Source: Ascidia mentula
Taxonomy: Eukaryota > Chordata > Ascidiacea > Phlebobranchia > Ascidiidae
DNA: 64,000 nt
Direction: 5' to 3'
Assembly (NCBI GenBank): GCA_947561715.1
Contig: OX387203.1
Coordinates: 11,284,001-11,348,000 of the forward strand
Positions 1 through 64,000 of the stretch are shown in pieces. Made by a program: the position numbers and the translations under genes. Numbering within the stretch: position 1 is the stretch's first letter; every line of letters begins with the position of its first letter. A model generated the notes under the pieces. The model did no database searches. It was not told the origin of the DNA and saw nothing but the letters and a program-made list of their open reading frames with translations.

Positions 1-189
1 CGTTTACAACCATAACAACAACAACGTACCAACTTTTCGGAGTCCAGGGCCAAATTAAACCATTTTCATTATTTATAACAAATTAGTTTCATTAACAGCT
101 GGCTCTAAATACAAATAGACAGTTAATTCTACTTGAACAGTTACAAATACATCACATTCACTGCAAAGCGTGGCCAGTACGGGGCAATA

Positions 190-197
190 TTACGTCA
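190..197 (+). promoter_or_regulatory. CRE/ATF-like box TTACGTCA
   Basis: TTACGTCA differs by one base from the palindromic CRE consensus TGACGTCA bound by CREB/ATF bZIP factors. It lies 34 bases upstream of an E2F-like box and 44 bases upstream of the ATG at 234. A second half-site, GCGTCA, sits at 208-213. Clustering makes chance less likely, but an 8-base match alone is weak evidence. Confidence 0.35.
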
Positions 198-199
198 TA

Positions 200-212
200 G
201 ACGCCAAGCGTC
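200..212. promoter_or_regulatory. GACGC-CAA-GCGTC inverted repeat
   Basis: A perfect 5-bp inverted repeat with a 3-base spacer lies between the CRE-like and E2F-like boxes. It could be a dimeric factor site, with GCGTCA as a CRE half-site variant, or a small hairpin. It lies outside the satellite and has no copy inside the array. Confidence 0.35.
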
Positions 213-223
213 ACAAAGAAAGT

Positions 224-232
224 GGCGGGAAA
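224..232 (-). promoter_or_regulatory. E2F-like box (TTTCCCGCC on the minus strand)
   Basis: GGCGGGAAA on the plus strand is TTTCCCGCC on the minus strand, an exact match to the usual E2F/DP site. It ends one base before the ATG at 234. With the CRE-like box upstream it suggests a growth- or cell-cycle-controlled promoter whose start site lies close to the array edge. No TATA box is positioned to confirm this, and no transcript evidence is available. Confidence 0.4.
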
Positions 233-233
233 C

Positions 234-356
234 ATGGACAACTTAATCCTCGCTGTAACACTGGAGTATCAGCGTTTTCCACTGTATAATAAAGCTTGTA
301 CTGAAAAAAATATTTTTCATCGAAAAGTCATATACTGCAAAATGGACAAGTGCTGA
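234..356 (+). CDS. Small ATG frame running from the flank into the first monomer (40 codons, doubtful)
   Basis: The ATG has a reasonable context (AACATGG) and follows the promoter-like boxes directly. The predicted peptide starts MDNLILAVTLEYQRFPLYNK, enters satellite sequence at about codon 8, ends ACTEK...CKMDKC, and stops at TGA in the first monomer. The arrangement LI-x-AV...PLYNK recalls the start of MADF (Adf-1/Myb-like) domains, but the match is short and most of it is satellite sequence. A GT at 255-256 could be a splice donor (GCT/GTAACA), which would make the array intronic. Other readings are a chance frame or a gene truncated by array expansion. No function is assigned. Confidence 0.2.
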   Translation: MDNLILAVTLEYQRFPLYNKACTEKNIFHRKVIYCKMDKC

Positions 357-397
357 AATCGCATAGTTACATACGTTGTGCAACCGCAAAAGCAATA
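261..397 (+). repeat. Boundary monomer (first full copy)
   Basis: This 137-bp copy is nearly canonical although it abuts unique DNA. It carries ACTGAAAAAAAT in place of ACTGCAAAAAAAT (one base shorter) and the TTTTTCATCG ending, the same variant pair seen in the monomers that begin each domain II copy (for example near 30,270, 33,480 and 36,685). Array edges usually hold diverged monomers, so a clean edge copy suggests a recent expansion or a breakpoint within homogenised satellite. Confidence 0.85.
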
Positions 398-535
398 CTG
401 GAATATCAGCGTTTTCCACTGTATAATAAAGCTTGTACTGCAAAAAATTATTTTTTGTCGAAAAGTCATACACTGCAAAATGGACAAGTGCTGAAATCTC
501 ATAGTTACATACGTTGTGCAACCGCAAAAGCAATA
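398..535 (+). repeat. Reference B-class monomer
   Basis: B-class monomers carry the linked states AAAAAATTATTTTTTGTCG, CATACACTG and AAATCTCAT. They occur throughout the array and often alternate with A-class monomers, giving a 276-bp dimer. On the minus strand the GTCG state removes a stop that is present in A monomers, so minus-strand open frames of about 61 codons recur every 276 bp. Confidence 0.9.
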
Positions 536-562
536 CTGGAGTATCAGCGTTTTCCACTGTAT

Positions 563-572
563 AATAAAGCTT
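563..572 (+). other. AATAAA polyadenylation-like hexamer overlapping the HindIII site, repeated in nearly every monomer
   Basis: The core TATAATAAAGCTTGTACT is among the most constant parts of the monomer, so the plus strand carries an AATAAA hexamer about every 138 bp and a HindIII site (AAGCTT) at nearly the same density. HindIII digestion should release a 138-bp ladder. In domain II the site is lost as AAGCATGT in consecutive pairs of monomers, and near 2,086 and 11,612 it is lost as AAACCTTGT. Use of the hexamer for 3'-end formation is inference. Confidence 0.8.
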
Positions 573-580
573 GTACTGCA

Positions 581-594
581 AAAAAATATTTTTT
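581..594. other. A/T palindrome of the monomer (example copy)
   Basis: AAAAAATATTTTTT is its own reverse complement. Each A-class monomer has it or a close relative. B-class copies change ATAT to TTAT, which breaks the dyad, and some copies become long A-run/T-run tracts (AAAAAATTTTTTTT near 3,480 and 33,620). Such phased A-tracts can bend DNA or extrude cruciforms. No protein site is implied. Confidence 0.7.
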
Positions 595-729
595 ATCGAA
601 AAGTCATATACTGCAAAATGGACAAGTGCTGAAATCGCATAGTTACATACGTTGTGCAACCGCAAAAGCAATACTGGAGTATCAGCGTTTTCCACTGTAT
701 AATAAAGCTTGTACTGCAAAATAATATTT

Positions 730-3700
730 TTTATCGAAAGGTCATATACTGCAAAATGGACAAGTGCTGAAATCGCATAGTTACATACGTTGTGCAACCG
801 CAAAAGCAATACTGGAGTATCAGCGTTTTCCACTGTATAATAAAGCTTGTACTGCAAAAAATTATTTTTTGTCGAAAAGTCATACACTGCAAAATGGCCA
901 AGTGCTGAAATCTCATAGTTACATACGTTGTGCAACCGCAAAAGCAATACTGGAGTATCAGCGTTTTCCACTGTATAATAAAGCTTGTACTGCAAAAAAA
1001 TATTTTTTATCGAAAAGTCATATACTGCAAAATGGACAAGTGCTGAAATCGCATAGTTACATACGTTGTGCAACCGCAAAAGCAATACTGGAGTATCAGC
1101 GTTTTCCACTGTATAATAAAGCTTGTACTGCAAAAAAATATTTTTTGTCGAAAAGGCATACACTGCAAAATGGACAAGTGCTCAAATCTCATAGTTACAT
1201 ACGTTGTGCAACCGCAAAAGCAATACTGGAGTATCAGCGTTTTCCACTGTATAATAAAGCTTGTACTGCAAAAAAATATTTTTTATCGAAAAGTCATATA
1301 CTGCAAAATGGACAAGCGCTGAAATCGCATAGTTACATACGTTGGGCAACCGCAAAAGCAATACTGGAGTATCAGCGTTTTCCACTGTATAATAAAGCTT
1401 GTACTGAAAAAAAATATTTTTCATCGAAAAGTCATATACTGCAAAATGGACAAGTGCTGAAATTGCACAGTTACATACGTTGTGCAACCGCAAAAGCAAT
1501 ACTGGAGTATCAGCGTTTTCCACTGTATAATAAAGCTTGTACTGCAAAAAAATATTTTTCATCGAAAAGTCATATACTGCAAAATGGACAAGTGCTGAAA
1601 TCGCATAGTTACATACGTTGTGCAACCGCAAAAGCAATACCGGAGTATCAGCGTTTTCCACTGTATAATAAAGCTTGTACTGCAAAAAAATATTTTTTGT
1701 CGAAAAGTCATACACTGCAAAATGGACAAGTGCTGAAATCTCATAGTTACATACGTTGTGCAACCGCAAAAGCAATACTGGAGTATCAGCGTTTTCCACT
1801 GTATAATAAAGCTTGTACTGCAAAAAAATATTTTTTATCGAAAAGTCATATACTGCAAAATGGACAAGTGCTGAAATCGCATAGTTACATACGTTGTGCA
1901 ACCGCAAAAGCAATACTGGAGTATCAGCGTTTTCCACTGTATAATAAAGCTTGTACTGCAAAAAATTATTTTTTGTCGAAAAGTCATACACTGCAAAATG
2001 GACAAGTGCTGAAATCTCATAGTTACATACGTTGTGCAACCGCAAAAGCAATACTGGAGTATCAGCGTTTTCCACTGTATAATAAACCTTGTACTGCAAA
2101 AAAATATTTTTTATCGAAAAGTCATATATTGCAAAATGGACAAGTGCTGAAATCGCATAGTTACATACGTTGTGCAACCGCAAAAGCAATACTGGAGTAT
2201 CAGCGTTTTCCACTGTATAATAAAGCTTGTACTGCGAAAAAAATATTTTTTATCGAAAGGTCATATACTGCAAAATGGACAAGTGCTGAAATCGCATAGT
2301 TACATACGTTGTGCAACCGCAAAAGCAATACTGGAGTATCAGCGTTTTCCACTGTATAATAAAGCTTGTACTGCAAAAAAATATTTTTCATCGAAAAGTC
2401 ATATACTGCAAAATGGACAAGTGCTGAAATCGCATAGTTACATCCGTTGTGCAACCGCAAAAGCAATACTGGAGTATCAGCGTTTTCCACTGTATAATAA
2501 AGCTTGTACTGCAAAAATTATTTTTCTTCGAAAAGTCATACACTGCAAAATGGACAAGTGCTGAAATCTCATAGTTACATACGTTGTGCAACCGCAAAAA
2601 CAATACTGGAGTATCAGCGTTTTCCACTGTATAATAAAGCTTGTACTGCAAAAAAATATTTTTTATCGAAAAGTCATATACTGCAAAATGGACAAGTGCT
2701 GAAATCGCATAGTTACATACGTTGTGCAACCGCAAAAGCAATACTGGAGTATCAGCGTTTTCCACTGTATAATAAAGCTTGTACTGCAAAAAATTATTTT
2801 TTGTCGAAAAGTCATACACTGCAAAATGGACAAGTGCTGAAATCTCATAGTTACATACGTTGTGCAACCGCAAAAGCAATACTGGAGTATCAGCGTTTTC
2901 CACTGTATAATAAAGCTTGTACTGCAAAAATTATTTTTCTTCGAAAAGTCATACACTGCAAAATGGACAAGTGCTGAAATCTCATAGTTACATACGTTGT
3001 GCAACCGCAAAAACAATACTGGAGTATCAGCGTTTTCCACTGTATAATAAAGCTTGTACTGCAAAAAAATATTTTTTATCGAAAAGTCATATACTGCAAA
3101 ATGGACAAGTGCTGAAATCACATAGTTACATACGTTGTGCAACCGCAAAAGCAATACTGGAGTATCAGCGTTTTCCACTGTATAATAAAGCTTGTACTGC
3201 AAAAAATTATTTTTTATCGAAAAGTCATACACTGCAAAATGGACAAGTGCTGAAATCTCATAGTTACATACGTTGTGCAACCGCAAAAGCAATACTGGAG
3301 TATCAGCGTTTTCCACTGTATAATAAAGCTTGTACTGCAAAACAATATTTTTTATCGAAAAGTCATATACTGCAAAATGGACAAGTGCTGAAATCTCATA
3401 GTTACATACGTTGTGCAACCGCGAAAGCAATACTGGAGTATCAACGTTTTTCACTGTATAATAAAGCTTGTACTGCAAAAAATTTTTTTTTGTCGAAAAG
3501 TCATACACTGCAAAATGGACAAGTGCTGAAATCTCATAGTTACATACGTTGTGCAACCGCAAAAGCAATACTGGAGTATCAGCGTTTTCCACTATATAAT
3601 AAAGCTTGTACTGCAAAAAAATATTTTTCCTCGAAAAGTCATATACTGCAAAATGGACAAGTGCTGAAATCGCATAATTACATACGTTGTGCAACCGCAA

Positions 3701-5550
3701 AGGCAATATTGGAGTATCAGCGTTTTCCACTGTATAATAAAGCTTGTACTGCAAAAAAATATTTTTTATCGAAAGGTCATATACTGCAAAATGGACAAGT
3801 GCTGAAATCGCATAGTTACATACGTTGTGCAACCGCAAAAGCAATACTGGAGTATCAGCGTTTTCCACTGTATAATAAAGCTTGTACTGCAAAAAAATAT
3901 TTTTCATCGAAAAGTCATATACTGCAAAATGGACAAGTGCTGAAATCGCATAGTTACATACGTTGTGCAACCGCAAAAGCAATACTGGAGTATCAGCGTT
4001 TTCCACTGTATAATAAAGCTTGTACTACGAAAAAAATATTTTTTATCGAAAGGTCATATACTGCAAAATGGACAAGTGCTGAAATCGCATAGTTACATAC
4101 GTTGTGCAACCGCAAAAGCAATACTGGAGTATCAGCGTTTTCCACTGTATAATAAAGCTTGTACTGCAAAAAAATATTTTTCATCGAAAAGTCATATACT
4201 GCAAAACGGACAAGTGCTGAAATCGCATAGTTACATACGTTGTGCAACCGCAAAAGCAATACTGGAGTATCAGCGTTTTCCACTGTATAATAAAGCTTGT
4301 ACTGCAAAAATTATTTTTCTTCGAAAAGTCATACACTGCAAAATGGACAAGTGCTGAAATCTCATAGTTACATACGTTGTGCAACCGCAAAAACAATACT
4401 GGAGTATCAGCGTTTTCCACTGTATAATAAAGCTTGTACTGCAAAAAAATATTTTTTATCGAAAAGTCATATACTGCAAAATGGACAAGTGCTGAAATCG
4501 CATAGTTACATACGTTGTGCAACCGCAAAAGCAATACTGGAGTATCAGCGTTTTCCACTGTATAATAAAGCTTGTACTGCAAAAAATTATTTTTTGTCGA
4601 AAAGTCATACACTGCAAAATGGACAAGTGCTGAAATCTCATAGTTACATACGTTGTGCAACCGCAAAAGCAATACTGGAGTATCAGCGTTTTCCACTGTA
4701 TAATAAAGCTTGTACTGCAAAAATTATTTTTCTTCGAAAAGTCATACACTGCAAAATGGACAAGTGCTGAAATCTCATAGTTACATACGATGTGCAACCG
4801 CAAAAGCAATACTGGAGTATCAGCGTTTTCCACTGTATAATAAAGCTTGTACTGCAAAAAAATATTTTTTATCGAAAAGTCATATACTGCAAAATGGACA
4901 AGTGCTGAAATCGCATAGTTACATACGTTGTGCAACCGCAAAAGCAATACTGGAGTATCAGCGTTTTCCACTGTATAATAAAGCTTGTACTGCAAAAAAT
5001 TATTTTTTGTCGAAAAGTCATACACTGCAAAATGGACAAGTGCTGAAATCTCATAGTTACATACGTTGTGCAACCGCAAAAGCAATACTGGAGTATCAGC
5101 GTTTTCCACTGTATAATAAAGCTTGTACTGCAAGAAAATATTTTTTATCGAAAAGTCATATACTGCAAAATGGACAAGTGCTGAAATCTCATAGTTACAT
5201 ACGTTGTGCAACCGCAAAAGCAATACTGGAGTATCAACGTTTTTCACTGTATAATAAAGCTTGTACTGCAAAAAATATTTTTTTGTCGAAAAGTCATACA
5301 CTGCAAAATGGACAAGTGTTGAAATCTCATAGTTACATACGTTGTGCAACCGCAAAAGCAATACTGGAGTATCAGCGTTTTCCACTGTATAATAAAGCTT
5401 GTACTGCAAAAAACATATTTTTTATCGAAAGGTCATATACTGCAAAATGGACAAGTGCTGAAATCGCATAGCTACATACGTTGTGCAACCGCAAAAGCAA
5501 TACTGGTGTATCAGCGTTTTCCACTGTATAATAAAGCTTGTACTGCAAAA
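730..5550 (+). repeat. Domain I long block, copy 1
   Basis: This run of about 35 monomers reappears at 10,256-15,764. Diagnostic private variants match in both: GGCCAAGTGC (894 and 10,420), CGAAAAGGCATAC (about 1,148 and 10,674), GACAAGCGCTG (1,311 and 10,837), GTTGGGCAACC (1,342 and 10,868), AATACCGGAG (1,636 and 11,162) and AAACCTTG (2,085 and 11,611). The offset is 9,526 bp up to about 3.6 kb and 10,214 bp after that, because the second copy contains an extra 688-bp duplication. Confidence 0.85.
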
Positions 5551-7735
5551 AAATATTTTTCATCGAAAAGTCATATACTGCAAAATGGACAAGTGCTGAA
5601 ATCGCACAGTTACATACGTTGTGCAACCGCAAAAGCAATACTGGAGTATCAGCGTTTTCCACTGTATAATAAAGCTTGTACTGCAAAAAATTATTTTTCT
5701 TCGAAAAGTCATACACTGCAAAATGGACAAGTGCTGAAATCTCATAGTTACATACGTTGTGCAACCGCAAAAACAATACTGGAGTATCAGCGTTTTCTAC
5801 TGTATAATAAAGCTTGTACTGCAAAAAAATATTTTTTATCGAAAAGTCATATACTGCAAAATGGACAAGTGCTGAAATCGCATAGTTACATACGTTGTGC
5901 AACCGCAAAAGCAATACTGGAGTATCAGCGTTTTCCACTGTATAATAAAGCTTGTACTGCAAAAAATTATTTTTTGTCGAAAAGTCATACACTGCAAAAT
6001 GGACAAGTGCTGAAATCTCAAAGTTACATACGTTGTGCAACCGCAAAAGCAATACTGGAGTATCAGCGTTTTCCACTGTATAATAAAGCTTGTACTGCAA
6101 AAAAATATTTTTTATCGAAAAGTCATATACTGCAAAATGGACAAGTGCTGAAATCGCATAGTTACATACGTTGTGCAACCGCAAAAGCAATACTGGAGTA
6201 TCAGCGTTTTCCACTGTATAATTAAGCTTGTACTGCAAAAAATTTTTTTTTGTCGAAAAGTCATACACTGCAAAATGGACAAGTGCTGAAATCTCATAGT
6301 TACATACGTTGTGCAACCGCAAAAGCAATACTGGAGTATCAGCGTTTTCCACTGTATAATAAAGCTTGTACTGCAAAAAAATATTTTTTATCGAAAAGTC
6401 ATACACTGCAAAATGGACAAGTGCTGAAATCTCATAGTTACATACGTTGTGCAACCGCAAAAGCAATACTGGAGTATCAACGTTTTTCACTGTATAATAA
6501 AGCTTGTACTGCAAAAAAATTTTTTTTGTCGAAAAGTCATACACTGCAAAATGGACAAGTGCTGAAATCTCATAGTTACATACGTTGTGCAACCGCAAAA
6601 GCAATACTGGAGTATCAGCGTTTTCCACTGTATAATAAAGCTTGTACTGCAAAAAAATATTTTTTATCGAAAGGTCATATACTGCAAAATGGACAAGTGC
6701 TGAAATCGCATAGTTACATACGTTGTGCAACCGCAAAAGCAATACTGGAGTATCAGCGTTTTCCACTGTATAATAAAGCTTGTACTGCAAAAAAATATTT
6801 TTCATCGAAAAGTCATATACTGCAAAATGGACAAGTGCTGAAATCGCAAAGTTACATACGTTGTGCAACCGCAAAAGCAATACTGGAGTACCAGCGTTTT
6901 CCACTGTATAATAAAGCTTGTACTGCAAAAAAATATTTTTTATCGAAAAGTCATATACTGCAAAATGGACAAGTGCTGAAATCGCATATTTACATACGTT
7001 GTGCAACCGCAAAAGCAATACTGGAGTATCAGCGTTTTCCACTGTATAATAAAGCTTGTACTGCAAAAAATTATTTTTTGTCGAAAAGTCATACACTGCA
7101 AAATGGACAAGTGCTGAAATCTCAAAGTTACATACGTTGTGCAACCGCAAAAGCAATACTGGAGTATCAGCGTTTTCCACTGTATAATAAAGCTTGTACT
7201 GCAAAAAAATATTTTTTATCGAAAAGTCATATACTGCAAAATGGACAAGTGCTGAAATCGCATAGTTACATACGTTGTGCAACCGCAAAAGCAATACTGG
7301 AGTATCAGCGTTTTCCACTGTATAATAAAGCTTGTACTGCAAAAAATTTTTTTTTGTCGAAAAGTCATACACTGCAAAATGGACAAGTGCTGAAATCTCA
7401 TAGTTACATACGTTGTGCAACCGCAAAAGCAATACTGGAGTATCAGCGTTTTCCACTGTATAATAAAAAGCTTGTTCTGCAAAAAAATATTTTTTATCGA
7501 AAAGTCATATACTGCAAAATGGACAAGTGCTGAAATCTCATAGTTACATACGTTGTGCAACCGCAAAAGCAATACTGGAGCATCAGCGTTTTCCACTGTA
7601 TAATAAAGCTTGTACTGCAAAAAAATATTTTTTATCGAAAGGTCATATACTGCAAAATGGACAAGTGCTGAAATCGCATAGTTACATACGTTGTGCAACC
7701 GCAAAAGCAATACTGGAGTATCAGCGTTTTCCACT
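5110..7735 (+). repeat. 2,625-bp higher-order repeat, copy 1
   Basis: Nineteen monomers plus 3 bases. The block begins near the CAAGAAAATATT variant (5,131) and includes the TAATTAAGCTT copy (about 6,219), GCATATTTAC (about 6,982), the 3-base insertion TAATAAAAAGCTTG (about 7,461) and the GGAGCATCAG monomer (about 7,578). The next 2.6 kb repeats all of these in the same order. Confidence 0.85.
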
Positions 7736-10360
7736 GTATAATAAAGCTTGTACTGCAAGAAAATATTTTTTATCGAAAAGTCATATACTGCAAAATGGAC
7801 AAGTGCTGAAATCTCATAGTTACATACGTTGTGCAACCGCAAAAGCAATACTGGAGTATCAACGTTTTTCACTGTATAATAAAGCTTGTACTGCAAAAAA
7901 TATTTTTTTGTCGAAAAGTCATACACTGCAAAATGGACAAGTGTTGAAATCTCATAGTTACATACGTTGTGCAACCGCAAAAGCAATACTGGAGTATCAG
8001 CGTTTTCCACTGTATAATAAAGCTTGTACTGCAAAAAACATATTTTTTATCGAAAGGTCATATACTGCAAAATGGACAAGTGCTGAAATCGCATAGCTAC
8101 ATACGTTGTGCAACCGCAAAAGCAATACTGGTGTATCAGCGTTTTCCACTGTATAATAAAGCTTGTACTGCAAAAAAATATTTTTCATCGAAAAGTCATA
8201 TACTGCAAAATGGACAAGTGCTGAAATCGCACAGTTACATACGTTGTGCAACCGCAAAAGCAATACTGGAGTATCAGCGTTTTCCACTGTATAATAAAGC
8301 TTGTACTGCAAAAAATTATTTTTCTTCGAAAAGTCATACACTGCAAAATGGACAAGTGCTGAAATCTCATAGTTACATACGTTGTGCAACCGCAAAAACA
8401 ATACTGGAGTATCAGCGTTTTCTACTGTATAATAAAGCTTGTACTGCAAAAAAATATTTTTTATCGAAAAGTCATATACTGCAAAATGGACAAGTGCTGA
8501 AATCGCATAGTTACATACGTTGTGCAACCGCAAAAGCAATACTGGAGTATCAGCGTTTTCCACTGTATAATAAAGCTTGTACTGCAAAAAATTATTTTTT
8601 GTCGAAAAGTCATACACTGCAAAATGGACAAGTGCTGAAATCTCAAAGTTACATACGTTGTGCAACCGCAAAAGCAATACTGGAGTATCAGCGTTTTCCA
8701 CTGTATAATAAAGCTTGTACTGCAAAAAAATATTTTTTATCGAAAAGTCATATACTGCAAAATGGACAAGTGCTGAAATCGCATAGTTACATACGTTGTG
8801 CAACCGCAAAAGCAATACTGGAGTATCAGCGTTTTCCACTGTATAATTAAGCTTGTACTGCAAAAAATTTTTTTTTGTCGAAAAGTCATACACTGCAAAA
8901 TGGACAAGTGCTGAAATCTCATAGTTACATACGTTGTGCAACCGCAAAAGCAATACTGGAGTATCAGCGTTTTCCACTGTATAATAAAGCTTGTACTGCA
9001 AAAAAATATTTTTTATCGAAAAGTCATACACTGCAAAATGGACAAGTGCTGAAATCTCATAGTTACATACGTTGTGCAACCGCAAAAGCAATACTGGAGT
9101 ATCAACGTTTTTCACTGTATAATAAAGCTTGTACTGCAAAAAAATTTTTTTTGTCGAAAAGTCATACACTGCAAAATGGACAAGTGCTGAAATCTCATAG
9201 TTACATACGTTGTGCAACCGCAAAAGCAATACTGGAGTATCAGCGTTTTCCACTGTATAATAAAGCTTGTACTGCAAAAAAATATTTTTTATCGAAAGGT
9301 CATATACTGCAAAATGGACAAGTGCTGAAATCGCATAGTTACATACGTTGTGCAACCGCAAAAGCAATACTGGAGTATCAGCGTTTTCCACTGTATAATA
9401 AAGCTTGTACTGCAAAAAAATATTTTTCATCGAAAAGTCATATACTGCAAAATGGACAAGTGCTGAAATCGCAAAGTTACATACGTTGTGCAACCGCAAA
9501 AGCAATACTGGAGTACCAGCGTTTTCCACTGTATAATAAAGCTTGTACTGCAAAAAAATATTTTTTATCGAAAAGTCATATACTGCAAAATGGACAAGTG
9601 CTGAAATCGCATATTTACATACGTTGTGCAACCGCAAAAGCAATACTGGAGTATCAGCGTTTTCCACTGTATAATAAAGCTTGTACTGCAAAAAATTATT
9701 TTTTGTCGAAAAGTCATACACTGCAAAATGGACAAGTGCTGAAATCTCAAAGTTACATACGTTGTGCAACCGCAAAAGCAATACTGGAGTATCAGCGTTT
9801 TCCACTGTATAATAAAGCTTGTACTGCAAAAAAATATTTTTTATCGAAAAGTCATATACTGCAAAATGGACAAGTGCTGAAATCGCATAGTTACATACGT
9901 TGTGCAACCGCAAAAGCAATACTGGAGTATCAGCGTTTTCCACTGTATAATAAAGCTTGTACTGCAAAAAATTTTTTTTTGTCGAAAAGTCATACACTGC
10001 AAAATGGACAAGTGCTGAAATCTCATAGTTACATACGTTGTGCAACCGCAAAAGCAATACTGGAGTATCAGCGTTTTCCACTGTATAATAAAAAGCTTGT
10101 TCTGCAAAAAAATATTTTTTATCGAAAAGTCATATACTGCAAAATGGACAAGTGCTGAAATCTCATAGTTACATACGTTGTGCAACCGCAAAAGCAATAC
10201 TGGAGCATCAGCGTTTTCCACTGTATAATAAAGCTTGTACTGCAAAAAAATATTTTTTATCGAAAGGTCATATACTGCAAAATGGACAAGTGCTGAAATC
10301 GCATAGTTACATACGTTGTGCAACCGCAAAAGCAATACTGGAGTATCAGCGTTTTCCACT
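7736..10360 (+). repeat. 2,625-bp higher-order repeat, copy 2
   Basis: Each landmark of the preceding block recurs exactly 2,625 bases later (for example CAAGAAAATATT near 7,756 and TAATAAAAAGCTTG near 10,086). By eye the two copies look identical over nearly the whole length, including silent-looking single changes, so the duplication is very recent or the assembly duplicated the block. A third, nearly complete copy lies at about 19.8-21.74 kb. Confidence 0.85.
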
Positions 10361-13300
10361 GTATAATAAAGCTTGTACTGCAAAAAATTATTTTTTGTCG
10401 AAAAGTCATACACTGCAAAATGGCCAAGTGCTGAAATCTCATAGTTACATACGTTGTGCAACCGCAAAAGCAATACTGGAGTATCAGCGTTTTCCACTGT
10501 ATAATAAAGCTTGTACTGCAAAAAAATATTTTTTATCGAAAAGTCATATACTGCAAAATGGACAAGTGCTGAAATCGCATAGTTACATACGTTGTGCAAC
10601 CGCAAAAGCAATACTGGAGTATCAGCGTTTTCCACTGTATAATAAAGCTTGTACTGCAAAAAAATATTTTTTGTCGAAAAGGCATACACTGCAAAATGGA
10701 CAAGTGCTCAAATCTCATAGTTACATACGTTGTGCAACCGCAAAAGCAATACTGGAGTATCAGCGTTTTCCACTGTATAATAAAGCTTGTACTGCAAAAA
10801 AATATTTTTTATCGAAAAGTCATATACTGCAAAATGGACAAGCGCTGAAATCGCATAGTTACATACGTTGGGCAACCGCAAAAGCAATACTGGAGTATCA
10901 GCGTTTTCCACTGTATAATAAAGCTTGTACTGAAAAAAAATATTTTTCATCGAAAAGTCATATACTGCAAAATGGACAAGTGCTGAAATTGCACAGTTAC
11001 ATACGTTGTGCAACCGCAAAAGCAATACTGGAGTATCAGCGTTTTCCACTGTATAATAAAGCTTGTACTGCAAAAAAATATTTTTCATCGAAAAGTCATA
11101 TACTGCAAAATGGACAAGTGCTGAAATCGCATAGTTACATACGTTGTGCAACCGCAAAAGCAATACCGGAGTATCAGCGTTTTCCACTGTATAATAAAGC
11201 TTGTACTGCAAAAAAATATTTTTTGTCGAAAAGTCATACACTGCAAAATGGACAAGTGCTGAAATCTCATAGTTACATACGTTGTGCAACCGCAAAAGCA
11301 ATACTGGAGTATCAGCGTTTTCCACTGTATAATAAAGCTTGTACTGCAAAAAAATATTTTTTATCGAAAAGTCATATACTGCAAAATGGACAAGTGCTGA
11401 AATCGCATAGTTACATACGTTGTGCAACCGCAAAAGCAATACTGGAGTATCAGCGTTTTCCACTGTATAATAAAGCTTGTACTGCAAAAAATTATTTTTT
11501 GTCGAAAAGTCATACACTGCAAAATGGACAAGTGCTGAAATCTCATAGTTACATACGTTGTGCAACCGCAAAAGCAATACTGGAGTATCAGCGTTTTCCA
11601 CTGTATAATAAACCTTGTACTGCAAAAAAATATTTTTTATCGAAAAGTCATATATTGCAAAATGGACAAGTGCTGAAATCGCATAGTTACATACGTTGTG
11701 CAACCGCAAAAGCAATACTGGAGTATCAGCGTTTTCCACTGTATAATAAAGCTTGTACTGCGAAAAAAATATTTTTTATCGAAAGGTCATATACTGCAAA
11801 ATGGACAAGTGCTGAAATCGCATAGTTACATACGTTGTGCAACCGCAAAAGCAATACTGGAGTATCAGCGTTTTCCACTGTATAATAAAGCTTGTACTGC
11901 AAAAAAATATTTTTCCTCGAAAAGTCATATACTGCAAAATGGACAAGTGCTGAAATCGCATAGTTACATCCGTTGTGCAACCGCAAAAGCAATACTGGAG
12001 TATCAGCGTTTTCCACTGTATAATAAAGCTTGTACTGCAAAAATTATTTTTCTTCGAAAAGTCATACACTGCAAAATGGACAAGTGCTGAAATCTCATAG
12101 TTACATACGTTGTGCAACCGCAAAAACAATACTGGAGTATCAGCGTTTTCCACTGTATAATAAAGCTTGTACTGCAAAAAAATATTTTTTATCGAAAAGT
12201 CATATACTGCAAAATGGACAAGTGCTGAAATCGCATAGTTACATACGTTGTGCAACCGCAAAAGCAATACTGGAGTATCAGCGTTTTCCACTGTATAATA
12301 AAGCTTGTACTGCAAAAAATTATTTTTTGTCGAAAAGTCATACACTGCAAAATGGACAAGTGCTGAAATCTCATAGTTACATACGTTGTGCAACCGCAAA
12401 AGCAATACTGGAGTATCAGCGTTTTCCACTGTATAATAAAGCTTGTACTGCAAAAATTATTTTTCTTCGAAAAGTCATACACTGCAAAATGGACAAGTGC
12501 TGAAATCTCATAGTTACATACGTTGTGCAACCGCAAAAACAATACTGGAGTATCAGCGTTTTCCACTGTATAATAAAGCTTGTACTGCAAAAAAATATTT
12601 TTTATCGAAAAGTCATATACTGCAAAATGGACAAGTGCTGAAATCACATAGTTACATACATTGTGCAACCGCAAAAGCAATACTGGAGTATCAGCGTTTT
12701 CCACTGTTTAATAAAGCTTGTACTGCAAAAAATTATTTTTTATCGAAAAGTCATACACTGCAAAATGGACAAGTGCTGAAATCTCATAGTTACATACGTT
12801 GTGCAACCGCAAAAGCAATACTGGAGTATCAGCGTTTTCCACTGTATAATAAAGCTTGTACTGCAAAACAATATTTTTTATCGAAAAGTCATATACTGCA
12901 AAATGGACAAGTGCTGAAATCTCATAGTTACATACGTTGTGCAACCGCGAAAGCAATACTGGAGTATCAACGTTTTTCACTGTATAATAAAGCTTGTACT
13001 GCAAAAAATTTTTTTTTGTCGAAAAGTCATACACTGCAAAATGGACAAGTGCTGAAATCTCATAGTTACATACGTTGTGCAACCGCAAAAGCAATACTGG
13101 AGTATCAGCGTTTTCCACTATATAATAAAGCTTGTACTGCAAAAATTATTTTTCTTCGAAAAGTCATACACTGCAAAATGGACAAGTGCTGAAATCTCAT
13201 AGTTACATACGTTGTGCAACCGCAAAAACAATACTGGAGTATCAGCGTTTTCCACTGTATAATAAAGCTTGTACTGCAAAAATTATTTTTCTTCGAAAAG

Positions 13301-15764
13301 TCATACACTGCAAAATGGACAAGTGCTGAAATCACATAGTTACATACATTGTGCAACCGCAAAAGCAATACTGGAGTATCAGCGTTTTCCACTGTTTAAT
13401 AAAGCTTGTACTGCAAAAAATTATTTTTTATCGAAAAGTCATACACTGCAAAATGGACAAGTGCTGAAATCTCATAGTTACATACGTTGTGCAACCGCAA
13501 AAGCAATACTGGAGTATCAGCGTTTTCCACTGTATAATAAAGCTTGTACTGCAAAACAATATTTTTTATCGAAAAGTCATATACTGCAAAATGGACAAGT
13601 GCTGAAATCTCATAGTTACATACGTTGTGCAACCGCGAAAGCAATACTGGAGTATCAACGTTTTTCACTGTATAATAAAGCTTGTACTGCAAAAAATTTT
13701 TTTTTGTCGAAAAGTCATACACTGCAAAATGGACAAGTGCTGAAATCTCATAGTTACATACGTTGTGCAACCGCAAAAGCAATACTGGAGTATCAGCGTT
13801 TTCCACTATATAATAAAGCTTGTACTGCAAAAAAATATTTTTCCTCGAAAAGTCATATACTGCAAAATGGACAAGTGCTGAAATCGCATAATTACATACG
13901 TTGTGCAACCGCAAAGGCAATATTGGAGTATCAGCGTTTTCCACTGTATAATAAAGCTTGTACTGCAAAAAAATATTTTTTATCGAAAGGTCATATACTG
14001 CAAAATGGACAAGTGCTGAAATCGCATAGTTACATACGTTGTGCAACCGCAAAAGCAATACTGGAGTATCAGCGTTTTCCACTGTATAATAAAGCTTGTA
14101 CTGCAAAAAAATATTTTTCATCGAAAAGTCATATACTGCAAAATGGACAAGTGCTGAAATCGCATAGTTACATACGTTGTGCAACCGCAAAAGCAATACT
14201 GGAGTATCAGCGTTTTCCACTGTATAATAAAGCTTGTACTGCGAAAAAAATATTTTTTATCGAAAGGTCATATACTGCAAAATGGACAAGTGCTGAAATC
14301 GCATAGTTACATACGTTGTGCAACCGCAAAAGCAATACTGGAGTATCAGCGTTTTCCACTGTATAATAAAGCTTGTACTGCAAAAAAATATTTTTCATCG
14401 AAAAGTCATATACTGCAAAATGGACAAGTGCTGAAATCGCATAGTTACATACGTTGTGCAACCGCAAAAGCAATACTGGAGTATCAGCGTTTTCCACTGT
14501 ATAATAAAGCTTGTACTGCAAAAATTATTTTTCTTCGAAAAGTCATACACTGCAAAATGGACAAGTGCTGAAATCTCATAGTTACATACGTTGTGCAACC
14601 GCAAAAACAATACTGGAGTATCAGCGTTTTCCACTGTATAATAAAGCTTGTACTGCAAAAAAATATTTTTTATCGAAAAGTCATATACTGCAAAATGGAC
14701 AAGTGCTGAAATCGCATAGTTACATACGTTGTGCAACCGCAAAAGCAATACTGGAGTATCAGCGTTTTCCACTGTATAATAAAGCTTGTACTGCAAAAAA
14801 TTATTTTTTGTCGAAAAGTCATACACTGCAAAATGGACAAGTGCTGAAATCTCATAGTTACATACGTTGTGCAACCGCAAAAGCAATACTGGAGTATCAG
14901 CGTTTTCCACTGTATAATAAAGCTTGTACTGCAAAAATTATTTTTCTTCGAAAAGTCATACACTGCAAAATGGACAAGTGCTGAAATCTCATAGTTACAT
15001 ACGATGTGCAACCGCAAAAGCAATACTGGAGTATCAGCGTTTTCCACTGTATAATAAAGCTTGTACTGCAAAAAAATATTTTTTATCGAAAAGTCATATA
15101 CTGCAAAATGGACAAGTGCTGAAATCGCATAGTTACATACGTTGTGCAACCGCAAAAGCAATACTGGAGTATCAGCGTTTTCCACTGTATAATAAAGCTT
15201 GTACTGCAAAAAATTATTTTTTGTCGAAAAGTCATACACTGCAAAATGGACAAGTGCTGAAATCTCATAGTTACATACGTTGTGCAACCGCAAAAGCAAT
15301 ACTGGAGTATCAGCGTTTTCCACTGTATAATAAAGCTTGTACTGCAAAAAAATATTTTTTATCGAAAAGTCATATACTGCAAAATGGACAAGTGCTGAAA
15401 TCTCATAGTTACATACGTTGTGCAACCGCAAAAGCAATACTGGAGTATCAACGTTTTTCACTGTATAATAAAGCTTGTACTGCAAAAAATATTTTTTTGT
15501 CGAAAAGTCATACACTGCAAAATGGACAAGTGTTGAAATCTCATAGTTACATACGTTGTGCAACCGCAAAAGCAATACTGGAGTATCAGCGTTTTCCACT
15601 GTATAATAAAGCTTGTACTGCAAAAAACATATTTTTTATCGAAAGGTCATATACTGCAAAATGGACAAGTGCTGAAATCGCATAGCTACATACGTTGTGC
15701 AACCGCAAAAGCAATACTGGTGTATCAGCGTTTTCCACTGTATAATAAAGCTTGTACTGCAAAA
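10256..15764 (+). repeat. Domain I long block, copy 2
   Basis: Second copy of the 0.73-5.55 kb block with the same private variants in the same order. It differs by an internal 688-bp tandem duplication starting at 12,641 and by scattered changes, for example a TTTTTCCTCG ending near 11,913 where copy 1 has TTTTTCATCG. Confidence 0.8.
12641..13826 (+). repeat. 688-bp tandem duplication inside long block copy 2
   Basis: The variant string AAATCACATAG, CATACATTGTG and CTGTTTAATAAAG occurs at 12,641-12,715 and again from 13,329, exactly 688 bases later (five monomers minus two bases). CATACATT and CTGTTTAAT are absent from the corresponding site of copy 1 (about 3,115-3,190), so those changes arose after the long-block duplication and before this local one. 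That gives a relative order of events. Confidence 0.8.
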
Positions 15765-17463
15765 AAATATTTTTCTTCGAAAAGTCATACACTGCAAAAT
15801 GGACAAGTGCTGAAATCTCATAGTTACATACGTTGTGCAACCGCAAAAACAATACTGGAGTATCAGCGTTTTCTACTGTATAATAAAGCTTGTACTGCAA
15901 AAAAATATTTTTTATCGAAAAGTCATATACTGCAAAATGGACAAGTGCTGAAATCGCATAGTTACATACGTTGTGCAACCGCAAAAGCAATACTGGAGTA
16001 TCAGCGTTTTCCACTGTATAATAAAGCTTGTACTGCAAAAAATTATTTTTTGTCGAAAAGTCATACACTGCAAAATGGACAAGTGCTGAAATCTCAAAGT
16101 TACATACGTTGTGCAACCGCAAAAGCAATACTGGAGTATCAGCGTTTTCCACTGTATAATAAAGCTTGTACTTCAAAAAAATATTTTTTATCGAAAAGTC
16201 ATATACTGCAAAATGGACAAGTGCTGAAATCGCATAGTTACATACGTTGTGCAACCGCAAAAGCAATACTGGAGTATCAGCGTTTTCCACTGTATAATTA
16301 AGCTTGTACTGCAAAAAATTTTTTTTTGTCGAAAAGTCATACACTGCAAAATGGACAAGTGCTGAAATCTCATAGTTACATACGTTGTGCAACCGCAAAA
16401 GCAATACTGGAGTATCAGCGTTTTCCACTGTATAATAAAGCTTGTACTGCAAAAAAATATTTTTTATCGAAAAGTCATACACTGCAAAATGGACAAGTGC
16501 TGAAATCTCATAGTTACATACGTTGTGCAACCGCAAAAGCAATACTGGAGTATCAACGTTTTTCACTGTATAATAAAGCTTGTACTGAAAAAAATTTTTT
16601 TTGTCGAAAAGTCATACACTGCAAAATGGACAAGTGCTGAAATCTCATAGTTACATACGTTGTGCAACCGCAAAAGCAATACTGGAGTATCAGCGTTTTC
16701 CACTGTATAATAAAGCTTGTACTGCAAAAAAATATTTTTTATCGAAAGGTCATATACTGCAAAATGGACAAGTGCTGAAATCGCATAGTTACATACGTTG
16801 TGCAACCGCAAAAGCAATACTGGAGTATCAGCGTTTTCCACTGTATAATAAAGCTTGTACTGCAAAAAAATATTTTTCATCGAAAAGTCATATACTGCAA
16901 AATGGACAAGTGCTGAAATCGCAAAGTTACATACGTTGTGCAACCGCAAAAGCAATACTGGAGTACCAGCGTTTTCCACTGTATAATAAAGCTTGTACTG
17001 CAAAAAAATATTTTTTATCGAAAAGTCATATACTGCAAAATGGACAAGTGCTGAAATCGCATATTTACATACGTTGTGCAACCGCAAAAGCAATACTGGA
17101 GTATCAGCGTTTTCCACTGTATAATAAAGCTTGTACTGCAAAAAAATATTTTTTATCGAAAAGTCATATACTGCAAAATGGACAAGTGCTGAAATCGCAT
17201 AGTTACATACGTTGTGCAACCGCAAAAGCAATACTGGAGTATCAGCGTTTTCCACTGTATAATAAAGCTTGTACTGCAAAAAATTTTTTTTTGTCGAAAA
17301 GTCATACACTGCAAAATGGACAAGTGCTGAAATCTCATAGTTACATACGTTGTGCAACCGCAAAAGCAATACTGGAGTATCAGCGTTTTCCACTGTATAA
17401 TAAAAAGCTTGTCCTGCAAAAAAATATTTTTTATCGAAAAGTCATATACTGCAAAATGGACAA
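15765..17463 (+). repeat. Shortened copy of the 5.6-7.5 kb block
   Basis: This continues the duplication of the left part of domain I but lacks one monomer near 15.77 kb (a C/D-class junction, with the TTTTTCATCG monomer missing) and one B monomer near 17.1 kb. It ends with the same 3-base insertion (TAATAAAAAGCTTG, about 17,401). It has private changes such as TACTTCAAAAAAA (about 16,172) and ACTGAAAAAAATTT (about 16,585). Confidence 0.75.
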
Positions 17464-20400
17464 GTGCTGAAATCTCATAGTTACATACGTTGTGCAACCG
17501 CAAAAGCAATACTGGAGCATCAGCGTTTTCCACTGTATGATAAAGCTTGTACTGAAAAAAATTATTTTTCATCGAAAAGTCATATACTGCAAAATGGACA
17601 AGTGCTGAAATTGCACAGTTACATACGTTGTGCAACCGCAAAAGCAATGCTGGAGTATCAGCGTTTTCCACTATATAATAAAGCTTGTACTGCAAAAAAA
17701 TATTTTTCATCGAAAAATCATATACTGCAAAATGGACAAGTGCTGAAATCGCTCAGTTACATACGTTGTGCAAACGCAAAAGCAATACTGGAGTACCAGC
17801 GTTTTCCACTGTATAATAAAGCTTGTACTGAAAAAAATTATTTTTTATCGAAAAGTCATACACTGCAACATGGACAAGTGCTAAAATCTCATAGTTACAT
17901 ACGTTGTGCAACCGCAAAAGCAATACTGGAGTATCAGCGTTTTCCACTGTATAATAAAGCTTGTACTGCAAAAAATTATTTTTTGTCGAAAAGTCATACA
18001 CTGCAAAATGGACAAGTGCTGAAATCTCATAGTTACATACGTTGTGCAACCGCAAAAGCAATACTGGAGTATCAGCGTTTTCCACTGTATAATAAAGCTT
18101 GTACTGCAAAAAAATATTTTTCCTCGAAAAGTCATATACTGCAAAATGGACAAGTGCTGAAATCGCATAATTACATACGTTGTGCAACCGCAAAGGCAAT
18201 ACTGGAGTATCAGCGTTTTCCACTGTATAATAAAGCTTGTACTGCAAAAAAATATTTTTTGTCGAAAAGTCATACACTGCAAAATGGACAAGTGCTGAAG
18301 TCTCATAGTTACATACGTTGTGCAACCGCAAAAGCAATACTGGAGTATCAGCGTTTTCCACTGTATAATAAAGCTTATACTGCAAAAAAATATTTTTTAT
18401 CGAAAAGTCATATACTGCAAAATGGACAAGTGCTGAAATCGCATAGTTACATACGTTGTGCACCCGCAAAAGCAATACTGGAGTATCAGCGTTTTCCACT
18501 GTATAATAAAGCTTGTACTGCAAAAAAATATTTTTCATCGAAAAGTCATATACTGCAAAATGGACAAGTGCTGAAATCGCATAGTTACATACGTTGTGCA
18601 ACCGCAAAAGCAATACTGGAGTATCAGCGTTTTCCACTGTATAATAAAGCTTGTACTGCAAAAAATATTTTTCATCGAAAAATCATATACTGCAAAATGG
18701 ACAAGTGCTGAAATCGCATAGTTACATACGTTGTGCAACCGCAAAAGCAATACTGGAGTATCAGCGTTTTCCACTGTATAATAAAGCTTGTACTGCAAAA
18801 AATTATTTTTTGTCGAAAAGTCATACACTGCAAAATGGACAAGTGCTGAAATCTCATAGTTACATACGTTGTGCAACCGCAAAAGCAATACTGGAGTATC
18901 AGCGTTTTCCACTGTATAATAAAGCTTGTACTGCAAAAAATATTTTTCATCGAAAAATCATATACTGCAAAATGGACAAGTGCTGAAATCGCTCAGTTAC
19001 ATACGTTGTGCAATCGCAAAAGCAATACTGGAGTATCAGCGTTTTCCACTGTATAATAAAGCTTGTACTGCAAAAAAATATTTTTCATCGAAAAGTCATA
19101 TACTGCAAAATGGACAAGTGCTGAAATCGCATAGTTACATACGTTGTGCAACCGCAAAAGCAATACTGGAGTATCAGCGTTTTCCACTGTGTAATAAAGC
19201 TTGTACTGCAAAAAATTATTTTTTGTCGAAAAGTCATACACTGCAAAATGGACAAGTGCTGAAATCGCATAGTTACATACGTTGTGCAACCGCAAAAGCA
19301 ATACTGGAGCATCAGCGTTTTCCACTGTATGATAAAGCTTGTACTGAAAAAAATTATTTTTCATCGAAAAGTCATATACTGCAAAATGGACAAGTGCTGA
19401 AATTGCACAGTTACATACGTTGTGCAACCGCAAAAGCAATGCTGGAGTATCAGCGTTTTCCACTATATAATAAAGCTTGTACTGCAAAAAAATATTTTTC
19501 ATCGAAAAATCATATACTGCAAAATGGACAAGTGCTGAAATCGCTCAGTTACATACGTTGTGCAAACGCAAAAGCAATACTGGAGTACCAGCGTTTTCCA
19601 CTGTATAATAAAGCTTGTACTGAAAAAAATTATTTTTTATCGAAAAGTCATACACTGCAAAATGGACAAGTGCTAAAATCTCATAGTTACATACGTTATG
19701 CAACCGCAAAAGCAATACTGGAGTATCAGCGTTTTCCACTGTATAATAAAGCTTGTACTGCAAAAAATTTTTTTTTGTCGAAAAGTCATACACTGCAAAA
19801 TGGACAAGTGCTGAAATCGCACAGTTACATACGTTGTGCAACCGCAAAAGCAATACTGGAGTATCAGCGTTTTCCACTGTATAATAAAGCTTGTACTGCA
19901 AAAAATTATTTTTCTTCGAAAAGTCATACACTGCAAAATGGACAAGTGCTGAAATCTCATAGTTACATACGTTGTGCAACCGCAAAAACAATACTGGAGT
20001 ATCAGCGTTTTCTACTGTATAATAAAGCTTGTACTGCAAAAAAATATTTTTTATCGAAAAGTCATATACTGCAAAATGGACAAGTGCTGAAATCGCATAG
20101 TTACATACGTTGTGCAACCGCAAAAGCAATACTGGAGTATCAGCGTTTTCCACTGTATAATAAAGCTTGTACTGCAAAAAATTATTTTTTGTCGAAAAGT
20201 CATACACTGCAAAATGGACAAGTGCTGAAATCTCAAAGTTACATACGTTGTGCAACCGCAAAAGCAATACTGGAGTATCAGCGTTTTCCACTGTATAATA
20301 AAGCTTGTACTGCAAAAAAATATTTTTTATCGAAAAGTCATATACTGCAAAATGGACAAGTGCTGAAATCGCATAGTTACATACGTTGTGCAACCGCAAA

Positions 20401-21741
20401 AGCAATACTGGAGTATCAGCGTTTTCCACTGTATAATTAAGCTTGTACTGCAAAAAATTTTTTTTTGTCGAAAAGTCATACACTGCAAAATGGACAAGTG
20501 CTGAAATCTCATAGTTACATACGTTGTGCAACCGCAAAAGCAATACTGGAGTATCAGCGTTTTCCACTGTATAATAAAGCTTGTACTGCAAAAAAATATT
20601 TTTTATCGAAAAGTCATACACTGCAAAATGGACAAGTGCTGAAATCTCATAGTTACATACGTTGTGCAACCGCAAAAGCAATACTGGAGTATCAACGTTT
20701 TTCACTGTATAATAAAGCTTGTACTGCAAAAAAATTTTTTTTGTCGAAAAGTCATACACTGCAAAATGGACAAGTGCTGAAATCTCATAGTTACATACGT
20801 TGTGCAACCGCAAAAGCAATACTGGAGTATCAGCGTTTTCCACTGTATAATAAAGCTTGTACTGCAAAAAAATATTTTTTATCGAAAGGTCATATACTGC
20901 AAAATGGACAAGTGCTGAAATCGCATAGTTACATACGTTGTGCAACCGCAAAAGCAATACTGGAGTATCAGCGTTTTCCACTGTATAATAAAGCTTGTAC
21001 TGCAAAAAAATATTTTTCATCGAAAAGTCATATACTGCAAAATGGACAAGTGCTGAAATCGCAAAGTTACATACGTTGTGCAACCGCAAAAGCAATACTG
21101 GAGTACCAGCGTTTTCCACTGTATAATAAAGCTTGTACTGCAAAAAAATATTTTTTATCGAAAAGTCATATACTGCAAAATGGACAAGTGCTGAAATCGC
21201 ATATTTACATACGTTGTGCAACCGCAAAAGCAATACTGGAGTATCAGCGTTTTCCACTGTATAATAAAGCTTGTACTGCAAAAAATTATTTTTTGTCGAA
21301 AAGTCATACACTGCAAAATGGACAAGTGCTGAAATCTCAAAGTTACATACGTTGTGCAACCGCAAAAGCAATACTGGAGTATCAGCGTTTTCCACTGTAT
21401 AATAAAGCTTGTACTGCAAAAAAATATTTTTTATCGAAAAGTCATATACTGCAAAATGGACAAGTGCTGAAATCGCATAGTTACATACGTTGTGCAACCG
21501 CAAAAGCAATACTGGAGTATCAGCGTTTTCCACTGTATAATAAAGCTTGTACTGCAAAAAATTTTTTTTTGTCGAAAAGTCATACACTGCAAAATGGACA
21601 AGTGCTGAAATCTCATAGTTACATACGTTGTGCAACCGCAAAAGCAATACTGGAGTATCAGCGTTTTCCACTGTATAATAAAAAGCTTGTCCTGCAAAAA
21701 AATATTTTTTATCGAAAAGTCATATACTGCAAAATGGACAA
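17464..21741 (+). repeat. 4,278-bp (31-monomer) higher-order repeat, copy 1
   Basis: The first part (17.46-19.78 kb) carries markers GTATGATAAAG, AAAGCAATGCTGG, CGAAAAATCATA, GCAAACGCAAAAG, CTGCAACATGGAC, GCTTATACTGC and GTGCACCCGC. The rest (about 19.8-21.74 kb) is a third copy of the 2,625-bp block. Landmarks recur exactly 4,278 bases later, which is 31 x 138 with no net indel. Confidence 0.8.
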
Positions 21742-24090
21742 GTGCTGAAATCTCATAGTTACATACGTTGTGCAACCGCAAAAGCAATACTGGAGCATCA
21801 GCGTTTTCCACTGTATGATAAAGCTTGTACTGAAAAAAATTATTTTTCATCGAAAAGTCATATACTGCAAAATGGACAAGTGCTGAAATTGCACAGTTAC
21901 ATACGTTGTGCAACCGCAAAAGCAATGCTGGAGTATCAGCGTTTTCCACTATATAATAAAGCTTGTACTGCAAAAAAATATTTTTCATCGAAAAATCATA
22001 TACTGCAAAATGGACAAGTGCTGAAATCGCTCAGTTACATACGTTGTGCAAACGCAAAAGCAATACTGGAGTACCAGCGTTTTCCACTGTATAATAAAGC
22101 TTGTACTGAAAAAAATTATTTTTTATCGAAAAGTCATACACTGCAACATGGACAAGTGCTAAAATCTCATAGTTACATACGTTGTGCAACCGCAAAAGCA
22201 ATACTGGAGTATCAGCGTTTTCCACTGTATAATAAAGCTTGTACTGCAAAAAATTATTTTTTGTCGAAAAGTCATACACTGCAAAATGGACAAGTGCTGA
22301 AATCTCATAGTTACATACGTTGTGCAACCGCAAAAGCAATACTGGAGTATCAGCGTTTTCCACTGTATAATAAAGCTTGTACTGCAAAAAAATATTTTTC
22401 CTCGAAAAGTCATATACTGCAAAATGGACAAGTGCTGAAATCGCATAATTACATACGTTGTGCAACCGCAAAGGCAATACTGGAGTATCAGCGTTTTCCA
22501 CTGTATAATAAAGCTTGTACTGCAAAAAATTATTTTTTGTCGAAAAGTCATACACTGCAAAATGGACAAGTGCTGAAGTCTCATAGTTACATACGTTGTG
22601 CAACCGCAAAAGCAATACTGGAGTATCAGCGTTTTCCACTGTATAATAAAGCTTATACTGCAAAAAAATATTTTTTATCGAAAAGTCATATACTGCAAAA
22701 TGGACAAGTGCTGAAATCGCATAGTTACATACGTTGTGCACCCGCAAAAGCAATACTGGAGTATCAGCGTTTTCCACTGTATAATAAAGCTTGTACTGCA
22801 AAAAAATATTTTTCATCGAAAAGTCATATACTGCAAAATGGACAAGTGCTGAAATCGCATAGTTACATACGTTGTGCAACCGCAAAAGCAATACTGGAGT
22901 ATCAGCGTTTTCCACTGTATAATAAAGCTTGTACTGCAAAAAATATTTTTCATCGAAAAATCATATACTGCAAAATGGACAAGTGCTGAAATCTCATAGT
23001 TACATACGTTGTGCAACCGCAAAAGCAATACTGGAGTATCAGCGTTTTCCACTGTATAATAAAGCTTGTACTGCAAAAAATTATTTTTTGTCGAAAAGTC
23101 ATACACTGCAAAATGGACAAGTGCTGAAATCTCATAGTTACATACGTTGTGCAACCGCAAAAGCAATACTGGAGTATCAGCGTTTTCCACTGTATAATAA
23201 AGCTTGTACTGCAAAAAATATTTTTCATCGAAAAATCATATACTGCAAAATGGACAAGTGCTGAAATCGCTCAGTTACATACGTTGTGCAACCGCAAAAG
23301 CAATACTGGAGTATCAGCGTTTTCCACTGTATAATAAAGCTTGTACTGCAAAAAAATATTTTTCATCGAAAAGTCATATACTGCAAAATGGACAAGTGCT
23401 GAAATCGCATAGTTACATACGTTGTGCAACCGCAAAAGCAATACTGGAGTATCAGCGTTTTCCACTGTGTAATAAAGCTTGTACTGCAAAAAATTATTTT
23501 TTGTCGAAAAGTCATACACTGCAAAATGGACAAGTGCTGAAATCGCATAGTTACATACGTTGTGCAACCGCAAAAGCAATACTGGAGCATCAGCGTTTTC
23601 CACTGTATGATAAAGCTTGTACTGAAAAAAATTATTTTTCATCGAAAAGTCATATACTGCAAAATGGACAAGTGCTGAAATTGCACAGTTACATACGTTG
23701 TGCAACCGCAAAAGCAATGCTGGAGTATCAGCGTTTTCCACTATATAATAAAGCTTGTACTGCAAAAAAATATTTTTCATCGAAAAATCATATACTGCAA
23801 AATGGACAAGTGCTGAAATCGCTCAGTTACATACGTTGTGCAAACGCAAAAGCAATACTGGAGTACCAGCGTTTTCCACTGTATAATAAAGCTTGTACTG
23901 AAAAAAATTATTTTTTATCGAAAAGTCATACACTGCAAAATGGACAAGTGCTAAAATCTCATAGTTACATACGTTATGCAACCGCAAAAGCAATACTGGA
24001 GTATCAGCGTTTTCCACTGTATAATAAAGCTTGTACTGCAAAAAATTTTTTTTTGTCGAAAAGTCATACACTGCAAAATGGACAAGTGCT
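21742..24090 (+). repeat. 4,278-bp higher-order repeat, copy 2 (partial)
   Basis: Repeats the markers of 17,464-19,780 in order, then departs near 24.1 kb, where copy 1 continues into the 2,625-bp block and this copy continues into the 1,517-bp modules. A few sites differ, for example CTCAT for CGCAT near 22,990. The same marker series appears again at about 46.8-48.4 kb. Confidence 0.75.
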
Positions 24091-24720
24091 GAAATCTCAT
24101 AGTTACATACGTTGTGCAACCGCAAAAGCAATACTGGAGTATCAGCGTTTTCCACTGTATAATAAAGCTTGTACTGCAAAAAAATATTTTTCCTCGAAAA
24201 GTCATATACTGCAAAATGGACAAGTGCTGAAATCGCATAATTACATACGTTGTGCAACCGCAAAGGCAATACTGGAGTATCAGCGTTTTCCACTGTATAA
24301 TAAAGCTTGTACTGCAAAAAATTATTTTTTGTCGAAAAGTCATACACTGCAAAATGGACAAGTGCTGAAGTCTCATAGTTACATACGTTGTGCAACCGCA
24401 AAAGCAATACTGGAGTATCAGCGTTTTCCACTGTATAATAAAGCTTGTACTGCAAAAAAATATTTTTTGTCGAAAAGTCATACACTGCAAAATGGCCAAG
24501 TGCTGAAGTCTCATAGTTACATACGTTGTGCACCCGCAAAAGCAATACTGGAGTATCAGCGTTTTCCACTGTATAATAAAGCTTGTACTGCAAAAAATTA
24601 TTTTTTGTCGAAAAGTCATACACTGCAAAATGGACAAGTGCTGAAATCTCATAGTTACATACGTTGTGCAACCGCAAAAGCAATACAGGAGTATCAGCGT
24701 TTTCCACTGTATAATAAAGC
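23204..24720 (+). repeat. 1,517-bp (11-monomer) module, copy 1
   Basis: Begins in the monomer with CGAAAAATCATA and GCTCAGTTAC. It overlaps the end of the preceding 31-monomer copy. It carries GTGTAATAAAG, GTTATGCAACC, GCATAATTAC and GCTGAAGTCTC markers. The next module repeats the landmark CGAAAAATCATA 1,517 bases later. Confidence 0.65.
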
Positions 24721-26237
24721 TTGTACTGCAAAAAATATTTTTCATCGAAAAATCATATACTGCAAAATGGACAAGTGCTGAAATCGCTCAGTTACATACG
24801 TTGTGCAACCGCAAAAGCAATATTGGAGTATCAGCGTTTTCCACTGCATAATAAAGCTTGTACTGCAAAAAAATATTTTTCATCGAAAAGTCATATACTG
24901 CAAAATGGACAAGTGCTGAAATCGCATAGTTACATACGTTGTGCAACCGCAAAAGCAATACTGGAGTATCAGCGTTTTCCACTGTGTAATAAAGCTTGTA
25001 CTGAAAAAAATTATTTTTTATCGAAAAGTCATACACTGCAAAATGGACAAGTGCTGAAATCGCTCAGTTACATACGTTGTGCAACCGCAAAAGCAATATT
25101 GGAGTATCAGCGTTTTCCACTGCATAATAAAGCTTGTACTGCAAAAAAATATTTTTCATCGAAAAGTCATATACTGCAAAATGGACAAGTGCTGAAATCG
25201 CATAGTTACATACGTTGTGCAACCGCAAAAGCAATACTGGAGTATCAGCGTTTTCCACTGTATAATAAAGCTTGTACTGAAAAAAATTATTTTTTATCGA
25301 AAAGTCATACACTGCAAAATGGACAAGTGCTAAAATCTCATAGTTACATACGTTATGCAACCGCAAAAGCAATACTGGAGTATCAGCGTTTTCCACTGTA
25401 TAATAAAGCTTGTACTGCAAAAAATTATTTTTTGTCGAAAAGTCATACACTGCAAAATGGACAAGTGCTGAAATCTCATAGTTACATACGTTGTGCAACC
25501 GCAAAAGCAATACTGGAGTATCAGCGTTTTCCACTGTATAATAAAGCTTGTACTGCAAAAAAATATTTTTCCTCGAAAAGTCATATACTGCAAAATGGAC
25601 AAGTGCTGAAATCGCATAATTACATACGTTGTGCAACCGCAAAGGCAATACTGGAATATCAGCGTTTTCCACTGTATAATAAAGCTTGTACTGCAAAAAA
25701 TTATTTTTTGTCGAAAAGTCATACACTGCAAAATGGACAAGTGCTGAAGTCTCATAGTTACATACGTTGTGCAACCGCAAAAGCAATACTGGAGTATCAG
25801 CGTTTTCCACTGTATAATAAAGCTTGTACTGCAAAAAAATATTTTTTATCGAAAAGTCATATACTGCAAAATGGACAAGTGCTGAAATCGCATAGTTACA
25901 TACGTTGTGCAACCGCAAAAGCAATACTGGAGTATCAGCGTTTTCCACTGTATAATAAAGCTTGTACTGCAAAAAAATATTTTTCATCGAAAAGTCATAT
26001 ACTGCAAAATGGACAAGTGCTGAAATCGCATAGTTACATACGTTGTGCAACCGCAAAAGCAATACTGGAGTATCAGCGTTTTCCACTGTATAATAAAGCT
26101 TGTACTGCAAAAAATTATTTTTTGTCGAAAAGTCATACACTGCAAAATGGACAAGTGCTGAAATCTCATAGATACATACGTTGTGCAACCGCAAAAGCAA
26201 TACTGGAGTATCAGCGTTTTCCACTGTATGATAAAGC
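24721..26237 (+). repeat. 1,517-bp (11-monomer) module, copy 2
   Basis: Has the same end markers as the preceding module, but its first part contains its own short duplication: CAATATTGGAG with CTGCATAATAAAG occurs near 24,820 and again near 25,095, 276 bases apart, a dimer. It ends at the switch to domain II with GTATGATAAAG and ACTGAAAAAAAT (about 26,226-26,250). Confidence 0.65.
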
Positions 26238-26291
26238 TTGTACTGAAAAAAATATTTTTCATCGAAAAGTCATATACTGCAAAATGGACAA

Positions 26292-29200
26292 GTGCTGAAA
26301 TCGCATAGTTACATATGTTGTGCAACCGCAAAAGCAATACTGGAGTATCAGCGTTTTCCACTGTATAATAAAGCATGTACTGCAAAAAAATATTTTTTAT
26401 CGAAAAGTCATATACTGCAAAATGGACAAGTGCTGAAATCGCATAGTTACATACGTTGTGCAACCGCAAAAGCAATACTGGAGTATCAGCGTTTTCCACT
26501 GTATAATAAAGCATGTACTGAAAAAAAATATTTTTAAACGAAAAGTCATATGCTGCAAAATGGACAAGTGCTGAAATTGCACAGTTACATACGTTGTGCA
26601 ACCGCAAAAGCAATACTGGAGTATCAGCGTTTTCCACTGTATAATAAAGCTTGTACTGCAAAAAAATATTTTTCATCGAAAAGTCATATACTGCAAAATG
26701 GACAAGTGCTGAAATCGCATAGTTACATACGTTGTGCAACCGCAAAAGCAATACTGGAGTATCAGCGTTTTCCACTGTATAATCAAGCTTGTACTGCAAA
26801 AAATTATTTTTTGTCGAAAAGTCATACACTGCAAAATGGACAAGTGCTGAAATCTCATAGTTACATACGTTGTGCAACCGCAAAAGCAATACTGGAGTAT
26901 CAGCGTTTTCCTCTGTATAATAAAGCTTGTACAGCAAAAAAATATTTTTTATCGAAAAGTCATATACTGCAAAATGGACAAGTGCTGAAATCGCATAGTT
27001 ACATACGTTGTGCAACCGCAAAAGCAATACTGGAGTATCAGCGTTTTCCACTGTATAATAAAGCTTGTACTTCGTTTTCCACTGTATAATAAAGCTTGTG
27101 CTGCAAAAAAATATTTTTTATCGAAAGGTCATATACTGCAAAATGGACAAGTGCTGAAATCGCATAGTTACATACGTTGTGCAACCGCAAAAGCAATACT
27201 GGAGTATCAGCGTTTTCCACTGTATAATAAAGCTTGTACTGCAAAAAAATATTTTTCATCGAAAAGTCATATACTGCAAAATGGACAAGTGCTGAAATCG
27301 CATAGTTACATACGTTGTGCAACCGCAAAAGCAATACTGGAGTATCAGCGTTTTCCACTGTATAATAAAGCTTGTACTGCAAAAAATTATTTTTCTTCGA
27401 AAAGTCATACACTGCAAAATGGACAAGTGCTGAAATCTCATAGTTACATACGTTGTGCAACCGCAAAAACAATACTGGAGTATCAGCGTTTTCCACTGTA
27501 TAATAAAGCTTGTACTGCAAAAAAATATTTTTTGTCGAAAAGTCATACACTGCAAAATGGACAAGTGCTGAAATCTCATAGTTACATACGTTGTGCAACC
27601 GCAAAAGCAATACTGGAGTATCAGCGTTTTCCACTGTATAATAAAGCTTGTACTGCAAAAAATTATTTTTTGTCGAAAAGTCATACACTGCAAAATGGAC
27701 AAGTGCTGAAATCTCATAGTTACATACGTTGTGCAACCGCAAAAGCAATACTGGAGTATCAGCGTTTTCCACTGTATAATAAAGCTTGTACTGCAAAAAA
27801 ATATTTTTTATCGAAAAGTCATATACTGCAAAATGGACAAGTGCTGAAATCGCATAGTTACATACGTTGTGCAACCGCAAAAGCAATACCGGAGTATCAG
27901 CGTTTTCCACTGTATAATAAAGCTTGTACTGCAAAAAATTATTTTTTGTCGAAAAGTCATACACTGCAAAATGGCCAAGTTCTGAAATCTCATAGTTACA
28001 TACGTTGTGCAACCGCAAAAGCAATACTGGAGTATCAGCGTTTTCCACTGTATAATAAAGCTTGTACTGCAAAAAAATATTTTTTATCGAAAAGTCATAT
28101 ACTGCAAAATGGACAAGTGCTGAAATCGCATAGTTACATACGTTGTGCAACCGCAAAAGCAATACTGGAGTATCAGCGTTTTCCACTGTATAATAAAGCT
28201 TGTACTGCAAAAAAATATTTTTTGACGAAAAGGCATACACTGCAAAATGGACAAGTGCTGAAATCTCATAGTTACATACGTTGTGCAACCGCAAAAGCAA
28301 TACTGGAGTATCAGCGTTTTCCACTGTATAATAAAGCTTGTACTGCAAAAAAATATTTTTTATCGAAAAGTCATATACTGCAAAATGGACAAGTGCTGAA
28401 ATCGCATAGTTACATACGTTGGGCAACCGCAAAAGCAATACTGGAGTATCAGCGTTTTCCACTGTATAATAAAGCTTGTACTGAAAAAAAATATTTTTCA
28501 TCGAAAAGTCACATACTGCAAAATGGACAAGTGCTGAAATTGCACAGTTACATACGTTGTGCAACCGCAAAAGCAATACTGGAGTATCAGCGTTTTCCAC
28601 TGTATAATAAAGCTTGTACTGCAAAAAAATATTTTTCATCGAAAAGTCATATACTGCAAAATGGACAAGTGCTGAAATCGCATAGTTACATACGTTGTGC
28701 AACCGCAAAAGCAATACTGGAGTATCAGCGTTTTCCACTGTATAATAAAGCTTGTACTGCAAAAAATTATTTTTTGTCGAAAAGTCATACACTGCAAAAT
28801 GGACAAGTGCTGAAATCTCATAGTTACATACGTTGTGCAACCGCAAAAGCAATACTGGAGTATCAGCATTTTCCACTGTATAATAAAGCTTGTACTGCAA
28901 AAAAATATTTTTTATCGAAAAGTCATATACTGCAAAATGGACAAGTGCTGAAATCGCATAGTTACATACGTTGTGCAACCGCAAAAGCAATACTGGAGTA
29001 TCAGCGTTTTCCACTGTATAATAAAGCTTGTACTGCAAAAAAATATTTTTTGTCGAAAAGTCATACACTGCAAAATGGACAAGTGCTGAAATCTCATAGT
29101 TACATACGTTGTGCAACCGCAAAAGCAATACTGGAGTATCAGCGTTTTCCACTGTATAATAAAGCTTGTACTGCAAAAAATTATTTTTTGTCGAAAAGTC

Positions 29201-30323
29201 ATACACTGCAAAATGGACAAGTGCTGAAATCTCATAGTTACATACGTTGTGCAACCGCAAAAGCAATACTGGAGTATCAGCGTTTTCCACTGTATAATAA
29301 AGCTTGTACTGCAAAAAAATATTTTTTATCGAAAAGTCATATACTGCAAAATGGACAAGTGCTGAAATTGTATAGTTACATACGTTGTGCAACCGCAAAA
29401 GCAATACTGGAGTATCAGCGTTTTCCACTGTATAATAAAGCTTGTACTGCAAAAAAATATTTTTCATCGAAAAGTCATATACTGCAAAATGGACAAGTGC
29501 TGAAATCGCATAGTTACATACGTTGTGCAACCGCAAAAGCAATACTGGAGTATCAGCGTTTTCCACTGTATAATAAAGCTTGTACTGCAAAAAATTATTT
29601 TTTGTCGAAAAGTCATACACTGCAAAATGGACAAGTGCTGAAATCTCATAGTTACATACGTTGTGCAACCGCAAAAGCAATACTGGAGTATCAGCGTTTT
29701 CCACTGTATAATAAAGCTTGTACTGCAAAAAATTATTTTTTGTCGAAAAGTCATACACTGCAAAATGGACAAGTGCTGAAATCTCATAGTTACATACGTT
29801 GTGCAACCGCAAAAGCAATACTGGAGTATCAGCGTTTTCCACTGTATAATAAAGCTTGTACTGCAAAAAAATATTTTTCATCGAAAAGTCATATACTGCA
29901 AAATGGACAAGTGCTGAAATCGCATAGTTACATACGTTGTGCAACCGCAAAAGCAATACTGGAGTATCAGCGTTTTCCACTGTATAATAAAGCATGTACT
30001 GCAAAAAATTATTTTTTGTCGAAAAGTCATACACTGCAAAATGGACAAGTGCTGAAATCTCATAGTTACATACGTTGTGCAACCGCAAAAGCAATACTGG
30101 AGTATCAGGGTTTTCCACTGTATAATAAAGCTTGTACAGCAAAAAAATATTTTTTATCGAAAAGTCATATACTGCAAAATGGACAAGTGCTGAAATCACA
30201 TAGTTACATACGTTGTGCAGCCGCAAAAGCAATACTGGAGTATCAGCGTTTTCCACTGTATAATAAAGCTTGTACTGAAAAAAATATTTTTCATCGAAAA
30301 GTCATATACTGCAAAATGGACAA
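26292..30323 (+). repeat. Domain II higher-order repeat, copy 1 (long form, 4,032 bp)
   Basis: The copy starts with two successive monomers that lost the HindIII site (AAGCATGT near 26,371 and 26,511). It contains the 30-bp insertion at 27,073-27,102 with a TTCG junction, the GACGAAAAGGCATA and GTTGGGCAACC markers, and the module with AAATTGTATAG (about 29,365) missing from the short forms. A private TTTTTAAACG change lies near 26,534. Its length is 29 monomers plus 30 bases. Confidence 0.85.
27073..27102 (+). repeat. 30-bp partial-monomer insertion, domain II copy 1
   Basis: After CTTGTACTT the sequence jumps back to CGTTTTCCACTGTATAATAA and repeats to CTTGTGCTGC, a direct duplication of about 30 bases inside one monomer. 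The junction reads ACTTCG. Since 30 is a multiple of three it shifts no frame, but it resets the 138-bp phase. Confidence 0.9.
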
Positions 30324-33300
30324 GTGCTGAAATCGCATAGTTACATACGTTGTGCAACCGCAAAAGCAATACTGGAGTATCAGCGTTTTCCACTGTATAA
30401 TAAAGCATGTACTGCAAAAAAATATTTTTTATCGAAAAGTCATATACTGCAAAATGGACAAGTGCTGAAATCGCATAGTTACATACGTTGTGCAACCGCA
30501 AAAGCAATACTGGAGTATCAGCGTTTTCCACTGTATAATAAAGCATGTACTGAAAAAAAATATTTTTCATCGAAAAGTCATATGCTGCAAAATGGACAAG
30601 TGCTGAAATTGCACAGTTACATACGTTGTGCAACCGCAAAAGCAATACTGGAGTATCAGCGTTTTCCACTGTATAATAAAGCTTGTACTGCAAAAAAATA
30701 TTTTTCATCGAAAAGTCATATACTGCAAAATGGACAAGTGCTGAAATCGCATAGTTACATACGTTGTGCAACCGCAAAAGCAATACTGGAGTATCAGCGT
30801 TTTCCACTGTATAATAAAGCTTGTACTGCAAAAAATTATTTTTTGTCGAAAAGTCATACACTGCAAAATGGACAAGTGCTGAAATCTCATAGTTACATAC
30901 GTTGTGCAACCGCAAAAGCAATACTGGAGTATCAGCGTTTTCCTCTGTATAATAAAGCTTGTACAGCAAAAAAATATTTTTTATCGAAAAGTCATATACT
31001 GCAAAATGGACAAGTGCTGAAATCGCATAGTTACATACGTTGTGCAACCGCAAAAGCAATACTGGAGTATCAGCGTTTTCCACTGTATAATAAAGCTTGT
31101 ACTTCGTTTTCCACTGTATAATAAAGCTTGTGCTGCAAAAAAATATTTTTTATCGAAAGGTCATATACTGCAAAATGGACAAGTGCTGAAATCGCATAGT
31201 TACATACGTTGTGCAACCGCAAAAGCAATACTGGAGTATCAGCGTTTTCCACTGTATAATAAAGCTTGTACTGCAAAAAAATATTTTTCATCGAAAAGTC
31301 ATATACTGCAAAATGGACAAGTGCTGAAATCGCATAGTTACATACGTTGTGCAACCGCAAAAGCAATACTGGAGTATTAGCGTTTTCCACTGTATAATAA
31401 AGCTTGTACTGCAAAAAATTATTTTTCTTCGAAAAGTCATACACTGCAAAATGGACAAGTGCTGAAATCTCATAGTTACATACGTTGTGCAACCGCAAAA
31501 ACAATACTGGAGTATCAGCGTTTTCCACTGTATAATAAAGCTTGTACTGCAAAAAAATATTTTTTGTCGAAAAGTCATACACTGCAAAATGGACAAGTGC
31601 TGAAATCTCATAGTTACATACGTTGTGCAACCGCAAAAGCAATACTGGAGTATCAGCGTTTTCCACTGTATAATAAAGCTTGTACTGCAATAAATTATTT
31701 TTTGTCGAAAAGTCATACACTGCAAAATGGACAAGTGCTGAAATCTCATAGTTACATACGTTGTGCAACCGCAAAAGCAATACTGGAGTATCTGCGTTTT
31801 CCACTGTATAATAAAGCTTGTACTGCAAAAAAATATTTTTTATCGAAAAGTCATATACTGCAAAATGGACAAGTGCTGAAATCGCATAGTTACATACGTT
31901 GTGCAACCGCAAAAGCAATACTGGAGTATCAGCGTTTTCCACTGTATAATAAAGCTTGTACTGCAAAAAAATATTTTTTATCGAAAGGTCATATACTGCA
32001 AAATGGACAAGTGCTGAAATCGCATAGTTACATACGTTGTGCAACCGCAAAAGCAATACCGGAGTATCAGCGTTTTCCACTGTATAATAAAGCTTGTACT
32101 GCAAAAAATTATTTTTTGTCGAAAAGTCATACACTGCAAAATGGCCAAGTTCTGAAATCTCATAGTTACATACGTTGTGCAACCGCAAAAGCAATACTGG
32201 AGTATCAGCGTTTTCCACTGTATAATAAAGCTTGTACTGCAAAAAAATATTTTTTATCGAAAAGTCATATACTGCAAAATGGACAAGTGCTGAAATCGCA
32301 TAGTTACATACGTTGTGCAACCGCAAAAGCAATACTGGAGTATCAGCGTTTTCCACTGTATAATAAAGCTTGTACTGCAAAAAAATATTTTTTGACGAAA
32401 AGGCATACACTGCAAAATGGACAAGTGCTGAAATCTCATAGTTACATACGTTGTGCAACCGCAAAAGCAATACTGGAGTATCAGCGTTTTCCACTGTATA
32501 ATAAAGCTTGTACTGCAAAAAAATATTTTTTATCGAAAAGTCATATACTGCAAAATGGACAAGTGCTGAAATCGCATAGTTACATACGTTGGGCAACCGC
32601 AAAAGCAATACTGGAGTATCAGCGTTTTCCACTGTATAATAAAGCTTGTACTGAAAAAAAATATTTTTCATCGAAAAGTCATATACTGCAAAATGGACAA
32701 GTGCTGAAATTGCACAGTTACATACGTTGTGCAACCGCAAAAGCAATACTGGAGTATCAGCGTTTTCCACTGTATAATAAAGCTTGTACTGCAAAAAAAT
32801 ATTTTTCATCGAAAAGTCATATACTGCAAAATGGACAAGTGCTGAAATCGCATAGTTACATACGTTGTGCAACCGCAAAAGCAATACTGGAGTATCAGCG
32901 TTTTCCACTGTATAATAAAGCTTGTACTGCAAAAAATTATTTTTTGTCGAAAAGTCATACACTGCAAAATGGACAAGTGCTGAAATCTCATAGTTACATA
33001 CGTTGTGCAACCGCAAAAGCAATACTGGAGTATCAGCATTTTCCACTGTATAATAAAGCTTGTACTGCAAAAAAATATTTTTTATCGAAAAGTCATATAC
33101 TGCAAAATGGACAAGTGCTGAAATCGCATAGTTACATACGTTGTGCAACCGCAAAAGCAATACTGGAGTATCAGCGTTTTCCACTGTATAATAAAGCTTG
33201 TACTGCAAAAAAATATTTTTTGTCGAAAAGTCATACACTGCAAAATGGACAAGTGCTGAAATCTCATAGTTACATACGTTGTGCAACCGCAAAAGCAATA

Positions 33301-33527
33301 CTGGAGTATCAGCGTTTTCCACTGTATAATAAAGCTTGTACTGCAAAAAATTATTTTTTGTCGAAAAGTCATATACTGCAAAATGGACAAGTGCTGAAAT
33401 CTCATAGTTACATACGTTGTGCAACCGCAAAAGCAATACTGGAGTATCAGCGTTTTCCACTGTATAATAAAGCTTGTACTGAAAAAAATATTTTTCATCG
33501 AAAAGTCATATACTGCAAAATGGACAA
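30324..33527 (+). repeat. Domain II higher-order repeat, copy 2 (short form, 3,204 bp)
   Basis: Same start pair of HindIII-negative monomers (30,401 and 30,541) and the same TTCG-type 30-bp insertion (31,105-31,134). It has one monomer more than copy 1 near 31.8-31.97 kb (with GAGTATCTGCG) and seven fewer at its end, hence 23 monomers plus 30 bases. Private changes include GGAGTATTAGC (about 31,374) and GCAATAAATTA (about 31,687). Confidence 0.85.
31105..31134 (+). repeat. 30-bp partial-monomer insertion, domain II copy 2
   Basis: Same duplication and the same ACTTCG junction as in copy 1, 4,032 bases later, showing that it was inherited with the higher-order unit. Confidence 0.9.
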
Positions 33528-36500
33528 GTGCTGAAATCGCATAGTTACATACGTTGTGCAACCGCAAAAGCAATACTGGAGTATCAGCGTTTTCCACTGT
33601 ATAATAAAGCATGTACTGCAAAAAAATTTTTTTTATCGAAAAGTCATATACTGCAAAATGGACAAGTGCTGAAATCGCATAGTTACATACGTTGTGCAAC
33701 CGCAAAAGCAATACTGGAGTATCAGCGTTTTCCACTGTATAATAAAGCATGTACTGAAAAAAAATATTTTTCATCGAAAAGTCATATGCTGCAAAATGGA
33801 CAAGTGCTGAAATTGCACAGTTACATACGTTGTGCAACCGCAAAAGCAATACTGGAGTATCAGCGTTTTCCACTGTATAATAAAGCTTGTACGGCAAAAA
33901 AATATTTTTCATCGAAAAGTCATATACTGCAAAATGGACAAGTGCTGAAATCGCATAGTTACATACGTTGTGCAACCGCAAAAGCAATACTGGAGTATCA
34001 GCGTTTTCCACTGTATAATAAAGCTTGTACTGCAAAAAATTATTTTTTGTCGAAAAGTCATACACTGCAAAATGGACAAGTGCTGAAATCTCATAGTTAC
34101 ATACGTTGTGCAACCGCAAAAGCAATACTGGAGTATCAGCGTTTTCCTCTGTATAATAAAGCTTGTACAGCAAAAAAATATTTTTTATCGAAAAGTCATA
34201 TACTGCAAAATGGACAAGTGCTGAAATCGCATAGTTACATACGTTGTGCAACCGCAAAAGCAATACTGGAGTATCAGCGTTTTCCACTGTATAATAAAGC
34301 TTGTACTGCGTTTTCCACTGTATAATAAAGCTTGTGCTGCAAAAAAATATTTTTTATCGAAAGGTCATATACTGCAAAATGGACAAGTGCTGAAATCGCA
34401 TAGTTACATACGTTGTGCAACCGCAAAAGCAATACTGGAGTATCAGCGTTTTCCACTGTATAATAAAGCTTGTACTGCAAAAAAATATTTTTCATCGAAA
34501 AGTCATATACTGCAAAATGGACAAGTGCTGAAATCGCATAGTTACATACGTTGTGCAACCGCAAAAGCAATACTGGAGTATCAGCGTTTTCCACTGTATA
34601 ATAAAGCTTGTACTGCAAAAAATTATTTTTCTTCGAAAAGTCATACACTGCAAAATGGACAAGTGCTGAAATCTCATAGTTACATACGATGTGCAACCGC
34701 AAAAACAATACTGGAGTATCAGCGTTTTCCACTGTATAATAAAGCTTGTACTGCAAAAAAATATTTTTTGTCGAAAAGTCATACACTGCAAAATGGACAA
34801 GTGCTGAAATCTCATAGTTACATACGTTGTGCAACCGCAAAAGCAATACTGGAGTATCAGCGTTTTCCACTGTATAATAAAGCTTGTACTGCAAAAAATT
34901 ATTTTTTGTCGAAAAGTCATACACTGCAAAATGGACAAGTGCTGAAATCTCATAGTTACATACGTTGTGCAACCGCAAAAGCAATACTGGAGTATCTGCG
35001 TTTTCCACTGTATAATAAAGCTTGTACTGCAAAAAAATATTTTTTATCGAAAAGTCATATACTGCAAAATGGACAAGTGCTGAAATCGCATAGTTACATA
35101 CGTTGTGCAACCGCAAAAGCAATACTGGAGTATCAGCGTTTTCCACTGTATAATAAAGCTTGTACTGCAAAAAAATATTTTTTATCGAAAGGTCATATAC
35201 TGCAAAATGGACAAGTGCTGAAATCGCATAGTTACATACGTTGTGCAACCGCAAAAGCAATACCGGAGTATCAGCGTTTTCCACTGTATAATAAAGCTTG
35301 TACTGCAAAAAATTATTTTTTGTCGAAAAGTCATACACTGCAAAATGGCCAAGTTCTGAAATCTCATAGTTACATACGTTGTGCAACCGCAAAAGCAATA
35401 CTGGAGTATCAGCGTTTTCCACTGTATAATAAAGCTTGTACTGCAAAAAAATATTTTTTATCGAAAAGTCATATACTGCAAAATGGACAAGTGCTGAAAT
35501 CGCATAGTTACATACGTTGTGCAACCGCAAAAGCAATACTGGAGTATCAGCGTTTTCCACTGTATAATAAAGCTTGTACTGCAAAAAAATTTTTTTTGAC
35601 GAAAAGGCATACACTGCAAAATGGACAAGTGCTGAAATCTCATAGTTACATACGTTGTGCAACCGCAAAAGCAATACTGGAGTATCAGCGTTTTCCACTG
35701 TATAATAAAGCTTGTACTGCAAAAAAATATTTTTTATCGAAAAGTCATATACTGCAAAATGGACAAGTGCTGAAATCGCATAGTTACATACGTTGGGCAA
35801 CCGCAAAAGCAATACTGGAGTATCAGCGTTTTCCACTGTATAATAAAGCTTGTACTGAAAAAAAATATTTTTCATCGAAAAGTCATATACTGCAAAATGG
35901 ACAAGTGCTGAAATTGCACAGTTACATACGTTGTGCAACCGCAAAAGCAATACTGGAGTATCAGCGTTTTCCACTGTATAATAAAGCTTGTACTGCAAAA
36001 AAATATTTTTCATCGAAAAGTCATATACTGCAAAATGGACAAGTGCTGAAATCGCATAGTTACATACGTTGTGCAACCGCAAAAGCAATACTGGAGTATC
36101 AGCGTTTTCCACTGTATAATAAAGCTTGTACTGCAAAAAATTATTTTTTGTCGAAAAGTCATACACTGCAAAATGGACAAGTGCTGAAATCTCATAGTTA
36201 CATACGTTGTGCAACCGCAAAAGCAATACTGGAGTATCAGCATTTTCCACTGTATAATAAAGCTTGTACTGCAAAAAAATATTTTTTATCGAAAAGTCAT
36301 ATACTGCAAAATGGACAAGTGCTGAAATCGCATAGTTACATACGTTGTGCAACCGCAAAAGCAATACTGGAGTATCAGCGTTTTCCACTGTATAATAAAG
36401 CTTGTACTGCAAAAAAATATTTTTTGTCGAAAAGTCATACACTGCAAAATGGACAAGTGCTGAAATCTCATAGTTACATACGTTGTGCAACCGCAAAAGC

Positions 36501-36731
36501 AATACTGGAGTATCAGCGTTTTCCACTGTATAATAAAGCTTGTACTGCAAAAAATTATTTTTTGTCGAAAAGTCATACACTGCAAAATGGACAAGTGCTG
36601 AAATCTCATAGTTACATACGTTGTGCAACCGCAAAAGCAATACTGGAGTATCAGCGTTTTCCACTGTATAATAAAGCTTGTACTGAAAAAAATATTTTTC
36701 ATCGAAAAGTCATATACTGCAAAATGGACAA
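33528..36731 (+). repeat. Domain II higher-order repeat, copy 3 (short form, 3,204 bp)
   Basis: Landmarks recur exactly 3,204 bases after those of copy 2. It differs by AAAAAATTTTTTTTATCG in its first monomer (about 33,620), TGTACGGCAAA (about 33,890) and a TGCG rather than TTCG junction at the 30-bp insertion (34,309-34,338). Those changes are shared with copy 4. Confidence 0.85.
34309..34338 (+). repeat. 30-bp partial-monomer insertion, domain II copy 3
   Basis: Same duplication, but the junction reads ACTGCG, one base different from copies 1 and 2. It lies 3,204 bases after the previous one. Confidence 0.9.
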
Positions 36732-39700
36732 GTGCTGAAATCGCATAGTTACATACGTTGTGCAACCGCAAAAGCAATACTGGAGTATCAGCGTTTTCCA
36801 CTGTATAATAAAGCATGTACTGCAAAAAAATTTTTTTTATCGAAAAGTCATATACTGCAAAATGGACAAGTGCTGAAATCGCATAGTTACATACGTTGTG
36901 CAACCGCAAAAGCAATACTGGAGTATCAGCGTTTTCCACTGTATAATAAAGCATGTACTGAAAAAAAATATTTTTCATCGAAAAGTCATATGCTGCAAAA
37001 TGGACAAGTGCTGAAATTGCACAGTTACATACGTTGTGCAACCGCAAAAGCAATACTGGAGTATCAGCGTTTTCCACTGTATAATAAAGCTTGTACGGCA
37101 AAAAAATATTTTTCATCGAAAAGTCATATACTGCAAAATGGACAAGTGCTGAAATCGCATAGTTACATACGTTGTGCAACCGAAAAAGCAATACTGGAGT
37201 ATCAGCGTTTTCCACTGTATAATAAAGCTTGTACTGCAAAAAATTATTTTTTGTCGAAAAGTCATACACTGCAAAATGGACAAGTGCTGAAATCTCATAG
37301 TTACATACGTTGTGCAACCGCAAAAGCAATACTGGAGTATCAGCGTTTTCCTCTGTATAATAAAGCTTGTACAGCAAAAAAATATTTTTTATCGAAAAGT
37401 CATATACTGCAAAATGGACAAGTGCTGAAATCGCATAGTTACATACGTTGTGCAACCGCAAAAGCAATACTGGAGTATCAGCGTTTTCCACTGTATAATA
37501 AAGCTTGTACTGCGTTTTCCACTGTATAATAAAGCTTGTGCTGCAAAAAAATATTTTTTATCGAAAGGTCATATACTGCAAAATGGACAAGTGCTGAAAT
37601 CGCATAGTTACATACGTTGTGCAACCGCAAAAGCAATACTGGAGTATCAGCGTTTTCCACTGTATAATAAAGCTTGTACTGCAAAAAAATATTTTTCATC
37701 GAAAAGTCATATACTGCAAAATGGACAAGTGCTGAAATCGCATAGTTACATACGTTGTGCAACCGCAAAAGCAATACTGGAGTATCAGCGTTTTCCACTG
37801 TATAATAAAGCTTGTACTGCAAAAAATTATTTTTCTTCGAAAAGTCATACACTGCAAAATGGACAAGTGCTGAAATCTCATAGTTACATACGATGTGCAA
37901 CCGCAAAAACAATACTGGAGTATCAGCGTTTTCCACTGTATAATAAAGCTTGTACTGCAAAAAAATATTTTTTGTCGAAAAGTCATACACTGCAAAATGG
38001 ACAAGTGCTGAAATCTCATAGTTACATACGTTGTGCAACCGCAAAAGCAATACTGGAGTATCAGCGTTTTCCACTGTATAATAAAGCTTGTACTGCAAAA
38101 AATTATTTTTTGTCGAAAAGTCATACACTGCAAAATGGACAAGTGCTGAAATCTCATAGTTACATACGTTGTGCAACCGCAAAAGCAATACTGGAGTATC
38201 TGCGTTTTCCACTGTATAATAAAGCTTGTACTGCAAAAAAATATTTTTTATCGAAAAGTCATATACTGCAAAATGGACAAGTGCTGAAATCGCATAGTTA
38301 CATACGTTGTGCAACCGCAAAAGCAATACTGGAGTATCAGCGTTTTCCACTGTATAATAAAGCTTGTACTGCAAAAAAATATTTTTTATCGAAAGGTCAT
38401 ATACTGCAAAATGGACAAGTGCTGAAATCGCATAGTTACATACGTTGTGCAACCGCAAAAGCAATACCGGAGTATCAGCGTTTTCCACTGTATAATAAAG
38501 CTTGTACTGCAAAAAATTATTTTTTGTCGAAAAGTCATACACTGCAAAATGGCCAAGTTCTGAAATCTCATAGTTACATACGTTGTGCAACCGCAAAAGC
38601 AATACTGGAGTATCAGCGTTTTCCACTGTATAATAAAGCTTGTACTGCAAAAAAATATTTTTTATCGAAAAGTCATATACTGCAAAATGGACAAGTGCTG
38701 AAATCGCATAGTTACATACGTTGTGCAACCGCAAAAGCAATACTGGAGTATCAGCGTTTTCCACTGTATAATAAAGCTTGTACTGCAAAAAAATATTTTT
38801 TGACGAAAAGGCATACACTGCAAAATGGACAAGTGCTGAAATCTCATAGTTACATACGTTGTGCAACCGCAAAAGCAATACTGGAGTATCAGCGTTTTCC
38901 ACTGTATAATAAAGCTTGTACTGCAAAAAAATATTTTTTATCGAAAAGTCATATACTGCAAAATGGACAAGTGCTGAAATCGCATAGTTACATACGTTGG
39001 GCAACCGCAAAAGCAATACTGGAGTATCAGCGTTTTCCACTGTATAATAAAGCTTGTACTGAAAAAAAATATTTTTCATCGAAAAGTCATATACTGCAAA
39101 ATGGACAAGTGCTGAAATTGCACAGTTACATACGTTGTGCAACCGCAAAAGCAATACTGGAGTATCAGCGTTTTCCACTGTATAATAAAGCTTGTACTGC
39201 AAAAAAATATTTTTCATCGAAAAGTCATATACTGCAAAATGGACAAGTGCTGAAATCGCATAGTTACATACGTTGTGCAACCGCAAAAGCAATACTGGAG
39301 TATCAGCGTTTTCCACTGTATAATAAAGCTTGTACTGCAAAAAATTATTTTTTGTCGAAAAGTCATACACTGCAAAATGGACAAGTGCTGAAATCTCATA
39401 GTTACATACGTTGTGCAACCGCAAAAGCAATACTGGAGTATCAGCATTTTCCACTGTATAATAAAGCTTGTACTGCAAAAAAATATTTTTTATCGAAAAG
39501 TCATATACTGCAAAATGGACAAGTGCTGAAATCGCATAGTTACATACGTTGTGCAACCGCAAAAGCAATACTGGAGTATCAGCGTTTTCCACTGTATAAT
39601 AAAGCTTGTACTGCAAAAAAATATTTTTTGTCGAAAAGTCATACACTGCAAAATGGACAAGTGCTGAAATCTCATAGTTACATACGTTGTGCAACCGCAA

Positions 39701-40763
39701 AAGCAATACTGGAGTATCAGCGTTTTCCACTGTATAATAAAGCTTGTACTGCAAAAAATTATTTTTTGTCGAAAAGTCATACACTGCAAAATGGACAAGT
39801 GCTGAAATCTCATAGTTACATACGTTGTGCAACCGCAAAAGCAATACTGGAGTATCAGCGTTTTCCACTGTATAATAAAGCTTGTACTGCAAAAAAATAT
39901 TTTTTATCGAAAAGTCATATACTGCAAAATGGACAAGTGCTGAAATTGTATAGTTACATACGTTGTGCAACCGCAAAAGCAATACTGGAGTATCAGCGTT
40001 TTCCACTGTATAATAAAGCTTGTTCTGCAAAAAAATATTTTTCATCGAAAAGTCATATACTGCAAAATGGACAAGTGCTGAAATCGCATAGTTACATACG
40101 TTGTGCAACCGCAAAAGCAATACTGGAGTATCAGCGTTTTCCACTGTATAATAAAGCTTGTACTGCAAAAAATTATTTTTTGTCGAAAAGTCATACACTG
40201 CAAAATGGACAAGTGCTGAAATCTCATACTTACATACGTTGTGCAACCGCAAAAGCAATACTGGAGTATCAGCGTTTTCCACTGTATAATAAAGCTTGTA
40301 CTGCAAAAAAATATTTTTCATCGAAAAGTCATATACTGCAAAATGGACAAGTGCTGAAATCGCATAGTTACATACGTTGTGCAACCGCAAAAGCAATACT
40401 GGAGTATCAGCGTTTTCCACTGTATAATAAAGCTTGTACTGCAAAAAATTATTTTTTGTCGAAAAGTCATACACTGCAAAATGGACAAGTGCTGAAATCT
40501 CATAGTTACATACGTTGTGCAACCGCAAAAGCAATACTGGAGTATCAGCGTTTTCCACTGTATAATAAAGCTTGTACAGCAAAAAAATATTTTTTATCGA
40601 AAAGTCATATACTGCAAAATGGACAAGTGCTGAAATCACATAGTTACATACGTTGTGCAGCCGCAAAAGCAATACTGGAGTATCAGCGTTTTCCACTGTA
40701 TAATAAAGCTTGTACTGAAAAAAATATTTTTCATCGAAAAGTCATATACTGCAAAATGGACAA
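36732..40763 (+). repeat. Domain II higher-order repeat, copy 4 (long form, 4,032 bp)
   Basis: Follows copy 3 for its first part (TGCG junction, insertion at 37,513-37,542) and has the long-form end with AAATTGTATAG (about 39,946). It equals copy 1 in length only because one extra monomer near 38.2-38.4 kb is balanced by one missing B monomer near 40.2 kb. Private change: GCTTGTTCTGC near 40,020. Confidence 0.85.
37513..37542 (+). repeat. 30-bp partial-monomer insertion, domain II copy 4
   Basis: Same duplication and ACTGCG junction as copy 3, again 3,204 bases further on. Copies 3 and 4 are therefore closest relatives for this part. Confidence 0.9.
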
Positions 40764-42778
40764 GTGCTGAAATCGCATAGTTACATACGTTGTGCAACCG
40801 CAAAAGCAATACTGGAGTATCAGCGTTTTCCACTGTATAATAAAGCATGTACTGCAAAAAAATTTTTTTTATCGAAAAGTCATATACTGCAAAATGGACA
40901 AGTGCTGAAATCGCATAGTTACATACGTTGTGCAACCGCAAAAGCAATACTGGATTATCAGCGTTTTCCACTGTATAATAAAGCATGTACTGAAAAAAAA
41001 TATTTTTCATCGAAAAGTCATATACTGCAAAATGGACAAGTGCTGAAATCGCATAGTTACATACGTTGTGCAACCGCAAAAGCAATACTGGATTATCAGC
41101 GTTTTCCACTGTATAATAAAGCTTGTACTGAAAAAAAATATTTTTCATCGAAAAGTCATATACTGCAAAATGGACAAGTGCTGAAATCGCATAGTTACAT
41201 ACGTTGTGCAACCGCAAAAGCAATACTGGAGTATCAACGTTTTCACTGTATAATAAAGCTTGTACTGCAAAAAAATTTTTTTTACCGAAAAGTCATACAC
41301 TGCAAAATGGACAAGTGCTGAAATCTCATAGTTACAGACGTTGTGCAACCGCAAAAGCAATACTGGAGTATCAGCGTTTTCCACTGTATAATAAAGCTTG
41401 TACTGCAAAAAAATATTTTTTATCGAAAGGTCATATACTGCAAAATGGACAAGTGCTGAAATCGCATAGTTACATACGTTGTGCAACCGCAAAAGCAATA
41501 CTGGAGTATCAGCGTTTTCCACTGTATAATAAAGCTTGTACTGCAAAAAAATATTTTTCATCGAAAAGTCATATACTGCAAAATGGACAAGTGCTGAAAT
41601 CGCAAAGTTACATACGTTGTGCAACCGCAAAAGCAATACTGGAGTATCAGCGTTTTCCACTGTATAATAAAGCTTGTACTGCAAAAAAATATTTTTTATC
41701 GAAAAGTCATATACTGCAAAATGGACAAGTGCTGAAATCGCATAGTTACATACGTTGTGCAACCGCAAAAGCAATACTGGAGTATCAGCGTTTTCCACTG
41801 TATAATAAAGCTTGTACTGCAAAAAATTATTTTTTGTCGAAAAGTCATACACTGCAAAATGGACAAGTGCTGAAATCTGAAAGTTACATACGTTGTGCAA
41901 CCGCAAAAGCAATACTGGAGTATCAGCGTTTTCCACTGTATAATAAAGCTTGTACTGCAAAAAAATATTTTTTATCGAAAAGTCATATACTGCAAAATGG
42001 ACAAGTGCTGAAATCGCATAGTTACATACGTTGTGCAACCGCAAAAGCAATACTGGAGTATCAGCGTTTTCCACTGTATAATAAAGCTTGTACTGCAAAA
42101 AATTTTTTTCGTCGAAAAGTCATACACTGCAAAATGGACAAGTGCTGAAATCTCATAGTTACATACGTTGTGCAACCGCAAAAGCAATACTGGAGTATCA
42201 GCGTTTTCCACTGTATAATAAAAAGCTTGTACTGCAAAAAAATATTTTTTATCGAAAAGTCATATACTGCAAAATGGACAAGTGCTGAAATCGCATAGTT
42301 ACATACGTTGTGCAACCGCAAAAGCAATACTGGAGCATCAGCGTTTTCCACTGTATGATAAAGCTTGTACTGAAAAAAATTATTTTTCATCGAAAAGTCA
42401 TATACTGCAAAATGGACAAGTGCTGAAATTGCACAGTTACATACGTTGTGCAACCGCAAAAGCAATGCTGGAGTATCAGCGTTTTCCACTATATAATAAA
42501 GCTTGTACTGCAAAAAAATATTTTTCATCGAAAAATCATATACTGCAAAATGGACAAGTGCTGAAATCGCTCAGTTACATACGTTGTGCAAACGCAAAAG
42601 CAATACTGGAGTACCAGCGTTTTCCACTGTATAATAAAGCTTGTACTGAAAAAAATTATTTTTTATCGAAAAGTCATATACTGCAAAATGGACAAGTGCT
42701 GAAATCTCATAGTTACATACGTTGTGCAACCGCAAAAGCAATACTGGAGTATCAGCGTTTTCCACTGTATAATAAAGC
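40764..42778 (+). repeat. Transition from domain II to domain III
   Basis: Starts as a fifth domain II copy (HindIII-negative monomers near 40,841 and 40,981). The private GGATTATCAG appears in two adjacent monomers (40,952 and 41,090), the sign of a single-monomer duplication. Near 41,237 one base is missing (CAACGTTTTCACTG), and the following 1.08 kb (41,204-42,281) recurs at 44,514 and 56,790. From 42,282 come GGAGCATCAG, GTATGATAAAG and CGAAAAATCATA monomers shared with domain I. There is no 30-bp insertion here. Confidence 0.75.
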
Positions 42779-45700
42779 TTGTACTGCAAAAAATATTTTT
42801 CATCGAAAAATCATATACTGCAAAATGGACAAGTGCTGAAATCGCTCAGTTACATACGTTGTGCAACCGCAAAAGCAATACTGGAGTATCAGCGTTTTCC
42901 ACAGTATAATAAAGCTTGTACTGCGAAAATTATTTTTCTTCGAAAAGTCATACACTGCAAAATGGACAAGTGCTGAAATCTCATAGTTACATACGTTGTG
43001 CAACCGCAAAAACAATACTGGAGTATCAGCGTTTTCCACTGTATAATAAAGCTTGTACTGCAAAAAAATATTTTTTATCGAAAAGTCATATACTGCAAAA
43101 TGGACAAGTGCTGAAATCGCATAGTTATATACGTTGTGCAACCGCAAAAGCAATACTGGAGTATCAGCGTTTTCCACTGTATAATAAAGCTTGTACTGCA
43201 AAAAATTATTTTTTGTCGAAAAGTCATACACTGCAAAATGGACAAGTGCTGAAATCTCATAGTTACATACATTGTGCAACCGCAAAAGCAATACTGGAGT
43301 ATCAGCGTTTTCCACTGTATAATAAAGCTTGTACTGCAAAAAAATATTTTTTATCGAAAAGTCATATACTGCAAAATGGACAAGTGCTGAAATCTCATAG
43401 TTACATACGTTGTGCAACCGCAAAAGCAATACTGGAGTATCAACGTTTTTCACTGTATAATAAAGCTTGTACTGCAAAAAATTTTTTTTTGTCGAAAAGT
43501 CATACACTGCAAAATGGACAAGTGCTGAAATCTCATAGTTACATACGTTGTGCAACCGCAAAAGCAATACTGGAGTATCAGCGTTTACCACTGTATAATA
43601 AAGCTTGTACTGCAAAAAAATATTTTTTATCGAAAGGTCATATACTGCAAAATGGACAAGTGCTGAAATCGCATAGTTACATACGTTTTGCAACCGCAAA
43701 AGCAATACTGGAGTATCAGCGTTTTCCACTGTATAATAAAGCTTGTACTGCAAAAAAATATTTTTCATCGAAAAGTCATATACTGCAAAATGGACAAGTG
43801 CTGAAATCGCATAGTTACATACGTTGTGCAACCGCAAAAGCAATACTGGAGTATCAGCGTTTTCCACTGTATAATAAAGCTTGTACTGCAAAAAATTATT
43901 TTTCTTCGAAAAGTCATACACTGCAAAATGGACAAGTGCTGAAATCTCATAGTTACATACGTTGTGCAACCGCAAAAACAATACTGGAGTATCAGCGTTT
44001 TCCACTGTATAATAAAGCTTGTACTGCAAAAAAATATTTTTTATCGAAAAGTCATATACTGCAAAATGGACAAGTGCTGAAATCGCATAGTTACATACGT
44101 TGTGCAATCGCAAAAGCAATACTGGAGTATCAGCGTTTTCCACTGTATAATAAAGCTTGTACTGCAAAAAATTATTTTTTGTCGAAAAGTCATACACTGC
44201 AAAATGGACAAGTGCTGAAATCTCAAAGTTACATACGTTGTGCAACCGCAAAAGTAATACTGGAGTATCAGCGTTTTCCACTGTATAATAAAGCTTGTAC
44301 TGCAAAAAAATATTTTTTATCGAAAAGTCATATACTGCAAAATGGACAAGTGCTGAAATCGCATAGTTACATACGTTGTGCAACCGCAAAAGCAATACTG
44401 GAGTATCAGCGTTTTCCACTGTATAATAAAGCTTGTACCGCAAAAAAATATTTTTTATCGAAACGTCATATACTGCAAAATGGACAAGTGCTGAAATCTC
44501 ATAGTTACATACGTTGTGCAACCGCAAAAGCAATACTGGAGTATCAACGTTTTCACTGTATAATAAAGCTTGTACTGCAAAAAAATTTTTTTTGCCGAAA
44601 AGTCATACACTGCAAAATGGACAAGTGCTGAAATCTCATAGTTACATACGTTGTGCAACCGCAAAAGCAATACTGGAGTATCAGCGTTTTCCACTGTATA
44701 ATAAAGCTTGTGCTGCAAAAAAATATTTTTTATCGAAAGGTCATATACTGCAAAATGGACAAGTGCTGAAATCGCATAGTTACATACGTTGTGCAACCGC
44801 AAAAGCAATACTGGAGTATCAGCGTTTTCCACTGTATAATAAAGCTTGTACTGCAAAAAAATATTTTTCATCGAAAAGTCATATACTGCAAAATGGACAA
44901 GTGCTGAAATCGCAAAGTTACATACGTTGTGCAACCGCAAAAGCAATACTGGAGTATCAGCGTTTTCCACTGTATAATAAAGCTTGTACTGCAAAAAAAT
45001 ATTTTTTATCGAAAAGTCATATACTGCAAAATGGACAAGTGCTGAAATCGCATAGTTACATACGTTGTGCAACCGCAAAAGCAATACTGGAGTATCAGCG
45101 TTTTCCACTGTATAATAAAGCTTGTACTGCAAAAAATTATTTTTTGTCGAAAAGTCATACACTGCAAAATGGACAAGTGCTGAAATCTGAAAGTTACATA
45201 CGTTGTGCAACCGCAAAAGCAATACTGGAGTATCAGCGTTTTCCACTGTATAATAAAGCTTGTACTGCAAAAAAATATTTTTTATCGAAAAGTCATATAC
45301 TGCAAAATGGACAAGTGCTGAAATCGCATAGTTACATACGTTGTGCAACCGCAAAAGCAATACTGGAGTATCAGCGTTTTCCACTGTATAATAAAGCTTG
45401 TACTGCAAAAAATTTTGTTTTGTCGAAAAGTCATACACTGCAAAATGGACAAGTGCTGAAATCTCATAGTTACATACGTTGTGCAACCGCAAAAGCAATA
45501 CTGGAGTATCAGCGTTTTCCACTGTATAATAAAAAGCTTGTACTGCAAAAAAATATTTTTTATCGAAAAGTCATATACTGCAAAATGGACAAGTGCTGAA
45601 ATCGCATAGTTACATACGTTGTGCAACCGCAAAAGCAATACTGGAGCATCAGCGTTTTCCACTGTATGATAAAGCTTGTACTGAAAAAAATTATTTTTCA

Positions 45701-48296
45701 TCGAAAAGTCATATACTGCAAAATGGACAAGTGCTGAAATTGCACAGTTACATACGTTGTGCAACCGCAAAAGCAATGCTGGAGTATCAGCGTTTTCCAC
45801 AATATAATAAAGCTTGTACTGCAAAAAAATATTTTTCATCGAAAAATCATATACTGCAAAATGGACAAGTGCTGAAATCGCTCAGTTACATACGTTGTGC
45901 AAACGCAAAAGCAATACTGGAGTACCAGCGTTTTCCACTGTATAATAAAGCTTGTACAGCAAAAACTATTTTTCATCGAAAAATCATATACTGCAAAATG
46001 GACAAGTGCTGAAATCGCATAGTTACATACGTTGCGCAACCGCAAAAGCAATACTGGAGTATCAGCGTTTTCCACTGTATAATAAAGCTTGTACTGCAAA
46101 AAATTATTTTTTGTCGAAAAGTCATACACTGCAAAATGGACAAGTGCTGAAATCTCATAGTTGCATACGTTGTGCAACCGCAAAAGCAATACTGGAGTAT
46201 CAGCGTTTTCCACTGTATAATAAAGCTTGTACTGCAAAAAATATTTTTCATCGAAAAATCATATACTGCAAAATGGACAAGTGCTGAAATCGCTCAGTTA
46301 CATACGTTGTGCAACCGCAAAAGCAATACTGGAGTATCAGCGTTTTCCACTGTATAATAAAGCTTGTACTGCAAAAAAATATTTTTTATCGAAAAGTCAT
46401 ATACTGCAAAATGGACAAGTGCTGAAATCTCATAGTTACATACGTTGTGCAACCGCAAAAGCAATACTGGAGTATCAGCGTTTTCCACTGTGTAATAAAG
46501 CTTGTACTGCAAAAAATTATTTTTTGTCGAAAAGTCATACACTGCAAAATGGACAAGTGCTGAAATCGCATAGTTACATACGTTGTGCAACCGCAAAAGC
46601 AATACTGGAGTATCAGCGTTTTCCACTGTATAATAAAGCTTGTACTGCAAAAAAATATTTTTCATCGAAAAGTCATATACTGCAAAATGGACAAGTGCTG
46701 AAATCGCATAGTTACATACGTTGTGCAACCGCAAAAGCAATACTGGAGTATCAGCGTTTTCCACTGTATAATAAAAAGCTTGTACTGCAAAAAAATATTT
46801 TTTATCGAAAAGTCATATACTGCAAAATGGACAAGTGCTGAAATCGCATAGTTACATACGTTGTGCAACCGCAAAAGCAATACTGGAGCATCAGCGTTTT
46901 CCACTGTATGATAAAGCTTGTACTAAAAAAAATTATTTTTTATCGAAAAGTCATATACTGCAAAATGGACAAGTGCTGAAATTGCACAGTTACATACGTT
47001 GTGCAACCGCAAAAGCAATGCTGGAGTATCAGCGTTTTCCACTATATAATAAAGCTTGTACTGCAAAAAAATATTTTTCATCGAAAAATCATATACTGCA
47101 AAATGGACAAGTGCTGAAATCGCTCAGTTACATACGTTGTGCAAACGCAAAAGCAATACTGGAGTACCAGCGTTTTCCACTGTATAATAAAGCTTGTACT
47201 GAAAAAAATTATTTTTTATCGAAAAGTCATACACTGCAAAATGGACAAGTGCTAAAATCTCATAGTTACATACGTTGTGCAACCGCAAAAGCAATACTGG
47301 AGTATCAGCGTTTTCCACTGTATAATAAAGCTTGTACTGCAAAAAATTATTTTTTGTCGAAAAGTCATACACTGCAAAATGGACAAGTGCTGAAATCTCA
47401 TAGTTACATACGTTGTGCAACCGCAAAAGCAATACTGGAGTATCAGCGTTTTCCACTGTATAATAAAGCTTGTACTGCAAAAAAATATTTTTCATCGAAA
47501 AGTCATATACTGCAAAATGGACAAGTGCTGAAATCGCATAATTACATACGTTGTGCAACCGCAAAGGCAATACTGGAGTATCAGCGTTTTCCACTGTATA
47601 ATAAAGCTTGTACTGCAAAAAATTATTTTTTGTCGAAAAGTCATACACTGCAAAATGGACAAGTGCTGAAGTCTCATAGTTACATACGTTGTGCAACCGC
47701 AAAAGCAATACTGGAGTATCAGCGTTTTCCACTGTATAATAAAGCTTACACTGCAAAAAAATATTTTTTATCGAAAAGTCATATACTGCAAAATGGACAA
47801 GTGCTGAAATCGCATAGTTACATACGTTGTGCACCCGCAAAAGCAATACTGGAGTATCAGCGTTTTCCACTGTATAATAAAGCTTGTACTGCAAAAAAAT
47901 ATTTTTCATCGAAAAGTCATATACTGCAAAATGGACAAGTGCTGAAATCGCATAGTCACATACGTTGTGCAACCGCAAAAGCAATACTGGAGTATCAGCG
48001 TTTTCCACTGTATAATAAAGCTTGTACTGCAAAAAATATTTTTCATCGAAAAATCATATACTGCAAAATGGACAAGTGCTGAAATCTCATAGTTACATAC
48101 GTTGTGCAACCGCAAAAGCAATACTGGAGTATCAGCGTTTTCCACTGTACAATAAAGCTTGTACTGCAAAAAATTATTTTTTGTCGAAAAGTCATACACT
48201 GCAAAATGGACAAGTGCTGAAATCTCATAGTTACATACGTTGTGCAACCGCAAAAGCAATACTGGAGTATCAGCGTTTTCCACTGTATAATAAAGC
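42779..48296 (+). repeat. Domain III module 1 (about 40 monomers)
   Basis: Starts at a monomer with CGAAAAATCATA followed by GCTCAGTTAC and a D-class monomer (GCGAAAATTATTTTTCTTCG). The first 1.7 kb matches module 1' at an offset of 10,759 bases, with shared GCGTTTACCACTG, ACGTTTTGCAAC, GTGCAATCGC and CGAAACGTCATA markers. The 41.2-42.3 kb segment recurs at 44.5-45.6 kb (offset about 3,310). The last part, 46.8-48.3 kb, is a further copy of the domain I 31-monomer series. Confidence 0.75.
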
Positions 48297-51200
48297 TTGT
48301 ACTGCAAAAAATATTTTTCATCGAAAAATCATATACTGCAAAATGGACAAGTGCTGAAATCGCTCAGTTACATACGTTGTGCAACCGCAAAAGCAATACT
48401 GGAGTATCAGCGTTTTCTACTGTATAATAAAGCTTGTACTGCAAAAATTATTTTTCTTCGAAAAGTCATACACTGCAAAATGGACAAGTGCTGAAATCTC
48501 ATAGTTACATACGTTGTGCAACCGCAAAAACAATACTGGAGTATCAGCGTTTTCCACTGTATAATAAAGCTTGTACTGCAAAAAAATATTTTTTATCGAA
48601 AAGTCATATACTGCAAAATGGACAAGTGCTGAAATCGCATAGTTACATACGTTGTGCAACCGCAAAAGCAATACTGGAGTATCAGCGTTTTCCACTGTAT
48701 AATAAAGCTTGTACTGCAAAAAATTATTTTTTGTCGAAAAGTCATACACTGCAAAATGGACAAGTGCTGAAATCTCATAGTTACATACGTTGAGCAACCG
48801 CAAAAGCAATACTGGAGTATCAGCGTTTTCCACTGTATAATAAAGCTTGTACTGCAAAAAAATATTTTTATCGAAAAGTCATATACTGCAAAATGGACAA
48901 GTGCTGAAATCTCATAGTTACATACGTTGTGCAACCGCAAAAGCAATACTGGAGTATCAACGTTTTTCACTGTATAATAAAGCTTGTACTGCAAAAAATT
49001 TTTTTTTGTCGAAAAGTCATACACTGCAAAATGGACAAGTGCTGAAATCTCATAGTTACATACGTTGTGCAACCGCAAAAGCAATACTGGAGTATCAGCG
49101 TTTACCACTGTATAATAAAGCTTGTACTGCAAAAAAATATTTTTTATCGAAAGGTCATATACTGCAAAATGGACAAGTGCTGAAATCGCATAGTTACATA
49201 CGTTGTGCAACCGCAAAAGCAATACTGGAGTATCAGCGTTTTCCACTGTATAATAAAGCTTGTACTGCAAAAAAATATTTTTCATCGAAAAGTCATATAC
49301 TGCAAAATGGACAAGTGCTGAAATCGCATAGTTACATACGTTGTGCAACCGCAAAAGCAATACTGGAGTATCAGCGTTTTCCACTGTATAATAAAGCTTG
49401 TACTGCAAAAAATTATTTTTCTTCGAAAAGTCATACACTGCAAAATGGACAAGTGCTGAAATCTCATAGTTACATACGTTGTGCAACCGCAAAAGCAATA
49501 CTGGAGTATCAGCGTTTTCCACTGTATAATAAAGCTTGTACTGCAAAAAATTATTTTTCTTCGAAAAGTCATACACTGCAAAATGGACAAGTGCTGAAAT
49601 CTCATAGTTACATACGTTGTGCAACCGCAAAAACAATACTGGAGTATCAGCGTTTTCCACTGTATAATAAAGCTTGTACTGCAAAAAATTATTTTTTGTC
49701 GAAAAGTCATACACTGCAAAATGGACAAGTGCTGAAATCTCATAGTTACATACGTTGTGCAACCGCAAAAGCAATACTGGAGTATCAGCGTTTTCCACTG
49801 TATAATAAAGCTTGTACTGCAAAAAAATATTTTTTATCGAAAAGTCATATACTGCAAAATGGACAAGTGCTGAAATCTCATAGTTACATACGTTGTGCAA
49901 CCGCAAAAGCAATACTGGAGTATCAACGTTTTCCACTGTATAATAAAGCTTGTACTGCAAAAAAATATTTTTCCTCGAAAAGTCATATACTGCAAAATGG
50001 ACAAGTGCTGAAATCGCATAATTACATACGTTGTGCAACCGCAAAGGCAATACTGGAGTATCAGCGTTTTCCACTGTATAATAAAGCTTGTACTGCAAAA
50101 AAATATTTTTTATCGAAAGGTCATATACTGCAAAATGGACAAGTGCTGAAATCGCATAGTTACATACGTTGTGCAACCGCAAAAGCAATACTGGAGTATC
50201 AGCGTTTTCCACTGTATAATAAAGCTTGTACTGCAAAAAAATATTTTTCATCGAAAAGTCATATACTGCAAAATGGACAAGTGCTGAAATCTCATAGTTA
50301 CATACGTTGTGCAACCGCAAAAGCAATACTGGAGTATCAGCGTTTTCCACTGTATAATAAAGCTTGTACTGCAAAAAATTATTTTTCTTCGAAAAGTCAT
50401 ACACTGCAAAATGGACAAGTGCTGAAATCTCATAGTTACATACGTTGTGCAACCGCAAAAACAATACTGGAGTATCAGCGTTTTCCACTGTATAATAAAG
50501 CTTGTACTGCAAAAAAATATTTTTTGTCGAAAAGTCATATACTGCAAAATGGACAAGTGCTGAAATCGCATAGTTACATACGTTGTGCAACCGCAAAAGC
50601 AATACTGGAGTATCAGCGTTTTCCACTGTATAATAAAGCTTGTACTGCAAAAAATTATTTTTTGTCGAAAAGTCATACACTGCAAAATGGACAAGTGCTG
50701 AAATCGCATAGTTACATACGTTGTGCAACCGCAAAAGCAATACTGGAGTATCAGCGTTTTCCACTGTATAATAAAGCTTGTACTGCAAAAAAATATTTTT
50801 TGTCGAAAAGTCATATACTGCAAAATGGACAAGTGCTGAAATCGCATAGTTACATACGTTGTGCAACCGCAAAAGCAATACTGGAGTATCAGCGTTTTCC
50901 ACCGTATAATAAAGCTTGTACTGCAAAAAATTATTTTTTGTCGAAAAGTCATACACTGCAAAATGGACAAGTGCTGAAATCTCAAAGTTACATACGTTGT
51001 GCAACCGCAAAAGCAATACTGGAGTATCAGCGTTTTCCACTGTATAATAAAGCTTGTACTGCAAAAAAATATTTTTTATCGAAAAGTCATATACTGCAAA
51101 ATGGACAAGTGCTGAAATCGCATAGTTACATACGTTGTGCAACCGCAAAAGCAATACTGGAGTATCAGCGTTTTCCACTGTATAATAAAGCTTGTACTGC

Positions 51201-53537
51201 AAAAAAATATTTTTTGTCGAAAAGTCATATACTGCAAAATGGACAAGTGCTGAAATCGCATAGTTACATACGTTGTGCAACCGCAAAAGCAATACTGGAG
51301 TATCAGCGTTTTCCACTGTATAATAAAGCTTGTACTGCAAAAAATTATTTTTTGTCGAAAAGTCATACACTGCAAAATGGACAAGTGCTGAAATCTCAAA
51401 GTTACATACGTTGTGCAACTGCAAAAGCAATACTGGAGTATCAGCGTTTTCCACTGTATAATAAAGCTTGTACTGCAAAAAAATATTTTTTATCGAAAAG
51501 TCATATACTGCAAAATGGACAAGTGCTGAAATCGCATAGTTACATACGTTGTGCAACCGCAAAAGCAATACTGGAGTATCAGCGTTTTCCACTGTATAAT
51601 AAAGCTTGTACTGCAAAAAATTATTTTTTGTCGAAAAGTCATACACTGCAAAATGGACAAGTGCTGAAATCTCATAGTTACATACGTTGTGCAACCGCAA
51701 AAACAATACTGGAGTATCAGCGTTTTCCACTGTATAATAAAGCTTGTACTGCAAAAAAATATTTTTTGTCGAAAAGTCATATACTGCAAAATGGACAAGT
51801 GCTGAAATCGCATAGTTACATACGTTGTGCAACCGCAAAAGCAATACTGGAGTATCAGCGTTTTCCACTGTATAATAAAGCTTGTACTGCAAAAAATTAT
51901 TTTTTGTCGAAAAGTCATACACTGCAAAATGGACAAGTGCTGAAATCGCATAGTTACATACGTTGTGCAACCGCAAAAGCAATACTGGAGTATCAGCGTT
52001 TTCCACTGTATAATAAAGCTTGTACTGCAAAAAAATATTTTTTATCGAAAAGTCATATACTGCAAAATGGACAAGTGCTGAAATCGCATAGTTACATACG
52101 TTGTGCAACCGCAAAAGCAATACTGGAGTATCAGCGTTTTCCACTGTATAATAAAGCTTGTACTGCAAAAAATTATTTTTTGTCGAAAAGTCATACACTG
52201 CAAAATGGACAAGTGCTGAAATCTCATAGTTACATACGTTGTGCAACCGCAAAAGCAATACTGGAGTATCAGCGTTTTCCACTGTATAATAAAGCTTGTA
52301 CTGCAAAAAAATATTTTTTATCGAAAAGTCATATACTGCAAAATGGACAAGTGCTGAAATCGCATAGTTACATACGTTGTGCAACCTCAAAAGCAATACT
52401 GGAGTATCAGCGTTTTCCACTGTATAATAAAGCTTGTACTGCAAAAAAATATTTTTTGTCGAAAAGTCATATACTGCAAAATGGACAAGTGCTGAAATCT
52501 CATAGTTACATACGTTGTGCAACCGCAAAAGCAATACTGGAGTATCAGCGTTTTCCACTGTATAATAAAGCTTGTACTGCAAAAAAATATTTTTCATCGA
52601 AAAGTCATATACTGCAAAATGGACAAGTGCTGAAATCGCATAGTTACATACGTTGTGCAACCGCAAAAGCAATACTGGAGTATCAGCGTTTTCCACTGTA
52701 TAATAAAGCTTGTACTGCAAAAAAATATTTTTTATCGAAAAGTCATATACTGCAAAATGGACAAGTGCTGAAATCGCATAGTTACATACGTTGTGCAACC
52801 GCAAAAGCAATACTGGAGTATCAGCGTTTTCCACTGTATAATAAAGCTTGTACTGCAAAAAAATATTTTTTGTCGAAAAGTCATATACTGCAAAATGGAC
52901 AAGTGCTGAAATCGCATAGTTACATACGTTGTGCAACCGCAAAAGCAATACTGGAGTATCAGCGTTTTCCACTGTATAATAAAGCTTGTACTGCAAAAAA
53001 TTATTTTTCTTCGAAAAGTCATACACTGCAAAATGGACAAGTGCTGAAATCTCATAGTTACATACGTTGTGCAACCGCAAAAACAATACTGGAGTATCAG
53101 CGTTTTCCACTGTATAATAAAGCTTGTACTGCAAAAAAATATTTTTTGTCGAAAAGTCATATACTGCAAAATGGACAAGTGCTGAAATCGCATAGTTACA
53201 TACGTTGTGCAACCGCAAAAGCAATACTGGAGTATCAGCGTTTTCCACTGTATAATAAAGCTTGTACTGCAAAAAAATATTTTTTGTCGAAAAGTGATAC
53301 ACTGCAAAATGGACAAGTGCTGAAATCTCAAAGTTACATACGTTGTGCAACCGCAAAAGCAATACTGGAGTATCAGCGTTTTCCACTGTATAATAAAGCT
53401 TGTACTGCAAAAAATAATTTTTTGTCGAAAAGTCATACACTGCAAAATGGACTAGTGCTGAAATCTCATAGTTACATACGTTGTGCAACCGCAAAAGCAA
53501 TACTGGAGTATCAGCGTTTTCCACTATATAATAAAGC
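48297..53537 (+). repeat. Domain III module 2 (about 38 monomers)
   Basis: Begins with the same landmark monomer as module 1, but after about 1 kb passes into its own series (CCACCGTATAATAAAG near 50,900, GTGCAACTGC near 51,415, AAAAGTGATACACTG near 53,292). That series recurs in module 2' at offsets of 10,069, 10,208 and 10,346 bases, the steps being single monomers. One private monomer reads CGTTGAGCAACC (about 48,788), and one has a shortened T-run (about 48,865). Confidence 0.8.
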
Positions 53538-56500
53538 TTGTACTGCAAAAAATATTTTTCATCGAAAAATCATATACTGCAAAATGGACAAGTGCTGAAA
53601 TCGCTCAGTTACATACGTTGTGCAACCGCAAAAGCAATACTGGAGTATCAGCGTTTTCCACTGTATAATAAAGCTTGTACTGCGAAAATTATTTTTCTTC
53701 GAAAAGTCATACACTGCAAAATGGACAAGTGCTGAAATCTCATAGTTACATACGTTGTGCAACCGCAAAAACAATACTGGAGTATCAGCGTTTTCCACTG
53801 TATAATAAAGCTTGTACTGCAAAAAAATATTTTTTATCGAAAAGTCATATACTGCAAAATGGACAAGTGCTGAAATCGCATAGTTATATACGTTGTGCAA
53901 CCGCAAAAGCAATACTGGAGTATCAGCGTTTTCCACTGTATAATAAAGCTTGTACTGCAAAAAATTATTTTTTGTCGAAAAGTCATACACTGCAAAATGG
54001 ACAAGTGCTGAAATCTCATAGTTACATACGTTGTGCAACCGAAAAAGCAATACTGGAGTATCAGCGTTTTCCACTGTATAATAAAGCTTGTACTGCAAAA
54101 AAATATTTTTTATCGAAAAGTCATATACTGCAAAATGGACAAGTGCTGAAATCTCATAGTTACATACGTTGTGCAACCGCAAAAGCAATACTGGAGTATC
54201 AACGTTTTTCACTGTATAATAAAGCTTGTACTGCAAAAAATTTTTTTTTGTCGAAAAGTCATACACTGCAAAATGGACAAGTGCTGAAATCTCATAGTTA
54301 CATACGTTGTGCAACCGCAAAAGCAATACTGGAGTATCAGCGTTTACCACTGTATAATAAAGCTTGTACTGCAAAAAAATATTTTTTATCGAAAGGTCAT
54401 ATACTGCAAAATGGACAAGTGCTGAAATCGCATAGTTACATACGTTTTGCAACCGCAAAAGCAATACTGGAGTATCAGCGTTTTCCACTGTATAATAAAG
54501 CTTGTACTGCAAAAAAATATTTTTCATCGAAAAGTCATATACTGCAAAATGGACAAGTGCTGAAATCGCATAGTTACATACGTTGTGCAACCGCAAAAGC
54601 AATACTGGAGTATCAGCGTTTTCCACTGTATAATAAAGCTTGTACTGCAAAAAATTATTTTTCTTCGAAAAGTCATACACTGCAAAATGGACAAGTGCTG
54701 AAATCTCATAGTTACATACGTTGTGCAACCGCAAAAGCAATACTGGAGTATCAGCGTTTTCCACTGTATAATAAAGCTTGTACTGCAAAAAAATATTTTT
54801 TATCGAAAAGTCATATACTGCAAAATGGACAAGTGCTGAAATCGCATAGTTACATACGTTGTGCAATCGCAAAAGCAATACTGGAGTATCAGCGTTTTCC
54901 ACTGTATAATAAAGCTTGTACTGCAAAAAATTATTTTTTGTCGAAAAGTCATACACTGCAAAATGGACAAGTGCTGAAATCTCAAAGTTACATACGTTGT
55001 GCAACCGCAAAAGCAATACTGGAGTATCAGCGTTTTCCACTGTATAATAAAGCTTGTACTGCAAAAAAATATTTTTTATCGAAAAGTCATATACTGCAAA
55101 ATGGACAAGTGCTGAAATCGCATAGTTACATACGTTGTGCAACCGCAAAAGCAATACTGGAGTATCAGCGTTTTCCACTGTATAATAAAGCTTGTACCGC
55201 AAAAAAATATTTTTTATCGAAACGTCATATACTGCAAAATGGACAAGTGCTGAAATCTCATAGTTACATACGTTGTGCAACCGCAAAAGCAATACTGGAG
55301 TATCAACGTTTTCACTGCATAATAAAGCTTGTACTGCAAAAAAATTTTTTTTGCCGAAAAGTCATACACTGCAAAATGGACAAGTGCTGAAATCTCATAG
55401 TTACATACGTTGTGCAACCGCAAAAGCAATACTGGAGTATCAGCGTTTTCCACTGTATAATAAAGCTTGTACTGCAAAAAAATATTTTTTATCGAAAGGT
55501 CATATACTGCAAAATGGACAAGTGCTGAAATCGCATAGTTACATACGTTGTGCAACCGCAAAAGCAATACTGGAGTATCAGCGTTTTCCACTGTATAATA
55601 AAGCTTGTACTGCAAAAAAATATTTTTCATCGAAAAGTCATATACTGCAAAATGGACAAGTGCTGAAATCGCAAAGTTACATACGTTGTGCAACCGCAAA
55701 AGCAATACTGGAGTATCAGCGTTTTCCACTGTATAATAAAGCTTGTACTGCAAAAAAATATTTTTTATCGAAAAGTCATATACTGCAAAATGGACAAGTG
55801 CTGAAATCGCATAGTTACATACGTTGTGCAACCGCAAAAGCAATACTGGAGTATCAGCGTTTACCACTGTATAATAAAGCTTGTACTGCAAAAAAATATT
55901 TTTTATCGAAAGGTCATATACTGCAAAATGGACAAGTGCTGAAATCGCATAGTTACATACGTTTTGCAACCGCAAAAGCAATACTGGAGTATCAGCGTTT
56001 TCCACTGTATAATAAAGCTTGTACTGCAAAAAAATATTTTTCATCGAAAAGTCATATACTGCAAAATGGACAAGTGCTGAAATCGCATAGTTACATACGT
56101 TGTGCAACCGCAAAAGCAATACTGGAGTATCAGCGTTTTCCACTGTATAATAAAGCTTGTACTGCAAAAAATTATTTTTCTTCGAAAAGTCATACACTGC
56201 AAAATGGACAAGTGCTGAAATCTCATAGTTACATACGTTGTGCAACCGCAAAAGCAATACTGGAGTATCAGCGTTTTCCACTGTATAATAAAGCTTGTAC
56301 TGCAAAAAAATATTTTTTATCGAAAAGTCATATACTGCAAAATGGACAAGTGCTGAAATCGCATAGTTACATACGTTGTGCAATCGCAAAAGCAATACTG
56401 GAGTATCAGCGTTTTCCACTGTATAATAAAGCTTGTACTGCAAAAAATTATTTTTTGTCGAAAAGTCATACACTGCAAAATGGACAAGTGCTGAAATCTC

Positions 56501-58365
56501 AAAGTTACATACGTTGTGCAACCGCAAAAGCAATACTGGAGTATCAGCGTTTTCCACTGTATAATAAAGCTTGTACTGCAAAAAAATATTTTTTATCGAA
56601 AAGTCATATACTGCAAAATGGACAAGTGCTGAAATCGCATAGTTACATACGTTGTGCAACCGCAAAAGCAATACTGGAGTATCAGCGTTTTCCACTGTAT
56701 AATAAAGCTTGTACCGCAAAAAAATATTTTTTATCGAAACGTCATATACTGCAAAATGGACAAGTGCTGAAATCTCATAGTTACATACGTTGTGCAACCG
56801 CAAAAGCAATACTGGAGTATCAACGTTTTCACTGCATAATAAAGCTTGTACTGCAAAAAAATTTTTTTTGCCGAAAAGTCATACACTGCAAAATGGACAA
56901 GTGCTGAAATCTCATAGTTACATACGTTGTGCAACCGCAAAAGCAATACTGGAGTATCAGCGTTTTCCACTGTATAATAAAGCTTGTACTGCAAAAAAAT
57001 ATTTTTTATCGAAAGGTCATATACTGCAAAATGGACAAGTGCTGAAATCGCATAGTTACATACGTTGTGCAACCGCAAAAGCAATACTGGAGTATCAGCG
57101 TTTTCCACTGTATAATAAAGCTTGTACTGCAAAAAAATATTTTTCATCGAAAAGTCATATACTGCAAAATGGACAAGTGCTGAAATCGCAAAGTTACATA
57201 CGTTGTGCAACCGCAAAAGCAATACTGGAGTATCAGCGTTTTCCACTGTATAATAAAGCTTGTACTGCAAAAAAATATTTTTTATCGAAAAGTCATATAC
57301 TGCAAAATGGACAAGTGCTGAAATCGCATAGTTACATACGTTGTGCAACCGCAAAAGCAATACTGGAGTATCAGCGTTTTCCACTGTATAATAAAGCTTG
57401 TACTGCAAAAAATTATTTTTTGTCGAAAAGTCATACACTGCAAAATGGACAAGTGCTGAAATCTGAAAGTTACATACGTTGTGCAACCGCAAAAGCAATA
57501 CTGGAGTATCAGCGTTTTCCACTGTATAATAAAGCTTGTACTGCAAAAAAATATTTTTTATCGAAAAGTCATATACTGCAAAATGGACAAGTGCTGAAAT
57601 CGCATAGTTACATACGTTGTGCAACCGCAAAAGCAATACTGGAGTATCAGCGTTTTCCACTGTATAATAAAGCTTGTACTGCAAAAAATTTTTTTTTGTC
57701 GAAAAGTCATACACTGCAAAATGGACAAGTGCTGAAATCTCATAGTTACATACGTTGTGCAACCGCAAAAGCAATACTGGAGTATCAGCGTTTTCCACTG
57801 TATAATAAAAAGCTTGTACTGCAAAAAAATATTTTTTATCGAAAAGTCATATACTGCAAAATGGACAAGTGCTGAAATCGCATAGTTACATTCGTTGTGC
57901 AACCGCAAAAGCAATACTGGAGCATCAGCGTTTTCCACTGTATGATAAAGCTTGTACTGAAAAAAATTATTTTTCATCGAAAAGTCATATACTGCAAAAT
58001 GGACAAGTGCTGAAATTGCACAGTTACATACGTTGTGCAACCGCAAAAGCAATGCTGGAGTATCAGCGTTTTCCACTATATAATAAAGCTTGTACTGCAA
58101 AAAAATATTTTTCATCGAAAAATCATATACTGCAAAATGGACAAGTGCTGAAATCGCTCAGTTACATACGTTGTGCAAACGCAAAAGCAATACTGGAGTA
58201 CCAGCGTTTTCCACTGTATAATAAAGCTTGTACTGAAAAAAATTATTTTTTATCGAAAAGTCATACACTGCAAAATGGACAAGTGCTGATATCTCATAGT
58301 TACATACGTTGTGCAACCGCAAAAGCAATACTGGAGTATCAGCGTTTTCCACTGTATAATAAAGC
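53538..58365 (+). repeat. Domain III module 1' (about 35 monomers)
   Basis: Second version of module 1. It matches module 1 from 53,538 to about 55,390. The 1,517-bp segment starting at 55,273 is then repeated in tandem at 56,790, sharing CGTTTTCACTGCATAATAAAG and CGAAACGTCATA. It closes with the GGAGCATCAG and GTATGATAAAG monomers. It lacks the domain I-like 31-monomer segment that ends module 1. Confidence 0.75.
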
Positions 58366-61300
58366 TTGTACTGCAAAAAATATTTTTCATCGAAAAATCA
58401 TATACTGCAAAATGGACAAGTGCTGAAATCGCTCAGTTACATACGTTGTGCAACCGCAAAAGCAATACTGGAGTATCAGCGTTTTCCACTGTATAATAAA
58501 GCTTGTACTGCGAAAATTATTTTTCTTCGAAAAGTCATACACTGCAAAATGGACAAGTGCTGAAATCTCATAGTTACATACGTTGTGCAACCGCAAAAAC
58601 AATACTGGAGTATCAGCGTTTTCCACTGTATAATAAAGCTTGTACTGCAAAAAAATATTTTTTATCGAAAAGTCATATACTGCAAAATGGACAAGTGCTG
58701 AAATCGCATAGTTATATACGTTGTGCAACCGCAAAAGCAATACTGGAGTATCAGCGTTTTCCACTGTATAATAAAGCTTGTACTGCAAAAAATTATTTTT
58801 TGTCGAAAAGTCATACACTGCAAAATGGACAAGTGCTGAAATCTCATAGTTACATACATTGTGCAACCGCAAAAGCAATACTGGAGTATCAGCGTTTTCC
58901 ACTGTATAATAAAGCTTGTACTGCAAAAAAATATTTTTTATCGAAAAGTCATATACTGCAAAATGGACAAGTGCTGAAATCTCATAGTTACATACGTTGT
59001 GCAACCGCAAAAGCAATACTGGAGTATCAACGTTTTTCACTGTATAATAAAGCTTGTACTGCAAAAAATTATTTTTTGTCGAAAAGTCATACACTGCAAA
59101 ATGGACAAGTGCTGAAATCTCATAGTTACATACGTTGTGCAACCGCAAAAGCAATACTGGAGTATCAGCGTTTACCACTGTATAATAAAGCTTGTACTGC
59201 AAAAAAATATTTTTTATCGAAAGGTCATATACTGCAAAATGGACAAGTGCTGAAATCGCATAGTTACATACGTTTTGCAACCGCAAAAGCAATACTGGAG
59301 TATCAGCGTTTTCCACTGTATAATAAAGCTTGTACTGCAAAAAAATATTTTTCATCGAAAAGTCATATACTGCAAAATGGACAAGTGCTGAAATCGCATA
59401 GTTACATACGTTGTGCAACCGCAAAAGCAATACTGGAGTATCAGCGTTTTCCACTGTATAATAAAGCTTGTACTGCAAAAAATTATTTTTCTTCGAAAAG
59501 TCATACACTGCAAAATGGACAAGTGCTGAAATCTCATAGTTACATACGTTGTGCAACCGCAAAAACAATACTGGAGTATCAGCGTTTTCCACTGTATAAT
59601 AAAGCTTGTACTGCAAAAAAATATTTTTTATCGAAAAGTCATATACTGCAAAATGGACAAGTGCTGAAATCGCATAGTTACATACGTTGTGCAATCGCAA
59701 AAGCAATACTGGAGTATCAGCGTTTTCCACTGTATAATAAAGCTTGTACTGCAAAAAATTATTTTTTGTCGAAAAGTCATACACTGCAAAATGGACAAGT
59801 GCTGAAATCTCAAAGTTACATACGTTATGCAACCGCAAAAGCAATACTGGAGTATCAGCGTATTCCACTGTATAATAAAGCTTGTACTGCAAAAAAATAT
59901 TTTTTATCGAAAAGTCATATACTGCAAAATGGACAAGTGCTGAAATCTCATAGTTACATACGTTGTGCAACCGCAAAAGCAATACTGGAGTATCAACGTT
60001 TTTCACTGTATAATAAAGCTTGTACTGCAAAAAATTTTTTTTTGTCGAAAAGTCATACACTGCAAAATGGACAAGTGCTGAAATCTCATAGTTACATACG
60101 TTGTGCAACCGCAAAAGCAATACTGGAGTATCAGCGTTTTCCACTGTATAATAAAGCTTGTACTGCAAAAAAATATTTTTCCTCGAAAAGTCATATACTG
60201 CAAAATGGACAAGTGCTGAAATCGCATAATTACATACGTTGTGCAACCGCAAAGGCAATACTGGAGTATCAGCGTTTTCCACTGTATAATAAAGCTTGTA
60301 CTGCAAAAAAATATTTTTTATCGAAAGGTCATATACTGCAAAATGGACAAGTGCTGAAATCGCATAGTTACATACGTTGTGCAACCGCAAAAGCAATACT
60401 GGAGTATCAGCGTTTTCCACTGTATAATAAAGCTTGTACTGCAAAAAAATATTTTTCATCGAAAAGTCATATACTGCAAAATGGACAAGTGCTGAAATCT
60501 CACAGTTACATACGTTGTGCAACCGCAAAAGCAATACTGGAGTATCAGCGTTTTCCACTGTATAATAAAGCTTGTACTGCAAAAAATTATTTTTCTTCGA
60601 AAAGTCATACACTGCAAAATGGACAAGTGCTGAAATCTCATAGTTACATACGTTGTGCAACCGCAAAAACAATACTGGAGTATCAGCGTTTTCCACTGTA
60701 TAATAAAGCTTGTACTGCAAAAAAATATTTTTTGTCGAAAAGTCATATACTGCAAAATGGACAAGTGCTGAAATCGCATAGTTACATACGTTGTGCAACC
60801 GCAAAAGCAATACTGGAGTATCAGCGTTTTCCACTGTATAATAAAGCTTGTACTGCAAAAAATTATTTTTTGTCGAAAAGTCATACACTGCAAAATGGAC
60901 AAGTGCTGAAATCGCATAGTTACATACGTTGTGCAACCGCAAAAGCAATACTGGAGTATCAGCGTTTTCCACTGTATAATAAAGCTTGTACTGCAAAAAA
61001 ATATTTTTTGTCGAAAAGTCATATACTGCAAAATGGACAAGTGCTGAAATCGCATAGTTACATACGTTGTGCAACCGCAAAAGCAATACTGGAGTATCAG
61101 CGTTTTCCACCGTATAATAAAGCTTGTACTGCAAAAAATTATTTTTTGTCGAAAAGTCATACACTGCAAAATGGACAAGTGCTGAAATCTCAAAGTTACA
61201 TACGTTGTGCAACCGCAAAAGCAATACTGGAGTATCAGCGTTTTCCACTGTATAATAAAGCTTGTACTGCAAAAAAATATTTTTTATCGAAAAGTCATAT

Positions 61301-64000
61301 ACTGCAAAATGGACAAGTGCTGAAATCGCATAGTTACATACGTTGTGCAACCGCAAAAGCAATACTGGAGTATCAGCGTTTTCCACTGTATAATAAAGCT
61401 TGTACTGCAAAAAAATATTTTTTGTCGAAAAGTCATATACTGCAAAATGGACAAGTGCTGAAATCGCATAGTTACATACGTTGTGCAACTGCAAAAGCAA
61501 TACTGGAGTATCAGCGTTTTCCACTGTATAATAAAGCTTGTACTGCAAAAAATTATTTTTTGTCGAAAAGTCATACACTGCAAAATGGACAAGTGCTGAA
61601 ATCTCAAAGTTACATACGTTGTGCAACCGCAAAAGCAATACTGGAGTATCAGCGTTTTCCACTGTATAATAAAGCTTGTACTGCAAAAAAATATTTTTTA
61701 TCGAAAAGTCATATACTGCAAAATGGACAAGTGCTGAAATCGCATAGTTACATACGTTGTGCAACCGCAAAAGCAATACTGGAGTATCAGCGTTTTCCAC
61801 TGTATAATAAAGCTTGTACTGCAAAAAATTATTTTTTGTCGAAAAGTCATACACTGCAAAATGGACAAGTGCTGAAATCTCATAGTTACATACGTTGTGC
61901 AACCGCAAAAACAATACTGGAGTATCAGCGTTTTCCACTGTATAATAAAGCTTGTACTGCAAAAAAATATTTTTTGTCGAAAAGTCATATACTGCAAAAT
62001 GGACAAGTGCTGAAATCGCATAGTTACATACGTTGTGCAACCGCAAAAGCAATACTGGAGTATCAGCGTTTTCCACTGTATAATAAAGCTTGTACTGCAA
62101 AAAATTATTTTTTGTCGAAAAGTCATACACTGCAAAATGGACAAGTGCTGAAATCGCATAGTTACATACGTTGTGCAACCGCAAAAGCAATACTGGAGTA
62201 TCAGCGTTTTCCACTGTATAATAAAGCTTGTACTGCAAAAAATTATTTTTTGTCGAAAAGTCATACACTGCAAAATGGACAAGTGCTGAAATCTCAAAGT
62301 TACATACGTTGTGCAACCGCAAAAGCAATACTGGAGTATCAGCGTTTTCCACTGTATAATAAAGCTTGTACTGCAAAAAAATATTTTTTATCGAAAAGTC
62401 ATATACTGCAAAATGGACAAGTGCTGAAATCGCATAGTTACATAGGTTGTGCAACCGCAAAAGCAATACTGGAGTATCAGCGTTTTCCACTGTATAATAA
62501 AGCTTGTACTGCAAAAAATTATTTTTTGTCGAAAAGTCATACACTGCAAAATGGACAAGTGCTGAAATCTCATAGTTACATACGTTGTGCAACCGCAAAA
62601 GCAATACTGGAGTATCAGCGTTTTCCACTGTATAATAAAGCTTGTACTGCAAAAAAATATTTTTTATCGAAAAGTCATATACTGCAAAATGGACAAGTGC
62701 TGAAATCGCATAGTTACATACGTTGTGCAACCGCAAAAGCAATACTGGAGTATCAGCGTTTTCCACTGTATAATAAAGCTTGTACTGCAAAAAAATATTT
62801 TTTGTCGAAAAGTCATATACTGCAAAATGGACAAGTGCTGAAATCTCATAGTTACATACGTTGTGCAACCGCAAAAGCAATACTGGAGTATCAGCGTTTT
62901 CCACTGTATAATAAAGCTTGTACTGCAAAAAAATATTTTTTATCGAAAAGTCATATACTGCAAAATGGACAAGTGCTGAAATCGCATAGTTACATACGTT
63001 GTGCAACCGCAAAAGCAATACTGGAGTATCAGCGTTTTCCACTGTATAATAAAGCTTGTACTGCAAAAAAATATTTTTTATCGAAAAGTCATATACTGCA
63101 AAATGGACAAGTGCTGAAATCGCATAGTTACATACGTTGTGCAACCGCAAAAGCAATACTGGAGTATCAGCGTTTTCCACTGTATAATAAAGCTTGTACT
63201 GCAAAAAAATATTTTTTGTCGAAAAGTCATATACTGCAAAATGGACAAGTGCTGAAATCGCATAGTTACATACGTTGTGCAACCGCAAAAGCAATACTGG
63301 AGTATCAGCGTTTTCCACTGTATAATAAAGCTTGTTCTGCAAAAAATTATTTTTCTTCGAAAAGTCATACACTGCAAAATGGACAAGTGCTGAAATCTCA
63401 TAGTTACATACGTTGTGCAACCGCAAAAACAATACTGGAGTATCAGCGTTTTCCACTGTATAATAAAGCTTGTACTGCAAAAAAATATTTTTTGTCGAAA
63501 AGTCATATACTGCAAAATGGACAAGTGCTGAAATCGCATAGTTACATACGTTGTGCAACCGCAAAAGCAATACTGGAGTATCAGCGTTTTCCACTGTATA
63601 ATAAAGCTTGTACTGCAAAAAAATATTTTTTGTCGAAAAGTGATACACTGCAAAATGGACAAGTGCTGAAATCTCAAAGTTACATACGTTGTGCAACCGC
63701 AAAAGCAATACTGGAGTATCAGCGTTTTCCACTGTATAATAAAGCTTGTACTGCAAAAAAATATTTTTTATCGAAAAGTCATATACTGCAAAATGGACAA
63801 GTGCTGAAATCGCATAGTTACATACGTTGTGCAACCGCAAAAGCAATACTGGAGTATCAGCGTTTTCCACTGTATAATAAAGCTTGTACTGCGAAAAAAA
63901 TATTTTTTATCGAAAGGTCATATACTGCAAAATGGACAAGTGCTGAAATCGCATAGTTACATACGTTGTGCAACCGCATAAGCAATACTGGAGTATCAGC
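58366..64000 (+). repeat. Domain III module 2' (at least 40 monomers, cut by the window edge)
   Basis: Second version of module 2 with the same markers (CCACCGTATAATAAAG near 61,108, GTGCAACTGC near 61,488, AAAAGTGATACACTG near 63,638). It has one or two extra monomers, for example a second B monomer near 62.2 kb. It contains the longest stop-free stretches of the window: 1,817 codons on the plus strand (58,503-63,956) and 1,827 on the minus strand (58,387-63,870). I regard both as by-products of the monomer length. The last monomers at the edge are normal, so the array continues. Confidence 0.8.

Follow-up and report, generated by a model that had tools for sequence, protein, structure and literature searches.

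A 138-bp satellite array on chromosome 7 of Ascidia mentula as a candidate ascidian centromere

We analyzed a 64,000-nucleotide stretch of the Ascidia mentula genome (C71:11284001-11348000, hereafter the window) and read it, from its position and form, as part of a candidate centromeric satellite of chromosome 7, a reading to which we assign a probability of roughly 0.84. Its 138-bp satellite is very probably the centromere DNA of A. mentula, a putative assignment made from sequence. The first-pass annotation had proposed a centromere-type or heterochromatic array undergoing homogenization. That proposal is supported by the genome map, which shows a single cluster shorter than 1 Mb for each of the nine chromosomes, and its homogenizing character by a homogeneous chromosome 7 core, more diverged edges (two sampled), and at least one chromosome-private variant.

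Within the window the satellite forms a long head-to-tail array of a single monomer family, as is characteristic of regional centromeric satellites. TRF returned seven rows, one of which spans 260-64000 with a period of 138 bp (461.1 copies, 94% matches); the other six are short and all nested within it. A scan with an anchor 21-mer, tolerating up to 3 substitutions, gave 461 matches on the plus strand and 0 on the minus strand, in agreement with the approximately 461 same-orientation monomers first claimed. Anchors are spaced 138 bp apart in 402 of 460 intervals, the remainder being 137 bp (38 intervals), 139 bp (8), 140 bp (8), and 169 bp (4). The 169-bp intervals lie at 27000, 31032, 34236, and 37440, separated by 4,032, 3,204, and 3,204 bp, and in two of the four TRF reported a 31-bp tandem duplication. 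Mean pairwise monomer identity is 0.963 (5000 random pairs from the window), and 159 of 460 monomers are distinct sequences. The array runs on beyond the right end of the window. It had been described as uninterrupted from position 257: it is indeed one continuous array to 64000, but it starts at 261, positions 1-260 being the end of a long terminal repeat (LTR), and "uninterrupted" is true of the window, which contains no N, but not of the chromosome 7 cluster as a whole, which includes a 200-N run and a change of orientation as well as transposons.

Table 1. Features of the window (window coordinates) and extents of the satellite clusters (chromosome coordinates, Mb)
Feature	Position	Strand	Basis or detail
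BEL/Pao LTR end, right-hand (260 of 413 bp)	1..260	-	LTR match, termini, target-site duplication
Target-site duplication CTGGA, right copy, within monomer	261..265	+	L013 junctions
Satellite array, ~461 head-to-tail 138-bp monomers	261..64000	+	TRF, anchor spacing, neighboring locus L014
20-monomer block	803..3561, repeated at 10329-13087	+	lag 9,526 bp, 3 differences
19-monomer, 2,625-bp block, two tandem copies	5079..10328	+	5079-7703 and 7704-10328 identical in every base
19-monomer block	17087-19708, repeated at 21365-23986 (span 17087..23986)	+	lag 4,278 bp, 3 differences
4,032-bp block	26331-27879 versus 30363-31911	+	block comparison
Span with four 169-bp anchor intervals	26904..37682	+	anchor spacing, TRF
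23-monomer, 3,204-bp block, three tandem copies	30226..39837	+	8, 2, 8 pairwise differences
Satellite cluster, chromosome 1	12.46-13.32
Satellite cluster, chromosome 2	17.81-18.09
Satellite cluster, chromosome 3	11.90-12.80
Satellite cluster, chromosome 4	11.72-12.40
Satellite cluster, chromosome 5	11.69-12.45
Satellite cluster, chromosome 6	7.84-8.19
Satellite cluster, chromosome 7	11.24-11.87
Satellite cluster, chromosome 8	10.05-10.71
Satellite cluster, chromosome 9	6.74-7.24

Monomers in the window belong to two linked classes, A and B, which differ at diagnostic sites 60, 69, 83, and 111 and were called by four-site majority. The linkage claimed at first pass is borne out at sites 83 and 111 (r2 = 0.694, compared with a maximum of 0.035 in 2000 permutations). 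Classes switch at 293 of 459 junctions, more than the 222.3 ± 10.3 expected and more than in any shuffle (0 of 10,000 reached 293). The A/B dimers also described at first pass stand only as alternation above chance, and they are irregular, with 125 A-A and 41 B-B same-class junctions. Mean identity rises by only 0.5 percentage points between lag 1 (0.959) and lag 2 (0.964) and is nearly flat over lags 1 to 30 (0.959 to 0.965), leading us to reject a regular dimeric or alpha-type higher-order repeat (HOR); we found no regular, tandemly repeated multimeric unit of the alpha-satellite kind. All of the multikilobase blocks described earlier (2,625, 3,204/4,032, and 4,278 bp and approximately 10 kb, the last at lags of 9,526, 10,214, and 10,208 bp) were recovered by monomer comparison. 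The longest strict run of matching monomers, with at most one difference per monomer, is 37, whereas shuffling the monomer order 20 times gave longest runs of 3 to 6. A looser count that tolerates single breaks places 410 of 460 monomers in duplicated blocks of eight or more, the shuffles applying to the strict run, and block lengths range from 8 to 46 monomers at many different lags. The same-class junctions and the small lag-2 gain together imply a nested but irregular structure, and the "three-level higher-order structure" of the first-pass annotation is correct as to nested blocks and A/B classes but overstates their regularity. The array is an irregular patchwork of duplications over a loose A/B alternation, with no fixed higher-order repeat.

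Near-identical blocks also raise the question of assembly. We regard it as very improbable that the structure is partly an artefact in which the assembler multiplied or misordered copies of the 2,625-bp and 3,204-bp blocks. The letter-for-letter identity of the 2,625-bp copies would fit such an error, as would the 200-N run in the chromosome 7 cluster. However, the assembly was built from HiFi reads at 74-fold coverage with a QV of 64.9, according to passages of the genome note (PMC11109543), and most blocks carry substitutions and overlap at differing lags. The satellite is moreover present on all nine chromosomes, and therefore the array as such is no artefact.

The LTR end at the start of the window belongs to a BEL/Pao retrotransposon of 6,758 bp (approximately C71:11277503-11284260) that lies mostly to the left of the window and is inserted in the array. 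Window positions 1-259 match both of its LTRs at 100%, the partner LTR lying 6,345 bp upstream. The LTRs (413/413 bp) show 0 differences, have the termini TGTAACA...TGTAACA, and are bounded by the 5-bp target-site duplication (TSD) CTGGA. On its minus strand the element has a 1914-aa open reading frame. Peptidase_A17, DUF1759, DUF5641, and Integrase_H2C2 exceed their Pfam cut-offs, and RVT_1 (20.6 versus 29.6) and rve (23.2 versus 32.6) fall below theirs. Paired LTRs, TG...CA ends, a 5-bp TSD, and Pao-type domains together place it in BEL/Pao. Three of six two-LTR copies lie in satellite and three outside, and we reject the idea that the element is array specific; CTGGA is the target at two of the three satellite insertions, and outside copies L022 and L024 show no matching target duplication. 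The LTR pairs of the three satellite-borne copies are identical (0 differences over 413, 409, and 413 positions, respectively), and the three nonsatellite copies have 3, 5, and 41 differing LTR columns. Across these six copies, the identical LTRs of the satellite-borne elements indicate that insertion into the arrays was apparently recent or that the arrays turn over rapidly.

Beyond the window, we searched an assembly of 195.84 Mb in 79 contigs, of which C71 is chromosome 7 (19.87 Mb). Each of the nine chromosome-size contigs, which together make up 98.1% of the assembly, contains a satellite cluster of less than 1 Mb, at relative positions of 0.38 to 0.58 on eight chromosomes and 0.90 on chromosome 2. 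One cluster per chromosome, from a sample of positions and not a census, is the distribution of a regional centromeric satellite. Cluster positions (Table 1) combine the homology-search matches listed, three rare-variant searches, and sampled loci, with spans partly sampled; on chromosome 3, for example, sampling between 12.06 and 12.73 Mb took in one transposon flank. The chromosome 7 cluster covers at least 11.24-11.865 Mb, insertions included. An exact 21-mer of the monomer, TACATACGTTGTGCAACCGCA, has 12,341 forward and 18,358 reverse copies in the assembly (30,699 in all), and its reversed (read-backwards) control has 0 matches there; among the approximately 100 matches listed, all are on chromosome 1. 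The 21-mer is exact in 398 of 460 window monomers and in 112 of 183 sampled monomers from the other eight chromosomes, and scaling from its count puts the satellite at approximately 4.9 to 6.9 Mb, or 2.5 to 3.5% of the assembly. The satellite is also present on at least one unplaced contig, C68 (L050).

Monomers scattered genome-wide as part of a transposon had been named at the outset as the pattern that would speak against a centromere-type array. No such pattern was seen: three rare monomer variants gave 92, 53, and 37 matches, and all 182 lie inside the nine clusters. On this basis we reject carriage of the satellite by a dispersed transposon; a lone stray monomer lies at 65 kb on chromosome 9 (L047), between two pieces of transposon.

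Satellite orientation switches on chromosomes 6, 7, and 9. Switch points were located at C71:11828211-11828254 and C73:7221481-7221493, the chromosome 7 junction containing scrambled short monomer pieces. The 200-N run within the chromosome 7 array (C71:11602249-11602448) is probably a scaffold gap and makes cluster lengths approximate.

Monomers from each of the nine chromosomes fit one 138-column alignment, with mean identities of 0.89 to 0.97 within and between samples; chromosome 7 was sampled deeply and the other eight chromosomes at 17 to 42 monomers each. The chromosome 7 core is homogenized, and the two edges read, those of chromosomes 7 and 1, are more diverged. The outermost four monomers on chromosome 7 have 0.84 to 0.87 identity to the consensus, and the outer 7.5 kb of its left edge averages 0.902, compared with 0.97 to 0.98 from 18 kb inward; the chromosome 1 edge sample averages 0.925 against the chromosome 7 consensus. 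Chromosomes also differ from one another: monomer position 53 is C in the chromosome 7 and chromosome 6 consensus and A in the other seven, and the variant TACATACTTCGTGCAACCGCA is private to chromosome 2 (37 of 37 matches).

Other sequences interrupt both edges. Decayed monomers at the chromosome 7 edge contain a 442-bp insert (L009:3240-3681, C71:11241240-11241681) with ends TAGTGATG/CATCACTA and, by eye, an apparent 8-bp target duplication, ATACGTTG; we take it to resemble a hAT-type MITE. The left edge of the chromosome 1 array (L028:4000-7600, C1:12460000-12463600) is broken, again by eye, by retroelement-like coding sequence, inside which there is a 283-bp satellite island.

A DNA transposon also resides in the satellite clusters and is found almost only there. 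A 3,457-bp element with the 8-bp terminal inverted repeat (TIR) CCCAGTCA/TGACTGGG interrupts the chromosome 7 satellite at L016:2652-6108 (C71:11502652-11506108). Its termini are unlike those of CACTA elements, and it contains a subthreshold match (E = 0.0059) to DUF4218, a domain known from CACTA-type transposons; members of the CMC (CACTA-Mirage-Chapaev) group are recognized by a 2- to 4-bp TSD, TIRs, and a CMC transposase. When 40 of 106 candidates on chromosome 7 were scored with a 1-kb query, at least 15 copies proved identical to one another across it, and 8 of the 14 steps between them measure 4,284 bp. Searching for a terminal 23-mer of the element with one mismatch tolerated gave 95 matches, 18 of them on C68 and 77 on the chromosomes. 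Among these 77 chromosomal termini, 54 lie inside the satellite extents defined by monomer matches, 21 are no more than 0.5 Mb outside, and 2 are distant; many copies stem from array amplification, and 75 of 77 should therefore not be counted as 75 independent events. The 18 termini on C68 (89,688 bp, unplaced) are one-base variants, many at 4,365-bp steps, and because the one flank read there is satellite, this contig is probably an unplaced piece of centromere.

Flanks were read for 14 copies of the element (that in L016 plus 13), and 12 adjoin satellite. The two exceptions are a copy in the chromosome 1 cluster (L051), which adjoins sequence of the element itself, and a copy at 16.5 Mb on chromosome 6 (L048), which adjoins nonsatellite DNA; the distant copy at 65 kb on chromosome 9 adjoins the stray monomer, with another piece of the element on the monomer's far side. 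The 12 satellite junctions fall at only three places in the monomer, at positions 40-41 (four junctions), 83 (two), and 121-123 (six), and both orientations are found at 40-41 and at 121-123. Two orientations at two sites imply several independent insertions and argue that residence in the array does not reflect one insertion copied along it. The sole copy with both ends read (L016) is flanked by a 2-bp duplication, AA, and AT is common to the facing ends of the two neighboring element pieces in L047. From the three preferred monomer sites, the insertion in both orientations, and the presence on all nine chromosomes and almost nowhere else, we put forward only tentatively the suggestion that this 3.45-kb transposon with CCCAGTCA TIRs might be specialized on an animal centromere; within the array it would be amplified together with the satellite into composite repeats of 4 to 6 kb.

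The same element bears on where kinetochore chromatin would sit. A CENP-A domain is often smaller than the satellite around it, and with this precedent the 138-bp family could be a pericentromeric heterochromatin satellite, the CENP-A core lying on other sequence such as a transposon-rich island in or beside the array. Chromosome 7 has such an island: satellite makes up just 1.5 kb or so of the 10 kb in L016, transposon copies extend from 11.463 to 11.537 Mb, and the 3.45-kb element, like the satellite, has a single cluster on each chromosome. We nevertheless consider this placement unlikely; the inner chromosome 7 array is more homogeneous than the sampled edge, which is the pattern expected at an active centromere, and we continue to favor the satellite itself as the putative centromere DNA.

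We also looked for kinetochore proteins in the assembly. A CENP-C cupin-domain match on chromosome 4 scores 35 bits against a Pfam cut-off of 29 (E = 2.7e-6) and spans positions 34-85 of the 85-position profile; 4 of 14 control genomes give matches to this profile, none above the cut-off. A match above the cut-off means that the usual inner-kinetochore protein is probably encoded, and A. mentula likely has an ordinary inner kinetochore.

The CENP-T profile gave 35 matches, of which 33 lie in tandem histone-fold units and are apparently histone genes, and the best match (43.6 bits, chromosome 6) contains a stop. At C52:12952786-13059134 and on unplaced contig C53, histone-fold frames recur in tandem units mostly about 4.7 kb apart. 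These units, whose CENP-T matches are just over the cut-off, are apparently a histone gene cluster, and approximately 0.15 Mb separates it from the final satellite sample of chromosome 3.

Several known motifs were sought in the satellite. Neither strand of the window contains an exact CENP-B box, TTCGNNNNANNCGGG (0 matches), and the monomer consensus reaches at best 5 of its 9 fixed bases; with no exact box in the window, we reject a CENP-B-box satellite. Passages of a published account place this box in the satellites of only some mammalian clades (PMC8997354). The monomer contains the dyads AAAAAATATTTTTT and ATACTGGAGTAT, and despite these we reject a strong hairpin or cruciform character, since its computed DNA fold is no stronger than that of shuffled sequences (z = +1.0 to +1.1). 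Known RNA genes are likewise rejected, with 0 Rfam matches at gathering thresholds in the window and in L016, and 0 tRNAs were found in L016.

We propose that each array would serve as a substrate for CENP-A chromatin and a kinetochore that includes CENP-C, without a CENP-B box. Unequal exchange or break-induced replication would repeatedly duplicate blocks of approximately 10 to 46 monomers within the array, which could yield the A/B alternation, the 2.6- to 10-kb blocks, and the composite repeats containing transposable elements. Older monomers would be displaced to the edges and decay there, and transposons would insert into the array and then be amplified or purged along with it. The nested blocks and the core/edge pattern fit the standard account of satellite centromeres, described in passages of PMC8997354, in which block duplication in the core displaces older repeats outward.

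Centromeric satellites of such size and form are already a known kind. Like human alpha satellite, as passages of PMC8997354 describe it, the 138-bp array has two linked classes with a tendency to alternate, near-identical multimonomer blocks, and disordered edges. It differs in that its monomers are approximately 96% alike, whereas alpha monomers are 50 to 70% alike, and in having no CENP-B box, no regular HOR period, and irregular block lengths. The Arabidopsis centromere repeat combines high monomer identity, irregular HORs, and LTR elements within the array, and on these features would be the closer likeness. Large continuous pericentromeric satellite domains in the Drosophila ananassae subgroup have higher-order repeats reminiscent of those in human and Arabidopsis, according to the abstract of PMC11917152; these flies and Arabidopsis are hosts unrelated to A. 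mentula and are compared here by description, not by sequence. Among tunicates, putative centromeric repeats are reported in Botryllus schlosseri (PMC12448946), where the passages at hand describe one chromosome region and map no family per chromosome, and this comparison too is by description. That paper is the one tunicate report of putative centromeric repeats noticed in a literature search of incomplete coverage, and tunicate centromere DNA seems to be scarcely described. The same search, which took in no repeat database, found no published record of the 138-bp satellite, and in a term search of the genome note the words centromere, satellite, repeat, and karyotype were all absent (PMC11109543).

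The nine single-place clusters constitute a candidate ascidian centromere map. The satellite could be used as a probe in FISH and in CENP-A mapping, and, tunicates being the sister group of vertebrates, it could serve as an outgroup when the evolution of centromere satellites in vertebrates is studied. With the array-confined DNA transposon, one can ask whether centromeres are possible targets of cut-and-paste elements; if its specialization is real, the element would both feed on and reshape the centromere, the 138-bp family would be the first ascidian centromere to have been placed on the full chromosome set, and A. mentula centromeres would have a resident cut-and-paste element in place of the usual retroelement.
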